Positions 1-64,000 of a stretch of DNA of 64,000 nt are shown in pieces. The notes beneath the pieces were generated by a model that saw only the letters and a list, made by a program, of their open reading frames with translations, did not search any database and was not told where the DNA came from. A program made the translations under genes and the position numbers. The DNA is from Photorhabdus luminescens subsp. luminescens (GTDB lineage: Bacteria > Pseudomonadota > Gammaproteobacteria > Enterobacterales > Enterobacteriaceae). Within the stretch, counting starts at the first letter, position 1, and every line of letters starts with the position of its first letter. Location: the NCBI RefSeq assembly GCF_001083805.1, contig NZ_JXSK01000002.1, positions 62,001-126,000 of the forward strand, written 5' to 3'.

Positions 1-152
1 TATTTACGATGGAAACGCGGGTTACGTGCTTTCTTAAAATCCGCATAAAGCACATCGCCACACTTCACTTTGAAGTGCAGGTATTCCCTGGCTGCGGGAG
101 TCGCCGGTCTCAGGGTGTCATTCGAGATTTTGATAAAACTATGCTGCGTCAT
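1..152 (-). CDS. DUF1367 family phage protein, cut by window edge
   Basis: The first 50 residues of a leftward gene are visible; the rest lies outside the window. The N-terminus has the DUF1367 pattern: a start like MTQHSFIKISN, then 'LRPATPAAREYL', then 'GDVLYADFKKARNPRFHRK'. DUF1367 proteins are small, of unknown function, and sit in the early-to-middle region of lambdoid prophages. The ATG at 152 follows a good ribosome site (GAGGA) about eight bases upstream. It lies downstream of the replication genes, as expected for this family, with the two-gene insert at 253-2139 between them. Family assignment is by eye from memory of the conserved N-terminus. Confidence 0.75.
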   Translation of the reverse strand, partial: MTQHSFIKISNDTLRPATPAAREYLHFKVKCGDVLYADFKKARNPRFHRK

Positions 153-252
153 CACTTATCCTCAAAGTTATGACACAGCAGCTTTTGTTTAGGTTATCGG
201 ATGTTCAGGCCGATACGAATAGAATAACAGGTGTTAGTATTAATTCCCAATT

Positions 253-1452
253 TTACTTTTTATTAAATAAGTTAACGACGTTTGTATCTTGTTGTGTCGT
301 AGATATATTAATACTATTCTTCAATTGTATTCTGGATTGAAAATCAAGTACCTGTGATTCTGAAAAAAATCCCTTAGGAACTGAACATAAATCCTCTAAA
401 TCTCCTTTTGGGAAACCAAATTCCTCAAGAAGCGTTTTTTTACTAAAAGTTCCAGAATCCAATAATAGGTTCAAGCACCTAGGTAACAAACGAACCGACT
501 CTGGTTTTCTAAGATCATCAAGCGGCTCTCCTTTTCGCCAACCTCTAGCAGAAATATTTTTATATAACCTCTGATATTCCAGAGAAGATATTAACTCTAA
601 ATTTCTCGCTCTAAGGATCATAGATTGTGCCGACATCCCCCAGCGATTTTTTAAAGATATGAAATTCTGTAATGTAGGATATGGCGGAAGCTCTACAGAA
701 AATGACTCTTCCGGCAACATGAAACTCGACGCAAACTTATGTGCTTGCTCTTCTATTGGATTAAAATTAATAGTATCAAATTTATTTATATATCGATGTA
801 AGACTATATGACCTAATTCATGAGCAGCATCAAATCGACTACGATAGTAGTTATCTTTGTCACTAGCTAAAACCACATACGGTCTATTATCTAAATCATT
901 CCATTGAGAATAGCCATCCATTACAGAACTACCTTGTTCAAATCTGGAACAGACTATCCCCGCATTCTCCATTACAAGCAATAGATCATCTATCGGTGCA
1001 ATACCTAATCCCCAAGCTTTCCTACACTCAAAAGCCATTCTTTCAATCAACTGATCATCTATCGCTCTGTAATCCTTTACGCTAAGATGAGGAATGTTAA
1101 CTTCTGGATAATCAAGATATTCTTGCATCTTACATGATAACTCTTGAAACCATCCCATGTATCGCTCTGAAGCAATACATAAGTCTTTTGCCGTGGTTGA
1201 AAGTGTTCGGAAGAATACTGGTTTTTTTTCGTACTTAACAATAGGCTTTGTGAACCAACTTACCGGGCAATTAAGAATCTGACTTAAGCTATGCAATACT
1301 TCTGCATCGGGGGAATGATTACCGTTTTCCCATTTGGTAATAGTTGATGGCGAACGATCCACTAACCTACCAAGGTTAATTTTCGATAATCCCCTCGCTT
1401 CTCTTATCTGTGTCAACCTTTCAGATTGGAAACCAGAAATTCCCACTCTCAT
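253..1452 (-). CDS. XRE-type HTH plus ImmA/IrrE (M78) metallopeptidase
   Basis: A 399-residue protein. Residues about 8-65 form a Cro/CI-type helix-turn-helix ('LTQIREARGLSKINLGRLVDRSPSTITKWENG'). The central part carries a zinc-peptidase motif, HELGH at residues 211-215, as in ImmA/IrrE (peptidase M78) proteins, which cleave repressors or act as antitoxins. The C-terminal third is not recognised. The ATG at 1452 has an AGGTGA ribosome site and follows the partner gene by 15 bases, so the two are co-transcribed. Such HTH-M78 fusions with an upstream unknown gene occur in toxin-antitoxin-like defence pairs; RosmerTA is the closest I recall. The pair sits as a cargo insert between prophage replication genes and DUF1367. 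Peptidase and HTH calls are firm; the defence role is inferred. Confidence 0.85.
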   Translation of the reverse strand: MRVGISGFQSERLTQIREARGLSKINLGRLVDRSPSTITKWENGNHSPDAEVLHSLSQILNCPVSWFTKPIVKYEKKPVFFRTLSTTAKDLCIASERYMGWFQELSCKMQEYLDYPEVNIPHLSVKDYRAIDDQLIERMAFECRKAWGLGIAPIDDLLLVMENAGIVCSRFEQGSSVMDGYSQWNDLDNRPYVVLASDKDNYYRSRFDAAHELGHIVLHRYINKFDTINFNPIEEQAHKFASSFMLPEESFSVELPPYPTLQNFISLKNRWGMSAQSMILRARNLELISSLEYQRLYKNISARGWRKGEPLDDLRKPESVRLLPRCLNLLLDSGTFSKKTLLEEFGFPKGDLEDLCSVPKGFFSESQVLDFQSRIQLKNSINISTTQQDTNVVNLFNKK

Positions 1453-1467
1453 AATGTCTCACCTATT

Positions 1468-2139
1468 CTATTTTTCCTGATCCTTCAGGCGCTTCTTGAG
1501 CTTAGGTAAAACCATATCAGGAATGACTATCTTTTTCTCTCCAGTATAGAGCGCTAAAAGCTCCGTTACAGATTTATTATAGTGAAAACCTTTCATATTG
1601 GTAAAAGGAACCACAATCCTTAAATCCATCATGCTGGCCTGAGATTCATGATATGGTGGATTAATATTTATTAACAACACACCTAACGTATCAATGTCAT
1701 TATGATGTTTACTATCTTCTTCTCTAAAAAGATCTGGAGTATAGCCTTCAAATTTTTCATTCAATTGGGCTATCAATGAACGATGTTTCGCGCCCCTTAT
1801 GTGGCGCTCATCGTGATTTAACCCAATACGGCTAATTTTAACACCTTCTGAATCAATAATAATATAATGCTCCCCTTTCGGGGATGTATCAGCATCGTAA
1901 CAAAGATAACCTGAACGACTTGCAGCTTCCCTCAAAGCTGAGTTAAGGCCATAGTGCCTAGCCTGAGGCCTAAATCTACGTTGCTCCGGCTCACCAAGTT
2001 TTAGTATATCGCCTATAGTTACTTCCTGTGCTGCGGCATACTTAGCATATAATTCATCTTGTACGTTAAGCCAAAAATCACGCCTGAAAGCGTTTATTAT
2101 CAAATCGGTAATATCACTTTGTGTGTCGTTAATGCTCAT
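1468..2139 (-). CDS. Unknown protein, partner of the ImmA/IrrE gene
   Basis: A 223-residue soluble protein that I do not recognise. It has no signal peptide or membrane segment, and it ends in a basic Lys-rich tail ('PKLKKRLKDQEK'). The middle contains 'GEHYIIIDSEGVKISRIGLNHDERHIRGAKHRSL', which could be a core beta-rich domain. The ATG at 2139 has an AGGG ribosome site. It is transcribed first in a two-gene unit with the HTH-M78 protein. By position and size it could be the toxin of a RosmerTA-like pair, with the HTH-M78 protein as antitoxin. That is inference from gene order only; no catalytic motif is visible. Confidence 0.7.
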   Translation of the reverse strand: MSINDTQSDITDLIINAFRRDFWLNVQDELYAKYAAAQEVTIGDILKLGEPEQRRFRPQARHYGLNSALREAASRSGYLCYDADTSPKGEHYIIIDSEGVKISRIGLNHDERHIRGAKHRSLIAQLNEKFEGYTPDLFREEDSKHHNDIDTLGVLLININPPYHESQASMMDLRIVVPFTNMKGFHYNKSVTELLALYTGEKKIVIPDMVLPKLKKRLKDQEK

Positions 2140-2677
2140 TTAGATACCCTGATTGCGTTAAGCAGATTTTATGGTATTTTTTTTTCGTTTTGAACGCAAG
2201 CAATATACTTAATATGTAAATTTGTACGTTAAAAATACAACTTTTATACCATCCCAGTGTATTCCTGTAGGCCACTTCACTAGAAAAACAATATTCAGCT
2301 ACAAAAAGACTTTCCCACACACTTTTCACTTTGCTGTTTATGCAACTGAACTACCTACTTTTTTCATGAATGATCATCCATCCTAATCAGCATAGTGAGG
2401 TATTCATTAACTTTGTAAGATTCCCTATCCGATCTTCGAAGAGTACAATTGAGCTTCAGCATCTCCAGCTCTTAGTTATCCACCAGCAATTCTATTTTGG
2501 TAAAGCCAGCATCCTGCTGGCGTTTACATTGAATCGACTAGCTTTCAAGTCTAACTTTGTAAGATAGCGATGTTTTCGGCACTACACCAAAATGGGATAA
2601 TTAATAAATACCCCAATTATCTAATAAAATCAGTTTACTGTTTATGGTCATATTGGTCTGCCTCTTTTGGTCTTTAG
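2140..2677. other. 538-bp spacer: short ORF, hairpin and a direct repeat
   Basis: I see no confident gene here. On the minus strand, 2649-2666 carries a ribosome-site cassette (AGAGGCAGACCAAT before ATG at 2651) like those of other genes in this prophage. It starts only a 16-residue ORF (2601-2651, MTINSKLILLDNWGIY), which might be the broken start of an antitermination-Q-like gene. A palindrome (GCCAGCATCCTGCTGGC, about 2506-2522) and a 14-bp direct repeat (TAACTTTGTAAGAT at 2408 and 2552) also lie here. The longer ORFs on both strands look non-coding. Confidence 0.4.
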
Positions 2678-4045
2678 TTAAAATGCTTTGTCCGCATATC
2701 GGCGCTCTTTTTGTTTAGTCTGTTGCTGTGTACGACATATTTCAGCAGCAACAATTTGATCAGTTGGTAAGTAATGCCCGTTTTTAAATTCCTGGAATAT
2801 CGTTCCGGTTTCACCGTGACGATTTTTATCCAAAATAATCTCAGCATAATTTCTGGCTGGACTTCGTGGGCTATAAACAACATCCCGGTAAGTAAAAATA
2901 ATCCTGTCTGCATCTTGCTCTAAGCTACCTGAATCTCTTAAATCAGCCGCAACAGGACGACGTTGATGCATTGGCCGCTTATCAACTTCTCTTGATAACT
3001 GACTCAATGCGGTAACTGGTGTATGCAGTCGTTTAGCCAGTCCTTTGAGGACCCTAGATATTTGAGCGATAGCAAGATCATTACGTTCGGCTTTGGGCTT
3101 TTCTATCAATCCCAGATAATCAACAAAAATTCCTTTCAGATTCGGATACCTGCGTTTATGAGTTTCACTGATAGCACATATCTGCTCAACGCTTAATTCA
3201 CTAGCATCAAGAATATGAATATCGCGATCTATTAACTCGCTTATTGCGTTAGATATACGAACCCAATCTTCATCATAAAATTCACCACTTCTCAATTTGG
3301 AAACTGACAGTTGGGCAGAACCAGCAACCATACGCTCTGTAATTTGTTGTGCTGCCATTTCCATTGAAAACAGCAATACTGCCCCTCCATGCCTCGTCAT
3401 ACCCTCAATCATGCAAAGTGCCAGTTCTGTTTTGCCCATGCCGGGACGACCGCCGATGAGAATTAAATCAGTTGGGTTAAATCCTCCCGTCAACGAGTCA
3501 AATGGCTCAATACCTGTCATAATCATGCCGCGACTATCTTCACCTAAGTTACGCCTCTCCAGTGTGTCAATGTACCCTTCAACCAATGTCTTGATGTGCA
3601 CGGGAACTAGGTTGCCAGTATCTCGCATTAACTCCCCCATAGTGGACATAAAGCCCGCTATGACATGTTGTGCTTGAGTATGATTTTTAGTTTCCAGTAA
3701 CGCCTGTTGACCGGCGTTGATCACTGCTGTAACCCGCCGAACATACCAATATTCACTAACTTTATTGGCATAGCCTTTCAGGTTTGCATTCCAAACAGGG
3801 CTCTTACTCAACTCCAGGACATTAGCTAATGTATTACCATCTCCACTCATAGCCTCAGCGATGAATATTGGATCAATCAGGGAGCTACTGAACGCTTGTT
3901 TTTTGATTTCAACGTAGACACGACGCAAAAAACCTGAACTAAACGCCTCTTCTGGTAACGTTGCAAGAACATCGTAAGCATCCTGCGTTGCACCACCTGA
4001 CAACAATCCGCTTATAACCGCAGACTCTAGATTGAGCTCATTCAT
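2678..4045 (-). CDS. Phage DnaB-like replicative helicase
   Basis: A 455-residue hexameric-helicase homologue that would unwind DNA at the prophage replication fork. Residues 1-110 resemble the DnaB N-terminal helical domain. The C-terminal RecA-like domain has Walker [10 protein letters not shown] at 198-206, a Walker-B-like '[10 protein letters not shown]', and the DnaB block '[12 protein letters not shown]...[17 protein letters not shown]'. A longer frame opens at 4108, but the ATG at 4045 is preferred: it has a strong GGAGG site and starts one base after the stop of the DnaC-like gene. It sits third in the O-like/DnaC/DnaB replication module. Many lambdoid phages carry such their-own DnaB with a loader. 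Confidence 0.92.
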
Positions 4046-4046
4046 A

Positions 4047-4631
4047 CTACTGCCCCCTCCGGTAACTATCCCAGTCAAAAGCCAACACCACCCCACCCTG
4101 TAACACACGATCTAATACTCGGTCCCCTAAAAACACCGACAGATCATTCATTGGCAAATTACTGATCAGGATCGTTGGTAATAAATCTTCATACCGGTTA
4201 TTAATCACCTCAAACAAGATATTTCGCTCTGATTCAGTGCCGTATTGAACGCCAATCTCATCAATGATCAGCAAATCCAACTCACTGTAAAACCTCAATG
4301 TTTCGAATTCGTTGGTGTCAGAATCATTATTCCATGAACGACGAAATGCCCTGATAATACGTGATGCGGTTGTAATAAACGCACTGATACCGTTTTGAGT
4401 GACTATTTCACGGCATGTCGCAACAGCCAGATGAGTTTTCCCGGTACCAAGACGGCCACACATGATGATCCCCTCACCCATAGCTTTGCGTTCTTTCCAG
4501 GTCTGAACATAACTTCGGCAGGTCTTCAGATTATGTTGAGCAGCTTTGTTAATAGGCTGATAATTTTCAAAGCTGGCATGTTCAAAACGTGGAGCAATGT
4601 TGATTGATTTCAGCAAATCAAAAGTGTTCAC
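4047..4631 (-). CDS. DnaC-like helicase-loader ATPase
   Basis: A 194-residue AAA+ ATPase of the DnaC/IstB type that loads the replicative helicase. Walker A is GRLGTGKT at residues 59-66; Walker B is '[10 protein letters not shown]' near 117-126. The length is close to the shorter phage DnaC homologues, and the N-terminal helicase-binding part is short. Its start overlaps the end of the upstream HTH gene by four bases, and its TAG stop lies one base before the DnaB-like ATG, so the three are translationally coupled. Operon context makes the loader role secure. Confidence 0.9.
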
Positions 4632-5359
4632 TTCACACCTCCCGAATCAATTTCCTTAGCCCAGTAAGCGCTATGAGACTCATATTTTTTATTTTCATAA
4701 CCAGTATGATTATTTAATTGAGTTCGTGGGTTTTGGGATTTTTCAGGGAACAATCCCTGCCATCCATTCGCAATAGAATTACAAATCACGTGATCAGGAT
4801 GATCACATTTGGCAAGTTTTATACCCTGCTGCTTGCACATAGTCTCCGTCAGAGGTTTTTTTATCTCTCGTCTAAAATTAACCCAATCAGCCCATACATC
4901 GGCGCTGACGTTTTCAGGCTTAGCTGTAAGAGGATCAAATTTTATTTTTTCCTCTCGCTTTTTCCCTTGAAGGGTAAATGAGGTTTTAGGTTCTATGACT
5001 GGTTCAAAAGAGTGATTGGTTCTGTGACTGGTTCTGGGTGCAGCATTTGCACCACTGAGTGCAAGAGATGCACCATATTTATTACTGGAATTGTCTAAAT
5101 TGAGTAAATACACATTTGATTGATTCAAACCGTTCTTCGTTTTCCTTTCCTCAACATTAATAATGTTATCCTTAACTAATTGTTTAATATGGTTTTGTAC
5201 AGAGCGTTCTGATATTTCGCATTGTTCAGCAATGTAAGCAACTGACGGCCAGCACTCTCCTTGGTCATTAGCGTTATCAGCCAGCTTAATCAATACCAAT
5301 TTACGAAGTGGATTACCGACTTTGATACTCATAGCTTTTACCATCAATAACATGCTCAT
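4628..5359 (-). CDS. Phage replication-initiator-like HTH protein (O-like)
   Basis: A 243-residue protein with an N-terminal winged helix-turn-helix of the phage replication type: 'LVLIKLADNANDQGECWPSVAYIAEQCEISERSVQNHIKQLVKDNII'. A variable linker follows, then a C-terminal block ('VSADVWADWVNFRREIKKPLTETMCKQQGIKLAK') seen in many lambdoid O-like proteins. It probably binds the phage origin and recruits the loader and helicase encoded next. I chose ATG at 5359, which has a GGAG site; the frame also has a TTG at 5365 overlapping the upstream stop. The C-terminal part overlaps the DnaC-like start. The origin itself is often inside such genes; I could not identify iterons here. Confidence 0.8.
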   Translation of the reverse strand: MSMLLMVKAMSIKVGNPLRKLVLIKLADNANDQGECWPSVAYIAEQCEISERSVQNHIKQLVKDNIINVEERKTKNGLNQSNVYLLNLDNSSNKYGASLALSGANAAPRTSHRTNHSFEPVIEPKTSFTLQGKKREEKIKFDPLTAKPENVSADVWADWVNFRREIKKPLTETMCKQQGIKLAKCDHPDHVICNSIANGWQGLFPEKSQNPRTQLNNHTGYENKKYESHSAYWAKEIDSGGVK

Positions 5360-5361
5360 AA

Positions 5362-5586
5362 TCAAGCTCCAAGTATTTTAGCAATCTGACAGCAAGCTGA
5401 CTCACACCGTTCAAGGGTAAGAGACTCTTCCAGCAATTTGGCCTTTTGCCGTTCATATTGTTCCCAGATATTTAACGCAACTTCTCTGTACCCTTCATAA
5501 ATTTCTGAGATTTGTTCTATAGTTACAAACTCACCACTTAGGCGAAACTTATTACAACAGACGATCTTTTCTATGGTTCTAAGCAT
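5362..5586 (-). CDS. Small phage protein of unknown function
   Basis: A 74-residue protein with no recognised domain; residues 25-74 look helical ('ISEIYEGYREVALNIWEQYERQKAKLLEESLTLERCESACCQIAKIL'). Its start is well supported by the cassette AAGAGGCAAGACCA directly before ATG at 5586, a sequence repeated before other genes of this prophage. It stands between the YdaT-like pseudogene and the O-like gene and its stop nearly overlaps the latter's start, so it belongs to the leftward replication operon. Confidence 0.7.
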   Translation of the reverse strand: MLRTIEKIVCCNKFRLSGEFVTIEQISEIYEGYREVALNIWEQYERQKAKLLEESLTLERCESACCQIAKILGA

Positions 5587-5600
5587 TGGTCTTGCCTCTT

Positions 5601-6039
5601 TTAAACGTTTGTCAAAGCATGCAGTGCTGATATCGCAACAGTTATTTGTTGTGATATATCACTACCTCCTAAACCTCCCAATAGAATTGCAATTATCACT
5701 GCCGTAAATTCACGAATCGCAATAGATATCAAATAATTAGTTGTTTCACCGTTAACTCTAGCTTTGCGTTCAAGTGGAAGGGCTGATTGAATAGCGGGTA
5801 ACAACTCCGATACTTTTCTTCGTGCCGCCCTTGAATCACTGCGCAACCACCTGAAAATTTGCTGCCTGTTATTATTGATAGCTTTCCAATTAGCATTTCC
5901 ATTTATTTCAATGGGGTGCAGTTTGGCTGATAGCGTTCTTTCACAAAGCAAGAAGTACATTCGGCTTATTTCGATTGCTACATACTCCTGCTGCCCACGC
6001 CTCGACTTCGGCTTTCAGGGCGTTGATATTTTGTTCCAC
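5601..6039 (-). pseudogene. YdaT-like gene, frameshifted
   Basis: The 3' part (from 5985 down) encodes 'EYVAIEISRMYF', then a block 'NNNRQQIFRWLRSDSRAARRKVSELLPAIQSALP' that matches the Rac-prophage YdaT family, linked to toxicity and cell-shape effects. The 5' part starts at a GTG at 6039 with an AGGAG site and reads 'MEQNINALKAEVEAWAA'. The two parts are in different frames: removing one G near 5985 (GCAGCAGGAG) would join 'EAWAA' to 'EYVAIEIS'. The gene is therefore broken by a one-base insertion, or there is a sequencing error. It lies directly downstream of the YdaS-like gene, as in Rac. Intact YdaT is about 140 residues, as the repaired reading would be. Confidence 0.7.
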
Positions 6040-6096
6040 GGTTTACGTCTCCTGTCGCAATGTTGATTATTGAGAATCAGTTTTTTTACTGACTAC

Positions 6097-6285
6097 TCAG
6101 TTAGCATTTATTTCAGGCCATATTTTCTGCCAGTCATGAGGACGAAGATCTTGTCTTGTCACTTTTCCATTGGTTGCATTTTCTATATCAAAACATCTAG
6201 CGGGAGGAACTGGATACCCCAAGCCTCTCAGCAGAAGTTTGGCTTCACCTCGCTTTAAATTAGAAATGTAATCATTTAGTTTCAT
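6097..6285 (-). CDS. YdaS-like Cro-type regulator, apparently shortened
   Basis: A 62-residue protein with the ends of a YdaS/Cro-like regulator: 'MKLNDYISNLKRGEA' at the start and 'CFDIENATNGKVTRQDLRPHDWQKIWPE' at the end, a strongly conserved tail. The middle ('KLLLRGLGYPVPPA') is shorter than in relatives and lacks the recognition-helix region ('LGVSxxxLSQ...'). Another frame of the same bases reads 'SAERLGVSSSSR', close to the expected helix. The gene has probably lost bases and changed frame twice, so it may no longer bind DNA. It faces the repressor gene across a shared operator, with an AAGGG ribosome site. Confidence 0.65.
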   Translation of the reverse strand: MKLNDYISNLKRGEAKLLLRGLGYPVPPARCFDIENATNGKVTRQDLRPHDWQKIWPEINAN

Positions 6286-6311
6286 AACTACCCTTTTAGA
6301 AATACAAAAGG

Positions 6312-6363
6312 TTTAATAAATACTAAACATTTGTCAAGCATTTGCTTATTTAGTAAATACTAA
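6312..6363. promoter_or_regulatory. Divergent prophage operator region
   Basis: Between the leftward YdaS-like gene and the rightward repressor gene lie two similar AT-rich sites: TTTAATAAATACTAAA at 6312-6327 and TTTAGTAAATACTAA at 6349-6363. Both contain AATACTAA, and the second is close to a palindrome (TTAGTA...TACTAA). Paired sites 37 bases apart between divergent regulators are the usual layout for lambdoid immunity operators. Assignment is from position and repetition only. Confidence 0.6.
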
Positions 6364-6424
6364 TCACAATTTAACTGGTAGGAAAAATAGTTAAATCCCA
6401 GATACGTAGGTTCTTATAAATAAA

Positions 6425-6796
6425 ATGAGCATGAAGAACATCAGGCAACAACGCCTAAAAGATTGGTTTTCCGATAAAACTCTTCCTGAAAAAGAGAGGA
6501 GTTATTTGTCACAGCTTATGAACGGTAAAGCATCTTTCGGCGAAAAAGCCGCGAGACGTTTAGAACAAGACTATCGAATGCCAGATGGTTATTTAGACGC
6601 CGATACAAACACCCCCGAACTAGGAAGTCCACTACAAGTAACATTGACTCCTAAACAAAAAGTTCTTCTAGAACTGTTCGACAAACTACCAGATAGTGAT
6701 GCCGATGATCTGATAAAAAATCTTGAAGATAAAAAACGGCATTATGATAATTTACTAGAAGAATTATTACATAAAAAGAAGCAAAAGAAAGCATAG
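6425..6796 (+). CDS. Short CI-like prophage repressor
   Basis: A 123-residue HTH protein. Residues 1-60 match the N-terminal domain of Rac/P22-C2-like repressors: 'QQRLKDWFSDKTLPEKERSYLSQLMNGKASFGEKAARRLEQDYRMPDGYLD'. The C-terminal S24 self-cleavage domain of full repressors is missing; instead there is a helical tail rich in Lys. It therefore resembles the short RacR-type repressor rather than a RecA-inducible one. It reads away from the YdaS-like gene across the operator at 6312-6363. ATG at 6425 has a weak ribosome site; ATG at 6431 is an alternative. Confidence 0.85.
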   Translation: MSMKNIRQQRLKDWFSDKTLPEKERSYLSQLMNGKASFGEKAARRLEQDYRMPDGYLDADTNTPELGSPLQVTLTPKQKVLLELFDKLPDSDADDLIKNLEDKKRHYDNLLEELLHKKKQKKA

Positions 6797-6821
6797 AAAA
6801 AAGTCGCCACTCGACTTTTTT
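6797..6821 (+). terminator. Rho-independent terminator after the repressor
   Basis: A perfect 10-bp stem AAAAAAGTCG / CGACTTTTTT with a 5-base loop (CCACT) starts immediately after the repressor stop codon and ends in a T run. Confidence 0.85.
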
Positions 6822-7757
6822 ATTATTTATCAATAAGATTTTTATCTTACTCTGAACCCTACGGAATAAACCGTTAACCCTCAATCACTCAATCCAAAAA
6901 TTAATTAACCTTTAGCCAACACTAAAAAATTATCATGCTATATGCATGGCGAATCTCTAAAACTATCTTGGCCATCCTATTTTATAGTGCTATCACCAAG
7001 GGAAAATTCATTCAGTTCATACCTTGAAATAGATATAAAAATAAATCAAATAGTTAAACTTAACACTTCGATAAGCCCTTCTCGTTGTTTAACTTTTGAT
7101 TTACTTTAAGTTTATTAATTACCAAACTTGATTTCAACAGCAAACAGGCAGGACGCCCACGCAGTAGTCGCTACCGGCATATGAAGAGGTAGATGATTTG
7201 CTAATCAGTAACACGGCACAGCAGCCGTTTAGGTTAAGTGTTCAGAACCGAATTTACAATTTCAATTGTCATGAAGGAGGAGAACCGCAGCGCTCAACAT
7301 GACCTGCCATAATTACCACACATGACAACTGTATTTACCAGAATAGAAGAGGAAAGATCAACCAACACCAGGATTCCCCAGCCAGCGGTGGGAATGGTAC
7401 GAAAAACACTGGCAGTTGATGCGTTACGGTTCTTCTTGCCGGGTTTCTTAGAAACTGCGTGAATCAACGGACGGCGGGGAAAGACCCACACATTAACCAA
7501 TCGAACAACAGCTCTTATGTGTAATGACATGCAGAATATAAATTAGACCGATTCATCGGCCTGTTTAAAGCATTTATTAAAACCATAATCCCTGAATGGT
7601 ATTTATCGTTGATCAGTCCGTACCAACTAATACCAATATGGAGAAAAACTAAGAATAAACAGATGTAAAAGAACCCACCGAAGTGGCGGGTTCTTTTACC
7701 CCGGATAGCCGACCAAAGCTAACCGGGAATTTCTACTAACGAGAACTAACTCGCTAG
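6822..7757 (+). other. About 0.9 kb with only doubtful small ORFs
   Basis: I see no secure gene. Candidates are a 55-residue ORF at 6942-7109 (starts MHGESLKLSWPSYF, no clear ribosome site) and a 46-residue ORF at 7322-7462 (starts MTTVFTRIEEERS), whose frame continues past the stop with phage-like wording ('INGRRGKTHTLTNRTTALMCN'). The latter could be a broken gene of the small Icd/Ash-like phage proteins. A strong AAGGAGGAG site at 7274-7282 precedes only a 13-residue ORF. A hairpin (AAGAACCCACCGAAGTGGCGGGTTCTTTT, in two parts at about 7669-7697) looks like a terminator. Confidence 0.35.
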
Positions 7758-7814
7758 AAGAGGCAAGACCAATGATTTCCATCATTGATCGTTAATAATA
7801 TATCAGGAGTTGCT

Positions 7815-8159
7815 ATGAAAGCACAACAAGAAACAATACAAGTAAAGCTCTATGTTCACGCTATCGAAAATAACATTTCACGAAAAATGAACATCACCGT
7901 CTTACCACATGACGCAAGTAAACACGGAAATGCGTCGATCTTTGGTACAGTTGTCGCTATTCATGATATAGAAATCCCGTATCCAAATATTAGTCGCTCA
8001 GACTTTATAAATTCACAAATTGATACTTTAAAGAAAGAACAAAATAAAGTTCTTACGGAAGCTCATGCTAAAGCATCTGAACTTGAGGACCGTATTCAAT
8101 CACTGTTATGCATTGAAGAAAAACCAATTTCTAAATCTGATGAAGAAATTCCTTATTAA
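7815..8159 (+). CDS. Phage early-region protein of unknown function
   Basis: A 114-residue protein. The N-terminal half looks beta-rich ('QVKLYVHAIENNISRKMNITVLPHDASKHGNASIFGTVVAIHDIEIPYP') and the second half is a helical, charged stretch that may form a coiled coil ('IDTLKKEQNKVLTEAHAKASELEDRIQSLL'). The ATG at 7815 has an AGGAG site. A 7-codon ORF with the recurring AAGAGGCAAGACCA cassette (ATG at 7772) lies just upstream and may be a leader. It begins the rightward early operon. No function recognised. Confidence 0.7.
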   Translation: MKAQQETIQVKLYVHAIENNISRKMNITVLPHDASKHGNASIFGTVVAIHDIEIPYPNISRSDFINSQIDTLKKEQNKVLTEAHAKASELEDRIQSLLCIEEKPISKSDEEIPY

Positions 8160-8174
8160 TTCTTAGGTGTATTT

Positions 8175-8426
8175 ATGAAAAACATAAATGATGTAATTAA
8201 TTTAATCCTAGATAATGGTTTAATTGCTATTGAGCATGAAAATAATAGCGATACAACAAACGAAACTATGCATATATCTATTATCGGTGGCAAAAGGCGG
8301 GTTGAATATTACCCAACGACGGGAATGGTTTATTCAAATGCTGTCAAGGGATTATATCCAAAAGTCAAAATGCCAAAAGCCGGGATTAAGGCAACAATAA
8401 GACTGGCAAAAAAAGCAATTCATTAA
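8175..8426 (+). CDS. Small phage protein of unknown function
   Basis: An 83-residue protein with the central motif 'GGKRRVEYYPTTGMVYSNA' and a basic tail ('KMPKAGIKATIRLAKKAIH'), suggesting nucleic-acid contact. It starts 15 bases after the previous stop and ends 13 bases before the next start, so it belongs to the rightward early operon. No domain recognised. Confidence 0.7.
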   Translation: MKNINDVINLILDNGLIAIEHENNSDTTNETMHISIIGGKRRVEYYPTTGMVYSNAVKGLYPKVKMPKAGIKATIRLAKKAIH

Positions 8427-8439
8427 AGAGGTAAGACCA

Positions 8440-10194
8440 ATGTTCACATATATCTGTGTCTTTGAGCCGACAAAAAAAGCTCAAAAAAATGGGGCCGTAC
8501 CACTTGCAATCGCACTCAAAACCAATTCCGAAAAAATGGCTAAAGCTATGGCCATTGTTTACCTTGGGGAAGAGTACGCGGACGATATGAGCAACTTCAA
8601 CACATCAAAACCAATTATTTGTAAAGATATACAGGGCTCCCCTCGCCCACCAATTGGTAAATTTGACGAAAAATTTGCTACTGAATACGAGTTCAACGGC
8701 ACCACATGGCAGGCTAGAACACTCGAACCAACGAAAAACTCATCTATTACTACGCGTGATTTTAACCACACTTACGCCACGTTAGATCTGGAAATTGCAC
8801 TGGCATTACTAGACGGTGACTTTCATTGCTGGGCGATTATGTCACATAGTATAAAAGAAGCTAAACAACTGATAGCAGACAACAATGAAACATGGAGGCA
8901 ATGGTCCACCGCATTTCGCATCAGAACCGACGCTCTGTCCATTCCAAGAGAAACGCTTTTCAGCATCGTGCGTGAAGGTAAACGCCGTCCTGAATTTCTG
9001 GCCGATGTCATCGCTATGAAGGAATTTTTAAACTGTGCTTTAGGTAATACCGACATATCCATTGAATTACCAGAAGAGCAACCCAAAGTTTCCGATTATC
9101 CGATGTCAACATCAGAAGCCTCAATAACAGATGTCGCTCCAGATGAGGTTGAACCCCCACAGGCGGCACTACAAGTTAAAGAGAAAAAAAGCGAAACCAA
9201 GTCTCTTAAGACCAGAAAAACCAAGTAAACCAAAGAGGACAAAGCAGTAGAAAAGACTGCACAAGACACTACGGCGGATGATGAAGTCACCTCATTGCCT
9301 CCTGCTGCTACCCTGAACACCAATGATGATAACTTCCAACATCGTGCCAATTTGCTGGAAGAAACTATCAAGGCACAAGGCGATGAGCAGCAAACGAATC
9401 TCCGTATCTGGAAAGCAGTCCAACGCACCGATCCCCACTTTACAAAACCATTAGAGGGAATGGGGTTCAACGGTACAAGCATAAACAGTAACTATATGTT
9501 TATGCGGGCAACAGAACTATTCGGACCATTCGGTTATGGATGGGGCTGTAATGTCACAGAAGAAAAACTGATCAATGGCGCCCCCATGTCAGAACCTATC
9601 TATGACGATAAAAATAAACAAATTGGGAGCCGATTCTTACGTGATTCTGACGGCACATTAATATGTGAACAAAATCACTCTATCAAAATTCTCTTTTGGT
9701 ATCTGGTCGAATGTGACATTTGCGCTGAAATTGAAAGTTATGGTGCAACACCATACATGTACAGAACCAAATATGGAATTAAAACAGATGGAGAAGCCAT
9801 CAAGAAATCACTCACCGATGCCATAAAGAAGGCGTTATCGATGCTTGGATTTTCTGCTGATGTATTTATGGGTATGCATGATAACCCTGAATATCTGGCC
9901 GACAACAACATTGAATTTGAAATCAAGGCCGCCAGTGATAAGGCCGAGGATCTAGTCAGATTACGCAAGGAACTAGACGATAAGTTCACCCGTAATACAG
10001 AAACTATGCGTACCGCTGTCAGCAAAAATGAAATTCGCGGCATAGCATCTACCCTTATCCGTGAATTAGGCATTCATTTAGGCAACGCCAAGGCCAAAGG
10101 AGACAAGGATTACGAAAAGTACTTATCCGGTCGTCTGCGTCGCTTGAATGAAATAGAGAAAGAATGTTTAACTCAATTAGAGAAAGCAAACTAA
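8440..10194 (+). pseudogene. Fused recombination gene (annealing protein) interrupted by a stop
   Basis: One reading frame runs from ATG 8440 to the stop at 10194, interrupted only by TAA at 9226-9228. The 262 residues before the stop are an unrecognised N-terminal region that may resemble the RecE N-terminus, ending in a Lys-rich linker ('KTRKTK'). The linker continues in frame after the stop ('TKEDKAVEKTAQDT'). The part after it (from about 9295) resembles a phage Rad52/Sak-like single-strand annealing protein: 'LFGPFGYGWG...', then 'KSLTDAIKKALSMLGFSADVFMG'. No ATG with a ribosome site restarts the second part; only TTG at 9295 or an internal ATG is available. A CAA-to-TAA change would explain the break. 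Function of the second half is inferred from the SLTDA-type helix and from its neighbour Gp157. Confidence 0.65.
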
Positions 10195-10691
10195 TGACTA
10201 CAACCGCAATTGCATTAGCAGCAGATTATGAAAAATTACAACAGTTGGTAGAAACTGGCGAATTCTCGTCAGAAGATATCGCCGATACACTTGAAAGTAT
10301 CGAATGTACTATCGGTGATAAACTTGATGCTATCATGATCCATGTTCGCAATATCGAAGGCCAAGCCAGGACTCTTGCTGATGAGTCTAAGCGACTTACT
10401 GACCGTAAAAAATCATTCGAAAGGCAAGTAAAAAACCTAAAAAAGTATGCCCTGGATTGTTTACTGAAAGCGGGCATGGATTCACTACGAACTACCAAAA
10501 ACACGTTCACAGCCAGAAAAGGTCTTATGAATGTCATCATTGATGATGAGTCAAAATTACCTGATGAGTTAGTTGATGTGCAGACAATTACCGCCCCGGA
10601 CAAAAAAGCCATCAAAGAAGCTATTGAAAACGGTATCAATGTACCAGGAGCTCATATTGAAATCGGTGAGAGAAACCTGCAAGTACGTTAA
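10194..10691 (+). CDS. Siphovirus Gp157 family protein
   Basis: A 165-residue protein of the Gp157 family: 'TGEFSSEDIADTLESIECTIGDKLDAIMIHVRNIEGQARTLADESKRLTDRKKSFERQVKNLKKYALDCLLKAGMDSLRTTKNTFTARKG'. The first part is a long coiled coil and the end is the typical 'PDKKAIKEAIENGINVPGAHIEIGERNLQVR'. In Streptococcus phages this family is linked to phage resistance; in lambdoid phages it travels with recombination genes. Its ATG overlaps the stop of the annealing-protein gene (TAATG), so the longer start at 10164 is rejected. Confidence 0.9.
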   Translation: MTTTAIALAADYEKLQQLVETGEFSSEDIADTLESIECTIGDKLDAIMIHVRNIEGQARTLADESKRLTDRKKSFERQVKNLKKYALDCLLKAGMDSLRTTKNTFTARKGLMNVIIDDESKLPDELVDVQTITAPDKKAIKEAIENGINVPGAHIEIGERNLQVR

Positions 10692-10742
10692 TATTCATTA
10701 CGTCCCACAAATACTGGGGCAATAAATAATATGGAGTGATTT

Positions 10743-10931
10743 ATGGCTGCACGATTAGAAATCATTATCTCGTTTGATGAAAACCTAAATAAATACCAAG
10801 TAGAATGGATAACAGGAGAAAGTCAAGATATTACAGATGAAGAAAAGAAAATCATTGCTCAGTTAAAAAATAAATTACTGGCCTCAATGGAAAATGAATT
10901 AACTGGGAATAACCAACATTACCTCCATTAG
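10743..10931 (+). CDS. Small phage protein of unknown function
   Basis: A 62-residue acidic protein ('DENLNKYQVEWITGESQDITDEEKKIIAQLKNKLLASM') with a GGAG ribosome site before ATG 10743. It reads like the many small early genes of lambdoid prophages. No domain recognised. Confidence 0.6.
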   Translation: MAARLEIIISFDENLNKYQVEWITGESQDITDEEKKIIAQLKNKLLASMENELTGNNQHYLH

Positions 10932-11088
10932 ATATTTAACATTACCTTAAATTAACACAAGGTAATAATGTCAGAAAATAAATTCCACAAGCATGTAGAA
11001 TTTACATTTGTATTTCTCGGCATGTATCTATTAGATGGAAAACAGCAGCAGAATGCGAGATTGAAGGTAAATTAAAAGAGACAGACCC

Positions 11089-11265
11089 ATGTTAAGACAT
11101 TCTCACAGCAAAAATGAAATTGTTAAATTAACGCTACCTGATGGTCGTAATGGGATCATCATTATCGATAGGAGTTGCAATGTACTCTATGATTTTCCGT
11201 TTGACGTCAAAATAATTCCAGTATCCAATTCTCAGGCTATCGAGAAAATGAGGGACCGAAAATGA
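11089..11265 (+). CDS. Small phage protein (58 residues)
   Basis: The ORF starts MLRHSHSKNEIVKLTLPDG and continues with 'IIIIDRSCNVLYDFPFDVKIIPV'. It looks like a small beta-rich protein, ends with a four-base overlap (ATGA) with the next ORF, and has a purine-rich AGAG site upstream. Coupling to the next ORF supports that it is translated. No function recognised. Confidence 0.5.
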   Translation: MLRHSHSKNEIVKLTLPDGRNGIIIIDRSCNVLYDFPFDVKIIPVSNSQAIEKMRDRK

Positions 11266-11411
11266 TATACGGTCTGTTTCTACTTGTATGTTCTTCGACA
11301 AACTGCCAGTACATTCCTTACAGCCATACTTACCCGGATGAAAAAAACTGCATAGCAGATATGGAGATGCAAAGTCCTGGAATTTTTGAGTGTTACCCAT
11401 TGGAGCCATAA
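11262..11411 (+). CDS. Small secreted or membrane-anchored phage protein (49 residues)
   Basis: Starts MIYGLFLLVCSSTNCQYIPY, a hydrophobic N-terminus followed by Cys, then 'YPDEKNCIADM' and 'GIFECYPLEP'. Four Cys residues (at the N-terminus and in the mature part) suggest an exported, disulphide-bonded peptide. Small proteins with this opening occur in enterobacterial prophages near recombination genes, as I recall. ATG 11262 overlaps the stop of the upstream ORF. Confidence 0.55.
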   Translation: MIYGLFLLVCSSTNCQYIPYSHTYPDEKNCIADMEMQSPGIFECYPLEP

Positions 11412-11498
11412 TTCACACTCAAAACTGATTAAGCTTAATCAGAAATCAAGTAACATAATGAATAGCATGATGGTAAATCCACTGACCGGAGAACCATC

Positions 11499-11669
11499 AT
11501 GCAACCCTGGCAACCAGGACAACAGTTATTAACCAACTTCGATATTAAATTGGGAAGATTAGCAGCCAGTGTCAAAAATACATCTTGCAATCAGGGTGAT
11601 ATTACCCGTGTTTGTGCTGTCGTTGATCTGATCATTATATCAATGATGAGGCAAAACCATGTGAGGTAA
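11499..11669 (+). CDS. Small phage protein (56 residues)
   Basis: Starts MQPWQPGQQLLTNFDIKLGR and is followed by a helical stretch ending 'LIIISMMRQNHVR'. The ATG has a GGAG site (ACCGGAGAACC). It ends five bases before the excisionase-like ATG and probably belongs to the same message. No function recognised. Confidence 0.45.
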   Translation: MQPWQPGQQLLTNFDIKLGRLAASVKNTSCNQGDITRVCAVVDLIIISMMRQNHVR

Positions 11670-11673
11670 ATAA

Positions 11674-11889
11674 ATGGTGAATATTGAATGTGTTCCCATA
11701 TCCGCTTATTGCTATACAACAGGGGAAACAGTTGATGCAATTAATAAGCGCATTCAGCGCGGCGTTTGGCGTGATGGCGTACATGTATTGAAAGTTGAAG
11801 GTGTTAAGGAACGCTGGATTGATTTAAATGAGGTAGCTAAGTGGGCCAGGAAAAACAGTATAGTAAATTGCCCAGAGGAATTACAGTAA
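11674..11889 (+). CDS. Excisionase-like protein
   Basis: A 71-residue protein of the phage excisionase type: 'PISAYCYTTGETVDAINKRIQRGVWRDGVHVLKVEGVKERWIDLNEVAKWAR' is a small winged-helix with the 'RIQRGVWRDG' core typical of Xis-like proteins. It would direct integrase toward excision. Its 3' end overlaps the integrase start by about 49 bases, the usual xis-int arrangement. Confidence 0.85.
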   Translation: MVNIECVPISAYCYTTGETVDAINKRIQRGVWRDGVHVLKVEGVKERWIDLNEVAKWARKNSIVNCPEELQ

Positions 11890-13025
11890 GGAAACATCGT
11901 TCTGGTGAAACTATAAATATCTCTTTTACATACAAGGGGGTTAAATGCCGAGAACCCCTCTCAAATCTAGAAGTGACCCCCAAAAACATTAAATATGCCG
12001 AGCGCAAACTCGGCGAAATATATAATAAAATTGAACGGGATACTTTTATTTATGCTGAATATTTCCCTAATTCATCACGTCTAAAAATATTCGGGAATGT
12101 CAATAAAGGCAAAACAATAAAAGATTATTTAGATGAGTATTTAAAAATCTGTGAAACCCGCAATTTATCACCATCCACAATTAATGGATATAAAAAATGT
12201 AAAACTGCTTTATATGAATTACATAAAATTCCCGTTGTAGAGTTAACACCAGCAATATTAAAAACTTGGATTCAAAAACGATCAACGGCTCTGAAAACAA
12301 TCAGGAATAATCTGTCATTTTTACGAAGCGCCATAGATGAAGCAGTTACTGATTGCCTGATTAGTATGAATCCTGTGAATTTAGTCACAGCATCACGGTA
12401 TCAAACTGAACGAATAGAAAACGATAACGAATATATTGTTGACCCTCTATCTCCTAATGAAGTTACTGCATTACTGTCAGCGGCAGGCAATAAACAAAAA
12501 CAATGGGAAAATTTATTCCTTTTTGCGATACATACAGGGCTTAGAAGCTCCGAGTTATGCGCGCTTCGATGGCAAGATATCGACTTCATTGGCAAAACCG
12601 CACATGTCCAATCGGCACGAGTAGTAGGAATAATAAAAGGAACGAAAACGAAAGCCGGTACCAGAAAAGTTGAACTGGACACTAACGCTATGTCAGCCCT
12701 ATTAAATCAGAAGGCATTCACTTTTATGAAAGGCGAAGTGGTCTTTGAGGACCCGAAAAAAAGTGAAGCTTGGGCAGGTGCAGATGCCATTCGTAAAAAA
12801 GCCTGGGTACCCACACTAAAAAAGGCGGGAATTCGGTATCGCAATCCATATCAAACAAGGCATACATTTGCAACAAAGCACATCAGCCAAGGGGTTAATC
12901 TTTTCTGGCTTGCCGCTCAAATGGGGCATAAAGGTCCAGAGATGCTTTTCAGACATTATGGATCATATCTGAAGGAATATGATAGCAGCACATACAAACC
13001 TAAACAGGCCAGTGGTGAGACATGA
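11841..13025 (+). CDS. Tyrosine recombinase, prophage integrase
   Basis: A 394-residue site-specific recombinase. The N-terminal arm-binding part ('GITVRKHRSGETINISFTYKGVKCREPL') resembles the DUF3596 type, followed by a SAM-like core-binding domain (about 90-185). The catalytic domain shows Arg235 in 'HTGLRSSELCALRW', Arg340 in 'YQTRHTFAT' (Tyr replaces the usual His of HxxR), His363 in 'MGHK' and the probable nucleophile Tyr373 in 'FRHYGSY'. Translation starts at GTG 11841 inside the excisionase gene. It lies 76 bp from the attachment site in the ssrA tail, so it most likely integrates at ssrA. Confidence 0.93.
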   Translation: MGQEKQYSKLPRGITVRKHRSGETINISFTYKGVKCREPLSNLEVTPKNIKYAERKLGEIYNKIERDTFIYAEYFPNSSRLKIFGNVNKGKTIKDYLDEYLKICETRNLSPSTINGYKKCKTALYELHKIPVVELTPAILKTWIQKRSTALKTIRNNLSFLRSAIDEAVTDCLISMNPVNLVTASRYQTERIENDNEYIVDPLSPNEVTALLSAAGNKQKQWENLFLFAIHTGLRSSELCALRWQDIDFIGKTAHVQSARVVGIIKGTKTKAGTRKVELDTNAMSALLNQKAFTFMKGEVVFEDPKKSEAWAGADAIRKKAWVPTLKKAGIRYRNPYQTRHTFATKHISQGVNLFWLAAQMGHKGPEMLFRHYGSYLKEYDSSTYKPKQASGET

Positions 13026-13101
13026 AAGGAGCTGCAAAGGATACGCGGCGAAGATATTTCATAAAAATGTTATGTATAACAATAAGATGTAAAACAATTA
13101 A

Positions 13102-13130
13102 CGCGGGTTCAACTCCCGCCAGCTCCACCA
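13102..13130 (+). other. Prophage attachment site: duplicated tmRNA (ssrA) 3' end
   Basis: These 29 bases, from CGCGGGTTCAACTCC to the terminal CCACCA, match the 3' end of enterobacterial tmRNA (T-arm and acceptor). No tmRNA body lies upstream: the integrase ends 76 bp away. This is therefore the displaced 3' copy left by prophage insertion (right att site), and the intact ssrA should lie at the other end of the element, left of the window. The fragment reads toward the ssrA terminator that follows. Confidence 0.85.
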
Positions 13131-13141
13131 AATAAATCAAG

Positions 13142-13168
13142 GGGTTACGTGAGAACGTAGCCCTTTTT
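13142..13168 (+). terminator. Original ssrA terminator
   Basis: GGGTTACGT, a GAGA loop, ACGTAGCCC and TTTTT form a stable hairpin with a T run, 12 bases after the CCA of the tmRNA fragment. It presumably terminated ssrA before the prophage inserted. Confidence 0.8.
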
Positions 13169-13269
13169 CTTTGTCTATGTCCACTTTACGTCCACCTATT
13201 TTATTTTTATGGGCATCAATGGACACTACCAGCACCGCCGCATTCCTTCTGGCTCATCGCTGAAACTAC

Positions 13270-13464
13270 TTAAGGTACTTGAACGTAACGTTTAATTTTG
13301 TTTTTAACCTGCGCCCACCTGGGCAGAAAACGCCCGATACTGGTCAATATCAGCGATGCACCATTGAGCAGCGCAACGGTGGCGTCTATCAGGGCGTTCT
13401 GTCGGTATTGATGAAACGGTGCTAAGGCATCCCAGAAGAAATTATGGCATACTCGACGAACAGG
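13270..13464 (-). pseudogene. IS4-like transposase, N-terminal fragment
   Basis: On the minus strand an open stretch reads 'VCHNFFWDALAPFHQYRQ', 'NALIDATVALLNGASLILTS', 'IGRFLPRWAQVKNKIKR', then stops at 13270. This is the N-terminal DNA-binding part of IS4-family transposases, as I recall them from Photorhabdus and relatives, with about 60 of some 370-400 residues left. No start codon, no catalytic DDE region and no clear terminal inverted repeats are present, so it is a remnant. Confidence 0.65.
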
Positions 13465-13588
13465 CGTAGTAGTGATCTCGCTGAAATTGTTAACGCAATC
13501 AGTAGATCACATAATGTTATGCCTGTCTCATTTTTTCTGGGGATTCCTCAGTGCAGAAACGAGGCTTAGGAATTTTTATGTGCTCTAC

Positions 13589-13879
13589 TTACATAGATAA
13601 CGCCTTTAAAACATGAACCGGATCTTTCTCTATTGCCTTCAACAAAGCTTTTGCGGGTCCAGTTGGTTCACGCCTCCCCTGCTCCCAGTTTCGCAGGGTT
13701 CCAACATTAACAGAAATTAACTTAGCAAAACCGGTCTGACTTAAACCAGTTGCCTGACGAATATTCTTGACTTTTACTGCTTCAACGTGAGTTTCACGAG
13801 AGGCAGCACGTTCGCCGTTAATAATTTCGTTCATCTGTGTCATGCTTTCAGTTAGCCTGGAAAATAATTTACTATCCAT
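13589..13879 (-). CDS. NadS-like antitoxin (XRE helix-turn-helix)
   Basis: A 96-residue antitoxin. After an N-terminal helical part that should contact the toxin ('LTESMTQMNEIINGE'), residues 45-95 form an XRE helix-turn-helix: 'KNIRQATGLSQTGFAKLISVNVGTLRNWEQGRREPTGPAKALLKAI'. This is the NadS/HigA-type architecture. ATG at 13879 has a GAGGGG site; the GTG at 13888 overlapping the toxin stop is the alternative. It is co-transcribed behind the toxin and probably represses the operon through the palindrome at 14201-14262. Confidence 0.88.
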   Translation of the reverse strand: MDSKLFSRLTESMTQMNEIINGERAASRETHVEAVKVKNIRQATGLSQTGFAKLISVNVGTLRNWEQGRREPTGPAKALLKAIEKDPVHVLKALSM

Positions 13880-13881
13880 TG

Positions 13882-14193
13882 TTACCACCCCTCATTTAGT
13901 GCTCTCAAGACTTTCTTTTCTGATTCACTAAGGTCATCCTTGATACCTTTTTTGTAAATCAACAACAGCCTGATATGTGAGACATCTACTTTATAGTAAT
14001 AAATAATGCGCACACCGCCTCGCTTACCTTTACCTCCAGATGCCCATCTGACTTTACGTAAGCCACCAGTGTGTTGGATAACATCACCAGCAATAGGGTT
14101 GTCTGCAAGATATTGCTGAAACTCGCGATATTCACCTTCACTTAACAACTCTTTACAATCTTCAGTGAAGATATGAGTCTCAATAAATATCAT
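13882..14193 (-). CDS. RelE/HigB-family toxin
   Basis: A 103-residue type II toxin: 'FTEDCKELLSEGEYREFQQYLADNPIAGDVIQHTGGLRKVRWASGGKGKRGGVRIIYYYKV' followed by 'LLLIYKKGIKDDLSESEKKVLRAL'. The 'GGLRKVRW...GKRGGVRIIYY' core is diagnostic of this RelE/HigB branch, which cleaves mRNA in the ribosome. Toxin first, NadS-type antitoxin second, is the typical order. It appears intact. Confidence 0.9.
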   Translation of the reverse strand: MIFIETHIFTEDCKELLSEGEYREFQQYLADNPIAGDVIQHTGGLRKVRWASGGKGKRGGVRIIYYYKVDVSHIRLLLIYKKGIKDDLSESEKKVLRALNEGW

Positions 14194-14200
14194 GTATCAG

Positions 14201-14262
14201 TGCGCCATTGGTGTATATTTTAAGTGATGATATACGCCTTATCGGTATAAGTCAATGGCGCA
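14201..14262. promoter_or_regulatory. Palindromic operator of the RelE/NadS pair
   Basis: Upstream of the toxin start, TGCGCCATTG (14201-14210) is perfectly inverted as CAATGGCGCA (14253-14262). Nested inside, GGTGTATAT (14210-14218) is inverted with one mismatch as ATATACGCC (14230-14238). Two nested inverted repeats over the promoter are expected for autoregulation by an HTH antitoxin. Confidence 0.7.
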
Positions 14263-14670
14263 TATACAACATATTGTTGTAACCGAGGCTGCTCTCCTCT
14301 AATGAGCGATATTGGGTTGCGTCAACAGTGCTGAAATCAGGGAAATAAAGTAGCCTAAGACCCTTAACGATTTTCGAAAAATTTATCTCCGGAAACTGCA
14401 TAAGGGTTCCCTGAAATAAATGCATACCAAGCGCTTCCTTCAAGTTATTTTCAATCCGCTGATTAGCTTGCTTAATTGCATAATCTTCGCTTTCAGCTAG
14501 TTCCCTGTTGAATTGCCCTACGCGCTGCTCAAGAGGATGGGCTGTTCCAGCTTTTCGGCATTCATCCAGTTCCTTACGGCATAAAGCTTAGCAGACGAGC
14601 GAACCGAGATTGCTTCATCTCGTAGCTTGACTTCAGCATCATCCCCCACAAACCAAATTAAAACAGACAG
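14252..14670 (-). pseudogene. Broken gene of unknown function
   Basis: Two frames together give a coherent protein. The upstream part (from 14670) reads 'LSVLIWFVGDDAEVKLRDEAISVRSSAKLYAVR', with a hydrophobic start. The downstream part reads 'RKELDECRKAGTAHPLEQRVGQFNRELAESEDYAIKQANQRIENNLKEALGMHLFQGTLMQFPEIN'. The frame changes near 14580-14590. It has no intact start. The family is not recognised; a helical, membrane-anchored protein is possible. It overlaps the operator of the neighbouring toxin-antitoxin pair. Confidence 0.5.
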
Positions 14671-14830
14671 TTAAAATAGAACCCAATGTTGCAACTTATG
14701 GCGCTCAAGTTCCTCAGCAGCAATTTCTTCATGAAGATAGGTTACCAATTCTAAGGTATCATCTAAAGGAGGTTGATTTTTTATAAAAAAGAGTGATTTT
14801 TAGCACACTACTATGGCATTAGGAGTTGAT

Positions 14831-15160
14831 ATGGACTTTATGAGCAGCACAATCCTTTCAGGGATTCTTTATGACGGTTTTGTCAAAGGGGCTAAAATCT
14901 CGGCCAGCTTTTTAAAAGAAAAATTGCAGGGATGGTTATTTGACGATGCTTTAATCGAAAAATTATCCGATAGACTAAATGACCTTGATTTAGATGAGTT
15001 AGGTCAGCATGCGATCAAAAAGCGTATTGATAACTCTCCCGAAATACTGCAATGCATGCAAGGTATTAAGCAGGAGCAAACTATTGGTTCTGTTAATCAA
15101 AACCACTATGGTACTGGTGATAATGTTGCGGGAAATAAAGTTATCAACAACGGGAAATAA
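14831..15160 (+). CDS. GapS6a-like small subunit of a defence pair
   Basis: A 109-residue protein: a hydrophobic N-terminus ('MDFMSSTILSGILYDGFVKG'), a helical centre ('FDDALIEKLSDRLNDLDLDELGQHAIKKRIDN'), and a C-terminal motif 'NHYGTGDNVAGNKVINN'. The ATG at 14831 with TAGGAG six bases upstream is preferred to the ATG at 14813. Its stop overlaps the start of the large downstream gene (TAATG), so the two are coupled. Size, order and the shared GTGDN motif match what I recall of GAPS6, a two-gene anti-phage system from gamma-proteobacterial mobile elements. Assignment is from memory. Confidence 0.6.
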   Translation: MDFMSSTILSGILYDGFVKGAKISASFLKEKLQGWLFDDALIEKLSDRLNDLDLDELGQHAIKKRIDNSPEILQCMQGIKQEQTIGSVNQNHYGTGDNVAGNKVINNGK

Positions 15161-18100
15161 TGGAAAAGCAAATTCATACTGGATCAGGGGATAATGTTGG
15201 CAATAACAAAATTGTCAACATTATTAATAGCATTGAACCTAAAGATATTAGAAGGTTCATTGATGATTTAATGCACGACATTTCTTACAGAAAGATATCC
15301 GAAGCTGAAAAGAAGATAAACGCCATTACAAATATTGATGCACTGGACAATAATGTAAAATCAATATTAAATGCATTGAAGGTTAAAATTTCCTTGGTTC
15401 AAGGAAAGACGGATTTACCTAAACAAGAAATACAAGTCCTTCTGAGAAACCCAGCATTGAGTAATGAAGTTAGAGACGCAGTTCTCTCAATACTCATTCA
15501 CCTAGAATCCCACGTTCAACTCGAATCTGCTCGAGAGAGATATCTTTTCACAGAATTGAAGGGACCATATTCTAATGAGGTTTTTTTCGAACACTTAGCA
15601 ACTATTGATGAAATTAACTCATCATTTAATAGCTCAGAAAAATTAAATTTTTTAGAGCAAGAGATTATAGGTCTGATCCGAGGCTCATTGAGAAATAGAG
15701 ATTTTAAAACGGCATATGGCATTAGTGATTATCTAAATAAAAATTACCCATCTGAAAACTCGATGTTTTTCATGCTTCATTATGAAACACTTTTATTTTT
15801 AAAAGAAATTAAGAATCGACATATTCTTTCATTTGATAAAAAACAAAAAAATCATATTGACAGTTTAGTTAGTACACTTCTAAAGAATTTTGCATCAGAT
15901 ATACCTCGTTATACATCACCGTTAATAAATCAACTTTATATTACTAACTTTACTGATAGAAAGCTGCTTGAACTTGCTCAGAAATATTTGAATAAAATAT
16001 CAGAAGTAAGTCCCGAATGTGCCGAAGTTATTTCAAAAATAACTAATAGAACAACCTTGCAAAATACAAAATTTTCTTTACCTAAAGAAATAAAAAGTAT
16101 TGAGACATTCTCTGAACTTGACGAGTTATTAAAAACTGATTTATTTGATAAAACCTTACTAGCTGACTGGAGAGGTGATGGAGGAAAAATTAGCACTAAC
16201 GATAGTTACATTAACGCCCTCCTCGAACTCCAGGTTTCTGTTTGGTTATGTATTCCTCAAGATAAAAAAGCCATTTTTGATTTAGGGAAACAAGCTGAAG
16301 AATTCTTGAATTTTGACGCAACTCGATACAAGGAAATAAACCCATCCAACTTAATTTTTTTATGCGAAAGATTTATGGACTTAAGTCTTCCGCTAATTGC
16401 AGTAAAGTACCTACAACCTATATTACCTGACGAACCATGGTTGTCTCCACTTTTAGAAAGTTTATTGCAAGCTTTATACTTAAGTGACCAAAATGATCTT
16501 TTTTTCAAGAAACTAGCCCTGTTTTCAGATGATGAAAAAAGTGAGTTAGTATGGTTGCTAGAAGCTCAGGCATATGAGCGCTTACAAAAAAACGATGATG
16601 CCATTAGAGCAATCCAAGCAGCAATTAAACTAGAGAATAAAAATGCTTACTCATGGGATTTGCTATTAAATTTATACCAAAATAAGAACATAAGTAAAAT
16701 TGATTTAACTAATATGGTCATGGGAATTCCAGAAGAGATTTTTTCCACATACCACGAATCAAAGATCCCTTTATTAAATAGCATAGCAAAATTTGTAGAC
16801 CATAATATTTCCGAGAGAGTTTTAGTAGACTGGTTTGTAGTAAACCCCAATAAATTGGCAAAATATCTTATAGATATTCATCATAACTCCTTGATGTTTC
16901 GCTCTGAGGTAAACAAATTTGTATACTTGCCAAGATTTTGCATTAAAGGGGTCGAATTTGACGATGGATTTAGAAAACATAAACGCATCTTAGTAAAGGA
17001 TATAGTAACTGAGCACCCTCTATTTCTTAATGTGAATTCGCCATTAGGAAAGGTAATAGAAAAATTAGCGATCGGGGAAACCATCGATGATCCTATGCTT
17101 GGGGAATTAACCCTTACAGATGAAACTCCTGCATTTGTCGCTGCATATCAAGCAGCGATAAAAATAAGAGATCAAAATAATGATGGATCAGACGCATTTA
17201 AATTATTTGAATTACCGCCTAATGATGATGATTTTCTCCCATATTTTGAAAAAATTTTACTCCGCTACTCTAATAAACCCTCCCAACACAATCCTATACT
17301 TCTAAACCCTAACATTCCGCTCTGCATGAGGGGCAACCTCACACACTCTGGCGATTATTTTCGCGCAGCATATTTTCATCTAACATCAAAAGAAACAACG
17401 CAATATATAAATCTATATGATCAAGGCATAATCGACCCACATAAAGTGATAGTTGATATATATACATCTATCTATCTTTCTCTGATGGGTTTTATTTCAA
17501 TAATTGTAAAAAAATCCATCACCATTGTAATATCAAATTACACCAAAATCACTTTGGAAAATTGGATTACAAATATAACGAGAGAAGATTATCTTTCATT
17601 TGATATCACCACTCTTGGAATACAACAGATTACGGCAGAAGACATTCGAAAAAATCTTTATGATTTCATTCAAGAATTACAATTGCTACTTAGCATTGCA
17701 GAAGATGAAAATCTCAATGTCGTAGACACCCCTGAAAACCTTGTGAAAATAAAGAACTTAATAGACCCAACTATTTTTTCTACGATTCAACTTTCGTATG
17801 CAAATGAAATCCCCTGGCTAAGCATTGATCATTTACTTTGTATATTAGCTCAGAATTCAGATTTCCCAGTGGCGAATATGGATAATTTCTTAAGGGAGAT
17901 CATAAACTCATCAACTTATAAAGAAAGAAAAAAAAGCATTTTTATTAGTTTGATCTGTGGTCTTTCTGTTCCTGTCTTCTATAAAGATATAGCTATATTA
18001 AGTTGTTCTCATGAGAAAAATGATATTTATTTTGTTGCAAAATTCATTGAAAAGCATAAGTTCCCTAATAACACTTCTAGTGAAGCCTTGAACTTTCTTT

Positions 18101-18456
18101 CAGAAATAATGAGAAATGTAATAATAAAAGCATATTTAGATAGAGATATTTTGATTGGGGGACGTTCTTCTAATCCAATTTATGATGGGTATGAAGAATA
18201 TGTTTTTAATGTTTGCTGCCATACAGCAACTTTATGCCTCGAAGGAAAGACCGCAGAAGCAAGAGTTGCATTGCTAATTTCAGAAACTCTAAAACCTTTT
18301 TACCATATTGTTTCTTTCCGAAAGTTAGTTTTCAATTTAGCAACATCGTTTTCAACTGGTCATTTCTTAGATATAGAAGCTATCAATAATGAACTCGAGA
18401 AAATCATTACAATTCGAAACGATACTACTGACTCACCGAGTGACACTCGAATATAA
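15160..18456 (+). CDS. GapS6b-like large defence protein (PIN-on-TPR type)
   Basis: A 1098-residue protein. It begins with 'HTGSGDNVGNNKIVNIINSI', a GxGDN motif close to the tail of the previous protein. Residues about 25-700 are almost all helical, with TPR-like stretches ('LLEAQAYERLQKNDDAIRAIQAAIKLENKNAYSWDLLLNLY'). From about 765, 'HKVIVDIYTSIYLSLMGF' and later 'EIPWLSIDHLLCILA' look like the first and last acidic strands of a PIN nuclease. This fits GapS6b, reported to kill or arrest infected cells. The gene is AT-rich, unlike the chromosomal genes here, which suggests transfer. It is intact; no frameshift seen. Confidence 0.65.
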   Translation: MEKQIHTGSGDNVGNNKIVNIINSIEPKDIRRFIDDLMHDISYRKISEAEKKINAITNIDALDNNVKSILNALKVKISLVQGKTDLPKQEIQVLLRNPALSNEVRDAVLSILIHLESHVQLESARERYLFTELKGPYSNEVFFEHLATIDEINSSFNSSEKLNFLEQEIIGLIRGSLRNRDFKTAYGISDYLNKNYPSENSMFFMLHYETLLFLKEIKNRHILSFDKKQKNHIDSLVSTLLKNFASDIPRYTSPLINQLYITNFTDRKLLELAQKYLNKISEVSPECAEVISKITNRTTLQNTKFSLPKEIKSIETFSELDELLKTDLFDKTLLADWRGDGGKISTNDSYINALLELQVSVWLCIPQDKKAIFDLGKQAEEFLNFDATRYKEINPSNLIFLCERFMDLSLPLIAVKYLQPILPDEPWLSPLLESLLQALYLSDQNDLFFKKLALFSDDEKSELVWLLEAQAYERLQKNDDAIRAIQAAIKLENKNAYSWDLLLNLYQNKNISKIDLTNMVMGIPEEIFSTYHESKIPLLNSIAKFVDHNISERVLVDWFVVNPNKLAKYLIDIHHNSLMFRSEVNKFVYLPRFCIKGVEFDDGFRKHKRILVKDIVTEHPLFLNVNSPLGKVIEKLAIGETIDDPMLGELTLTDETPAFVAAYQAAIKIRDQNNDGSDAFKLFELPPNDDDFLPYFEKILLRYSNKPSQHNPILLNPNIPLCMRGNLTHSGDYFRAAYFHLTSKETTQYINLYDQGIIDPHKVIVDIYTSIYLSLMGFISIIVKKSITIVISNYTKITLENWITNITREDYLSFDITTLGIQQITAEDIRKNLYDFIQELQLLLSIAEDENLNVVDTPENLVKIKNLIDPTIFSTIQLSYANEIPWLSIDHLLCILAQNSDFPVANMDNFLREIINSSTYKERKKSIFISLICGLSVPVFYKDIAILSCSHEKNDIYFVAKFIEKHKFPNNTSSEALNFLSEIMRNVIIKAYLDRDILIGGRSSNPIYDGYEEYVFNVCCHTATLCLEGKTAEARVALLISETLKPFYHIVSFRKLVFNLATSFSTGHFLDIEAINNELEKIITIRNDTTDSPSDTRI

Positions 18457-19453
18457 ATAAAACAACACAGTCTCTCACAGCAAATTGGGATAACAGCGTT
18501 ACGATTAAAATTAAGCCTCCACTTTCTTTTATTGAAGAAACTATAGCAAAACATCCAAAACTGAAATCATACAATCAAAATATTTTCAAATATATATTAT
18601 TACACTGAACTGTCCCACAATCTGAAGAATACGAGGACTCATTTTCTATTGGAAATATTTAACTAATGAGAACAAATAGTTTACAGAAATTAAGAAAGCC
18701 ACTAAATGGTATCGAGTTGTAATCAAACAAGGAAGAAGGCTTTACATGCTTCAAAGTGCTCTTTTAGGTCAAAACCATCTGATTGTAATTAACCCTGACT
18801 TGCAAAAGAAAATTTCGGAAGTTATAGGCTACAAAATTGACAGGACGTTATCATTACATCCAATTAGAGCTACACTATTTTTTCATTGGAACGTTACCCA
18901 GTAGCGAATATTCAACAAGAAAAAGCTCAGTATATTCCACTTGCTTTTTGCAATAACTGGCCCTTAACTTTGGTTATATTTATACTCCAGCGTTGTAATG
19001 AATCAAACTGATTACTAGCTAATGAATGGCGCATACAACGAGTCTGTGTAGTATATTTATGCAACTTCTTCATGTAATCGTTTAAAATGTTCCCTTTCAA
19101 ATGAAGAGCTTTTAACATACACATCAATGACCGTGTAACTAATATACATTGAGTTCATTTTATCTACTCATCTGTCAAGCGACATAAGCATATTGCCTAC
19201 TTTGTTTATTGTTTTCTCATAAGTTTTTTTAAACATTTTTGGTAACCTGTACACTGGCATTAAAGACTCCCAAGCAATCGTTTAATAGCCGATATCCGTA
19301 CAATATCAAGTGATTAAGTAAATAATGTGAACGTATATAAAAATATCTGGGTTTAATTAAAACTGGGATGAATTTGTTAATCTTGTATTTTCAATTTGAA
19401 ATCTGGATGTTACTATTCAATATATTAACTCAATTATATCAGGAGTATTACCA
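18457..19453. other. About 1 kb without a secure gene; possible gene remnant
   Basis: An open stretch on the plus strand (about 18690-18904) reads 'KWYRVVIKQGRRLYMLQSALLGQNHLIVINPDL' and ends '...LHPIRATLFFHWNVTQ'. It is coding-like but has no good start and I cannot name it; it may be the tail of a lost gene. The rest is AT-rich and shows no gene. Confidence 0.35.
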
Positions 19454-19708
19454 ATGCTAAAATCTATCGGAGTTGTCTTAATTTCAGCTATTTTAAGCGG
19501 ATGTGGAACCTTTGGCTCTCGTGTAACTCACGGCTATGAATGCAAAGTCTACCCAGCAACTCAATTTGATATACAAGGTATTAAGGAAGGCTATCCATTT
19601 TCAAGCCTGATAGACATTCCATTCTCAATAATCACAGACACACTTATACTTCCGTGGGATACTCATCGTTTATACACTGATGAAATATGCAAAAAACCAC
19701 ATCCTTAA
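19454..19708 (+). CDS. YceK/YidQ-like lipoprotein
   Basis: An 84-residue lipoprotein. The signal sequence ends in a lipobox LSGC (Cys17), then 'GTFGSRV...YPATQFDIQGIKEGYPFSSLIDIPFSIITDTLILPWDTHRL'. The 'IDIPFSIITDTLILPWD' block is characteristic of the YceK/YidQ (DUF1375) family, small lipoproteins of unknown function. It has a CAGGAG ribosome site and appears monocistronic. Confidence 0.85.
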   Translation: MLKSIGVVLISAILSGCGTFGSRVTHGYECKVYPATQFDIQGIKEGYPFSSLIDIPFSIITDTLILPWDTHRLYTDEICKKPHP

Positions 19709-19775
19709 AAAACCATGCTAAATTATATTAATCAACACCCGCTAAAATAAGCTAAACCGGATGAAGCAACTCTTC

Positions 19776-19902
19776 TATACCCAATGGATTTCAAGATGCA
19801 TCGCGACGGCAAGGGAGCGAATCCCCGGGAGCATAGAGAACTATGTGACCGGGGTGAGTGAGTGCAGCCAACAAAGAGGCAACTTGAAAGATAACGGGTA
19901 TA
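19776..19902. repeat. 127-bp palindromic-ended repeat, copy 1
   Basis: Starts TATACCCAATGGATTTCAAG and ends with GGGTATA; the termini are inverted (TATACCC/GGGTATA). The same 127-bp element in the opposite orientation is at 48767-48893 with few differences, and a shortened 82-bp form is at 24351-24432. It looks like a non-autonomous, ERIC-like intergenic element. The 101-residue ORF running through it is an artefact of the repeat. Confidence 0.9.
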
Positions 19903-20328
19903 TAAAACTCAGAATAAAAGCCATGCTAACAATCCATACTCAGGTTGATACCACTTCAATAATAAACAGATTTCCTACACAAAAATTCTTTACGTTCCCC
20001 GTTTTTCCGTCAATCTCTAGATTAATAAATTCACTCCTTAAAGCGTATAAATGCCATTTGATATAATGCTCTATTCAGATATAAGCATATTTTACGTATT
20101 TATTATCTACCATCTTTCTAAGCCGTAGTCTTTTCTCCCGCATACCCAACCAGATAATAGCGGACAATGGTTAATCTAAATCCCGACGAGCATCTTATAA
20201 AAATTGCTCCCTATGTATATATAGATTGACATACAATATTATGGGAGCAATTCACTAAATAGCTTTCAATATAATTTCTCTTCAATTCCAAAGCTAGAAT
20301 ATATTACCCACTGTTAATAACATATTAC

Positions 20329-20616
20329 TCAATATCCTATTGCAAACCAATATGAACCTAAATTATCACGCCCAATTACAGCACTGGTGGAATTAAATTC
20401 ATAAACTGTTGAATAGTTATCCGCAGGAATCGCATTAGCATAGACACTAACTTGCATAGATAAGCATGCAGTAGGAAATGGGATTGGATAGGTTATTGTA
20501 TTTTGTCCAGGACCGGCTTTCGGATTATATCCCCATTGATAAATTATTCCGGTATCTCCACATTTCCACCAACCGTTTACAGCTTTTAGGGCAGTATTTT
20601 CAGCGATATTAATCAT
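20329..20616 (-). CDS. Orphan tail-fibre C-terminal (gp53-like) domain protein
   Basis: A 95-residue protein made almost entirely of one domain: 'GWWKCGDTGIIYQWGYNP...NTITYPIPFPTACLSMQVSVYAN...FNSTSAVIGRDNLGSYWFAIGY'. The 'W-K-C-G-TG-I-Q-W-G' opening and the 'YWFAIGY' end are typical of the C-terminal knob of phage tail fibres (gp53-like). Here it stands alone without a fibre shaft and has a good AAGGAG site. It may be a remnant tail-fibre module or a small secreted lectin-like protein; no signal peptide is seen. Confidence 0.6.
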   Translation of the reverse strand: MINIAENTALKAVNGWWKCGDTGIIYQWGYNPKAGPGQNTITYPIPFPTACLSMQVSVYANAIPADNYSTVYEFNSTSAVIGRDNLGSYWFAIGY

Positions 20617-20639
20617 GGATACTCCTTAAGGTTAATAAT

Positions 20640-21236
20640 TAATATTTTCTTCAAAAGAGATCTACCGACTAAATCATTTGATTACATAAATCATGCATTG
20701 ATAATTCACTTTAACTATAGTAGATCTTAAATAAATCATGATGAATTATTTTTATCGATAATAGTGATTAACCATTACTGAGAAATTAATACTAATAAAT
20801 AGTTTTGAAGACAAAAAATATAAAAAGTTATTTATTAATAATATCATAAAATTACCTTACAACATCTACTGTTTCACTTATGTTATATCCAGAAACACCT
20901 GCCTATAAATATGAATGCAACAATACAAATAAAAAAATTTTATTTTAACTTTCACAATATTAATATTAAATGAATGTATTTCCATTAAAAAAATAATAAA
21001 AACAATATATTGAAAGATAAAATACCAAAAAATCAATATTGAATTATTCATCATTATTAATAAATAACAATTATTTACCCATCCTTCGTCACAAATCCAC
21101 CGGCGTTAATTCAACAGATTTTCAACGATACAACAAAAAATTATACAAAAAATGAACTTATTACCTACTATTAAACAATAATTAGTAACTCAGATAAATT
21201 ATTTGGCTCCAATAAACCCCTGATGAGGTATCAACT
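20640..21236. other. AT-rich 600-bp spacer
   Basis: No gene seen on either strand. The sequence is very AT-rich and separates the leftward tail-fibre-like gene from the rightward small peptide gene, so it should hold both promoters. Confidence 0.5.
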
Positions 21237-21404
21237 ATGAAAAAGTTATCAGCTTGTCTTTTAGCGTTAAGTATTGCCACTTTCTCCTCCAATTCGGCGT
21301 TCGCAACTATCTGTTTGCAAAGCGATAAGCCTCTGACCAAATGTACTCAAGTATGCGGACCAATAGCTCTTTATAGTATTTTTTTCTCAATAGCTTGCTT
21401 TTAA
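21237..21404 (+). CDS. Small secreted Cys-rich peptide (55 residues)
   Basis: Starts MKKLSACLLALSIATFSSNS and then AFA, a textbook Sec signal peptide with a likely cut after AFA (residue 23). The mature part is 32 residues: 'TICLQSDKPLTKCTQV', then 'CGPIALYSIFFSIACF'. It has four Cys residues and a hydrophobic C-terminal half. The ATG has a GAGG site (TGATGAGGTATCAACT). A strong terminator begins 19 bases after the stop, so this is a self-contained transcription unit. I know no family. A secreted toxin-like, bacteriocin-like or signalling peptide is possible; a membrane-seeking C-terminus is what the sequence shows. Confidence 0.7.
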   Translation: MKKLSACLLALSIATFSSNSAFATICLQSDKPLTKCTQVCGPIALYSIFFSIACF

Positions 21405-21422
21405 ATAAATCAATAACAAGCA

Positions 21423-21456
21423 AAAGTGACAGGAATAGTTTTATTCTTGTCACTTT
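21423..21456 (+). terminator. Terminator of the secreted-peptide gene
   Basis: AAAGTGACAGGAATA and TATTCTTGTCACTTT pair over 15 bp with one G-U, around a 4-base loop. The stem ends in TTT. It closes the 55-residue peptide gene. Confidence 0.8.
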
Positions 21457-21655
21457 ACCATGTGGTTATCACTCTCATTCATAATGATATATCTTTACGC
21501 AGCTCAATTATTTTAATGACTACTGATCGCCCAGCACACTAAGTAAATCTAATAGCAACCAATATAAGGACATAATTAAAGCTATTTTTCTGCCTATTTA
21601 AGTTTATTATTTCTTAAAATCATATTCATAAATAATCAATAAAATAGCCAAAATA

Positions 21656-22243
21656 TTAAACAGAAACACAATTTTTAAAAATTTTTATTAATGGCTGATA
21701 GTTACATTGATAAGCAGAAATATTAGCGTCAATCCACTGCTTAGCATTTATAGATTCAAAAGAGATTTTATATCCACAGTTTATAACAATATATTCAAAT
21801 AATAACCGCTGTGTTCGCCCATTTCCTTCTCTAAAAGGATGAATCACATTTAATTCTGCATAATATTCAGCAAGTTTTTCAATAAGCTTTTTATGATTTA
21901 ATCCCTCAAGATAATTCTCATTCTCCAACATATTAAATATCCTATTCCCTTCTATCTCAATACATTTAGCATGACAGAAACGGGTATCCCCTTTAGATAT
22001 ATCAATTATTCTTAGCTGACCAGCCCAATCATACAAATCAGAAAATATCTGTTTATGAAGTTGACACCAAAAGGCTAAATCGTAAGGTGGTTCCTGGAAT
22101 GAAATATTCAATATAGCAAGTTCAGTGAGTTCCCTTTCTGCCTGTTCAAGCACAACAGGATCACGAATACCTAATTTATTAATAAGTGTGTCTATATCCT
22201 GATATGTGTAGGGATCTTGCCCTGCTCCATATTTATCCACCAT
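21656..22243 (-). CDS. fic: Fic-domain AMP-transferase
   Basis: A 195-residue Fic protein. The catalytic loop is HPFREGNGRTQR at residues 135-146, with the intact catalytic His135, so it should be active in AMPylation. The Fic core runs from about 55 ('LAFWCQLHKQIFSDLYDWAGQLR') to 165. The family transfers AMP to DNA gyrase or topoisomerase in the FicT toxins, or to other targets. No inhibitory helix motif is in the protein itself; the neighbour 7 bp upstream carries a YhfG-like domain and is the likely antitoxin. Confidence 0.9.
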   Translation of the reverse strand: MVDKYGAGQDPYTYQDIDTLINKLGIRDPVVLEQAERELTELAILNISFQEPPYDLAFWCQLHKQIFSDLYDWAGQLRIIDISKGDTRFCHAKCIEIEGNRIFNMLENENYLEGLNHKKLIEKLAEYYAELNVIHPFREGNGRTQRLLFEYIVINCGYKISFESINAKQWIDANISAYQCNYQPLIKIFKNCVSV

Positions 22244-22250
22244 AATTACC

Positions 22251-22733
22251 TCATTGTAAACTATATTTTCTAATTAGTTTATCTTTAAGATTTTTTTGCT
22301 CTTTCGGCGTTTCAGGCAAATTATTCATAACTATATTCATCCCTTCAAGACGCATACTTTCTCTATAATTTTTTAATTTTACACGATCAAAATAATGTTT
22401 TTTTTCACTATAGGTTGTCATAATTGTTTTTCTATTCTTTTGGTTTCTAATATCTTTCTCTTGCTGACGGGAATATTTAAACTTAGCCAAATCCAAACTA
22501 CTCAATTTACCATTAATCGCCTGACCGCTTTCAAATATTCCCCAAGAAATAACTTCGAAATAACTAATCTTCCCATTTCTAATACGGTTAATCTTTACTT
22601 CTAACTCTTGTTGCAATATTTGCAAGACCTGTTGCACCTTACGCTCAGATATCCCTGTCGCTTCTACAATTGAGCGGGTATTAGGATGATTTAATTTAGT
22701 CAAGGCCGCCATAACAGCTAATTCATATTTCAT
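22251..22733 (-). CDS. Two-domain antitoxin candidate: winged helix plus YhfG-like end
   Basis: A 160-residue protein. Residues 1-75 form a winged-helix DNA-binding domain ('HPNTRSIVEATGISERKVQQVLQILQQELEVKINRIRNGKISYFEV'). The C-terminal part ('KLKNYRESMRLEGMNIVMNNLPETPKEQKNLKDKLIRKY') resembles the small YhfG proteins paired with Fic. The start at 22733 (with a GGA site) is preferred over the upstream open frame to 22892, which would run into the acetyltransferase gene. Transcribed first, 7 bp before fic. YhfG proteins are usually about 55 residues, so the added DNA-binding domain is unusual and may give operon autoregulation. Confidence 0.65.
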   Translation of the reverse strand: MKYELAVMAALTKLNHPNTRSIVEATGISERKVQQVLQILQQELEVKINRIRNGKISYFEVISWGIFESGQAINGKLSSLDLAKFKYSRQQEKDIRNQKNRKTIMTTYSEKKHYFDRVKLKNYRESMRLEGMNIVMNNLPETPKEQKNLKDKLIRKYSLQ

Positions 22734-22809
22734 TTGAATTTCCAAGATACAATCTATGCAACTGTAGTATAAAACATCAAAGTAATGAAAACCAGAAAAG
22801 AGAATAACG

Positions 22810-23349
22810 CTATTGTTGACGAATCCGGTAAAGCACATGTTCATGAAGCAGGTGCCCATTCGGTAATGAAGGATGCAAGAAAGTATTTTCATCTTTCACC
22901 ATGCCAAGCCGCTGCATAACTTTTTGAGATCGCAAATTAGAAATTGTCGTAAATGCAACTATTTCCTCAAGTTTTAATTGGGTAAAGGCAAAATCCAAAG
23001 CTTTACGAGCAGCTTCACTGGCATAACCTTTACCCCAAAATGGCTTATCAAGACGCCATCCAATTTCAACACAAGGGGAAAACGGTAATTCCGCCACAGG
23101 AATATTCAAACCAACAAAACCAATAAAATCCCCGGTTTCTTTCAGCTCTACAGCCCATAATCCCCAACCTCCCTGTTGCTCAAATCTCTGGATAATTGTA
23201 TCCACCATCGTATTACTCTGTTCCGCCGTCAAAGTGGCAGGAAAATATTCCATGACTTCCGCGCTACTATTCAAATGGCAAAATGGTAATCTGTCTTCTT
23301 CTCTCCATGCACGCATGATTAATCTGTCTGTCTCCAACATCACAATCAT
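22810..23349 (-). CDS. RimJ/RimL-type GNAT acetyltransferase
   Basis: A 179-residue N-acetyltransferase of the GNAT-3 type: 'LETDRLIMRAWREEDRLPFCHLNSSAEVMEYFP' at the start, the 'CVEIGWRLDKPFWGKGYASEAARKALDFAF' acetyl-CoA region, and 'TTISNLRSQKVMQRLGM' after it. Relatives acetylate ribosomal-protein or small-molecule amines. ATG at 23349 follows GAGGAG by about six bases. It is intact and probably independent of the Fic pair. Confidence 0.88.
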   Translation of the reverse strand: MIVMLETDRLIMRAWREEDRLPFCHLNSSAEVMEYFPATLTAEQSNTMVDTIIQRFEQQGGWGLWAVELKETGDFIGFVGLNIPVAELPFSPCVEIGWRLDKPFWGKGYASEAARKALDFAFTQLKLEEIVAFTTISNLRSQKVMQRLGMVKDENTFLHPSLPNGHLLHEHVLYRIRQQ

Positions 23350-23505
23350 ATTCTTCTCCTCTCAATATTAGTTAACAAACAGGATACTTACCATGTGACA
23401 AACCACATACTTCAATTAGAGTGATTAAAACAATTAAATAGATAGATTGCTATAATAAACAAAACTAAAGAGAAAATAGAGCAATTCGTAAAAGCTAACA
23501 GGGAA

Positions 23506-23546
23506 GGCCCGTGCTGGAAGGATCTGAGTCAGATGTCACACGGGCC
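23506..23546. other. Hairpin downstream of the bactofilin gene
   Basis: GGCCCGTG (23506-23513) is inverted as CACGGGCC (23539-23546), and inside it a second imperfect palindrome (ATCTGAGTCAGAT) is present. There is no T run, so it may be an RNA-stabilising structure or a processed terminator rather than a simple Rho-independent terminator. Confidence 0.5.
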
Positions 23547-23553
23547 AGGTTTA

Positions 23554-24213
23554 TCAGGCACTTGTTTTTACCGTGGCCTTATCTTTAGATTTATCATTAT
23601 TGGTGTCTTTTATTGGTACAACCCGTTCGGATGCAGTTTTATTTTCAACCTGTTCCGACTGCCCAAAAAACAAGCCTCCACGCTTGATAGACATACTGCT
23701 GCAACGACTGATTCCACGCAACTCACCATGTTCAAGAATATCCAACGTCGCTGCACAACAGGTTCCTTCAACATCGCCATCAATAATGATTTCCGGCGCA
23801 CTAAGTTCACCTTCAACCCGTCCAGCATGCATAATGCGGATCGCGCCCTCTTTCACCCGGATATTGCCAATCACTTTGCCCCAAATCTGTATATCGCCTT
23901 CTACATCAATATCGCCCTTAAATACCGAGCTTTTGGCAACAATAGTACAACGACGAGCTTCTGCACTAGCGTTCTTTTTATCATCAACAAATTGAGACAC
24001 AGACTCAACAGCCAATGCCTCTGATTTTTTTCCAAACATAGTTTTTAATCTCGACCTCATGTGAATAAAGCAAAATATTAGCGCCAAAAAAGAGAGAATC
24101 GCGGTCACTGCACAGCCAAAAAGATTACCAGCCAGATAGAATCCCAGAGCAATGCTCCACATGATCCATATACAGCTCAAAAAAATGTTGTCCGAAAAAC
24201 GATGTTTTGCCAT
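23554..24213 (-). CDS. Bactofilin family protein
   Basis: A 219-residue protein. Two hydrophobic helices near residues 10-52 anchor it in the inner membrane. Residues about 88-180 form the bactofilin beta-helix: 'STVFKGDI'-like repeats 'VFKGDIDVEGDIQIWGKVIGNIRVKEGAIRIMHAGRVEGELSAPEIIIDGDVEGTCCAATLDILEHGELRG'. The C-terminal tail is Lys- and Asp-rich. Bactofilins form cytoskeletal filaments involved in cell shape and peptidoglycan placement. The start codon has a weak ribosome site. Confidence 0.88.
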   Translation of the reverse strand: MAKHRFSDNIFLSCIWIMWSIALGFYLAGNLFGCAVTAILSFLALIFCFIHMRSRLKTMFGKKSEALAVESVSQFVDDKKNASAEARRCTIVAKSSVFKGDIDVEGDIQIWGKVIGNIRVKEGAIRIMHAGRVEGELSAPEIIIDGDVEGTCCAATLDILEHGELRGISRCSSMSIKRGGLFFGQSEQVENKTASERVVPIKDTNNDKSKDKATVKTSA

Positions 24214-24998
24214 GTTTGTTCACGTTTTTGTTATTTTTCATGCTTTTTTCATTAGGAAATACAAAACCAAAATCACTATTTTAACAGAACAGATAACCAT
24301 CAATGCTAAAGGAAAGCCGGTATTTACAACGTTATTAAACGGTTAAAGCCTATACCCGTTATCTTTCAAGTTGCCTCTTTGTTGGCTGCGCTCCCTTGCC
24401 GTCGCGATGCATCTTGATATCCATAGGGTATATATTCATTCTTGGATAACAATTAACAAGGAAAAATTAACATTAAAATAGAAACCTTATTTTTATAATT
24501 GTTAACATAAACCAAAAATAAAGTCACGCCATTAATGTTTAATTTTATTTACAAATAATACGTTATAAAAATCTTTCTCAATTAATATCTATTGATATTT
24601 ATCTAACAAACATATTTCTTATTTATACAAAAAAATTAATTTATTAAAATTATCAATATTATTGCTTGATAAAAACACAATTAATATCCGATAAATCAAT
24701 TTATCTTTATGAATAAATGATTCAATTATAAGCTCATAAGACTAATTATAGATTGGATAAATCACTAAATTCTTCATTTAAACTATATTATCGTATAGAC
24801 TAATGAATACTAAAAATCTATTTTATCCATTCCTTTTATTCATTAGTTTTATATGAATATAAAAAATAGATAAGATTGGTATGAAAATAATTCAATATGG
24901 AGATATAAAGAATAGAAAATTCTATAGTGAGACAACTTAAACGCCGAAATTTTATTGAAAATAATCAGACTACACCTATCTCATAATCAAAAAAACTA
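24214..24998. other. AT-rich spacer
   Basis: About 785 bp without a gene, very AT-rich. It contains the shortened repeat copy at 24351-24432. Promoter of the bactofilin gene must lie near 24214-24330. Confidence 0.5.
24351..24432. repeat. 127-bp repeat family, internally deleted copy (82 bp)
   Basis: Keeps both ends (TATACCC... and ...GGGTATA) but lacks the central part found in the 127-bp copies: the sequence jumps from GTTGGCTGCGCTC to CCTTGCCGTCGCGATGC. Inverted relative to copy 1. Confidence 0.85.
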
Positions 24999-25394
24999 TT
25001 AAAAAGTAAAACTTATCATTAATCTGAATATATAAACCTTCTTTCGCTGGCACAATCCTGGAGATTTATCAACCTTATTAGCCACCCAAGGTAAAGCCAG
25101 CAAGATTTTTAATGTTGCCCGGGATAATAACCGATGAGCTACTGGATGCAATTCACAATTCTCCAAATGGTTTTCAAGACTCTTATGGATTGAAACTCTC
25201 TCCTTTTCCAATATTACTTTGGAAATTTTCCCCGGATTTACCGCACTACCAAAAAGATCCTGATCAGAAAAATAAGGGACAGTAATAACAACGCCATTAA
25301 GAGTCACTGTGATATAACTTCGATCAGCCTTATTTACAATAGACACAACACCCAACATTAATATGGCCGCTATTATAATTTTATTCAGTTTCAT
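24999..25394 (-). CDS. Hypothetical membrane-anchored protein
   Basis: A 131-residue protein with an N-terminal hydrophobic helix (residues 5-20, 'IIIAAILMLGVVSIV') and a soluble part starting 'NKADRSYITVTLNGVVITVPYFSDQDLFGSAVNPGKISKV'. I do not recognise it. No strong ribosome site. Neighbours give no hint. Confidence 0.5.
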   Translation of the reverse strand: MKLNKIIIAAILMLGVVSIVNKADRSYITVTLNGVVITVPYFSDQDLFGSAVNPGKISKVILEKERVSIHKSLENHLENCELHPVAHRLLSRATLKILLALPWVANKVDKSPGLCQRKKVYIFRLMISFTF

Positions 25395-25933
25395 TTCGAA
25401 TTATTACGATTATCTAATAACGATTAATACCTGCATAAAACAACAAAAAATTTTAAATAAATAATTTCATTGTCAATCCTATTGTAATCTTATCAAGACT
25501 AGAAAAAATTTGACGTAAGGAATAAATCATAAAAAACATTTATATATGAACAACGACCTTATCGACCTTTCAAGTATTACAGAATAATTCAATTAATAAA
25601 AACAAAAAATACAAATTCAAATAATTTCACAACAAAATACTTAGATAACATTTCAATACGATCATTTGCGATCTATAGTGTCGCAAATTATATCTATATA
25701 AGTATAAAATACTTTATGATGTTTATTTTTCAAATTAAAAGATCTAAAATTTCAATTTTTCGATATAATCGATCTGCATCGTACAAAAACCAACCTTGAC
25801 AAAACAGGATATACCCGGTAATTCTTTATGACTGAATAGGACATTCAGATTGCCCTCATGTGTTGAAATTAACCGTTGGATTATCCAAATTATTCAAGAT
25901 ATCCAACTGGGTTCAATAAAGCCTGGAGTTAAT
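25395..25933. other. AT-rich spacer with an inverted repeat
   Basis: No gene seen. TTTGCGA (25665-25671) and TCGCAAA (25681-25687) form a perfect inverted repeat with a 9-base centre about 250 bp upstream of the winged-helix gene; it could be a regulator-binding site. Confidence 0.4.
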
Positions 25934-26209
25934 ATGGAAAACCGGAAAGATTCGATTCAACCTTCCCAAACGGATCAAATACTCAATGTCATATCCGAAT
26001 TATGTACCATTCGGAAAATGCAAGCGGCTCCCCCGCCAGAATCATGGCCTAGCACGCGTGATGTAGCAGAACAATGCGATTTCACCATCTACAAAGCACG
26101 TTATTTGTTATTGAAACTGGCTAACAAAGGATTAGTTATGGTAACTCCATCTCCCATTAAGAATTCTCTCCGATGGTATATACCGGAAGACAAAATTAAG
26201 TCTATCTAA
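25934..26209 (+). CDS. Small winged-helix DNA-binding protein
   Basis: A 91-residue protein. Residues 10-70 look like a winged helix-turn-helix: 'ILNVISELCTIRKMQAAPPPESWPSTRDVAEQCDFTIYKARYLLLKLANKGLVMVTP', reminiscent of FaeA/PapI-like regulators of fimbrial operons. ATG at 25934 follows TGGAG by 5 bases; the longer TTG-started frame at 25850 is less likely. No fimbrial genes are near, so its targets are unknown. Confidence 0.65.
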   Translation: MENRKDSIQPSQTDQILNVISELCTIRKMQAAPPPESWPSTRDVAEQCDFTIYKARYLLLKLANKGLVMVTPSPIKNSLRWYIPEDKIKSI

Positions 26210-26414
26210 TGTCAAGAAAATCTGAAGAAATGGATGTCTATTCTGTACAGTAGGGCCTGTCTATATAGTCGAAAACTTGAAGAGACAACATACGGCCCTA
26301 TGGTGTTATTCATTCAAATCGCTATATTCTTTCCATTATAAAAGTCTCAACAACGCGTTCAAGCGCAGAGATATCATAATCAATTGTTATCATTTTATTT
26401 CAGAGGAAGTCAGA

Positions 26415-26870
26415 ATGGAAAAATTGTATCGTTGGGAAAAGGATGGATATGTTGTCACTACAGATAAGAATAAATTAGATATTACGATCATACAGCAGTT
26501 TCTGACGAAATCCATTTGGGCGGAAGGAATCGACAAGGAGACAGTTAAGTTATCGATCGACAATAGCTTGAACTTTGGTCTGTATAAAAATACTCAGCAA
26601 ATAGGATTTGCTCGTATCGTGACTGACTTCACAACCTTTGGTTATCTTAGTGATGTTTTTATTTTGGATGATTATCGAGGATTGGGATTAGGACGCTGGT
26701 TAATGACATGTTGCCTGGAACATCCTCAAATAGCACAGCTTCGTCATATTATGCTGGTCACTTCTATGGCGCCGTGGCTGTATGAAAAAATGGGTTATTC
26801 CCCGGTAAACGAAGAAAACTTTGTTTGGCAAATTGTCCGGCCGGATATTTATAAACAATCTAAAATATGA
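26415..26870 (+). CDS. GNAT-family N-acetyltransferase
   Basis: A 151-residue GNAT acetyltransferase. The acetyl-CoA-binding segment is 'YLSDVFILDDYRGLGLGRWLMTCCLEH' and the end 'LVTSMAPWLYEKMGYSPVNEENFVWQIVRPDIY' is typical of the family with a C-terminal 'M-F-W-x-R-P-D'-like tail. The ATG at 26415 has a GAGGA site; the longer frame from 26277 is rejected. The gene ends before a bidirectional terminator. Confidence 0.85.
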   Translation: MEKLYRWEKDGYVVTTDKNKLDITIIQQFLTKSIWAEGIDKETVKLSIDNSLNFGLYKNTQQIGFARIVTDFTTFGYLSDVFILDDYRGLGLGRWLMTCCLEHPQIAQLRHIMLVTSMAPWLYEKMGYSPVNEENFVWQIVRPDIYKQSKI

Positions 26871-26884
26871 GGCAATCATCACAA

Positions 26885-26912
26885 GAAAATGCCCGATCAC
26901 TTTATCGGGCAT
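26885..26912. terminator. Bidirectional terminator
   Basis: AATGCCCGAT, a CACTTT loop and ATCGGGCATT form a perfect stem flanked by A-rich and T-rich bases. It lies between the rightward acetyltransferase and the leftward autotransporter gene and can serve both. Confidence 0.8.
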
Positions 26913-26987
26913 TATTACGACAATAGCCACACTATTACGATATACAGGAAGCTACTGTTTTATCAACTTGTCTCTTTTAACCAGAAA

Positions 26988-28934
26988 TTAGAAACTGGCA
27001 TTAACACCTAAGCTGAAAGCATAAGTGTGATTCTGAACATCGCCATCATTACGCGATATTGACGCAAAAGCGCCCCAATCTTTTGTAATAGCAGCATTCA
27101 TGCCGATAACGTATTCACGCCAGTTGGTATCCTGCTTTTGACTTTTACTAACGAAAGATGTCTCAGTTGAGTTAATGGCACTACTAATCTGATAACGTCT
27201 ATCGCCGAATTGGTGGTTAAACCGAATTTCAGCATAAGGGTTAAAACGACTAAAATTGGTGTCCAGACGCCAGCCTAATGTTCCGACCTGAGAGTCGTAA
27301 CGTTGATCGCCGAAATGCATAGCCGTGCTGCTCTTACCCGATTCACGATAACCTTTAACATAACTCTTATCCCAAGCGTATTGGATAATCGGGCTGGTCA
27401 TGACTGTAGATGTCAGCGGAATATCCCAGCCCGCAGTAATGCGTCCGCCCCACTGATGACCGGTAGTCGAAGCATGCTCCTTGCGCAGCCACTCATTGAG
27501 CACAATACCACGCGTAATGTCTTCATATTTCATGTCCAAATAGTGAAGATCGCCGCTAATCCAACCTTTATCGTAGTAACGCCATAAGCCATAAGTGGTG
27601 AAGACATAACCACGACCATCAGCGTGAAAATGATTAACTGAGCGTTTATCCTGATAACGAGAGATCATTCCCCCCAACAGAATATTATCCGTGAGCTGAT
27701 AGTCACTACCCAGAGTCAGTGTGCTGTTGTGATTACCACTATAACCACCGAATACGCCTATTTTACCTTGGTCATTACCCACGCTACGTAACTGTTGCAA
27801 ACGGCCGTCAAGAGAAGCAAGCGCCCCCTTCACCGGCACATTGTTGGTATTCGTCAGTGACATAGCCTGATGTGGAGCATTAAGGATTGAAATAGTGTAC
27901 TCACCAATCATACGCTGTGCGTTTGGAGTTGGATGAAAATCGTCAGCAAATAAAAAGAGTTGATTGGCATCAAAACCGGGAACATCGGAATAACAAGCAC
28001 TGGCATTAACAGTCCGAGCACAAGCATAACCTACTGTATTGGAAAAACCATAACGTAAAGGATTATCAATGACCTCATGTAAAAGTGCATTAACATCAAC
28101 TCGAACAATATTGCCGCCCTTCTGGCTAAGTTCGATATCTTCTAATTGGTTGTAGCTATCAACCAGCTCTGACGCACTACGGCTTACTTTTTCATAAGTA
28201 CCAAACAATTGTTGAGTTATCTCCTCCGCTTTTTTAGCATCCCCCCCTGAAGCTTCAAGTCCGATATTTTTGAAAACACCTTGGATAACTTGAAGACGGG
28301 TGCCTTCATCGATTGTTGGATACTTGTTGACTGCCGCATGAACTTTATCCATCGCCTCCTTAAGTTTGCCTGAGGTAACTTTAGATTCTAGCCCTCTAGA
28401 GATAATGGTCTCCATAAGCTTCGGAGTGACACCAACATCAGGAACCGTAGGTACGATCACCAACCCAGCCCCCGTATTGAGAAGCGTATGTACCTGGAAT
28501 GCAGCGGCTTTTGCACTCTTATCAATTATTCCTTGCGCTTTACCCAAATCTCCCAATGCCGCCTGAATATCATTACCACCAATCCAGTGAACATACATGC
28601 CATTAGGATCAGCACGACCACCGTGGCTTGCCAGATAATTATCTACCTGATTTTGAGTGTTGTGATCTTTATTTAAATCAGAAACAGCAGTCGCTCCACC
28701 TACTGAGTAATTATTCCCCCCACTATTAGAATTGGTCAATTTAGTCCCTAAGTGTTGAGCAATAAGATCATTATACAACTTACTGGTTGTACCATTGATC
28801 GTATATCGACCTCCATTTCCGCTGTCACTCAAACTATCACCAAAAACATATAGTTGGTCATAAGTGTGTGCATTAGAAATTGCACTTATCGAAAGTGCTA
28901 ACACGCCTGGTGTAAATATAAATGCCCTTTTCAT
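26988..28934 (-). CDS. GDSL autotransporter esterase/lipase
   Basis: A 648-residue outer-membrane esterase. After a Sec signal peptide (to about residue 22), 'LYVFGDSLSDSGN' gives the GDSL nucleophile block and 'WIGGNDI' block III; 'ADDFHPTPNAQRMIGEY' is block V with the Asp-x-x-His pair. Residues from about 380 form the autotransporter beta-barrel ('KIGVFGGYSGNHNSTLTLGSDYQLTDNILLGGMISRY'), ending in 'AFSLGVNASF' with terminal Phe. Homologues (EstA of Pseudomonas, Lip-1 type lipases of Photorhabdus and Xenorhabdus) hydrolyse lipids at the cell surface. Start chosen at 28934 with GAGGA upstream. Confidence 0.92.
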   Translation of the reverse strand: MKRAFIFTPGVLALSISAISNAHTYDQLYVFGDSLSDSGNGGRYTINGTTSKLYNDLIAQHLGTKLTNSNSGGNNYSVGGATAVSDLNKDHNTQNQVDNYLASHGGRADPNGMYVHWIGGNDIQAALGDLGKAQGIIDKSAKAAAFQVHTLLNTGAGLVIVPTVPDVGVTPKLMETIISRGLESKVTSGKLKEAMDKVHAAVNKYPTIDEGTRLQVIQGVFKNIGLEASGGDAKKAEEITQQLFGTYEKVSRSASELVDSYNQLEDIELSQKGGNIVRVDVNALLHEVIDNPLRYGFSNTVGYACARTVNASACYSDVPGFDANQLFLFADDFHPTPNAQRMIGEYTISILNAPHQAMSLTNTNNVPVKGALASLDGRLQQLRSVGNDQGKIGVFGGYSGNHNSTLTLGSDYQLTDNILLGGMISRYQDKRSVNHFHADGRGYVFTTYGLWRYYDKGWISGDLHYLDMKYEDITRGIVLNEWLRKEHASTTGHQWGGRITAGWDIPLTSTVMTSPIIQYAWDKSYVKGYRESGKSSTAMHFGDQRYDSQVGTLGWRLDTNFSRFNPYAEIRFNHQFGDRRYQISSAINSTETSFVSKSQKQDTNWREYVIGMNAAITKDWGAFASISRNDGDVQNHTYAFSLGVNASF

Positions 28935-28949
28935 TAATATGATCCTCAA

Positions 28950-29354
28950 GAAGTTATTTTATATTTATCATTGAACTAGCCGTTCAACTAAAATGATCAA
29001 TCCGAATAGAAACTACGTTAATGAGATATGACGCAGTCCCCTTTTTGATTAACCAATACCTCATTATAGTTAGCAACAGAGAGAATCCCGCACTGTTTTT
29101 TTAGGTTTTAAAGTTTAGTGTTGCTTGATTGTTCAATTAATCAATTTGGTTAAAATTCAACTATCTATAAAAAGTAATATTAGACCAAATTGATTCAATT
29201 CTCTCCTCTGCTTCATGAAATAGATCACAAAACAGACAGAATAAGATTCTGATAGGAATAATGGATAGCTTTAAGTAATATCTGAAGCGATCCATCACTA
29301 CAAACGTGATAGCATCAATTCATCTCAGTTCAGAAAAATAAAAGATTAAGAAGA
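28950..29354. other. Spacer between divergent genes
   Basis: About 400 bp with no gene; holds the promoters of the esterase (leftward) and of the acetyltransferase (rightward). No recognised operator. Confidence 0.4.
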
Positions 29355-29816
29355 ATGAATATGAAAATTCAGCAAGCAATGAAGGCCGATTTCAATAAAC
29401 TGATCGAAATCTGGGAAGCCTCGGTACGAGCAACACATGACTTTTTATCTGACGAATATATTAATCAACTACGCCCATTGATTCTGCATATCTATTTACC
29501 GATGCTGACGGTTTATAAAGCGATAAATGACAAACACGAAATTGAGGGTTTTATTAGCGTTGATCAGCATCGAGTTGAAATGCTGTTTATCTCACCAAAT
29601 TCCCGTGGTAAAGGTATCGGCAAAGCCCTGCTGAATTTTGCTATTAGCGAATTAGGTATCAATGAACTTGATGTTAATGAACAAAATATTCAAGGAGTGG
29701 GGTTCTATCAGCATCAAGGATTCAAAGTTTTCAGTCGATCAGAAATTGATGGTCAAGGTAATCCATTTCCGTTATTACATATGCGAATTGCACGGCCGAA
29801 CGCCAAAACGATCTAA
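29355..29816 (+). CDS. YjaB-like GNAT acetyltransferase
   Basis: A 153-residue acetyltransferase resembling YjaB: 'FNKLIEIWEASVRATHDFLSDEYINQLRPLI', acetyl-CoA loop 'MLFISPNSRGKGIGKALLNFAI', then 'ELDVNEQNIQGVGFYQHQGFKVFSRSEIDGQGNPFPLLHMRI'. The last block, 'SExDxQGxPFPLLHM', is characteristic of this subfamily. Ribosome site weak (AAGAAG). Monocistronic. Confidence 0.87.
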   Translation: MNMKIQQAMKADFNKLIEIWEASVRATHDFLSDEYINQLRPLILHIYLPMLTVYKAINDKHEIEGFISVDQHRVEMLFISPNSRGKGIGKALLNFAISELGINELDVNEQNIQGVGFYQHQGFKVFSRSEIDGQGNPFPLLHMRIARPNAKTI

Positions 29817-29847
29817 CTTCCCCCTCATATGACGCCACTATTATCAG

Positions 29848-29871
29848 GGCAGCGACAGTCTCTTCGCTGCC
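29848..29871. terminator. Hairpin between convergent genes
   Basis: GGCAGCGA / TCGCTGCC with an 8-base loop lies between the convergent acetyltransferase and TonB genes. The T run is weak, so termination is likely but not certain. Confidence 0.5.
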
Positions 29872-29882
29872 TAAACCTATAT

Positions 29883-30668
29883 TTATTTCAAATTAAATTC
29901 TATTGCTAAAGTAAGCTCCTTTGGCAAACCAGCCGGTTTCAGCCCTACCGACCGAGCTTGTTGGATCGCCGCAAGGGCAGCCCGATCCAATTCATCAGCG
30001 CCTGAACTCTGCACTAATTGGTGATTCGTCAAATCGCCGCTATCCAGCAAGCTAAACCTGACCTGAACTATCCCCTGTTGCTTCATTTTCTTAGCCCGAC
30101 GCGGATAGCGTTTATGTTTTTCAATTTCACGACGCAAGGCAGCCTGATAGCTTTGTAACTCATCAGCTCCCACGCCCGTCATCGGTTGACTGGTCGTCGC
30201 CTGACGGGCGCCAGCTTGTGAATCCACTGCATCTCTCCCCGCTAACTGAGAGTTACCTTCCGTTTGCTCTGCCTGTTTTTGTTGAGGCTCTTCTACCGGT
30301 TTTTTCTGTGGCTGAGATTTGTCCTTCGGTTTAGCATCCACATGCTTTTCTGGCGGTGGCTTCGGGCGTTCCTGTTTCCGTGGCTTATCCGCTGGCTTAT
30401 TAAGTGCTATTTTTGCCTCATGGGGTGATTCCGCTACCACTATCTCTGGCGGTAACGGGGGAGGAATAGGTTCCGGTTCTACAGGTTGTTCCTGTCCGGC
30501 CGGCGCTGCCGAAGCAACCATTTCTATTGACATACTAATTATTGGCGAATTCACTGATTGATTATTCGCACTGTCATCACGCAGTAAATGCCGCGCCATA
30601 AATCCAACAAGACCCGCATGTAACAGTAAGGAAGCACACAAGCCAATATAAATACGATTTTTCATCAT
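29883..30668 (-). CDS. TonB-family energy transducer of the haem locus
   Basis: A 261-residue TonB-like protein. One N-terminal membrane helix (about 5-26), a Pro/Glu/Lys-rich periplasmic spacer ('PVEPEPIPPPLPPEIV', 'KPRKQERPKPPPEKH'), and a C-terminal TonB domain: 'YQAALRREIEKHKRYPRRAKKMKQQGIVQVRFSLLDSGDLTNHQLVQSSGADELDRAALAAIQQA'. It is the last gene of the hemophilin-Slam-receptor operon and should energise the receptor encoded just upstream. A dedicated TonB is common in such haem loci. Confidence 0.9.
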   Translation of the reverse strand: MMKNRIYIGLCASLLLHAGLVGFMARHLLRDDSANNQSVNSPIISMSIEMVASAAPAGQEQPVEPEPIPPPLPPEIVVAESPHEAKIALNKPADKPRKQERPKPPPEKHVDAKPKDKSQPQKKPVEEPQQKQAEQTEGNSQLAGRDAVDSQAGARQATTSQPMTGVGADELQSYQAALRREIEKHKRYPRRAKKMKQQGIVQVRFSLLDSGDLTNHQLVQSSGADELDRAALAAIQQARSVGLKPAGLPKELTLAIEFNLK

Positions 30669-30749
30669 AACTTCAAGCCATCTTTCCGTTCATTATCTGT
30701 GGAGATTGCCAGCGCGCTTAACCGCAACCGGCCAATCTCCTTTAAAGAG

Positions 30750-33743
30750 TCAGAACCGACTGGTGACACTAAGCTTAAACGTCCGACCAGGCGCTGGCAT
30801 CATGGAACGCGTTAACGGGTCCAGATAATAGCGATCGGTTAAGTTGGTGCCAGATAATTCAACGACTACATCTGGCGTAACCTGATAATTAATATAAGCA
30901 TCTACAGTCATTACCGAATTCCAGCGCATAGGATTATTATTTATCCCTTTATAAGCACCGGGTAATTTCTTCATTAACCATTTTTCATCCTTATTCTCCA
31001 CGTTACTGTGATATAATACTCGGCTGCCGATTTCTAAATTTTCGTCCAATAACCGACCGCCAATATTTAGATTAAGAGAATAACGCGGTGGAATAGTTGT
31101 CCTTAAATAACCACCGGGAAAACCGCCATCAATACATTCAGGAACACCAAATTGGTTTCTTGGATCTAACATAAGCGATGCAGTTTTATCACAAACTTTA
31201 TTTTTAAGATTATAAGATAGACCAAAATGGGTAAAGAAACTACCGTTATCATAACGTCCCTGTAGTTCTAAACCGGATAATTTCTGTTTATCTAGTTGAG
31301 TAAATACAAAGTTACTGTCACGATCAAAAACATGCTCAATGACAGTATTGTAATAAGCGAATCTAATATCCGCATGACGCTCCGCACCCAATAACTGACT
31401 TAAATCATGCACATAACCCACTTCCACTGTTTTACTACGTTCAGGTTTAAAGGCACGAGTAGGTTTATCAGTTAAACCGGAGGAAAAGCCAACGGTATCC
31501 TCAAAAATACTTGGCATACGTACTGCTTCAGCATAACGGGTATAGATACGTGCATGATCAGAGATATAAGCCGTTGCGGAAAATACCGGCGCCCAAGCAT
31601 GATCTTTACGTTTAGGTTGTTTAGACCAGCGCTCTTGTTCACTTTTTGCTTTATAAACACCCTTATCACTATTATTTAATATTTCTCCAGAGTCATCAAT
31701 ATAGCTACTATTCTGTTGAGCAGTACTGTATTCATATTTATACACTTCTTTATTCGTCACAGGATCAATAACACGTTCGTTCATATCAAGTTTCCCATTA
31801 AAATAGGGATTATCTTGTTTATATAACTTACCATCGTCATGATATTTCCAAAGCACATCTACCGGCGCCATAGGGCGAGTAATTGAATCTCGTTCTTTTA
31901 ATTCTGTAATCTTCTTTTCTTCATATTCGAAAAATTCATCTAAATCATCGAAACAATCATCAATGCAACTGCTATATTTCTTATACAATATAGCTTCCCG
32001 CTCGGTAAGTGTTCTCATATATTGCAACCCTTGGCCAACCAATTTTTCATGCTTACTATAACCAATATCACGGGCAGCCAAACGTTCATTTAAAAAATCA
32101 TCCTTGGACCAATAACTTACCCGCCTAGCGCCGGCACTTAATGCCAACCATGAGGTAGGCCGCCAATCAAAATTAAAAGCAATATTATTCTCCTGACGGC
32201 GTCCTTTTCTTGGTGGCGATCGAAAATTAGAAAAATTCTTCCCTTTATAATCATCATGGGAACCTAAACGTTCCTGTTGTAGGCTAGCTGACAAGGTTAA
32301 ATCTAAACTTGAGGTCAATTGGAAAGCATTAGAGAGATCAACACCCCAACGGTTATTATGGGTATTGGTAGAAGCAGTATCTACCAGGCGACCATCCTTA
32401 TTTGGATCTCTTTCCTTACCATTTACATCCCAAACGGCATCCCGCTCTCGCGGTTCACGTGGATATCCCCCGGCAGTATTGGTATCGCTGATAGTACGGG
32501 TAATCCAAAATTTCATATCAAAATCAACCCATTTGTTCCCGTCAGGTTTCCATTTATAATCCAGATTAAATGCCTGCTGATGTACATTCGCCAACGGCCA
32601 CTGTGGTACAACGTTACTTTCAGCCCGAACCCAACCAAGCCGTGAAGGCATAATCTCCCCGTAAATCGTTTTAGTATCACGGATACCAAGCCCAATCGTC
32701 TGTTGATTAGCCAGATACCAGTTATTTTTAAGCAACCAAGATTCCATTTCACTGGAGGTATTAGGCACTTCATTTCCAGGGCGATATATACGCGCCACAA
32801 AAGGCAGATAAGGATCATATGACCGGGTACCGCCATCAAGGATCTCTATATCCTCTTTACTAATGGGATCATCATAACGATGAGCACCGCCCTTGCCGGC
32901 AAAATAGTTTCCTTTACTGCGATAGCTATAAGCTGCCATTAAATCAAAATATTCCTGCCGGGTACCTAGCGCCAGACGTATCGCATTATCTTTTAGGCCC
33001 AATAATTTATTATCTTTTGAAGTTTTCGGCGTAATTTCTAACGCAGGATCAACATAATTAAATCCCTGATTAAAACCGGGAATATCCCGATAATCTTGTC
33101 CCAATACCAGATGCGGTACTCGTTCCTTAACAGCATTACTGCTGGTTTCCAATTTCAAGTTAATACCAAATCGTTCATCTACTGGTACTACATCATCAAT
33201 CCCCAGGGTTTTGATCATTACCGCTCCACCGATCGAACCTTTCACTCCACGTGTCAGTGACGGGCCTTTTTCTATTTCAATGCTGCTGATCAGGTTAGGG
33301 TCAATATAGTTACGATTATTCGCACCGTTATAACCACGCCAGGTGGTAATTGCCTGCTCAGTACCGTCAATGGTAACAGGAATCCGTCCCTGCCCCTGAA
33401 TGCCGCGAATATTAGGATCTAATGCGCCACTGTTTCTCGAATCACCGCTAAATACGCCAACTGCGCTTTTTAAAACATCCGCCGGTGAAGCGCCCTTATA
33501 GCGTTCTACCAAATCCTTACCCAAGTAAATATTAGTAATATCTTTATCATAAACCGCATCATAACCTGCCTCATCTTTTTCACTGGCCGCTGAAACGTTA
33601 ATTTTACCGAGGTCAGCCTTATTTTCAGCGGGCTGTTTAGATGACTGAGCTAGTGTTTCTGCACCAGAACGATAAGGCATCATACTGTAAGCCAATGCCA
33701 GCATGAGTGTTATTTTGCTATATTTATTATTCAATTTATACAT
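30750..33743 (-). CDS. TonB-dependent receptor for haem/hemophilin
   Basis: A 997-residue outer-membrane receptor. Signal peptide to about residue 28; a TonB-box-like 'KINVSAA'; plug domain 'LVERYKGASPADVLKSAVGVFSGDSRNSGALDPNIRGIQGQGRIPVTIDG...GYNGANNRNYIDPNLISSIEIEKGPS'; then a beta-barrel ending 'PLTRSMMPAPGRTFKLSVTSRF' with terminal Phe. The 'GYNGANNRNYIDP' plug is like that of hemophilin/haemoglobin receptors (HphR, in Acinetobacter). It lies between the Slam and TonB genes, supporting haem uptake from the secreted hemophilin. Confidence 0.9.
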   Translation of the reverse strand: MYKLNNKYSKITLMLALAYSMMPYRSGAETLAQSSKQPAENKADLGKINVSAASEKDEAGYDAVYDKDITNIYLGKDLVERYKGASPADVLKSAVGVFSGDSRNSGALDPNIRGIQGQGRIPVTIDGTEQAITTWRGYNGANNRNYIDPNLISSIEIEKGPSLTRGVKGSIGGAVMIKTLGIDDVVPVDERFGINLKLETSSNAVKERVPHLVLGQDYRDIPGFNQGFNYVDPALEITPKTSKDNKLLGLKDNAIRLALGTRQEYFDLMAAYSYRSKGNYFAGKGGAHRYDDPISKEDIEILDGGTRSYDPYLPFVARIYRPGNEVPNTSSEMESWLLKNNWYLANQQTIGLGIRDTKTIYGEIMPSRLGWVRAESNVVPQWPLANVHQQAFNLDYKWKPDGNKWVDFDMKFWITRTISDTNTAGGYPREPRERDAVWDVNGKERDPNKDGRLVDTASTNTHNNRWGVDLSNAFQLTSSLDLTLSASLQQERLGSHDDYKGKNFSNFRSPPRKGRRQENNIAFNFDWRPTSWLALSAGARRVSYWSKDDFLNERLAARDIGYSKHEKLVGQGLQYMRTLTEREAILYKKYSSCIDDCFDDLDEFFEYEEKKITELKERDSITRPMAPVDVLWKYHDDGKLYKQDNPYFNGKLDMNERVIDPVTNKEVYKYEYSTAQQNSSYIDDSGEILNNSDKGVYKAKSEQERWSKQPKRKDHAWAPVFSATAYISDHARIYTRYAEAVRMPSIFEDTVGFSSGLTDKPTRAFKPERSKTVEVGYVHDLSQLLGAERHADIRFAYYNTVIEHVFDRDSNFVFTQLDKQKLSGLELQGRYDNGSFFTHFGLSYNLKNKVCDKTASLMLDPRNQFGVPECIDGGFPGGYLRTTIPPRYSLNLNIGGRLLDENLEIGSRVLYHSNVENKDEKWLMKKLPGAYKGINNNPMRWNSVMTVDAYINYQVTPDVVVELSGTNLTDRYYLDPLTRSMMPAPGRTFKLSVTSRF

Positions 33744-33795
33744 AATCATTATCTGCCATAGTGTGAATTGAAATAACTTGTTACTTCAACCAGTA

Positions 33796-35283
33796 TCAAA
33801 AATACTTTTCAAATTTAACTAACACTTCATTCTTATTATAGGAATAGAGCCAATCAACATTACTACTATTTTTTCTAAATCGATAAGTAATTACTGGGGT
33901 TAAACCGAAAACTTCAAATTTAGGCATACTCACAATTGCCGCATAGAATTGTTCATTATCTTTACGACGTGCATTTAGAGGCACACTGTAATCACCAAAT
34001 TGCCGCTGGCGCAATGCAGTAAATACCACTGCATTAATTCCTGGATATAATTGAGTAGAAATGCCTGCTCTCACACCTTTTTGTTGATAATCATCCGCTT
34101 TCTCAACACTGGTTTTATTAACCCAATCACCACCCGCAAAGGTAACTGTTTGATCAGTTAAATAATAAGATAAAGTGGCATAAACAGAGGCCATATTACC
34201 GTCATTATGATTATAAAGTTTATGATAACGAAACTGCTTATATTCACCCTCCAAATTCAATGCCAGATTTTTAGATAGAATATGCATCCATTCGGTTTTC
34301 ACTCCTGTAGTACGATAACGGGAACGATTACCAATATAATTAAATTCAACAACTGGCCCCAATAGGAAATCATCTTGTTGTGCTTTATAGCTATAGCCCA
34401 AATAAGCAGAAGTGGTATTTTCATTCTCCTCACTATGATGACGGTAATTTTCTCCATAAGTCATCGAGCGTAAAAAGACACCGTGGTGACCACTTAGCGG
34501 ATATATCTTACGTAACGTAGCATCATAACTAATACCATTCGCTTTCTTTGCCATAGGCAACTTACGTTCAGTTATACAACCAACATCTTTATGATATTTA
34601 ATGCAGGTAGGAGGCTTATCCGGCGACATATTCGTGTTATCGTTAAAGATATATCCCACGGAAAAAGATCCACGCCAGGCATTGCGCAAATTAATTGCAT
34701 CCTGATAATTAGTTATATTCTTAATGACTGCTGGTGGTAATTTATTTTCATTATCGCGACTAGCCGCTGAAATTTCATTAAATAGTAAACTGGCTTCTCT
34801 ATTTTTTTGATTCTCATAATAAACCCTGGCTAACTCTAATTTAGCACGGGTAAAATCAGGTTGTTGCTGCAAGATAGCCTGATAATGCTGTTCTGCTGCT
34901 ACCAAGTCACCCTGAGAACGCGCCAGATTTGCCTGAGCAAAATGGACCAATTGAGTATCATGTCTAGGTAACTTCTGGTATATCAACAAAAAGCGCTCAA
35001 CATCTTTCACTTGTTGATGATTAATGGCTAAATAGAGCGCTTGACCAATATCATTCACATTATTTTCAACACTAAACGTTTGACCATTAAGTACTATCGA
35101 TAAATGATCCGTCTTTTTATTTACAGTTTCATCTGTGACCAGCGCTTTTTCTTGATCCTGCAAATTTCGCTGTACGTTATGCCACAATCTTCTACCGGTA
35201 TCTTCATCTGCCAACACTAGAGATGGCTTTATAAACAAACAGCTAATAAGTAAAGTAAAACGAACAATTGGGGTATTTAGCAT
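33796..35283 (-). CDS. Slam (type XI secretion) outer-membrane translocon
   Basis: A 495-residue Slam/HsmA-type protein. After a signal peptide (to about 26), a TPR-containing periplasmic domain ('HFAQANLARSQGDLVAAEQHYQAILQQQPDFTRAKLELARVYYENQKNREA') is followed by a DUF560 14-strand barrel starting 'WRGSFSVGYIFNDNTNMSPDKPP' and ending 'YNKNEVLVKFEKYF'. Slam proteins export hemophilin and lipoprotein cargos. It sits directly behind the hemophilin gene; homologues in Xenorhabdus are called HrpB/NilB types. Start at 35283. Confidence 0.92.
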   Translation of the reverse strand: MLNTPIVRFTLLISCLFIKPSLVLADEDTGRRLWHNVQRNLQDQEKALVTDETVNKKTDHLSIVLNGQTFSVENNVNDIGQALYLAINHQQVKDVERFLLIYQKLPRHDTQLVHFAQANLARSQGDLVAAEQHYQAILQQQPDFTRAKLELARVYYENQKNREASLLFNEISAASRDNENKLPPAVIKNITNYQDAINLRNAWRGSFSVGYIFNDNTNMSPDKPPTCIKYHKDVGCITERKLPMAKKANGISYDATLRKIYPLSGHHGVFLRSMTYGENYRHHSEENENTTSAYLGYSYKAQQDDFLLGPVVEFNYIGNRSRYRTTGVKTEWMHILSKNLALNLEGEYKQFRYHKLYNHNDGNMASVYATLSYYLTDQTVTFAGGDWVNKTSVEKADDYQQKGVRAGISTQLYPGINAVVFTALRQRQFGDYSVPLNARRKDNEQFYAAIVSMPKFEVFGLTPVITYRFRKNSSNVDWLYSYNKNEVLVKFEKYF

Positions 35284-35378
35284 CGTTAATATCACTGCTT
35301 AATTGTCGAGCCAAAAATAAACAAAAATAAGACAAAGCCAATATGAACTTTGTCTTATCCAGTCACTAAGAACGCATA

Positions 35379-36124
35379 TTATGGGTTCTTAGTTCCGCCA
35401 AAGGCGGTATCTTTACTATGGTCCGAAGTAAACGTAGCAGTTCCTGCTAAACTAGCGGCATTATCACCAAAAAAATGCCCGCTATTTCTACCAACAGCCC
35501 CTCCAGCAGTTGCCCTACCCGCAAATGAACCATCAGCTTTAATAGCAGAATTAATACCGACAGTTAATGCACTATTTGCTATTGAACCAGTAAGCCTTTT
35601 CTGACCGAAATCAGCAGTAAATGTTCCATGTAGGGCATTGCTACCACTATATTGGTTAATTCCTTTAACCGTATAAGTCGCGATCCCACCGGTAGGCAAA
35701 TTAGTTGTCACATCTTTACCGGAATAATAGGCGGTATGGGTAGTATCATTCACCTTGCCGGTTTGTGACCATTCACCAAAATAGACATCAGCATTAGCCA
35801 CTTTACTAAAATTAAATACCCCATCCCGTTGTGGCTGCCCGATCCCGGCATAGAAATTTTGTGAATTCCATTCGCATCCGCTGCGGCATAACGGGTAAGC
35901 CCTGAAAAGCTAACAATTTGACCGCCAGCAATGGAATGTACCCCAACTCCCGGTTCCCCCCCAGGACTTCCATGACCAGACCCACCCTGTTTAGTCACAC
36001 CTACATTAATGCTAGGTTTATTCGCATCAAACTTTTGAGTTTGCCCAAAACCTGGATCAGCCATAACTTGTGTTACTAATCCACATGTACCTAATACTGC
36101 AATTAACACTTTAACTTTGTTCAT
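35379..36124 (-). pseudogene. Hemophilin-type haem-binding protein, frameshifted
   Basis: The 5' part (ATG 36124 with AAGGA site) gives a signal peptide ('MNKVKVLIAVLGTCGLVTQVMA') and the mature start 'DPGFGQTQKFDANKPSINVG...FSGLTRYAAADANG'. The 3' part, in a different frame, gives 'NSQNFYAGIGQPQRDGVFNFSKVANADVYFGEWSQTG' and a C-terminal TbpB-like barrel 'GHFFGDNAASLAGTATFT'. Adding one base near 35870 (GGAAT to GGAAAT) joins them into a normal hemophilin of about 247 residues. The product is a Slam-exported haem-binding protein (HphA-like). The gene is either inactivated here or contains a sequencing error. Confidence 0.8.
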
Positions 36125-36230
36125 AGCATATTCCTTATGTTAACTAATTAAATGTTAGAGTATTGCTTATTACATAGTTTTAGTACCGTCCGAAGACTGG
36201 CGCGCATATTAACGTACTTTTAATAAAAAA

Positions 36231-36249
36231 TGAAATGATAATCATTATC
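36231..36249. promoter_or_regulatory. Fur box upstream of the hemophilin operon
   Basis: The bases ATGATAATCATTATC form a palindrome that matches the Fur consensus at 16 of 19 positions by my count over 36231-36249. It lies about 107 bp upstream of the hemophilin ATG, so iron should repress the hemophilin-Slam-receptor-TonB operon. Confidence 0.75.
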
Positions 36250-36959
36250 ATAAAACAATCGTATCTATTTGTATAGAATGGTAATTAATTCAGCTAACTA
36301 TTTAATTATTAAATAAATATTCACCATAACCTTAATATAATAATGGATATAATCTTAGATGAATCACCCAATAATGAGTGTAAAAATATCAATACATATA
36401 GATGTATAAATAAGAAATTATTTCAATATTAAATTAATTATAATGTTATTGTTCACATGGTAACTATATAACACCAAATTAACTATTTCACATTAATTAA
36501 AAAATACTTAACAATGATAAATAAAAATCAAAAATATATATCTCATCCAAATGATTTAAATAGGAAAAATTATTTTTTCAGATATAAAGATATTTATTAC
36601 GAGAATGATCACTAATATATAAATTATTAAATTCACTAAAACGAAAACATTACTGACATGACTTAAACTCTAACTAAATATCATTTTCCATTGATGAAAA
36701 ATTAAATAACCACAGTTTTTTAAAGTAAATTTAAATTAACTGTAATTTTTATAAAATAAATAATCAAATGGCAATATTGATACTATTTTAGCTCTAAGAT
36801 GAAAGAATTCAATTAAGTTATTTAAATAAAATCAGAGAAATCCCCTACCTTTCGACAGGGAATTTATGTAGATATAATAGCTGTTAGGTTAATATGAAAT
36901 TATTTGAGAAATCATGCCTCTCTGTCTAACCCTTAATATGATAAACAGCAAAATAGCAT
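36250..36959. other. AT-rich spacer
   Basis: About 700 bp with no gene, very AT-rich. A short hairpin near 36840-36865 (CCCCTACCTTTCGACAGGG) lies before the end of the MATE gene on the other strand; it is not clearly a terminator. Confidence 0.4.
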
Positions 36960-38249
36960 TCACAAAAAGCCCAAAACCAACCCATACCAAAACCCTATAA
37001 TTCCCATCCTCTCGGTTACCCAGTCTGTCAAAGCCAAAACAAACCCTAATGGCAAACCCACTAGCCAATAACCGAATAACGGCGCGTAAAATACCGATCG
37101 AGTATCATGAAAACCCCGTAAAATACCGGATAAAACCGCCTGACAAGAGTCAAAGAATTGGAACAGACATAACAGAAAGATGATGTTAAGCGCAATTATT
37201 ATGACTCCATTATCGTTAGTATAGAGTGAAATAAATGAACCTGCAAAATAGTAGATTAAAACACCAATAACTGCGGAAATAGATAAAATTAAAGCAATTG
37301 AGATCCTTATAGTGCCGATTAATGATGTTCTATCTCTCTTCCCAATATAGGAACCAACTTTTACAGTCACAGCGGCGGCAATCCCTCCAGTTATAGTATA
37401 GATGATCGAGGTAATATTAAGCATAATATTATGCGCAGCAATGACTTGAGCACCTAAAGGCGCCGCGGTTATCGCGATCACATCGAGAAAAACCATTTCA
37501 ACAAAAAGAGCCAATCCACTTGGCATGCTAATATAAAAAGTCTTCATCAAAGCATTATATTTCGGCAAACTAAAATCTGGCCTATAGCGACGATATTCCT
37601 TCTTTAGGAGAAAATAGATAATCAAGCATACAGCAATTAGATTATTAATAATTGCAGTTGTAATACCCGCGCCAATGCCGCCCATTGCTGGCAAACCCAG
37701 TTTCCCATAAATGAATATGTAATTTAATGGTATATTCAATAATAAAGAAGCCGCAGACAAATACATTGCGATTTTTGTGTCTTCCAATCCTTGTAGAAAG
37801 GAACGAAAAACATTAAATATCATAACACTAGGAACACCACAGGCCAAAGCAATAACATAGCCCTGGGTAATTTCTAAAATATGCTCATCAATACCGATGA
37901 ACGAAAGTAGCCAGCTAACTAACATTAATAAAAGAATTATTGGTATCGAAAGTATCACCGCCAGAAACAAGTAATTTTTAAGACTGTCTCTAATCCCTTC
38001 GTCATCATGTTGCGCTTTCTGCTTAGCGACATCTGCTGCCAGCATGATAATCATCCCATATCCCAATACAAATATAGGAAACCAAATACTACTGCCTAAT
38101 GTTACCGCTGCTAAATCAGCCGTAGCATAGTGACCAGACATTACAATATCAACAAAACTCATTGCTGTACGTGCTATCTGACTAACGATGATAGGGAAAG
38201 AGAAAAATAAAAGTTGTTTTAACTCCCGCCGATTTGAAAACGTAGCCAT
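36960..38249 (-). CDS. MATE-family multidrug exporter
   Basis: A 429-residue inner-membrane protein with about 12 hydrophobic helices, of the NorM-like MATE family. 'FPIIVSQIARTAMSFVDIVMSGHYATADLAAVTLGSSIWFPIFV' is the N-lobe signature, and 'PLNYIFIYGKLGLPAMGGIGAGITTAI' is the family repeat near residue 180. The family uses Na+ or H+ to export cationic drugs. It is complete. It is monocistronic and divergent from the methionine gene region. Confidence 0.9.
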   Translation of the reverse strand: MATFSNRRELKQLLFFSFPIIVSQIARTAMSFVDIVMSGHYATADLAAVTLGSSIWFPIFVLGYGMIIMLAADVAKQKAQHDDEGIRDSLKNYLFLAVILSIPIILLLMLVSWLLSFIGIDEHILEITQGYVIALACGVPSVMIFNVFRSFLQGLEDTKIAMYLSAASLLLNIPLNYIFIYGKLGLPAMGGIGAGITTAIINNLIAVCLIIYFLLKKEYRRYRPDFSLPKYNALMKTFYISMPSGLALFVEMVFLDVIAITAAPLGAQVIAAHNIMLNITSIIYTITGGIAAAVTVKVGSYIGKRDRTSLIGTIRISIALILSISAVIGVLIYYFAGSFISLYTNDNGVIIIALNIIFLLCLFQFFDSCQAVLSGILRGFHDTRSVFYAPLFGYWLVGLPLGFVLALTDWVTERMGIIGFWYGLVLGFL

Positions 38250-38644
38250 AAGAATCCTATTAATTTATTGGTTAGTGCCAATATTGATAATACTAACAAT
38301 AAATTACGACCAAAATCATTTAAAAAAGCCTGAAAAAGTGAGAATGACGAGTATACCCTCTATTTTCTCTCAGGCAACAACGAATAAATAAATTAAAGCA
38401 ATCTAACGAAAACTAACTATTTCACAGCAATTTTTGTGATCTTTATAAAAGATTGAATATTTATTTAAGTATTTTGTTCCCATTTTCTATTTTAATAGTT
38501 AATGTTGCTTGGCTGAAATTATTGAAGTATTTTGTGATAACATCCACATTATTAAAAAAATAATAATACTAACATAGCTAAAGCAAATAATTAGTAACTT
38601 TTTCAAATTATTTCTTTAATCAATAAAGAATTAGCGGAAATATC
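38250..38644. other. AT-rich spacer between divergent units
   Basis: About 400 bp, no gene seen. It should contain promoters of the MATE gene and of the 38645-40090 unit. No methionine-regulator (MetJ-type) box array was evident to me. Confidence 0.4.
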
Positions 38645-38800
38645 ATGTCTACACAGATATCTATTCTAATAGTTCATCAATCAAAAAGAGATATAAATCA
38701 AGTTCCTTGTGAGCAATTGCTAGCAATAGTAAGTCAGGCTATGATTTTAACAAAAGCCGCTTACACCCATTCATCAAAGATATATGTCATCTTACCGTAA
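38645..38800 (+). CDS. 51-residue ORF ahead of the MetY-type gene
   Basis: ATG 38645 starts an open frame of 51 codons, MSTQISILIVHQSKRDINQV then 'PCEQLLAIVSQAMILTKAAYTHSSKIYVILP', ending 15 bases before the next gene. It is not a classic leader (no Met/Cys run). The ribosome site is poor (GCGGAAATATC). It may be a short upstream gene or spurious. Confidence 0.35.
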   Translation: MSTQISILIVHQSKRDINQVPCEQLLAIVSQAMILTKAAYTHSSKIYVILP

Positions 38801-38815
38801 AAAAAGAGATCGAAA

Positions 38816-40090
38816 ATGAAACCAGAAACTCTTGCTATCCACGGCGGATATTCCCCTGATCCAACCACCAAAGCGGTTGCCGTTCCTATTTATCAAACGA
38901 CATCCTATGCGTTTGACGATACCCAACACGGCGCCGACCTATTTGATTTAAAGGTTGAGGGCAACATCTATTCCCGCATTATGAACCCGACTAATGATGT
39001 ATTAGAAAAACGGGTCGCTCTACTTGAAGGAGGAGTCGCGGCTTTGGCCGTCGCATCTGGCATGGCGGCCGTCACCTGCGCGATTCAATCCATTGCCAGC
39101 GTTGGAGATAACATTATCTCTGTTGCTAAGTTATATGGCGGCACTCATAACCTGTTAGCTCACACATTGCCGCGATTCGGGATTGAGACCCGGTTTGCTG
39201 AACACGATGATATTGCAGCATTGGAGTCACTGATTGATGATCGTACCAAGGCGGTATTTTGTGAATCTATTGGTAATCCGGCAGGTAATATTGTTGATCT
39301 GAAAAAATTTGCCGAAGTCGCTCATCGTCATGGCGTCCCTTTAATTGTTGACAATACTGTCGCCACTCCTGTGCTTTGCCGCCCCTTCGAGCATGGCGCC
39401 GATATCGTTATTCACTCTTTAACCAAGTATATGGGAGGGCATGGTAATTCTATTGGCGGCATCATTGTAGATTCCGGCAATTTCCCCTGGAAAAAATATC
39501 AGCAACGGTTTGCTATATTAACTACCCCAGATCCCTCCTATCATAACGTCGTTTATACCGAGCAATTCGGCAAAGCTGCATTTATCGGACACTGCCGTGT
39601 CGTACCGCTACGTAATATGGGAGCGGCACTATCGCCTTTTAATGCTTTCCTTATCCTGCAAGGATTGGAAACACTGGCATTAAGAATGGAACGTCATACT
39701 GAAAATGCGCTGAAAGTCGCTCATTATTTGCAAGATCATCCTCAAGTTAGTTGGGTGAAATATGCAGGGCTGCCAGATCATCCAGAACATGAATTAGCTC
39801 AACATTATATGAATGGGAAACCATCAGCTATCCTTTCCTTCGGTATTAAAGGCGGGAAGCAATCCGGCGCGCGATTTATTGATGCACTAAAATTGATTGT
39901 GCGCTTGGTTAATATTGGCGACGCTAAATCACTTGCTTGTCACCCAGCGTCAACAACGCATAGCCAATTAAATGATGAAGAGTTAATTAAAGCCGGCGTA
40001 TCACAGGATATGATTCGCTTGTCAATCGGCATTGAACATATCGACGATATTATTGCCGATCTTGCTCAAGCGCTGGATGCATCGAAATAA
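38816..40090 (+). CDS. metY: O-acetylhomoserine aminocarboxypropyltransferase (MetY type)
   Basis: A 424-residue PLP enzyme of the Cys/Met metabolism family. 'ETLAIHGGYSPDPTTKAVAVPIYQTTSYAFDDTQHGADLFDLKVEGNIYSRIMNPTNDVLEKR' and 'SVAKLYGGTHNLLAHTLPRFGIE' fit the MetY branch (O-acetyl-homoserine plus sulphide to homocysteine). PLP lysine: Lys204 in 'HSLTKYMGGHG'. The C-terminal 'KSLACHPASTTHSQLNDEELIKAGVSQDMIRLSIGIEHIDDIIADL' is typical. Enterobacteria mostly use succinylated homoserine, so MetY gives a second sulphur route. Good spacing (GAGATCGAAA) before ATG. Terminator follows. Confidence 0.9.
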   Translation: MKPETLAIHGGYSPDPTTKAVAVPIYQTTSYAFDDTQHGADLFDLKVEGNIYSRIMNPTNDVLEKRVALLEGGVAALAVASGMAAVTCAIQSIASVGDNIISVAKLYGGTHNLLAHTLPRFGIETRFAEHDDIAALESLIDDRTKAVFCESIGNPAGNIVDLKKFAEVAHRHGVPLIVDNTVATPVLCRPFEHGADIVIHSLTKYMGGHGNSIGGIIVDSGNFPWKKYQQRFAILTTPDPSYHNVVYTEQFGKAAFIGHCRVVPLRNMGAALSPFNAFLILQGLETLALRMERHTENALKVAHYLQDHPQVSWVKYAGLPDHPEHELAQHYMNGKPSAILSFGIKGGKQSGARFIDALKLIVRLVNIGDAKSLACHPASTTHSQLNDEELIKAGVSQDMIRLSIGIEHIDDIIADLAQALDASK

Positions 40091-40107
40091 TTTAGAGTCA
40101 CCATATA

Positions 40108-40127
40108 CCCCGTTCTGACGAACGGGG
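40108..40127 (+). terminator. Terminator of the MetY gene
   Basis: CCCCGTTC, a TGAC loop and GAACGGGG, followed by TTTCTATTT, 18 bases after the metY stop. Confidence 0.85.
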
Positions 40128-40379
40128 TTTCTATTTACTCACCATAACAACTTTCTTTACTGTATCTATTTCAATTATTTCTCCCCAATCAATATTGCCG
40201 ATTTTCATTTTCACCAATCAATATTAATTACGTCCAAAATAACTAAAAACAAAAAGCATAGGAGTAATAAATTAAGTCGGTAACCCTGTTGCCAATATTC
40301 GATTAAGTTACTCATCCCAGGAAAACGCGTCATAACGCCTAAATGGCTATTATTCACGTCAAACATACAAGGAAAATAG

Positions 40380-41174
40380 ATGAAAACTAAGCTAACCTAC
40401 ACGTTATTATTAAGCTCATTGATCTGCGGGTATGCTCTAGCAAAAGTCCCCAATGAATTTAGCCCTACTCCCTCATTTGAAGATAATTTCAATGGCGCCG
40501 CGCTTGATACCCAAAAATGGGATCACCGTGGTCTGGGTGTCAGAAATAATTGTATTAATACTCCATCAGCGGTTATTGTACGGAACGGTCATTTAACCAT
40601 AAAAACCTATTCCGATAGTTCTTCTGGCAAGCTACAGAATTATTGCGGCATGATTTCAACGCAAAAAAGTTTCCTACAAACATACGGCTATTGGGAAGCC
40701 GCTATCAGATTTAATCGTGCAGAAGGTAATCAAGTTGCATTCTGGGTCCAGTCACCGACAATCGGTCACGATTTAACAAATCCAGAAAAATCAGGTGTCG
40801 AAATTGATGTATTTGAACATTTAGCTGAAGCGACACAGGATAAATATGATCACGCTATTCACTGGAATGGTTATGGCAGCGCTCATAAGGAGTGGTCAAA
40901 GAAATTGTCTACCAATAAACTGACTGATGGTAAATTCCACAAATTTGCTGTGGCATGGACGCCGAGCGGTTATACATTTTATATTGATGATATTGCTCAA
41001 AACCTATCAGGGTTAGATCAAGTTCCAATTTCAATCGCCAACCAATATATTATTTTGAGTTCCGAAGTACCGCGCAGTTATCCAGCGCAAGGTTATGGCC
41101 CGATAAATAAAACAACCGCAACATTCGATGTGGATTATGTAAAAGTTTATCCGTATATCGGTAATAAGAAATAG
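40380..41174 (+). CDS. Secreted GH16-like glycoside hydrolase
   Basis: A 264-residue protein with a Sec signal peptide (cut after ALA, about residue 21) and a concanavalin-like GH16 domain: 'FEDNFNGAALDTQKWDHRGLGV', 'TYGYWEAAIRFNRAEGNQVAFWVQSP', then 'GVEIDVFEH' which is the catalytic E-I-D-x-F-E motif (nucleophile and acid/base Glu). 'DGKFHKFAVAWTPSGYTFYIDDIAQ' is the typical lower strand. Relatives cleave beta-1,3/1,4-glucans, agar or chitin-linked glucans; substrate here unknown. Promoter upstream not identified. Confidence 0.88.
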   Translation: MKTKLTYTLLLSSLICGYALAKVPNEFSPTPSFEDNFNGAALDTQKWDHRGLGVRNNCINTPSAVIVRNGHLTIKTYSDSSSGKLQNYCGMISTQKSFLQTYGYWEAAIRFNRAEGNQVAFWVQSPTIGHDLTNPEKSGVEIDVFEHLAEATQDKYDHAIHWNGYGSAHKEWSKKLSTNKLTDGKFHKFAVAWTPSGYTFYIDDIAQNLSGLDQVPISIANQYIILSSEVPRSYPAQGYGPINKTTATFDVDYVKVYPYIGNKK

Positions 41175-41232
41175 TCATTAATCAAGAAAAGGATAAATAA
41201 TTGGCGCCCAATCACTGGACGCCATTTTCTGA

Positions 41233-43326
41233 TTAGAATTTTACCCCTACTTTCGCCCACACTGTCCGGCCGGGTTCATTCACCGAAGTATTCGATGAAT
41301 AACCAAAGGTGCTATTACCGGCAAGGTTGAGGTGTTCGCTGTATTCTTTATCCAAAATATTGTCAATGCCAGCGCTAATTTTTACATTTTTGTTAACCTT
41401 ATAGGCCACGTTGGCAGAAAGCACGCCGAAACCTGAACTATCTTGAAAATCTTTGCCGACAACATTCCCCTGTCCCACGGCAATCCGATGCTGGCTGCTT
41501 ACCAATCGCCACAAGCCGGTACTACTCCAATCACCGCGTTCATAGGTCAATCCAAAGCGGGCTTCCAGAGGTGGAATCTGAGGCATCGGCTGGTTATCTG
41601 TCCTATTTTCTCCCCAGGCATAGGCAAGGCTGGCATCCGTTTTCCAATAATCTGTCAATTGATAACCGAAGCCCATTTCTCCGCCCATGATATTGGCATT
41701 AACGTTATCCGCCTGACTAATACGGGCGTTTTTCGGGCTATATCTGAATAAAATGAAATCATTTACACGCCCTATATAAGCGGATACCCAACCATTAAAA
41801 CGTTCCCCGGTATATTGAGCGCCGATATCAAGTTGAGTGGTTTTCTCACTTTTTACCCCATCAAAAGCACTGGTACTCCCCGCCGGACCATATGTAGGCG
41901 AGAACAATTCCCAATAATCGGGGAAACGTTCGGTATAACCAATACCGGCATAAAACATCATTGGCATATCAGCCAGAGTATGCTCTAAGCGCATAAAACC
42001 ACTCGGTAAAGTATCATCACGCTCTTTTTCACTATTACCAGCAAATTTCTTTACCCGGCTGCGATCAAGACGAGCACCGGTTATTAATTCGCTCTGTTCT
42101 GTGGCATACCAAGTTAGCTCACTAAATAGACCATAGTTATAGAATTGCGCATCCTTTTGCCATCCACTACCCATTTTATTACGGTGGGTATTGGTTTGTG
42201 TATCCGCGCCACTTTCCAATTTGAAGTCTTGCCATAGCCAAGTGCCCATGACTCGCCCCCCGACAACGCGACGATCCAGTTGCATCGACATACCGTGGTT
42301 CATATTCATGTGCATACCGCACCCATGTTTACAACCCGAAGAAGACATGCCCATCGACATGGCGCTATTCGGAGAACGCAAGGTTATATTGTCCATAATA
42401 TGGTTGGTATAGTTGTAATAAACTTGGGCTTCAACCTTATCCAGTACCTCACCGATGTGAGATTTTTCAAAACGTACACCAAGACTTTCACGTTTGAATT
42501 GTGAACCGTCCATACTACGTCCGGCATAACGGGCCTCTCCATCACCTTTACCCACGGTCAGTTCGAGCAATGTGTCTTTATCCGGTGTCCATCCCAACGC
42601 CAGATCACTATTCCATTTATCCCAACGTGAAGGGACGCGATATCCACCGCCATCTTTGTAGTCATTTGAACGGGATTTATTTGCCATTAAACGTAAATAT
42701 CCCAATTCACTACCAACACTAGCATCAACATTGCCATCCCAACGGTCATTTGAACCCGTCAGTCCACTGGCATTGAATTTGACTCCCGGCTGATCAAAGC
42801 GAGGATGTTCGCGTTCAAATCTTACGGTCCCTGCCGAAGCGCCAGCCCCCCACAACACCGTTTGAGGCCCTTTAATGACTGTCAGCAAATCATAACTTTC
42901 TGGCGAAATGTAGGATGAAGGGGCATCCATTCTGCCGGGACACGCTCCTAGCATTTCTGCGCCATCAGTCAGGAGCTTAATTCTTGAACCAAACATACCC
43001 CGAAATACCGGATCGCCATTAGTGCCGCCATTACGGATTTGAGAAAATCCGGGTATGGTTTTTAAATAATCAGAACCATCACTTGCCGGAACTGGCTGAC
43101 GAGGCGTTTTTGGCGAGGTGACAATCGCTAAAGGAGAGTACAAAGGCGCGGTTACGGTAATCACATCCCCATCATTGGTTTTTGAACCCTTTATATGGTC
43201 GTGCGTATCCGATGCGGTTTCAGCCGCATAGCCATTAAAAGTCGCTAGCAGAAAAAGCGGCATTGCCGAACGGATACAATGGGATAGCATATTTTTTTTA
43301 TGAGAAGAATTTTTTTCGAACATCAT
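41233..43326 (-). CDS. TonB-dependent copper receptor
   Basis: A 697-residue outer-membrane receptor of the OprC/NosA copper type. Signal peptide to about 35; plug 'IPGFSQIRNGGTNGDPVFRGMFGSRIKLLTDGAEMLGACPGRMDAPSSYISPESYDLLTVIKGPQTVLWG' is diagnostic, including the conserved Cys ('GACPGRMD'). A Met/His/Cys-rich external loop ('SSGCKHGCGMHMNMNHGMSMQ', about residues 330-350) should bind copper. C-terminus ends in 'AKVGVKF'. It follows the DUF2946 gene, as in other copper loci. Copper-related regulation was not visible. Confidence 0.92.
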   Translation of the reverse strand: MMFEKNSSHKKNMLSHCIRSAMPLFLLATFNGYAAETASDTHDHIKGSKTNDGDVITVTAPLYSPLAIVTSPKTPRQPVPASDGSDYLKTIPGFSQIRNGGTNGDPVFRGMFGSRIKLLTDGAEMLGACPGRMDAPSSYISPESYDLLTVIKGPQTVLWGAGASAGTVRFEREHPRFDQPGVKFNASGLTGSNDRWDGNVDASVGSELGYLRLMANKSRSNDYKDGGGYRVPSRWDKWNSDLALGWTPDKDTLLELTVGKGDGEARYAGRSMDGSQFKRESLGVRFEKSHIGEVLDKVEAQVYYNYTNHIMDNITLRSPNSAMSMGMSSSGCKHGCGMHMNMNHGMSMQLDRRVVGGRVMGTWLWQDFKLESGADTQTNTHRNKMGSGWQKDAQFYNYGLFSELTWYATEQSELITGARLDRSRVKKFAGNSEKERDDTLPSGFMRLEHTLADMPMMFYAGIGYTERFPDYWELFSPTYGPAGSTSAFDGVKSEKTTQLDIGAQYTGERFNGWVSAYIGRVNDFILFRYSPKNARISQADNVNANIMGGEMGFGYQLTDYWKTDASLAYAWGENRTDNQPMPQIPPLEARFGLTYERGDWSSTGLWRLVSSQHRIAVGQGNVVGKDFQDSSGFGVLSANVAYKVNKNVKISAGIDNILDKEYSEHLNLAGNSTFGYSSNTSVNEPGRTVWAKVGVKF

Positions 43327-43481
43327 CTTGCCTTAATGTGAATCCACCTTCCAAAGTGATATTTCTATCAAAAGCGGAATACGTTATAGAATCCAACCAA
43401 ATCGTTTTTGGTATGAGCAAGCTTTTCCTGACTCAACAAGTTGCAGGACAAAGCGTTGCAATTATGTTTAAACCAATGAGA

Positions 43482-44027
43482 TTAGATCTGTTCAGGCGGA
43501 GCGCGAGGCAACGAATCAGAAAAGATGAAATGCGGCAGAAAGGAAGCTACGGTTTGAATCGGTGGCGGCCGTGAAGTCAGCGAAGTTGACCAAAATAGCG
43601 GTGTATTCGCCAAATCCAGTATAGGTACATGGATCAGAAAAACGCAGTACCCACAAGCAATATCCTCCAACATCGACATACCACCGCCAGCATGTATACC
43701 CATCTGCATGCCATCATGATGGCTGGTACTATATAATTTAGTACTATGCGATTTAGTACTATGCGATTTAGTAACATGTGATGCGGAAGAAACGTCAGAA
43801 TGAGACATATTCCGAGGCATATCATCGTCAGATGACATCACCCTATGGCAATCGACCACTCTCGATGAATGAGCCTCACTAATGCGCGCATGTTCCAGCG
43901 ATCGGGAAATCACTGGCGCAATGAACAACATCAGTATCGCGAATATACCGAGCCAGGCTGGCAGGCGATTCCGCGATATGTAAAACCGGATCAGTGACAA
44001 ACTAAGCCTATTCTGTAGAGAACACAT
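43482..44027 (-). CDS. DUF2946 protein paired with the copper receptor
   Basis: A 181-residue protein: a basic N-terminus, one hydrophobic helix (about 27-40), then a His/Ser/Met-rich stretch 'SDVSSASHVTKSHSTKSHSTKLYSTSHHDGMQMGIHAGGG', followed by 'CGYCVFLIHVP', the DUF2946 signature (Cys-x-x-Cys...His). It probably binds copper in the membrane or periplasm. Three 15-bp tandem repeats (43737-43781) encode part of the His/Ser stretch, so this segment could vary in length. The gene lies upstream of the copper receptor on the same strand. Confidence 0.8.
   Translation of the reverse strand: MCSLQNRLSLSLIRFYISRNRLPAWLGIFAILMLFIAPVISRSLEHARISEAHSSRVVDCHRVMSSDDDMPRNMSHSDVSSASHVTKSHSTKSHSTKLYSTSHHDGMQMGIHAGGGMSMLEDIACGYCVFLIHVPILDLANTPLFWSTSLTSRPPPIQTVASFLPHFIFSDSLPRAPPEQI
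43737..43781 (-). repeat. 15-bp tandem repeat inside the DUF2946 gene
   Basis: TTTAGTACTATGCGA occurs exactly at 43737-43751 and 43752-43766, and the third unit at 43767-43781 (TTTAGTAACATGTGA) differs at three bases. In protein this gives repeated His-Ser-Thr-Lys. Unit length is a multiple of three, so copy changes keep the frame. Confidence 0.85.
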
Positions 44028-44369
44028 TCAGGGACGGGATTGTACGTATTTAACGACCAAATGTTAAAACACTTTATGCAGGAATGTCGCTTTGGCGACA
44101 AAATTTATTGTTTTTCTATAGGTAACAGGTTTTTTTTCACTCATTCGACCAAAAATACCGAAAACCCAGCCTGTCACAATAGCAACATTCTTAGCAATAT
44201 AAAGCTGCCCATTTTTGCAAAGTAAAACAACCGGCTTCAATCCAATAAGTCAGCCGACGGGGCCAAGTCGCCTGACTGTGATAATCGGCACTAAAAATGC
44301 CATTTACGTTAGCCCCAAGGCATTTTTTCACCTTATTATTACCATTAACTGCCCCGTTATTTCCGACAA
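44028..44369. other. 340-bp spacer separating the copper pair from the biosynthetic operon
   Basis: No gene and no strong terminator seen. The promoter of the DUF2946 gene lies here. The weak hairpins do not support a clear transcription stop after the JmjC gene. Confidence 0.4.
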
Positions 44370-45203
44370 TTAACTTAATTCAGGAATCAACATGCGAATA
44401 AAACTCGCCTGCTCAGGCGATATATCATCGTCGTTCGTTATAGCGTTCTTAACAAGCGCCAAATTCGTGTCATTAATAAAATTTTCAGTGATTGAAATTC
44501 CTGACGCCAAATTTTTAACTTGGTGATAGTGTGTACAAGGAGTGAAAACAATATCACCAGGATTCTGTATACAATGAATACCCTGCGCCTGAGTGAAATC
44601 GGGATATAAGGCCAGATCGGGGTTAAAAGCATCAACTTTGCCATAACCTATTTTCGCTGCTTCTTCCGGCCCATAAAATACCCACTCTTTTCGACCACTA
44701 ATAACCGCATTCCAGGCGTGAGTAGAAGCAATGTCCAAATGCAAACGAGAACCACTGTTTTTAGGTCCCATATAAATCCAGCGAAGTAATAGTAATGCTG
44801 CTTCATTATGCAAAATATCGTCTGCAACACGCTGACGAATCAAGCAGGAAAAATAGTCAGGGACCTCATAATCATTCACCAATTCTTTAAAATAGAGCGA
44901 AAACTGCCACGCAGAAGCATAATAAGGATCGAGTTCTTCCACATCTTTTATATAATCAATATAGTCACCAAGAGACATATATTTATTATCTTTATTATTT
45001 GATGATCGAAATACTTTTATCAGGTGATGACCAAATTTTTGCTGAAAATAGTTCCATGTCCACTTCGTTCTTGCTACCCACTGTTCAGCCCCTCCTCGAA
45101 TAATAAAAGGGACTCTATCCAGCATACAAGTAAACACATCCTCGATAGATGGCATGGTGAACTCTACACATTTCTGACATCCAGAATTAAAAAAATCCAT
45201 CAT
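44370..45203 (-). CDS. JmjC/cupin-8 Fe(II)/2-oxoglutarate oxygenase
   Basis: A 277-residue oxygenase of the JmjC/cupin-8 family. 'VPFIIRGGAEQWVARTKWTWNYFQQKFG' opens the domain. The iron ligands are His155 and Asp157 in 'RLHLDIASTHAWNAVISGRKEWVFY' and His227 in 'FTPCTHYHQVKNL', forming the HxD...H triad. Bacterial relatives hydroxylate amino-acid side chains. It is the last gene of the leftward biosynthetic operon, 101 bp after the acylase. In this context it should hydroxylate a peptide residue or free amino acid; substrate unknown. Confidence 0.87.
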   Translation of the reverse strand: MMDFFNSGCQKCVEFTMPSIEDVFTCMLDRVPFIIRGGAEQWVARTKWTWNYFQQKFGHHLIKVFRSSNNKDNKYMSLGDYIDYIKDVEELDPYYASAWQFSLYFKELVNDYEVPDYFSCLIRQRVADDILHNEAALLLLRWIYMGPKNSGSRLHLDIASTHAWNAVISGRKEWVFYGPEEAAKIGYGKVDAFNPDLALYPDFTQAQGIHCIQNPGDIVFTPCTHYHQVKNLASGISITENFINDTNLALVKNAITNDDDISPEQASFIRMLIPELS

Positions 45204-45304
45204 ATTTATATAGTTCCAAAGAATAAGTAGTATTTTCGATAACTGACGGAACCCATCCGCCAGTTAATAATTTTATCCAGCCAAGGCCCAAATAATCTGA
45301 TTGC

Positions 45305-47728
45305 CTAATGTTGGATAACCAATTCTGAAATAGTTGATCGTTTAATCTCTTCTGGCCGATAAGGCAACGGCAATAGCTGTTTATAATGAGAATAAAACCG
45401 GCTCTGATCCGCAAAATGAGGCGAATCAATATCAGAAGATTGCGAATAAGTGAGTAACCCACGCGCATTAGGTCCTTGTTGATCAAATGCCACCAGCATT
45501 ATCCAACTAGAACCATAACGAATATGATATCCTTGATCAGTTAGCTCCGATTCCAATGGCTCACCAGTCACCACATCATTACCCACAGTATAATGATGTT
45601 TAGGAAACAGGGTTTCATCCCCATCCCACGGAGCGATCATATTAAAGCCGCCTTCTTCTCCAAACAACCCCGGCCAACTCATGCGATTATCTGCCGGTTT
45701 ACCGTCAGGCGCGGTACTTTCAATAAATTGAAACTGACTCACCGGAGTATCTAAAGCCAGCCCCGCATTATTCACATTAGCAACCGCTCGTGCTAACAAG
45801 GTGACAAACTCTTCACTTTGTTTTAATTGACGCGGTGTTGTTGCCGGATGGGCTATATCAAACGGTACGACAAAGTGTTCTTGTTGATCAATTAAAAAAG
45901 CCAATTCACGGAATATAATAGCGCCCCGGCTATCAGCATTAAATTCACCGTTCCATTGTGATAGTAATTGGCATGCTTGAGTAATATCCACCTTTATTCC
46001 ATTCTCCAATCTAATTAATCGGTTCGGTGTTTTATCACATAGGGTAACCACATCCTTTAATATCAGTTCGGCTAAATATGAACGCTCAGAGAATAACGCC
46101 CGTTCTAATTCCATTAGAGAAAATCGCTTATTATCACCCGCCGCGTCCTGTATTAGTTGCAATCCCATACGCGTTCTGAACGACAGGGGTTTTCGTTCAT
46201 TACCCAGAAGTGGGGAAAAACCTTCGAGTAAATGTTCCAAGTTCGTTGCCCAGTGAGAATCATTGGAATTTTGTACATAGGATGTTTCCACAAGCTGCGG
46301 GATCTGATCATAACCCAAGGCTTCGGTAAAAATCATGGATGATGAGTTACCCGGTAAAATAGTCACGTCATACTTCTCACGGGCGGCCGCCAAGGTTTCG
46401 TCATTATTCAATAATTGAATGGCTTCAAGAGACAATGCCGGTACCGCTCTATCACCCATAAAAATACCAACGCCTTCTTTACCGGTTAACAACGTGTTAT
46501 TAAAAGCCAAGCCATTAAAATCTTTATAAGATTGTTTTGCATCGGCAAGATTATTCGCTCGATTCAACGCCAACCAATGATCAATCATATTAAGGTTGTA
46601 AAGATTAACATCTTTTACAACATAAAATTCAGACTCAGACCAAGCAAAGTCTTCATTTTCAATAACTGGCCCAATATCAGTATAAAAATAATCTTTGACG
46701 ATAGTTTCAATACCGTTGTCGGTTTTGACTTCAATATGAATCGGCTTCGACATTACCGGTTTAATAATCCCATCAATCACATAATTGAGCGGATTGTTAG
46801 CAGCAGTTTGCATTTTATAAACAATGACATGTTCAGCCGATGAATAAGTGTGAGTCCAGGCAATGTTGTGATTAAATCCAATATTAATAATACCCGGAAA
46901 ACCAATTAAAGACGCTCCCATAACATCAACCTTGCCGTTCATGACATGATGCACCTGCCAAAAACGCAGGTTGCCTTCATAAGGAAAATGGGGGTTCGCC
47001 AATAACATGCCATTAACCCCTTCAACTTTATCACGGCCTAACGCCCAACCATTCGAACCAATGGAATAACCATTATACCTTGATGTATGTGAAGCCAATT
47101 GTTTTTGATCATCATTATTGGGATCAGCGGCATAATAATCGGCAAGAAATTGAGCAGAACCCGGAAATACCGCAATAGAAAATACATATGCCAGCACATC
47201 CTCACGTTGAATAGGTATTACCCATTCTTGACCTCGACAAGCTTTTGGCAAGATATAACGGCCCTCCTTAACATGGGACAGGTAGGTATTATAACCTGCA
47301 ACAAATCCATCAATAATTACCTGTGAATCGGCACTTAATTGAGGCCACTTTTCTCGTGCCTGTTCCACCAAAGCTAGGGCTTTATAGCCGAAGTCCTGAA
47401 TTAAATTCAGTGAGTCCCCCGGTTTATTCCTATCAGCACCAAAGAAACGCGCACGCTCCCCCCTAATACGCACATAATTATCCGCCATAATGCATATATT
47501 ATCTTGTGCCTGAGCATAGGCGTTGCCAAAACTCAGGCTTCCCAAATCTTGCGCATAAATATGAGGTACACCATAATGAGTACGAATGATTTTCGCCTCA
47601 AATGCTGTCGTGGTCTTTACTGAGTAACTTTTAAATTCGCTACAACTGATTGTTAATAAGACAGTCAACAGTAGTACGTTTGCTTTAAATGATATTGCTT
47701 TAAATGATATTGCTTTAAATGATGTCAT
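45305..47728 (-). CDS. Penicillin-acylase-family (PvdQ-like) Ntn hydrolase
   Basis: An 807-residue Ntn-hydrolase precursor. The N-terminal signal region has a lipobox-like 'LLTISC' at Cys29, so it may be a lipoprotein or periplasmic. The alpha-subunit block 'IIRTHYGVPHIYAQDLGSLSFGNAYAQAQDNICIMADNYVRIRGERARFFG' is typical. The autocleavage site is Gly-Ser in 'SIGSNGWALG', making Ser225 the beta-chain nucleophile. Relatives remove acyl chains (PvdQ on pyoverdine precursors, penicillin and homoserine-lactone acylases). Start chosen at ATG 47728, 2 bp after the upstream stop with AGGG nearby; the longer frame is rejected. Here it probably unmasks an acylated peptide precursor. Confidence 0.85.
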   Translation of the reverse strand: MTSFKAISFKAISFKANVLLLTVLLTISCSEFKSYSVKTTTAFEAKIIRTHYGVPHIYAQDLGSLSFGNAYAQAQDNICIMADNYVRIRGERARFFGADRNKPGDSLNLIQDFGYKALALVEQAREKWPQLSADSQVIIDGFVAGYNTYLSHVKEGRYILPKACRGQEWVIPIQREDVLAYVFSIAVFPGSAQFLADYYAADPNNDDQKQLASHTSRYNGYSIGSNGWALGRDKVEGVNGMLLANPHFPYEGNLRFWQVHHVMNGKVDVMGASLIGFPGIINIGFNHNIAWTHTYSSAEHVIVYKMQTAANNPLNYVIDGIIKPVMSKPIHIEVKTDNGIETIVKDYFYTDIGPVIENEDFAWSESEFYVVKDVNLYNLNMIDHWLALNRANNLADAKQSYKDFNGLAFNNTLLTGKEGVGIFMGDRAVPALSLEAIQLLNNDETLAAAREKYDVTILPGNSSSMIFTEALGYDQIPQLVETSYVQNSNDSHWATNLEHLLEGFSPLLGNERKPLSFRTRMGLQLIQDAAGDNKRFSLMELERALFSERSYLAELILKDVVTLCDKTPNRLIRLENGIKVDITQACQLLSQWNGEFNADSRGAIIFRELAFLIDQQEHFVVPFDIAHPATTPRQLKQSEEFVTLLARAVANVNNAGLALDTPVSQFQFIESTAPDGKPADNRMSWPGLFGEEGGFNMIAPWDGDETLFPKHHYTVGNDVVTGEPLESELTDQGYHIRYGSSWIMLVAFDQQGPNARGLLTYSQSSDIDSPHFADQSRFYSHYKQLLPLPYRPEEIKRSTISELVIQH
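47682..47723 (-). repeat. 15-bp tandem repeat in the acylase signal region
   Basis: The unit GCTTTAAATGATATT occurs at 47682-47696 and 47697-47711, with a third, slightly different copy to 47723 on the plus-strand reading. It encodes Ser-Phe-Lys-Ala-Ile repeats at the acylase N-terminus. Confidence 0.85.
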
Positions 47729-47730
47729 TT

Positions 47731-48711
47731 TTATTTTGCCCTTAAAGTGCCTGTATAAAAGCAATCTCTGGCTTTGAATTTTGATTCCAATATTAATGCT
47801 CTGAGTAACCAGCGATCATAACCATCGTATCGAGGTTCATACTCGCTGCGCGCATGAGCGACTTTGCGGTTATCAAATAGCAACATTTCTCCAGGCGATA
47901 ACGTAAAAGTCTCTCTATTTTCATTAATACACTGATTCAACTTTTCTAACGCTACTGCTGCATTTGGGGTTAAACAACGCATATAAGCTGGATCAAATAT
48001 CATTTCTGGTTCTTGATGTTGACTTAATATGGCAACACAACGGCGGCCACTCGTATTTGACATAAATGTAGGATCGACATCGATCTCAAAGTTTGGCTTT
48101 TGTAATTCGGCAATAGTTTCAGCATCTAAATGAATATTCTTGGTTTGAAACAAGTAGGTTTTAGCATTTTTATCGCCACGTAGACAATATAAAGCGACCC
48201 AGTCCGCTTTTGCATCATGGAAACCATCTTCAACATGCCATTCCAAAAACGCCTTGTTTGTCCCTAACTGCATATTCTTATATTTTTCCATTGGGAAAAC
48301 ATCATCGATAAAATTAAAGTTCTTTTTGTTGACAAACGAATAAATATATCCAATGCGAGATAAAATCGTGGATATCAAAGTACGAACACCCGCCACCTCA
48401 GAACTATTTGTTTGTTCATAAGATAAAGGCGTTAAGCCAAGATTATCAGGAATAGGCAATCCCTTTATCAGCAAATAATTTTCATTTTCTAATGCACGAA
48501 AGTCAAATAGCTTTTTCTGTAAACGTACTGGCAAATTAAACGATTGATAAAAACATTGCCAGTAAAATTCCTCGAAATTATCAATGTCATATTTTAGAGT
48601 AGACGCTAAAAATTCCTGCTTTAAATATGTCTGTTCTGTTGAGTCAAGCTCAAAAATGAAGTCATCAGACTCCTGAATATCAGACACCATGCATTGCCCA
48701 TTTCTATTCAT
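47731..48711 (-). CDS. Clavaminate-synthase-like Fe(II)/2-oxoglutarate oxygenase
   Basis: A 326-residue TauD/clavaminate-synthase-like oxygenase, similar in pattern to VioC, OrfP and AsnO, which hydroxylate the beta carbon of Arg or Asn. Iron ligands: His159 and Glu161 in 'FLEWHVEDGFHDAKADWVALYCLRG' (HxE) and His286 in 'NRKVAHARSEYEPRYDGYDRWLLRALI'; Arg300 or Arg304 should bind 2-oxoglutarate. I chose ATG 48711, which has AGGAT at a good distance, over the GTG/ATG at 48753/48741. The 127-bp repeat lies directly upstream of this gene, between it and the Asp/Asn hydroxylase. Free Arg, Lys, Orn or Asn is a likely substrate. Confidence 0.85.
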   Translation of the reverse strand: MNRNGQCMVSDIQESDDFIFELDSTEQTYLKQEFLASTLKYDIDNFEEFYWQCFYQSFNLPVRLQKKLFDFRALENENYLLIKGLPIPDNLGLTPLSYEQTNSSEVAGVRTLISTILSRIGYIYSFVNKKNFNFIDDVFPMEKYKNMQLGTNKAFLEWHVEDGFHDAKADWVALYCLRGDKNAKTYLFQTKNIHLDAETIAELQKPNFEIDVDPTFMSNTSGRRCVAILSQHQEPEMIFDPAYMRCLTPNAAVALEKLNQCINENRETFTLSPGEMLLFDNRKVAHARSEYEPRYDGYDRWLLRALILESKFKARDCFYTGTLRAK

Positions 48712-48766
48712 AAAGGCTATCCTTTTAAACTGTGTTGCCATATCCAGCAACACATATCTAGGAAAA

Positions 48767-48893
48767 TATACCCGTCATCTTTCAAGTTGCCTCTTTGTTG
48801 GCTGCGCTCACTCACCCCGGTTACATAGTTTTCTATGCTCCCGGGGATTCGCTCCCTTGCCGTCGCGATGCATCTTGAAATCCATTGGGTATA
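48767..48893. repeat. 127-bp palindromic-ended repeat, copy 3, inside the operon
   Basis: Starts TATACCCGTCATCTTTCAAG and ends TATACCC-inverted (GGGTATA), in inverse orientation to copy 1 at 19776-19902, same length (127 bp). It begins 2 bases after the stop of the Asp/Asn hydroxylase and lies before the oxygenase gene, filling nearly the whole spacer. It could form a long hairpin in the operon mRNA. Confidence 0.9.
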
Positions 48894-48895
48894 AG

Positions 48896-49639
48896 CTAAT
48901 CGAAAAGTTCACGAATACCGGTAATAATCAAAACCAATGCTTCTCGTTCCGCAAACGATAAATTTGGATGCCAGATATCCATTAATAAACAAATTCTATG
49001 TTTATCTGAACGGTTATAAGCTTCATGCTGATAAGAATAATCAAAAAGTAAACATTCTCCTTCTTTCCAACATCTGGCTTCATTGGCAACGATGATCTCA
49101 CAATTGCTAGCAGGAATATCGACCGCAAAATGTAAATTAAGAGTGAAATTCCATAAATCACAATGCGGTTTAATCACCGTACCCGGTTGCAACACCGAAA
49201 AGTGAACTTCCAATAGAGGACAATGCCAATCCCGTAATTCATTATTAAAAATATGCCATGTAGCGGGCAAAATATTGGCAACTGCATTATTAGGCTGACC
49301 ATTTTTGAACAAATATAACGCTTTCCAATCTCTTTGCGTTCCCAAATAGTGCTCATAATCGGTTATATGTTGGGACTCACCGCTGATGACCGCGTTAATT
49401 TCCTGTTTTATTTTACCCGCATTATTCATCAATGAGGTGACTAATGGCTGCAACTGCGGAAAAGAATGGGTATCTAACCACGGCGTGGTAGAAAGCCCAG
49501 GCATGATATATTTAGCATCTGCTTGTAATGGCGCTCTTTGTTGTAATAAAGGATAAAACATATCCTCTACTCTTTTTAAACAGTCACTCCCATATTTTTC
49601 TCTAATTCCAGCCAATTGATCTTCAAATAGTTCCAACAT
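48896..49639 (-). CDS. Asp/Asn beta-hydroxylase family protein
   Basis: A 247-residue oxygenase of the aspartyl/asparaginyl beta-hydroxylase family (PF05118). 'LEVHFSVLQPGTVIKPHCDLWNFTLNLHFAVDIP' holds the first ligands (His159, with Asp161 two residues on) and 'CLLFDYSYQHEAYNRSDKHRICLLMDIWHP' the second His205 and the 2-oxoglutarate-binding Arg215. The family beta-hydroxylates Asp or Asn, including in siderophore and lipopeptide pathways. Excellent ribosome site (AGGAGG) before ATG 49639. It follows the exporter gene after a 19-bp tandem repeat tract and precedes the 127-bp repeat. Confidence 0.88.
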   Translation of the reverse strand: MLELFEDQLAGIREKYGSDCLKRVEDMFYPLLQQRAPLQADAKYIMPGLSTTPWLDTHSFPQLQPLVTSLMNNAGKIKQEINAVISGESQHITDYEHYLGTQRDWKALYLFKNGQPNNAVANILPATWHIFNNELRDWHCPLLEVHFSVLQPGTVIKPHCDLWNFTLNLHFAVDIPASNCEIIVANEARCWKEGECLLFDYSYQHEAYNRSDKHRICLLMDIWHPNLSFAEREALVLIITGIRELFD

Positions 49640-49664
49640 GATAACCTCCTGATATCTATTTTCT

Positions 49665-49771
49665 ATTATGATTATATTTCTCTATTATAATTATCTTTCC
49701 CTATTATAGTTACCTTTCCTTATTATAGTTATCTTTCCTTATTATAGTTATCTTTCCTTATTATAGTTATA
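49665..49771 (-). repeat. 19-bp tandem repeat between exporter and hydroxylase genes
   Basis: The unit ATTATAGTTATCTTTCCTT (plus strand) occurs exactly at 49722-49740 and 49741-49759, with variants at 49703-49721, 49684-49702 and 49665-49683 and a partial unit to 49771. On the coding strand each unit contains AAGGAAAG, a ribosome-site-like sequence. It overlaps the last codons of the exporter. Confidence 0.9.
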
Positions 49772-51434
49772 TAGCAGAAACAGCGGGCTTTAAAGCACCG
49801 TTTTCTACTTTATCGGGATGCACGTTGATTTCAATATTATCCACCAAACCATTATCCATAGTGATAACTCTGTCTGCGATATGAAAATATTTATCGTCAT
49901 GGCTAATAACGATAATAGTTTTTCCATTGCGCTTCATTTCAGGAAGTAATTCGTTATAGAAAAACCCTCTATAATTAGGGTCCTGATCGGCAGCCCATTC
50001 ATCAAACAAATAAATAGGCGCATCTTCCATATAAGAGATAACCAGAGCTAAGCGTTTACGTTGACCATGAGAAAGCTTAGTTGTGGATAATCTGCCATCT
50101 TTAACCGTGACTTTTTCTGCTAAATCCAATTTTTTCAGATATTGACGCGTTAATTCATCATCGGCAAGTTCACCTTTTCGGTTAATTACCGTATCAAACA
50201 GATAAAAATCCGAATGAATAACACTGTACATATTCAGATAATTCTCTCGGTTATCTTTATTAACCACCTTATCATCTATGAAAATATCACCTTCAGATTT
50301 ATTCAACAGTCCAATCAATAATTTGGCAAAAGTCGATTTACCACTGCCATTGCCACCTTTAATAATGATAATTTCGCCGCGCTGAATATCCAGATTAATC
50401 GGTCCAACAGAAAAACAGTTCCCTTCACCGGTATACTGAAAACTTATGGAACGCAGGGAAATTCTAGACCATTCTTTATATTCTTCGGTGTTGGTTACAG
50501 TTGGCTCCATTGATAAGTTTTCAGAAAACTTTAAGCGATCAATCTTACGCAGAGATATGAGCGCTTTTACTATGGTTTCCTGTGAGGATAAAATAAAATC
50601 AACAGGCCCCAGTAAAAAGGTCATAATAAAGATAAAGGTAAGAATATCGTTACTTTCCCCTATCCCCCACATAACATGAGAAAATAAAATAGAGCCAAGC
50701 ACCAGAAATAATAATATTTGTCCCCAATTTTCATTCAATTTCCAGAAAATTTCTGATCTAAGATCAGAGTCATTAATCTTTTCTAATGAGGGTAAAACAC
50801 CTCGATTAAAAAACGAATGTTTGCGCTTTTCATTATTATTAAGTTCTTTAACTCCATCCACCAGACTCTTAAATTGTTCATGCAAATTATCATAATCATC
50901 ACGATATATTTCATCATAAGCTTCAGCTCGACTGATGAAATAACGCGAAACCAAAAGCCCTAATGGGAGAATAACCAGCGTGACTATAAACAGATCAATC
51001 GATCTGAATGCCAGAAAACCTAAACATGCAATCACGGTAATTACATGATAAATAAACTGCGGCATGGTAGAGATAGCCCTGGAAATATCACTCACATCAG
51101 ATGTTAAACTGGCCTGAACTTTATGCCCGCCAATCCTATCCAAAATGGCATAAGGAGTATTCAAGATCCGTTTCACTAAGGTACTACGAACTTCAAAAAT
51201 AATTTTGACACTTAACTTTGTCATTAGGTAATTAGCAAAAGAACTTACAATAAATAAACAAGCAAGCCCGATGAAGAACTTAACTGTCCACGATACTAAG
51301 TCAGCACTAATCTGCTCCAATGCATCATCAGTAATCAAGGAAATTAACCAAATACTAAAGAAAGCGCTAAAAGCACCAACAATACTATTAAAAATAATTT
51401 TTAACCGATTGGCTTTAACCAAATCAGAGATCAT
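49767..51434 (-). CDS. PvdE/SyrD-like cyclic-peptide ABC exporter
   Basis: A 555-residue half-transporter with about six membrane helices (residues 1-290) fused to a nucleotide-binding domain. Walker A GGNGSGKST at 360-368, signature 'LSHGQRKRLAL', Walker B 'PIYLFDEWAADQDP'. This is the PvdE/SyrD type that exports pyoverdine, syringomycin and related NRPS products. AGGAG precedes ATG 51434 at 9 bases. Co-transcribed between the TE protein and the Asp/Asn hydroxylase, so it exports the peptide or its acylated precursor. Later steps (acylase) may then occur in the periplasm. Confidence 0.92.
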   Translation of the reverse strand: MISDLVKANRLKIIFNSIVGAFSAFFSIWLISLITDDALEQISADLVSWTVKFFIGLACLFIVSSFANYLMTKLSVKIIFEVRSTLVKRILNTPYAILDRIGGHKVQASLTSDVSDISRAISTMPQFIYHVITVIACLGFLAFRSIDLFIVTLVILPLGLLVSRYFISRAEAYDEIYRDDYDNLHEQFKSLVDGVKELNNNEKRKHSFFNRGVLPSLEKINDSDLRSEIFWKLNENWGQILLFLVLGSILFSHVMWGIGESNDILTFIFIMTFLLGPVDFILSSQETIVKALISLRKIDRLKFSENLSMEPTVTNTEEYKEWSRISLRSISFQYTGEGNCFSVGPINLDIQRGEIIIIKGGNGSGKSTFAKLLIGLLNKSEGDIFIDDKVVNKDNRENYLNMYSVIHSDFYLFDTVINRKGELADDELTRQYLKKLDLAEKVTVKDGRLSTTKLSHGQRKRLALVISYMEDAPIYLFDEWAADQDPNYRGFFYNELLPEMKRNGKTIIVISHDDKYFHIADRVITMDNGLVDNIEINVHPDKVENGALKPAVSAI

Positions 51435-51474
51435 CGAGATTAACTCCTAAATAAAATTTTATTATTGCCTGACT

Positions 51475-53313
51475 TTAACAATCTTTACTTTGCCACAAAG
51501 TGATATTCCATCCCCCCATAAAACCTCGGCTAATAGTTTTTGGCGTTAACCAAAAACAGTGTCGATAAATAGTATCATCTCCATTAATTTGCAAAATCAA
51601 AACCTTATAGCCTTTGTCATAAACATCTGTTTTCAACCGCGGTAGAAGTTGCTTAAGCTGTTCATCTAAAAAACTATCACAGTGATAAATAACCACATGG
51701 TTTTCATTAAATCGATAATTATTTACATCAGCCTGTATTATCTCAATGTGATTTTTTTTATTTATAACGTTAACATTTTGCCGTGCAATTAATGCCAACG
51801 ATTCAACAGTTTCTACTCCGGTAATCTTGCTAAAATTATAACTGGATGCACATATAATCGCTCGCCCTTTACCACATCCCAAATCGATAAATTCAAAGTC
51901 ACTGTACTCGATCGGCAGAGACATTAATGCTCTATGAATCACACTGTAATAAGCAGGCATATAGCGAGTACAAACGGGAGAATTGACAGGCCATTTATCG
52001 TCAAAAGCAACGCCATTAGTTTGCACGCCTAAATATTGATCTTGGCTATCTTGTTGATCAATCCAGTGAAAAATTTCATCCGGTTGCGTGACGCCAAAAA
52101 TAATCCATAATAAGTGATACAGCTCTTCTCCTCGTTGGACCTGAATTTTATTATCTAATATCGCCTTAGCGATAGCGGCTGATGGTTCCTCACTGGTTAC
52201 ACACGCGATTAATGACTCCACGCTGATTTCAATCTCACTATAAAAATCATATTGTTCATACATTGCATCATTAGCGTTGAAATCAATATGCGCACGTCCA
52301 TCCGCTATCTCAATAAACCAACATCCGACCTGTAATATCTTCACTCGGTGAAAATGATTGATATTATTTATAGGCCGATATATATCGACCCGATATTGCA
52401 CAATGTCGAGCAGCTCCTGATAGGTTAAGTTCGATGTTTTGAATAAAGGCTCCGGCCGATAGCGTTGTCGCAATATAGCCTCAGCCAGCTCTTCAACGGC
52501 ACCCGGTTTTAATACTGAATAATGATCACCGCCTACCATGCCGCAAGTAATCGTTTGTGCGACATAATCTTGTAAGGATGCAATAATCTTCTTTTTTTCT
52601 GCCCGTAGTTGTATAGAAGTTTCGCAATAAATGAATGTCATCTTGCCCTTTAATCTGGCCGATGGTACATAATCGCAAGCCATCGTAGAGTAGCTTTTAT
52701 AAACTTCAATAAACCTTTCCAGCGCTTCGCCTTCAATGCCTTGAGCTAACTCGGCACTCACTTCGTCGATCTCTTCGCGGGTATAAGGCTGTTGCTCATA
52801 AGCGGTAAGAAAACTATCAATCACTATCAAGTCAACGGTTTTCCCATTATTTTCCAACGCCAAAGCAACCTCGAAAGCAACACATGCCCCTACACAATCA
52901 CCCACCAGTCGATAATGCTCTTGTGGATAGTCTTGCAAAAGTAATGCCGCATAACGTTCAGCCAATGTTTTAACAGTAATTGTGTTCCCCCCTAAGAACA
53001 GAGAAGTTGCGTCAAATACTTTGAGGCTGAAATCGTTTTTTATTTCTCGGGCTAAATCAATAAAAGATGATACTGGAGCACCTGCGCCAGGAACCAAAAA
53101 TAATGGCGTTTGGTCAGCACCCAATGACACCAATTTAATAGCTTCATCTGGCGCTAAAAAAGCCATAATGTCAGCTTTATTAGCAATCACCAGGTTTTTT
53201 AGTTCAGGAGTAAAAACACAACCTGACATGACCTTAAAACCCAATTTGCCGCGCTCAACAAATAACTGCACCCCCGCAGCCGAAGTTTGCCGAATAATAT
53301 CAACGACTCGCAT
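51475..53313 (-). CDS. Docking domain-thioesterase-methyltransferase fusion (Cys nucleophile)
   Basis: A 612-residue protein without carrier domain. Residues 1-55 ('MRVVDIIRQTSAAGVQLFVERG...') resemble a TubC-type N-terminal docking domain, like that of the NRPS upstream, here probably linking TE to the assembly line. Residues about 68-280 are a thioesterase: 'PLFLVPGAGAPVSSFIDLARE' and the nucleophile elbow 'RLVGDCVGACVAFEVA', where Cys140 replaces the usual Ser; likely Asp166 and His264 complete the triad. The middle (about 290-400) is unclear, with a possible SCP2-like stretch. Residues 470-610 are a class I methyltransferase, SAM motif 'FEFIDLGCGKGRAIICASS'. AAGGTGG before ATG. Confidence 0.8.
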   Translation of the reverse strand: MRVVDIIRQTSAAGVQLFVERGKLGFKVMSGCVFTPELKNLVIANKADIMAFLAPDEAIKLVSLGADQTPLFLVPGAGAPVSSFIDLAREIKNDFSLKVFDATSLFLGGNTITVKTLAERYAALLLQDYPQEHYRLVGDCVGACVAFEVALALENNGKTVDLIVIDSFLTAYEQQPYTREEIDEVSAELAQGIEGEALERFIEVYKSYSTMACDYVPSARLKGKMTFIYCETSIQLRAEKKKIIASLQDYVAQTITCGMVGGDHYSVLKPGAVEELAEAILRQRYRPEPLFKTSNLTYQELLDIVQYRVDIYRPINNINHFHRVKILQVGCWFIEIADGRAHIDFNANDAMYEQYDFYSEIEISVESLIACVTSEEPSAAIAKAILDNKIQVQRGEELYHLLWIIFGVTQPDEIFHWIDQQDSQDQYLGVQTNGVAFDDKWPVNSPVCTRYMPAYYSVIHRALMSLPIEYSDFEFIDLGCGKGRAIICASSYNFSKITGVETVESLALIARQNVNVINKKNHIEIIQADVNNYRFNENHVVIYHCDSFLDEQLKQLLPRLKTDVYDKGYKVLILQINGDDTIYRHCFWLTPKTISRGFMGGWNITLWQSKDC

Positions 53314-53348
53314 TATTCCACCTTATTTATCAGCGTCTATTTTTATCA

Positions 53349-56300
53349 TCATAACCAGCCTTCTTCCGCCACCGAGTTATGCCCCTGATTAACTTGTTCA
53401 GCTAGTTGCAATTGCTTACGCTCAATTATCAGCGCCAGGATTGCTAGATCACTGGCCGTCATAATATCGGCAACGCTGACCGTGACAGCAAAAGTCTGTT
53501 GTATCTGATGTAAAAACCTCAACAAGGTTAATGAATTCCCTCCCAACTCGATAAAAGACGCGGTTAATCTCACCATGCTTAACGGTAATTTCAGTGCGTC
53601 GGCACACAGTTGTACCAATTGTTTTTCAATTTCAGTTTCCGCAATACGATCCAACCCTTGCGTAATACAAGGTTTTGGCTCAGGTAGGGCAGCAAAATTC
53701 ACTTTACCATTAGCTGTGGTTGGGATAGCGGCTATCACAGCATATAGGGTTGGCGCCATATATTCTGGTAATCGGGTTTTCAGTTGCTCTCTTATCGGAG
53801 GGATTACCGCATCTATTTCGGTACCCTCTGGCATAACCAGCCAAGCACCCAGTTGTTTTTCGCCAGTCGCATCGACAATCACTCGCACAATACTTGTCGC
53901 CACGCCATCAATAGCTGACAGTGCTGACTCTATTTCACGAGTTTCGATACGAAAACCTCTGATCTTGACCTGATTATCAAGACGACCGACATAAACCAGT
54001 TCACCATCGTTATTCCAATAAACACGATCACCGGTTTTATATAAACGTACTGCTTGTTCCGGCAAGATAGCCATTTCAACGAACTGGGCCGCATTTTGCT
54101 CTGGGTTATTCACATAACCTAAACTTAAAGCATCACCAGCAATGTAGAGTTCACCAATAACACCCGGCGGCACCAATCCCCCCTGAGAATCCAAAACATA
54201 GGTCTGACAATGTGCCAAAGGACGACCTATCGGCACCACTGCGTCGGTTAAGGCGTCTAACTGGGTGACATCAATAGCAGTCGCGACAATGGTTGTTTCT
54301 GTCGGTCCATAAGTGTTGAATAAACGGATCTCTCCTTGTGTTTTTTGTTGCCATAGCGCCAATAACTCCATTCGCATGGCTTCACCACCGACGATGCATA
54401 CCTTCAAATGTTCAACGAGTTGTTTAACATCGTCGGCAGTTAACTGATACGTCCACTCATGCCATAAGGCTGTGGGGACTGAAATCAGCGTGACTTTTTG
54501 TGCATCAATGAGCTGACATAACTGTTTAACGCTATACGCTGTTTTATGACTATCCAGAACCAGACGACCACCGGAAAATACCGATAACATTAATTCTTCG
54601 ATAAAAATATCAAAACCAATGTTGGCAATTTGCAATACCGTATGGGCAGAATTTGTCGAATAATAACGTTTAACGGCTTCATAATAGCTCAACAAATTGT
54701 GATGACTGATCTTAATGCCCTTAGGCGTGCCCGTTGAACCCGAGGTATACATGATGTAAGCAATACGCTCTGGCGCTGATAATGCGACTTCCTGTGCCAC
54801 AACCGCAGTATCAACCGACTCAATCTCATCAACCATAACAATATTTTGTTCATCAACCGGCAAAGTGCGGCTTTCAGAACGCTGTGAAACAATAAGCTGA
54901 ATATCAGCATCATTAATAATATGGGCAATGCGTTCTGCTGGATAATCGGTTGCCAATGGCACAAACGTTGCGTTCGCCTGCAAAATAGCCAAGACACTAA
55001 TCACCACTTCGGGACTACTTGATAAATAAATACCCACCGTATCATTTACCCCGATGCCCCGCGCAATAAGAAGTGCCGCCAGCTTGTCAGCCGCTAACGC
55101 CAACTGCGTATAATTCATGCTTCCCCAAGGCCCTGACAAGGCCACTTCATCAGGTATCTGATGCGCAACTCGGGCAAATAATTGAGTCAGAGATGTGCAG
55201 TCATTAGCAATAGATGACGCATGACCGGCTAATTGATGCAAGTGTTGGATTTGATCTGGAACTAAATAATCCGCATGCCCTAAGTGATGACGTTGTGAAA
55301 CTAACATCGATTTTATTGCCGTTTCATAATAAGCCAATATTTGGCCCGCCTGATATTGCCTAAACACCGATTGAGTTAACGCCAATTGCAGAACCAGAAA
55401 ACTATTAGCTGAGCTATGATGGCAAACAAAATCATAACCATAACCAACTCGTTCATATTCATGATCATCAGCCTGCTCAGGCTCAACATCCTGAGTTGTC
55501 TGTAATTCATCAGACACATGAAAATCGACATAGTTAAATAAAGCGCCAGAGTAATCACATTTGAATTCCTCTTGCATCACAGCTACTGGATAATGTCGAT
55601 AAGGCCAGCTTGCCGTGCTGTATTCGGTTAATTGCTCAATCAACGACGCCCAGGTTTGTTGATGAATATCTGCATTAACCGGCGGCGTATTCAAGAATAA
55701 TCCAAGACAAGATTCAGCACCTTCCACTTCAAGTCTTCCGTGACTTACTACCGAACTGGTGATGGCATCAGTGCCATTGATTTTCGCTAATACATAAACA
55801 TGTACCGCCAACAGTAATGTGCGCAACGGCACTTTTAATTGCGTCGCCAGTTGTTGCAAATCGTCATGTAAATAAGATAGCTCAAGACGAGCGGAATAAT
55901 GTTGTGTTACTCCTTTTCCAGTCCAGTCAGGAAGTACAGCCGCGTTGGCAATCTGCTGCCAATAAGCTTTGTGTTCAGGACCATCAATAGCAGACAGTTC
56001 TTCAGCAATGTATTCACCGTAATGCGGTAAGTCAGCTCTTGGTGGAATAGAACCGCCAGACAACACCGATAAATAGTTTTCCATGAACTCAACTTTTAGG
56101 TTGGCAACACTCCAACCATCAAGAATGGCATGTTGATGGGACAAAACCAGAGCAAATGTATTATTAGCATCAATAAATACATGAATTCGCCACATTAATT
56201 CATTTTCAACAAAAAAGTTGTTATTTTCCTGTTCCAAACAGTGATCTAATTGATGTTCAAATTCCTGTACGGAAAGGTGGCGGCAATCATTAAGGGTAAC

Positions 56301-59300
56301 CGGCAGAGCAATCGTTTTATGAATATATTGCAACGCTCTTCCTAATTCGAAGTTGTATGTCGCACGCAATAATTCATGGCGTTGTACTATGGCATTAAAT
56401 GCTTGACCAAACGCTTGTTCACTCCACTCTGCATTAATCGAGTAATGTTCTACAATGTGGTAACTTTTATCTTTTAGCTGATGATAAATAGACCCCATTT
56501 GCAAACTCGATAATGAATATGCATCATCCAATGTTGATGGCTCAATCAATGCCGCCCGCTCGTCATCGGTGAGTAATGAAAAAGCGTGATAAGCATCTTT
56601 AGAAGAGACGCTTTTGTTGTTCAAATCAGGTAACTGCTGCGTTATTTCATGAATACTTTGATAAGTCAAAATATCTTTTACACTGAGCGCTAAACCCACC
56701 TGTTTAGCCATCGCAACAACACGCACAATTAATATTGAGTCACCACCCAAAGCAAAGAAATTATCGTAACGACTCACTTTCTCCTGTTTCAAAACCACGG
56801 CAAAAATAGACGCTAATGTTCTTTCAACGTCATTTTGCGGCGCAACGTATTCCGTACTGGTAAAAGCACTGGTTTCCGGCGCAGGTAATTTTTCTTTATC
56901 CACTTTTCCGGTAATACTCACCGGGAAAGCATCCAGACATACAAATGCGCTGGGGATCATGTAATGAGGTAATTGATGCCGTAGCTGTTCTCTGATCTGT
57001 TCAACTAATAACGATTGCGGCGTTTGCAGATAAGCAATAATTTGTTTATTGCCCGGCTCAATTTCCCGTACCACAGCAATAGCATTCTGTACATCAGGCA
57101 ATGCACGCAGCTTGGCATCAATTTCAGCCAGTTCAATACGGAATCCACGCAGTTTTATTTGATCATCATTACGCCCTAAAAACTCCAGAGTCCCATCAGA
57201 TTTTAATCTAGCTTGATCACCGGTGTGATAAATATAACCACAACCGCCAGAAAGGTTGTCTTTAACAAATTTTTGTTGCGTTAATTCGCTATTGCGGTTG
57301 TAACCTCTTGCCAAACCCGGGCCGCCTACCGCAATTTCACCAACCACCCCGATAGGCACAGGCTCGCCATAAGCATCAAGGATATAAATGTGAGTATTGG
57401 CAAACGGCGTACCAATGGGAACATAGGCATCATCAGGTAAAGAGAGGTGCGTCACATCACCGTAACTGGCATCAATCACCGATTCTGTTTGTCCATAAAT
57501 ATTGAAACAACGGGCATCGGCATGCATCAGCTTTTGCAAACGGTTTAAATCACGACCATACCAAGCTTCTGAACCCACTAATATATGGCGCAGGGAATCC
57601 AATTGAACCCTGCTTTGTTCAGCATAATCGAGTAAATTCCTCAGAATGACCGGCACAAAGTCACCCAATGTCACTTGTTGTTGTTCGATAAGCTGATACA
57701 AAGCCTCTGTGGTAATCAAATCCGACTTGCGGCAAATCACTAAGCGACCACCGGTGGTCAAGCTCTTAACGATATCGCCCAGAAAAATATCCACCGCCAA
57801 ACCCGCCATTTGCAATACTGTCGGCGGCTGCTGGAATAAGCCAAATATGGCATCCCAGCCATACAAACGGGCAATCATCGCCGTATGCTCAACCATCACG
57901 CCCTTGGGATGGCCGGTTGTTCCTGAAGTGTAAGTCATGTAGGCCAAATTGGTCGCAGTTGAATGACTCTGCGTCGCCGCAATATTGGTATCAATCCGTG
58001 ACTGGCTTAATATTTCATCCAATCTCCAGACGTTGTACGCCGAAGCCACTTCAATAGGCAAACGCTGAATATCATCAACCACAACCAATGGGGTACCGCT
58101 ATCTTGAAGAATGTATTCAATCCGCGGCAATGGCTGATCAGCATCAAATGGCACATAGGCTAAACCCGCCTTCAAGATGCCAAGTACGGTAATCACTGCG
58201 GCCGCAGTACGATCCATACAAACCGCAATAAAGGTATCCGATGTATAACCTTTGTCTAATAAAAAGTGGGCTACCTGATTCGCTTGCGCATTCACTTGCC
58301 GATAAGTGAGATGAAGCTCGCCGTCAATAACCGCTATTTGTTCTGGACTCCGTTCCATTTGGTCTTCGAACAACTGGTGAATACATTTATCCGCAGGATA
58401 GGGCTGCCAATTGTCATTGATATCACTCAACAGATATTGCCTTTCCTGCTCAGTTAACACCGGCAGTTTAGTCAAAGGCGCTGTTTGATATTGGTCAGTC
58501 ACTAATGCAGACAATAAAGTCAGGAACCGTTGGCTGAATCGGGTTATTGTCGATCGTTCGAATAGTTGACAGTTGTATTCAAAACTAAAATCAAGACCGT
58601 CCTCACTTTCACTGGCATCTAAGGTCAAATCGAACTGGGCGGTAACATGTTCGCTATCAAGATATTCAAATTCAACGTTACTCAATTGCAATACCTTGGA
58701 TTCATTGGTATCCATTGAGAATACGATTTGGAAGAGCGGCGAATAACTTGTACTCCGCTCCGGCTGCATTTTCTCAACCAACAATTCAAACGGCAGTAAC
58801 TGATGCGCTTGAGCATCAATATTAACCTGACGAATATGTGACAGATATTCAGCAAAAGTGAGATTTGCCTGGTATTTGGTGCGCAGCACTAGCATATTGA
58901 CGAAAAAGCCGATAAGCGGCTCCACTTCCGCCTGCAAACGATTCGCAACCGGCGTCCCGATGACAATATCCTTGCTTTGACCATGACGGGCAAGTAACAG
59001 GGTAAATGCAGCATGCAATACCACAAACAGACTCGTATTATGTTGACTGGCAAGGGATTTAAGTCCAATCAAAAGAGACTTGTCAGCACTAAATTCAAGT
59101 AACCCGCCACGGCTGCCAAGTTGTAATGGACGCGGGTAATCCAACGGCAAGTCGTGTACAGGCGGCAACTCATTAAGCTGAGTTAACCAGTAGTTAAGAT
59201 CCGTTTGTAACGTTTCACCCTGTAGTTGTTGCCGTTGCCAGACAGCATAATCTTTATATTGAATGGGTAGCGATGGCAAAGCCGGTTGCTGGCGACCCTC

Positions 59301-62300
59301 AAGCAGTTGGCTGTATATGTTGACAAATTCATCAGCAAGCACGTTGATTGACCAACCATCTGATGCGATATGGTGCATATTGAATACCATAACACTCTGA
59401 TCTTCGGCTATTTTTAGATAGGCCGCTCGCAGCATGACATCGTTAGCCAAATCAAATGCCTGCTCCGCATGCCGCTGAATAAATTCTTGCACTTGCTGTT
59501 GGCCGCTTTTTTCCCCAAGGCTTTGATAGTCAACACGGTCGATCTTCACAGTTACCTTGTCCAACACTTCCTGCCATGCACCAGCGGTATCATGCCGATA
59601 GACCGTTCGCAGCACCTGATGGCGTTGAACAATCATGTTTATCGCACGTTCAGCGATAGCGAGATTGAAGTCCCCTTTAATGGTTAATGCCAACGGCATA
59701 TTGTATTGAGGCGTTTGTCCATCTAACTGGTCAATAAACCAAAGCCGTTGCTGAGCAAACGACAATGGCAGCCGCGCCATTTCAGCTCTTGCCATTTCAA
59801 CTCTTGCCATCTCAACTCTTGCCATTTCAACTCTTGCCATTTCAACTCTTGTCATTTCAACTACAGGCGTAATTGGCGCTATCACTGCATTGCTGTTAGT
59901 TGCTGTCTGTTGTTCAGCGATCAATTGTGCGAAGTCAGCCAAGGTTTGACTTTCAAACACTACCCGAACAGAGATCTGTACGGCCAAGGTTTTCTTGATT
60001 TCCGATACCAATTTAATCGCCAACAGGGAATGTCCCCCTAGCTTGAAAAAGTTATCGGTACGGCCCACTTTAGGGTGGCCTAACAACTGCTGCCACATAT
60101 CAGCCAGTTGTTCTTCCAGTTCCCCCTGCGGCAGGCAATAATTCTCTGGTAACGGCTCTTGCGTCTCTACACTCAGTAACGCTTTGTAGTCAACTTTACC
60201 GTTTACCGTCATTGGAATGCTGGTTAGCGAAATAAAGGCATTGGGAACCATATATTCCGGCAAGGTTTGGCTTATTTGTTCCTTCAACGCCACTGGCTCC
60301 AGCGGAGCGTCCGCAACGTAGTATGCAACCAGTTGTTTATTGCCGTTAAGCTCATCCGCAGTGACAACCGCCTGCCTCACCCCATCAATCGCAATAAGTT
60401 GGTTCTCAATCTCACCTAGCTCAATGCGGAAACCCCGAATTTTTATCTGGCTATCCTTCCGCCCGATATATTCAATTTCACCATGAACATTAAACCTCGC
60501 CAAATCGCCAGTCCGGTAAAGCCGCTCAACCTCACCGTCGAAAAAAGCAACCTGGATAAAACTTTTCTGCTGCTCCTCAGGTCGGTTTAAGTAACCTCGG
60601 GAAACGCCTTTACCACCAACCACTAATTCACCAATGACACCTTGCGGCGCCAAATTCAAATGTTCATCAACAATATAGGCTTTAACATGACCACATACCC
60701 TGCCAATGGGAACCGATTGTTCAATCTGCAATGCGGATTCAATCAAGTAGTAACTCGCCAAGACGGTTGTTTCGGTCGGCCCGTAGGTGTTCATCACCGG
60801 AGGACGGTTTGCTGATGCGAACCAATGCCTGACAATTTCAGCATTAATTGCTTCACCGCCAACGATAACCAACCGTAGTGTGTCAGGCGCCAAAGCGTCG
60901 CCACTACTTACCTGATGCCAAAATGCAGTGGGTAAGCTCATTACGGTGATGTTGTGTTGACAACACTGTTGCCAAAATAGGTCAGCGCTGTTCAACCAAT
61001 CATCGTTCCTCAATACTAAAGCGGCCCCTGCACATAGGGTGACAAAACACTCTTCAATGGAAATATCAAATGCAAATGAGGAGAACTGTAATACGTTGTC
61101 GTCAGGTTTAACGGAATACATTGCCAATGCTGCCGCCACAAAATGGCTCAACTGCGTATGCTCTACCATGACCCCTTTAGGCTTGCCCGTCGATCCAGAG
61201 GTATACATGACGTAAGCAAGTTCATCCAAGCTCTGGTTGATATTCGGATTATCAGATGCAGTCCCTAAAAATGGCTCCATTTCCGAGGTTAACAGCTCAA
61301 CAATGACATTCAGTTCAGCAAACTTGTCTGCATATGCGTTGTTCGTCAACACAACCGCCGGTTGGCAATCCGCAATAATGTGCTGGATTCGGGACTGAGG
61401 GTTGTCAACGTCAATGGGGGTGTAAGCGGCGCCTGCTTTCAGTACCGCCAATATACTGATAATCATCTCAGGGGAACGCGGTAAACATAACGCGACAATA
61501 TTGCCCGGCCTAACCCCCTTTTCGATTAGGTGATGCGCCAATCGATTAGCCCGCTGGTTCAACTCGCGATATGTCAGGGTTTGATTTTCCCCTGCAACCT
61601 GCCATACCAAAGCGGTGGCATCGGATCTTTGTGCTGCCTGACGTTCAAACTGGCATTGCACAGTTTCTGCCGTTGTCGCGATAGAAGATGGTAGCGCCAG
61701 TTGTCGCCCTAAACGGCGCTTTTCGTCTTCATCCAACAGCGCTAAAGAGTCTAATGTTTTATAAGGATTTTTGGCGATATCAATCAATAAGATTTCAAAC
61801 GATTTGAGTAACCTTGCAATAGTGTGTTCATGGAATAGGCTACTGTTGTACACCACTTCAAACAGAATCGTGTCACTGTCATCAATCGCATCGAGTTCCA
61901 AATCAAATTTAGAGAATGCTTCCCCCGAAGATACCGGGGTGAACACCACGTCATCCAATCTCGATTCACCAGCCTCAGTCGTATCCATTGTGAACATGAA
62001 CTGGAATATCGGTGAATAAGCGATGTTCCGACTCACCGCCAATTTCTCCACCAGAACATCAAACGGCAAATCCTGATTCATTTGTGCTTCAATGTTGACT
62101 TGCTTTACATGCTGCAAAAACTGCATGAAATCAATCTTGCCCTGATATTCGGTTCTCAACGCCAGCGTATTGACAAACAACCCGAGCAGTGACTGTAACT
62201 CTTTTTGTTTCCGGTTAGTGGCCGGTGTACCAATGACAATATCCGTTTGCTGGCTGTAGCGAGCGATAAATACTGAAAATGCGGCGTGCAATAACATAAA

Positions 62301-63239
62301 CAGGGTCGCGCCGGCATTGCCTGCATGCTTACGCAACATCGCCGAAGATTGCCGATCCAATCGGAATCGCACCTTAACACCATAGTTGGTCTGTTTCACC
62401 GGCCGCGGAAAATCCAATGGAAATTGGTGAACTTGCGGTATATCCGCTAGTTTTTGTCGCCAATAATCAAGTTGCGCATCAAACACCCCGTCAGCAATCC
62501 ATGACTGCTGAGTGTAAGCATAATCTGCATATTGCACGGGTAATACGGGCAAGGACTCCGGCAGATTCTGCTTAATCGCTTGATAATGGGTGACAAATTC
62601 TTCCATCAATAGAGAGAAAGACAATCCGTCTCCAGCAATATGGTGCAAGTTGATGATAAGAAATTGCCGCTGAGTATCCGTTGTAAAAAAGTCGATCCGG
62701 ACCATTAGGTCCTTTCGTAAGTCAAACGGAGCAGCAACATACTGATAAAATATTGCTTTCAGTTCGGCAGGGTCACATGTCAAGTGCCGAACATTGATCT
62801 TTGCCTTAACATTTGACTGAATCTCTTGCCATACTTCTCCCTGTTCTTCTCGGTAAACTGAGCGCAACACTTCATGGCGTTCGACAATGCGTTGCATGAC
62901 TTTTTCAGCAATCGTTAAATCGAACGCGCCACTCACTTCCAACACCGTCGCCATATTGTAATGTTCGCTGCTGCCAAAGAGCTGGTCGATGAACCACAGG
63001 CGTTGTTGTGCAAAAGAAAGAGGTAACCGAGTCAGCCCTCTATCGACAGTCTTGATCGGTAATGGATTTGATTGTTGCCCTTGCAGATACGCAATAATCT
63101 CTGCCTTATGCATTCTCAACTCAGTAATCATATCTTGCGATACTGCGCCTTTAGGCGCGTTCAGCTTAAGCGAGTCAGATTCAAGGTATACCATAATGTC
63201 TTGCTGTTTTAAGTCAGCTAAAAATGCGGCGATATTCAC
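53349..63239 (-). CDS. Three-module nonribosomal peptide synthetase
   Basis: 3296 residues, GTG start at 63239 overlapping the upstream stop (GTGA). Order: TubC-like docking domain (1-55); C1 (about 70-520, HHIAGDG at 199-205); A1 (about 530-1030); T1 (Ser1071 in LGGHS); a tandem-repeat linker (1127-1156); C2 (1157-1600, HHIASDG at 1289-1295); A2 (1620-2120); T2 (Ser2168, LGGDS); C3 (2238-2660, altered QHAILDG at 2369-2375); A3 (about 2720-3190); T3 (Ser3236, LGGNS). No epimerase or TE. By-eye pocket codes: A1 DIESIGTVLK, A3 DIESIGTIVK (basic-residue type, compare a Lys code DAESIGSVCK as I recall), A2 DIGDIVIID, no match recalled. Product is passed to the separate TE protein. Confidence 0.93.
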   Translation of the reverse strand: MNIAAFLADLKQQDIMVYLESDSLKLNAPKGAVSQDMITELRMHKAEIIAYLQGQQSNPLPIKTVDRGLTRLPLSFAQQRLWFIDQLFGSSEHYNMATVLEVSGAFDLTIAEKVMQRIVERHEVLRSVYREEQGEVWQEIQSNVKAKINVRHLTCDPAELKAIFYQYVAAPFDLRKDLMVRIDFFTTDTQRQFLIINLHHIAGDGLSFSLLMEEFVTHYQAIKQNLPESLPVLPVQYADYAYTQQSWIADGVFDAQLDYWRQKLADIPQVHQFPLDFPRPVKQTNYGVKVRFRLDRQSSAMLRKHAGNAGATLFMLLHAAFSVFIARYSQQTDIVIGTPATNRKQKELQSLLGLFVNTLALRTEYQGKIDFMQFLQHVKQVNIEAQMNQDLPFDVLVEKLAVSRNIAYSPIFQFMFTMDTTEAGESRLDDVVFTPVSSGEAFSKFDLELDAIDDSDTILFEVVYNSSLFHEHTIARLLKSFEILLIDIAKNPYKTLDSLALLDEDEKRRLGRQLALPSSIATTAETVQCQFERQAAQRSDATALVWQVAGENQTLTYRELNQRANRLAHHLIEKGVRPGNIVALCLPRSPEMIISILAVLKAGAAYTPIDVDNPQSRIQHIIADCQPAVVLTNNAYADKFAELNVIVELLTSEMEPFLGTASDNPNINQSLDELAYVMYTSGSTGKPKGVMVEHTQLSHFVAAALAMYSVKPDDNVLQFSSFAFDISIEECFVTLCAGAALVLRNDDWLNSADLFWQQCCQHNITVMSLPTAFWHQVSSGDALAPDTLRLVIVGGEAINAEIVRHWFASANRPPVMNTYGPTETTVLASYYLIESALQIEQSVPIGRVCGHVKAYIVDEHLNLAPQGVIGELVVGGKGVSRGYLNRPEEQQKSFIQVAFFDGEVERLYRTGDLARFNVHGEIEYIGRKDSQIKIRGFRIELGEIENQLIAIDGVRQAVVTADELNGNKQLVAYYVADAPLEPVALKEQISQTLPEYMVPNAFISLTSIPMTVNGKVDYKALLSVETQEPLPENYCLPQGELEEQLADMWQQLLGHPKVGRTDNFFKLGGHSLLAIKLVSEIKKTLAVQISVRVVFESQTLADFAQLIAEQQTATNSNAVIAPITPVVEMTRVEMARVEMARVEMARVEMARAEMARLPLSFAQQRLWFIDQLDGQTPQYNMPLALTIKGDFNLAIAERAINMIVQRHQVLRTVYRHDTAGAWQEVLDKVTVKIDRVDYQSLGEKSGQQQVQEFIQRHAEQAFDLANDVMLRAAYLKIAEDQSVMVFNMHHIASDGWSINVLADEFVNIYSQLLEGRQQPALPSLPIQYKDYAVWQRQQLQGETLQTDLNYWLTQLNELPPVHDLPLDYPRPLQLGSRGGLLEFSADKSLLIGLKSLASQHNTSLFVVLHAAFTLLLARHGQSKDIVIGTPVANRLQAEVEPLIGFFVNMLVLRTKYQANLTFAEYLSHIRQVNIDAQAHQLLPFELLVEKMQPERSTSYSPLFQIVFSMDTNESKVLQLSNVEFEYLDSEHVTAQFDLTLDASESEDGLDFSFEYNCQLFERSTITRFSQRFLTLLSALVTDQYQTAPLTKLPVLTEQERQYLLSDINDNWQPYPADKCIHQLFEDQMERSPEQIAVIDGELHLTYRQVNAQANQVAHFLLDKGYTSDTFIAVCMDRTAAAVITVLGILKAGLAYVPFDADQPLPRIEYILQDSGTPLVVVDDIQRLPIEVASAYNVWRLDEILSQSRIDTNIAATQSHSTATNLAYMTYTSGTTGHPKGVMVEHTAMIARLYGWDAIFGLFQQPPTVLQMAGLAVDIFLGDIVKSLTTGGRLVICRKSDLITTEALYQLIEQQQVTLGDFVPVILRNLLDYAEQSRVQLDSLRHILVGSEAWYGRDLNRLQKLMHADARCFNIYGQTESVIDASYGDVTHLSLPDDAYVPIGTPFANTHIYILDAYGEPVPIGVVGEIAVGGPGLARGYNRNSELTQQKFVKDNLSGGCGYIYHTGDQARLKSDGTLEFLGRNDDQIKLRGFRIELAEIDAKLRALPDVQNAIAVVREIEPGNKQIIAYLQTPQSLLVEQIREQLRHQLPHYMIPSAFVCLDAFPVSITGKVDKEKLPAPETSAFTSTEYVAPQNDVERTLASIFAVVLKQEKVSRYDNFFALGGDSILIVRVVAMAKQVGLALSVKDILTYQSIHEITQQLPDLNNKSVSSKDAYHAFSLLTDDERAALIEPSTLDDAYSLSSLQMGSIYHQLKDKSYHIVEHYSINAEWSEQAFGQAFNAIVQRHELLRATYNFELGRALQYIHKTIALPVTLNDCRHLSVQEFEHQLDHCLEQENNNFFVENELMWRIHVFIDANNTFALVLSHQHAILDGWSVANLKVEFMENYLSVLSGGSIPPRADLPHYGEYIAEELSAIDGPEHKAYWQQIANAAVLPDWTGKGVTQHYSARLELSYLHDDLQQLATQLKVPLRTLLLAVHVYVLAKINGTDAITSSVVSHGRLEVEGAESCLGLFLNTPPVNADIHQQTWASLIEQLTEYSTASWPYRHYPVAVMQEEFKCDYSGALFNYVDFHVSDELQTTQDVEPEQADDHEYERVGYGYDFVCHHSSANSFLVLQLALTQSVFRQYQAGQILAYYETAIKSMLVSQRHHLGHADYLVPDQIQHLHQLAGHASSIANDCTSLTQLFARVAHQIPDEVALSGPWGSMNYTQLALAADKLAALLIARGIGVNDTVGIYLSSSPEVVISVLAILQANATFVPLATDYPAERIAHIINDADIQLIVSQRSESRTLPVDEQNIVMVDEIESVDTAVVAQEVALSAPERIAYIMYTSGSTGTPKGIKISHHNLLSYYEAVKRYYSTNSAHTVLQIANIGFDIFIEELMLSVFSGGRLVLDSHKTAYSVKQLCQLIDAQKVTLISVPTALWHEWTYQLTADDVKQLVEHLKVCIVGGEAMRMELLALWQQKTQGEIRLFNTYGPTETTIVATAIDVTQLDALTDAVVPIGRPLAHCQTYVLDSQGGLVPPGVIGELYIAGDALSLGYVNNPEQNAAQFVEMAILPEQAVRLYKTGDRVYWNNDGELVYVGRLDNQVKIRGFRIETREIESALSAIDGVATSIVRVIVDATGEKQLGAWLVMPEGTEIDAVIPPIREQLKTRLPEYMAPTLYAVIAAIPTTANGKVNFAALPEPKPCITQGLDRIAETEIEKQLVQLCADALKLPLSMVRLTASFIELGGNSLTLLRFLHQIQQTFAVTVSVADIMTASDLAILALIIERKQLQLAEQVNQGHNSVAEEGWL
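59776..59862 (-). repeat. 15-bp tandem repeat in the T1-C2 linker of the NRPS
   Basis: Six units of GCCATTTCAACTCTT (with small changes) run from 59776 to 59862. In protein they give repeated Val-Glu-Met-Ala-Arg (residues about 1127-1156) between the first carrier domain and the second condensation domain. The period is 5 codons, so copy change would lengthen or shorten the linker without a frameshift. Confidence 0.9.
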
Positions 63240-64000
63240 AGTTCAACGACCTCCCTTTCTCCCCCAATCTGTTTATGTCGTTCGGCAAGCTGCTGCTCAA
63301 CATACTGTGCTAAAGCAAACAGAGTGTCATAGACGTAAAAATCCTTTACCGACAGTTCTATCTTCAATTCTTCGCTGATGACACTGCCGAGTTTGACAAA
63401 TTGCAGTGAGTGAATACCGAGCTGTACAAACCGGGCCGCAGTATTGATTCGCTCCAAGCCAAGCTCTCTATGGAACAATTCAGCCAACTGCTTTTCAGTT
63501 GCTGTCTCTGGCGGCGTAAAAGGTTCTTCTGCGATATTTTCCATACTTGGCGCAGGCAGGGCTTGACGATTAACTTTACCATTCTCAGTCAGCGGCATTT
63601 CCGGCAATAACACATAGCAGCCAGGCCACATAAACTCCGGCAAGATGCGCTCGACTTTATCGCGCTGTTCACGTATGTCGAGCATTGACGGAGCGACTAA
63701 ATAAGCCACCAAGGATTGCCGCTGTTTGTCATCCTGCCTGACACAAACTACAACATCCGCTACATCAAAATTAGCGCGGATACAGTTCTCAATTTCACCC
63801 AATTCGAGACGAAAACCGCGCAATTTCACTTGGAAATCGTTGCGACCAATGTAAGCAATCTCGCCTGATGGCAACACCTTCACTAAATCACCGGTGCGAT
63901 ATAGTCGTTCGCTGTTACCTTTAGCGTCCACATGATCAATAAAACGTTCAGCCGTCAGTTCTGGACGGTTCAAGTACCCTTTTGCTAATCCGACACCACC
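63236..64000 (-). CDS. C-terminal end of an upstream NRPS (partial)
   Basis: The last about 254 codons of an NRPS that continues beyond 64000. It ends an adenylation domain ('RLYRTGDLVKVLPSGEIAYIGRNDFQVKLRGFRLELGEIENCI', 'PLTENGKVNRQALP') and one carrier domain with 'VQLGIHSLQFVKL', a variant core with Ile in place of the second Gly. No condensation, epimerase or TE follows; the chain is presumably passed to the next protein through its docking domain. The specificity pocket is outside the window. The TGA stop overlaps the GTG of the following NRPS gene. Confidence 0.9.
   Translation of the reverse strand, partial: GGVGLAKGYLNRPELTAERFIDHVDAKGNSERLYRTGDLVKVLPSGEIAYIGRNDFQVKLRGFRLELGEIENCIRANFDVADVVVCVRQDDKQRQSLVAYLVAPSMLDIREQRDKVERILPEFMWPGCYVLLPEMPLTENGKVNRQALPAPSMENIAEEPFTPPETATEKQLAELFHRELGLERINTAARFVQLGIHSLQFVKLGSVISEELKIELSVKDFYVYDTLFALAQYVEQQLAERHKQIGGEREVVEL

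Follow-up and report, generated by a model that had tools for sequence, protein, structure and literature searches.

The window analysed here, i.e. the whole 64,000-nucleotide stretch of Photorhabdus luminescens subsp. luminescens, ends in a leftward run of non-ribosomal peptide synthetase (NRPS), oxygenase and acylase genes. Which peptide does this run make, and does that peptide differ from those of related clusters?

Content and identity of the cluster

The genes of the run that had been listed in the preliminary description were all found on the minus strand by gene calls and Pfam. Base 64000 falls within the third NRPS gene, and the features in the window are the following:

63236..64000, minus strand: C-terminal part of odl3 (end of the A domain plus T domain, His7 module); Pfam PP-binding and AMP-binding_C, code DSPLIAEVW
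53349..63239, minus strand: odl4, 3296 aa, a TubC docking domain and three C-A-T modules, 8–10 (Lys, Arg to dehydro-Arg, Lys); Pfam, codes DIESIGTVL, DIGDLGIID and DIESIGTIV
55254..56525, minus strand: C10, condensation domain with the motif QHAILDGWS, predicted to be dehydrating; T9, just ahead of it, has LGGDSI
51475..53313, minus strand: TubC docking domain, thioesterase and methyltransferase-like half; Pfam, Cys in the nucleophile motif GDCVGA
49767..51434, minus strand: ABC exporter; Pfam ABC_membrane and ABC_tran, 89% identical to X. nematophila
48896..49639, minus strand: Asp/Asn beta-hydroxylase-like oxygenase; Pfam Asp_Arg_Hydrox, HxD motif, 89% identical to X. nematophila
47731..48753, minus strand: TauD/clavaminate-type oxygenase; Pfam TauD
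45305..47764, minus strand: PvdQ-like Ntn acylase (Penicil_amidase), start codon uncertain; Pfam, PvdQ as best PDB match
44370..45203, minus strand: JmjC oxygenase (JmjC2, JmjC/Cupin_8), last gene of the run; Pfam, HxD motif

The window edge splits the cluster, about 25 kb more of which lie past base 64000. This upstream part holds odl3 (1136 aa in full, C-A-T, the remainder being outside the window), odl2 (3287 aa), odl1 (3275 aa), a GNAT acetyltransferase gene, a second JmjC oxygenase gene and a class III aminotransferase gene; a propionate-type gene set is found past the upstream end of the cluster. The complete run thus reads ectB-like aminotransferase, JmjC oxygenase, oatA, odl1–odl4, thioesterase/methyltransferase, ABC exporter, AspH-type oxygenase, TauD-type oxygenase, PvdQ-like acylase and JmjC oxygenase, and the 12 intergenic gaps among these 13 genes range from -34 to 142 bases. 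The source genome (5.46 Mb) contains 75 Condensation matches, including many in two other open frames of 12138 (G000:C6) and 10255 aa (G000:C1).

Odilorhabdins are peptide antibiotics that block the ribosome, and form a preclinical class against resistant Gram-negative bacteria. The four NRPS genes odl1–odl4 carry ten Condensation matches (split 3+3+1+3), and their ten modules fit the 10-mer odilorhabdin peptide. We compared the locus of the window species with those of Photorhabdus sp. CRCIA-P01, P. bodei LJ24-63, P. namnaonensis PB45.5, a further Photorhabdus genome (G154) and an X. nematophila-like genome (G416). Each of the 13 cluster genes has its counterpart in G416, where their order is unchanged, and all 13 are also collinear in the four other Photorhabdus loci. 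Odl4 is 84% identical to the X. nematophila-like Odl4. Upstream of odl1 the aminotransferase class III, JmjC and GNAT (OatA) proteins are, in this order, 81%, 80% and 85% identical to those of G416. In the published X. nematophila locus, too, ectB comes first; three genes precede odl1, the third of them being the GNAT gene oatA, odl1–4 span 32.5 kb, and there are seven downstream genes, which were subcloned (PMC8749412).

Gene content, gene order, number of modules, codes and motifs were read directly from the cluster. They make it very probable that 44370–64000 is the downstream half of the Photorhabdus odilorhabdin (odl) biosynthetic cluster, a degree of confidence that covers the identity of the cluster. 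The preliminary description had considered odilorhabdin-like peptides as not supported and had found no known product for the full set of genes; the first of these was wrong, in view of the ten modules, the matching codes and the 13 collinear genes of G416. It had also named a near-identical cluster with a solved product as grounds for refuting its reading. Such a cluster largely exists, the proteins being 75–89% identical to those of G416 by best stretch, except that module 3 differs.

The cluster itself is already known, since odl loci are reported for several Photorhabdus: odl and oatA are described in P. laumondii, P. luminescens and P. kayaii (PMC8749412). The same work gives X. nematophila as the only Xenorhabdus with complete odl loci, and states that the cloned odl1–4 of P. 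laumondii TT01 yielded no detected product (PMC8749412), the latter being a point against the odl identity. The product, the role of the NRPS and that of OatA are published for X. nematophila; for the Photorhabdus cluster, the portions of the odilorhabdin literature examined report no product. A full-length oatA-like gene (82% identity) also lies at G407:C1:1436240-1436692, with the 14 other queried genes absent in the surrounding 60 kb; it resembles the orphan oatA genes described in PMC8749412.

The nine specificity positions of each A domain were taken from anchored alignments, with position 278 uncertain by one residue in 5 of the 10 domains, where a loop is one residue shorter (A3 is not among these). 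Relative to G416, the codes are identical in seven modules, one residue off in two (6 and 7) and different in kind in module 3. Modules 1, 8 and 10 have DIESIGT in common, as expected for Lys1, Lys8 and Lys10. Module 4 is of the Gly type (DILQIGMVW), and module 5 reads DMENSGAVN where the NOSO-95 residue is Orn. The codes of modules 2 (DVWQMIGDD) and 9 (DIGDLGIID) correspond to DVWQMIGDDK and DIGDLGIIDK, linked to beta-OH-Dab and dehydro-Arg respectively, and that of module 7 (DSPLIAEVW) is close to DSALIAEVWK, treated under His (PMC12283262). The code of module 6, DLENVSHVV, is atypical for Pro and is a point against the odl identity.

Module 3 and the modules 2–3 block

In G416, module 3 of Odl1 has no A domain: the alignment makes an in-frame jump that starts shortly before core A1 and lands near core A10, leaving C-T. 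Position 3 of NOSO-95 is nevertheless Dab(betaOH) (PMC6930155), so T3 must be charged by another A domain, for which the Dab domain of module 2 is the simplest choice. A complete A3, with none of 49 conserved sites changed, is present in the window species, CRCIA-P01, P. bodei and P. namnaonensis, and its code is DLFNNALTY. This code has no acidic residue except Asp235 and is unlike the Dab code. The nearest solved relatives of A3 are LgrA (residues 1233–1710) and McyA, which we take to be Gly- and Ala-activating. The 12138-aa open frame, at a different place in the genome, has three A domains with the same code. In published work D235, L236, Y/W239 and N278 are traced to Ala-activating domains (PMC12283262). 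Taken together, the features of the code, the relatedness to LgrA and McyA, the published Ala residues and the same-code domains lead us to predict that residue 3 is Ala or Gly. None of DLFNNALTYK, DLFNNALT and DLYNNALT occurs in the literature searched (shorter strings match four unrelated papers), and it is for this reason that we infer the substrate of A3. We give an even chance to X3 being Ala or Gly, instead of Dab(betaOH), in the lineage of the window species.

G154 also has an A3, but its ATP-loop reads YTAGSKGRPKG and its A5 motif YGLPE. It is the place of these changes that suggests a decayed domain. Their number does not single it out: 4 of 49 conserved sites are changed, compared with 2–7 of 49–55 in functional modules left out in turn. 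Nor is the A5 proline invariant among functional domains, module 9 having YGQTE.

The alternative is that A3 is silent in vivo and that A2 charges both T2 and T3, in which case position 3 would be Dab(betaOH) and the product an ordinary odilorhabdin of the NOSO-95 type. X. nematophila manages without any A3, and the substrate of A3 is deduced from a code that the literature searched does not contain. The four complete copies with 0/49 conserved-site changes argue against silence, as do the three further A domains with the same code in this genome. Substitution rates speak on both sides. The dN/dS of A3, 0.16–0.18 in five pairs among the four intact species, falls inside the 0.06–0.21 spanned by the nine other A domains for these pairs, which argues for purifying selection on A3; yet comparisons of intact A3 with the altered A3 of G154 give 0.16 and 0.15, not separable from the intact pairs. 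A silent A3 is thus a serious possibility, to which we assign somewhat less than an even chance.

The window species and G154 do not diverge uniformly along the cluster. At fourfold sites their divergence is 0.25–0.47 in the 14 windows that run from odl1 column 1200 to the end of the gene and 0.36–0.40 in the first two windows of odl2, as against 0.06–0.32 in the other windows scored. Accordingly high are the dS values of A2 (0.69) and A3 (0.84), those of the eight other A domains being 0.23–0.31. In all 11 scorable windows of the block G154 is nearer to G416 (0.16–0.41) than the window species is (0.38–0.56), although these ranges overlap values elsewhere in the cluster. Modules 2–3 look like two haplotypes, one of them common to X. 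nematophila.

A possible second exchange tract appears in the ABC exporter, where in one window the fourfold divergence is 0.48 for P. bodei–G154 and 0.23 for window species–G154. In odl2, C4 and C5 are 87% identical, a sign of recent duplication or conversion.

To return to an active A3, our reading is that the lineage of the window species, CRCIA-P01, P. bodei and P. namnaonensis would make Ala3- or Gly3-odilorhabdins by means of an intact A3. In the other lineage A3 would have decayed (G154) or been deleted in frame (X. nematophila), the neighbouring Dab domain would have taken over T3, a second Dab(betaOH) would have been gained, and modules 2–3 would have moved between lineages as a block. 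To this history we give half of our credence. No report of the module 3 difference was found in the titles and abstract openings among the odilorhabdin matches listed. The predicted variant at position 3, the history of modules 2–3 as two haplotypes and the tentative roles given below to the oxygenases and the acylase are, as far as the matches listed go, without earlier reports, and we offer them tentatively as additions.

A residue other than Dab(betaOH) at position 3 is compatible with what is published on the molecules. Replacing Dab(betaOH)3 by Ala gives a four-fold gain of activity (PMC6930155), and NOSO-502 has plain Dab at this position (PMC13340244). OatA acts mainly on Dab2, and NOSO-95179, which has Ala3 and lacks Lys10-Dbt11, is still inactivated by it (PMC8749412); losing Dab3 would thus not undo self-protection. 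The NOSO-95A/B/C peptides of X. nematophila have masses of 1296, 1280 and 1264 Da (PMC8749412); by calculation, Ala3 forms would weigh about 45 Da less (1251, 1235 and 1219 Da) and Gly3 forms about 59 Da less (1237, 1221 and 1205 Da), residue 3 then contributing 71 or 57 Da in place of 116 Da. If our reading is true, Photorhabdus would be a natural source of position-3 odilorhabdin analogues, and modules 2–3 a clear natural case of an assembly line that came to insert a different residue through the loss of a whole A domain and not through a point change.

Condensation, release and tailoring enzymes

The best PDB matches of C1 are 7c1h, 7c1k and 7c1p, presumably starter C domains, with a slight lead over LgrA (77.8 vs 72.9 bits), a narrow margin that counts against the proposed scheme. 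C2 and C6, which are 32% identical to each other and about 20% to the others, form a group and carry the motifs LSPLQEGI/LAPLQEGI and HHLxSDH, which we take to be those of dual E/C domains. A dual E/C-like C6 fits D-Orn5, the only D-residue of NOSO-95 (PMC6930155). C2 looks like a dual E/C domain as well, which would predict D-Lys1, contrary to NOSO-95; this counts against the odl identity.

The motif QHAILDGWS of C10 is present in all six loci, and among solved C domains those of McyA and AmbE come closest. Published work assigns the odl C domain that follows dehydro-Arg to the dehydrating C domains, downstream of a TE-type T domain, and proposes that hydroxylation comes first (PMC10880069). 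By its motifs the cluster agrees: T9 reads LGGDSI, so that at dehydro-Arg9 a TE-type T domain is followed by a C domain of predicted dehydrating type.

The thioesterase has Cys in place of the usual Ser (GDCVGA) in 6/6 loci, and no eleventh module is found in the cluster. Thus putrescine may be joined by the thioesterase or by a separate enzyme. The methyltransferase half is present in 5/5 Photorhabdus and absent in X. nematophila, where the thioesterase is fused to Odl4. A methylated Photorhabdus product is possible; as this half has no known role in NOSO-95, it counts against the odl identity.

The preliminary description had seen three different oxygenase folds in the run. They are rather three families of 2-oxoglutarate oxygenase, all of which share the double-stranded beta-helix, and a fourth oxygenase, the second JmjC (JmjC1), is encoded upstream of the window. 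All four have HxD/E motifs. Its expectation of several hydroxylated residues in one peptide fits, the oxygenases having plausible targets in odilorhabdin. Human AspH is the nearest to the AspH-type enzyme in the PDB, making the latter, we propose, the natural candidate for Dab beta-hydroxylase. The TauD-type enzyme, whose nearest PDB entries are 6daw (a non-heme iron hydroxylase), a Lys 3-hydroxylase, AsnO, clavaminate synthase and Arg beta-hydroxylases, is proposed to oxidise Arg9. The closest solved relatives of JmjC2 and JmjC1 are JMJD6 and JMJD5 respectively. JMJD6 reportedly yields 5S-hydroxylysine, to go by the title of Mantri 2011. Since (5S)-hydroxylysine is present in NOSO-95A (PMC6930155), JmjC2 is proposed as the Lys 5-hydroxylase. 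In G416 JmjC2 matches as two pieces in different frames (residues 1–92 and 96–276) and looks broken.

Could the oxygenase genes be separately transcribed neighbours with no role in the NRPS pathway? Gaps of 127 (ABC/AspH), 142 (AspH/TauD) and 101 bases (acylase/JmjC2) leave room for promoters, and terminator-like sites in 43000–54000 exceed shuffles (15 vs a mean of 8.3, sd 2.8). But promoter-like sites do not (37 vs 36.5), gene order is kept between two genera, and the known product needs oxidations of Dab, Arg and Lys; we consider this explanation highly improbable.

For the acylase the best PDB match is PvdQ, whose first beta-chain residue lines up with Ser237 of the acylase; a hydrophobic N-terminal stretch was seen by eye. 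Over the best segment it is 94% identical to its counterpart in Photorhabdus sp. CRCIA-P01, 91% in P. bodei and 90% in P. namnaonensis. It matched 1 of 149 family genomes (its own; one other genome of the genus was in the draw and gave no match) and 5 of 12 genus genomes, its own included, and its DNA had no match in a plasmid collection. The starter-type match of C1 and an in-cluster PvdQ-like acylase with the conserved Ser speak for a precursor that is acylated and loses its acyl chain outside the cytoplasm, in line with the N-acylated precursor foreseen in the preliminary description, these roles being deduced. The exporter, given as PvdE/SyrD in the preliminary description, is by Pfam and PDB searches an ABC exporter of the MsbA/P-glycoprotein kind.

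A pyoverdine-like siderophore cluster, which a PvdE-like exporter, the PvdQ-like acylase, a beta-hydroxylase and a neighbouring TonB-dependent receptor (41233–43326) could evoke, was rejected and has practically no chance of being the right reading: codes and gene order match odl, the synteny with the solved-product cluster of X. nematophila contradicts it, tblastn finds the TonB and DUF2946 genes nowhere in the 60-kb X. nematophila-like locus, and none of 18 scanned proteins encoded near the NRPS genes hit an N-hydroxylating monooxygenase family. The TonB-dependent receptor and DUF2946 genes (41233–44027) adjoin the cluster in all five Photorhabdus loci at a varying distance, and are probably outside the pathway.

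For the odilorhabdin cluster we propose the following pathway, in which the assignments of enzymes to residues (NRPS and OatA excepted), the acyl precursor and the sequence in which export and cleavage occur are inferred. The EctB-like aminotransferase would supply Dab, and Odl1–Odl4 would build Lys-Dab-X3-Gly-Orn-Pro-His-Lys-Arg-Lys on ten modules, the starter-type C1 adding an acyl chain to Lys1 and C6 epimerising Orn5. Dab would be beta-hydroxylated by the AspH-type enzyme, Arg9 oxidised by the TauD-type enzyme and then dehydrated by C10, and Lys8/Lys10 5-hydroxylated by the JmjC enzymes. The chain would be released by the Cys-type thioesterase, perhaps onto putrescine. The ABC transporter would export the acylated peptide and the PvdQ-like acylase free Lys1. 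OatA would acetylate Dab2, protecting the producer.

Comparison with known systems

The closest known system is the odilorhabdin (NOSO-95A/B/C) cluster of X. nematophila, with the same 13 genes, the same order and ten condensation domains. Disparities nevertheless appear: A3 is present here and missing in G416; the thioesterase is here a separate protein with a methyltransferase half, and there part of Odl4; JmjC2 is whole here, and there divided between two frames. The odl loci of P. bodei, P. namnaonensis, CRCIA-P01 and G154 hold all 15 queried genes, neighbours included. G154 differs by the altered ATP-loop and A5 motifs of its A3 and by its diverged module 2–3 block.

The glidonins of Schlegelella brevitalea are alike in their starter C domain, PvdQ-like deacylation and C-terminal putrescine, and for them PvdQ-type deacylation of a putrescine-ended peptide has been shown (PMC10587159). 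In their case a terminal C domain attaches the putrescine, whereas there is no eleventh module here, and their acylase gene lies far from the cluster, in contrast to the in-cluster acylase described here (PMC10587159). Lastly, in the lead NOSO-95179, a synthetic molecule without Lys10-Dbt11, Ala replaces Dab(betaOH)3 (PMC8749412), as predicted for the peptide of the window species if X3 is Ala.
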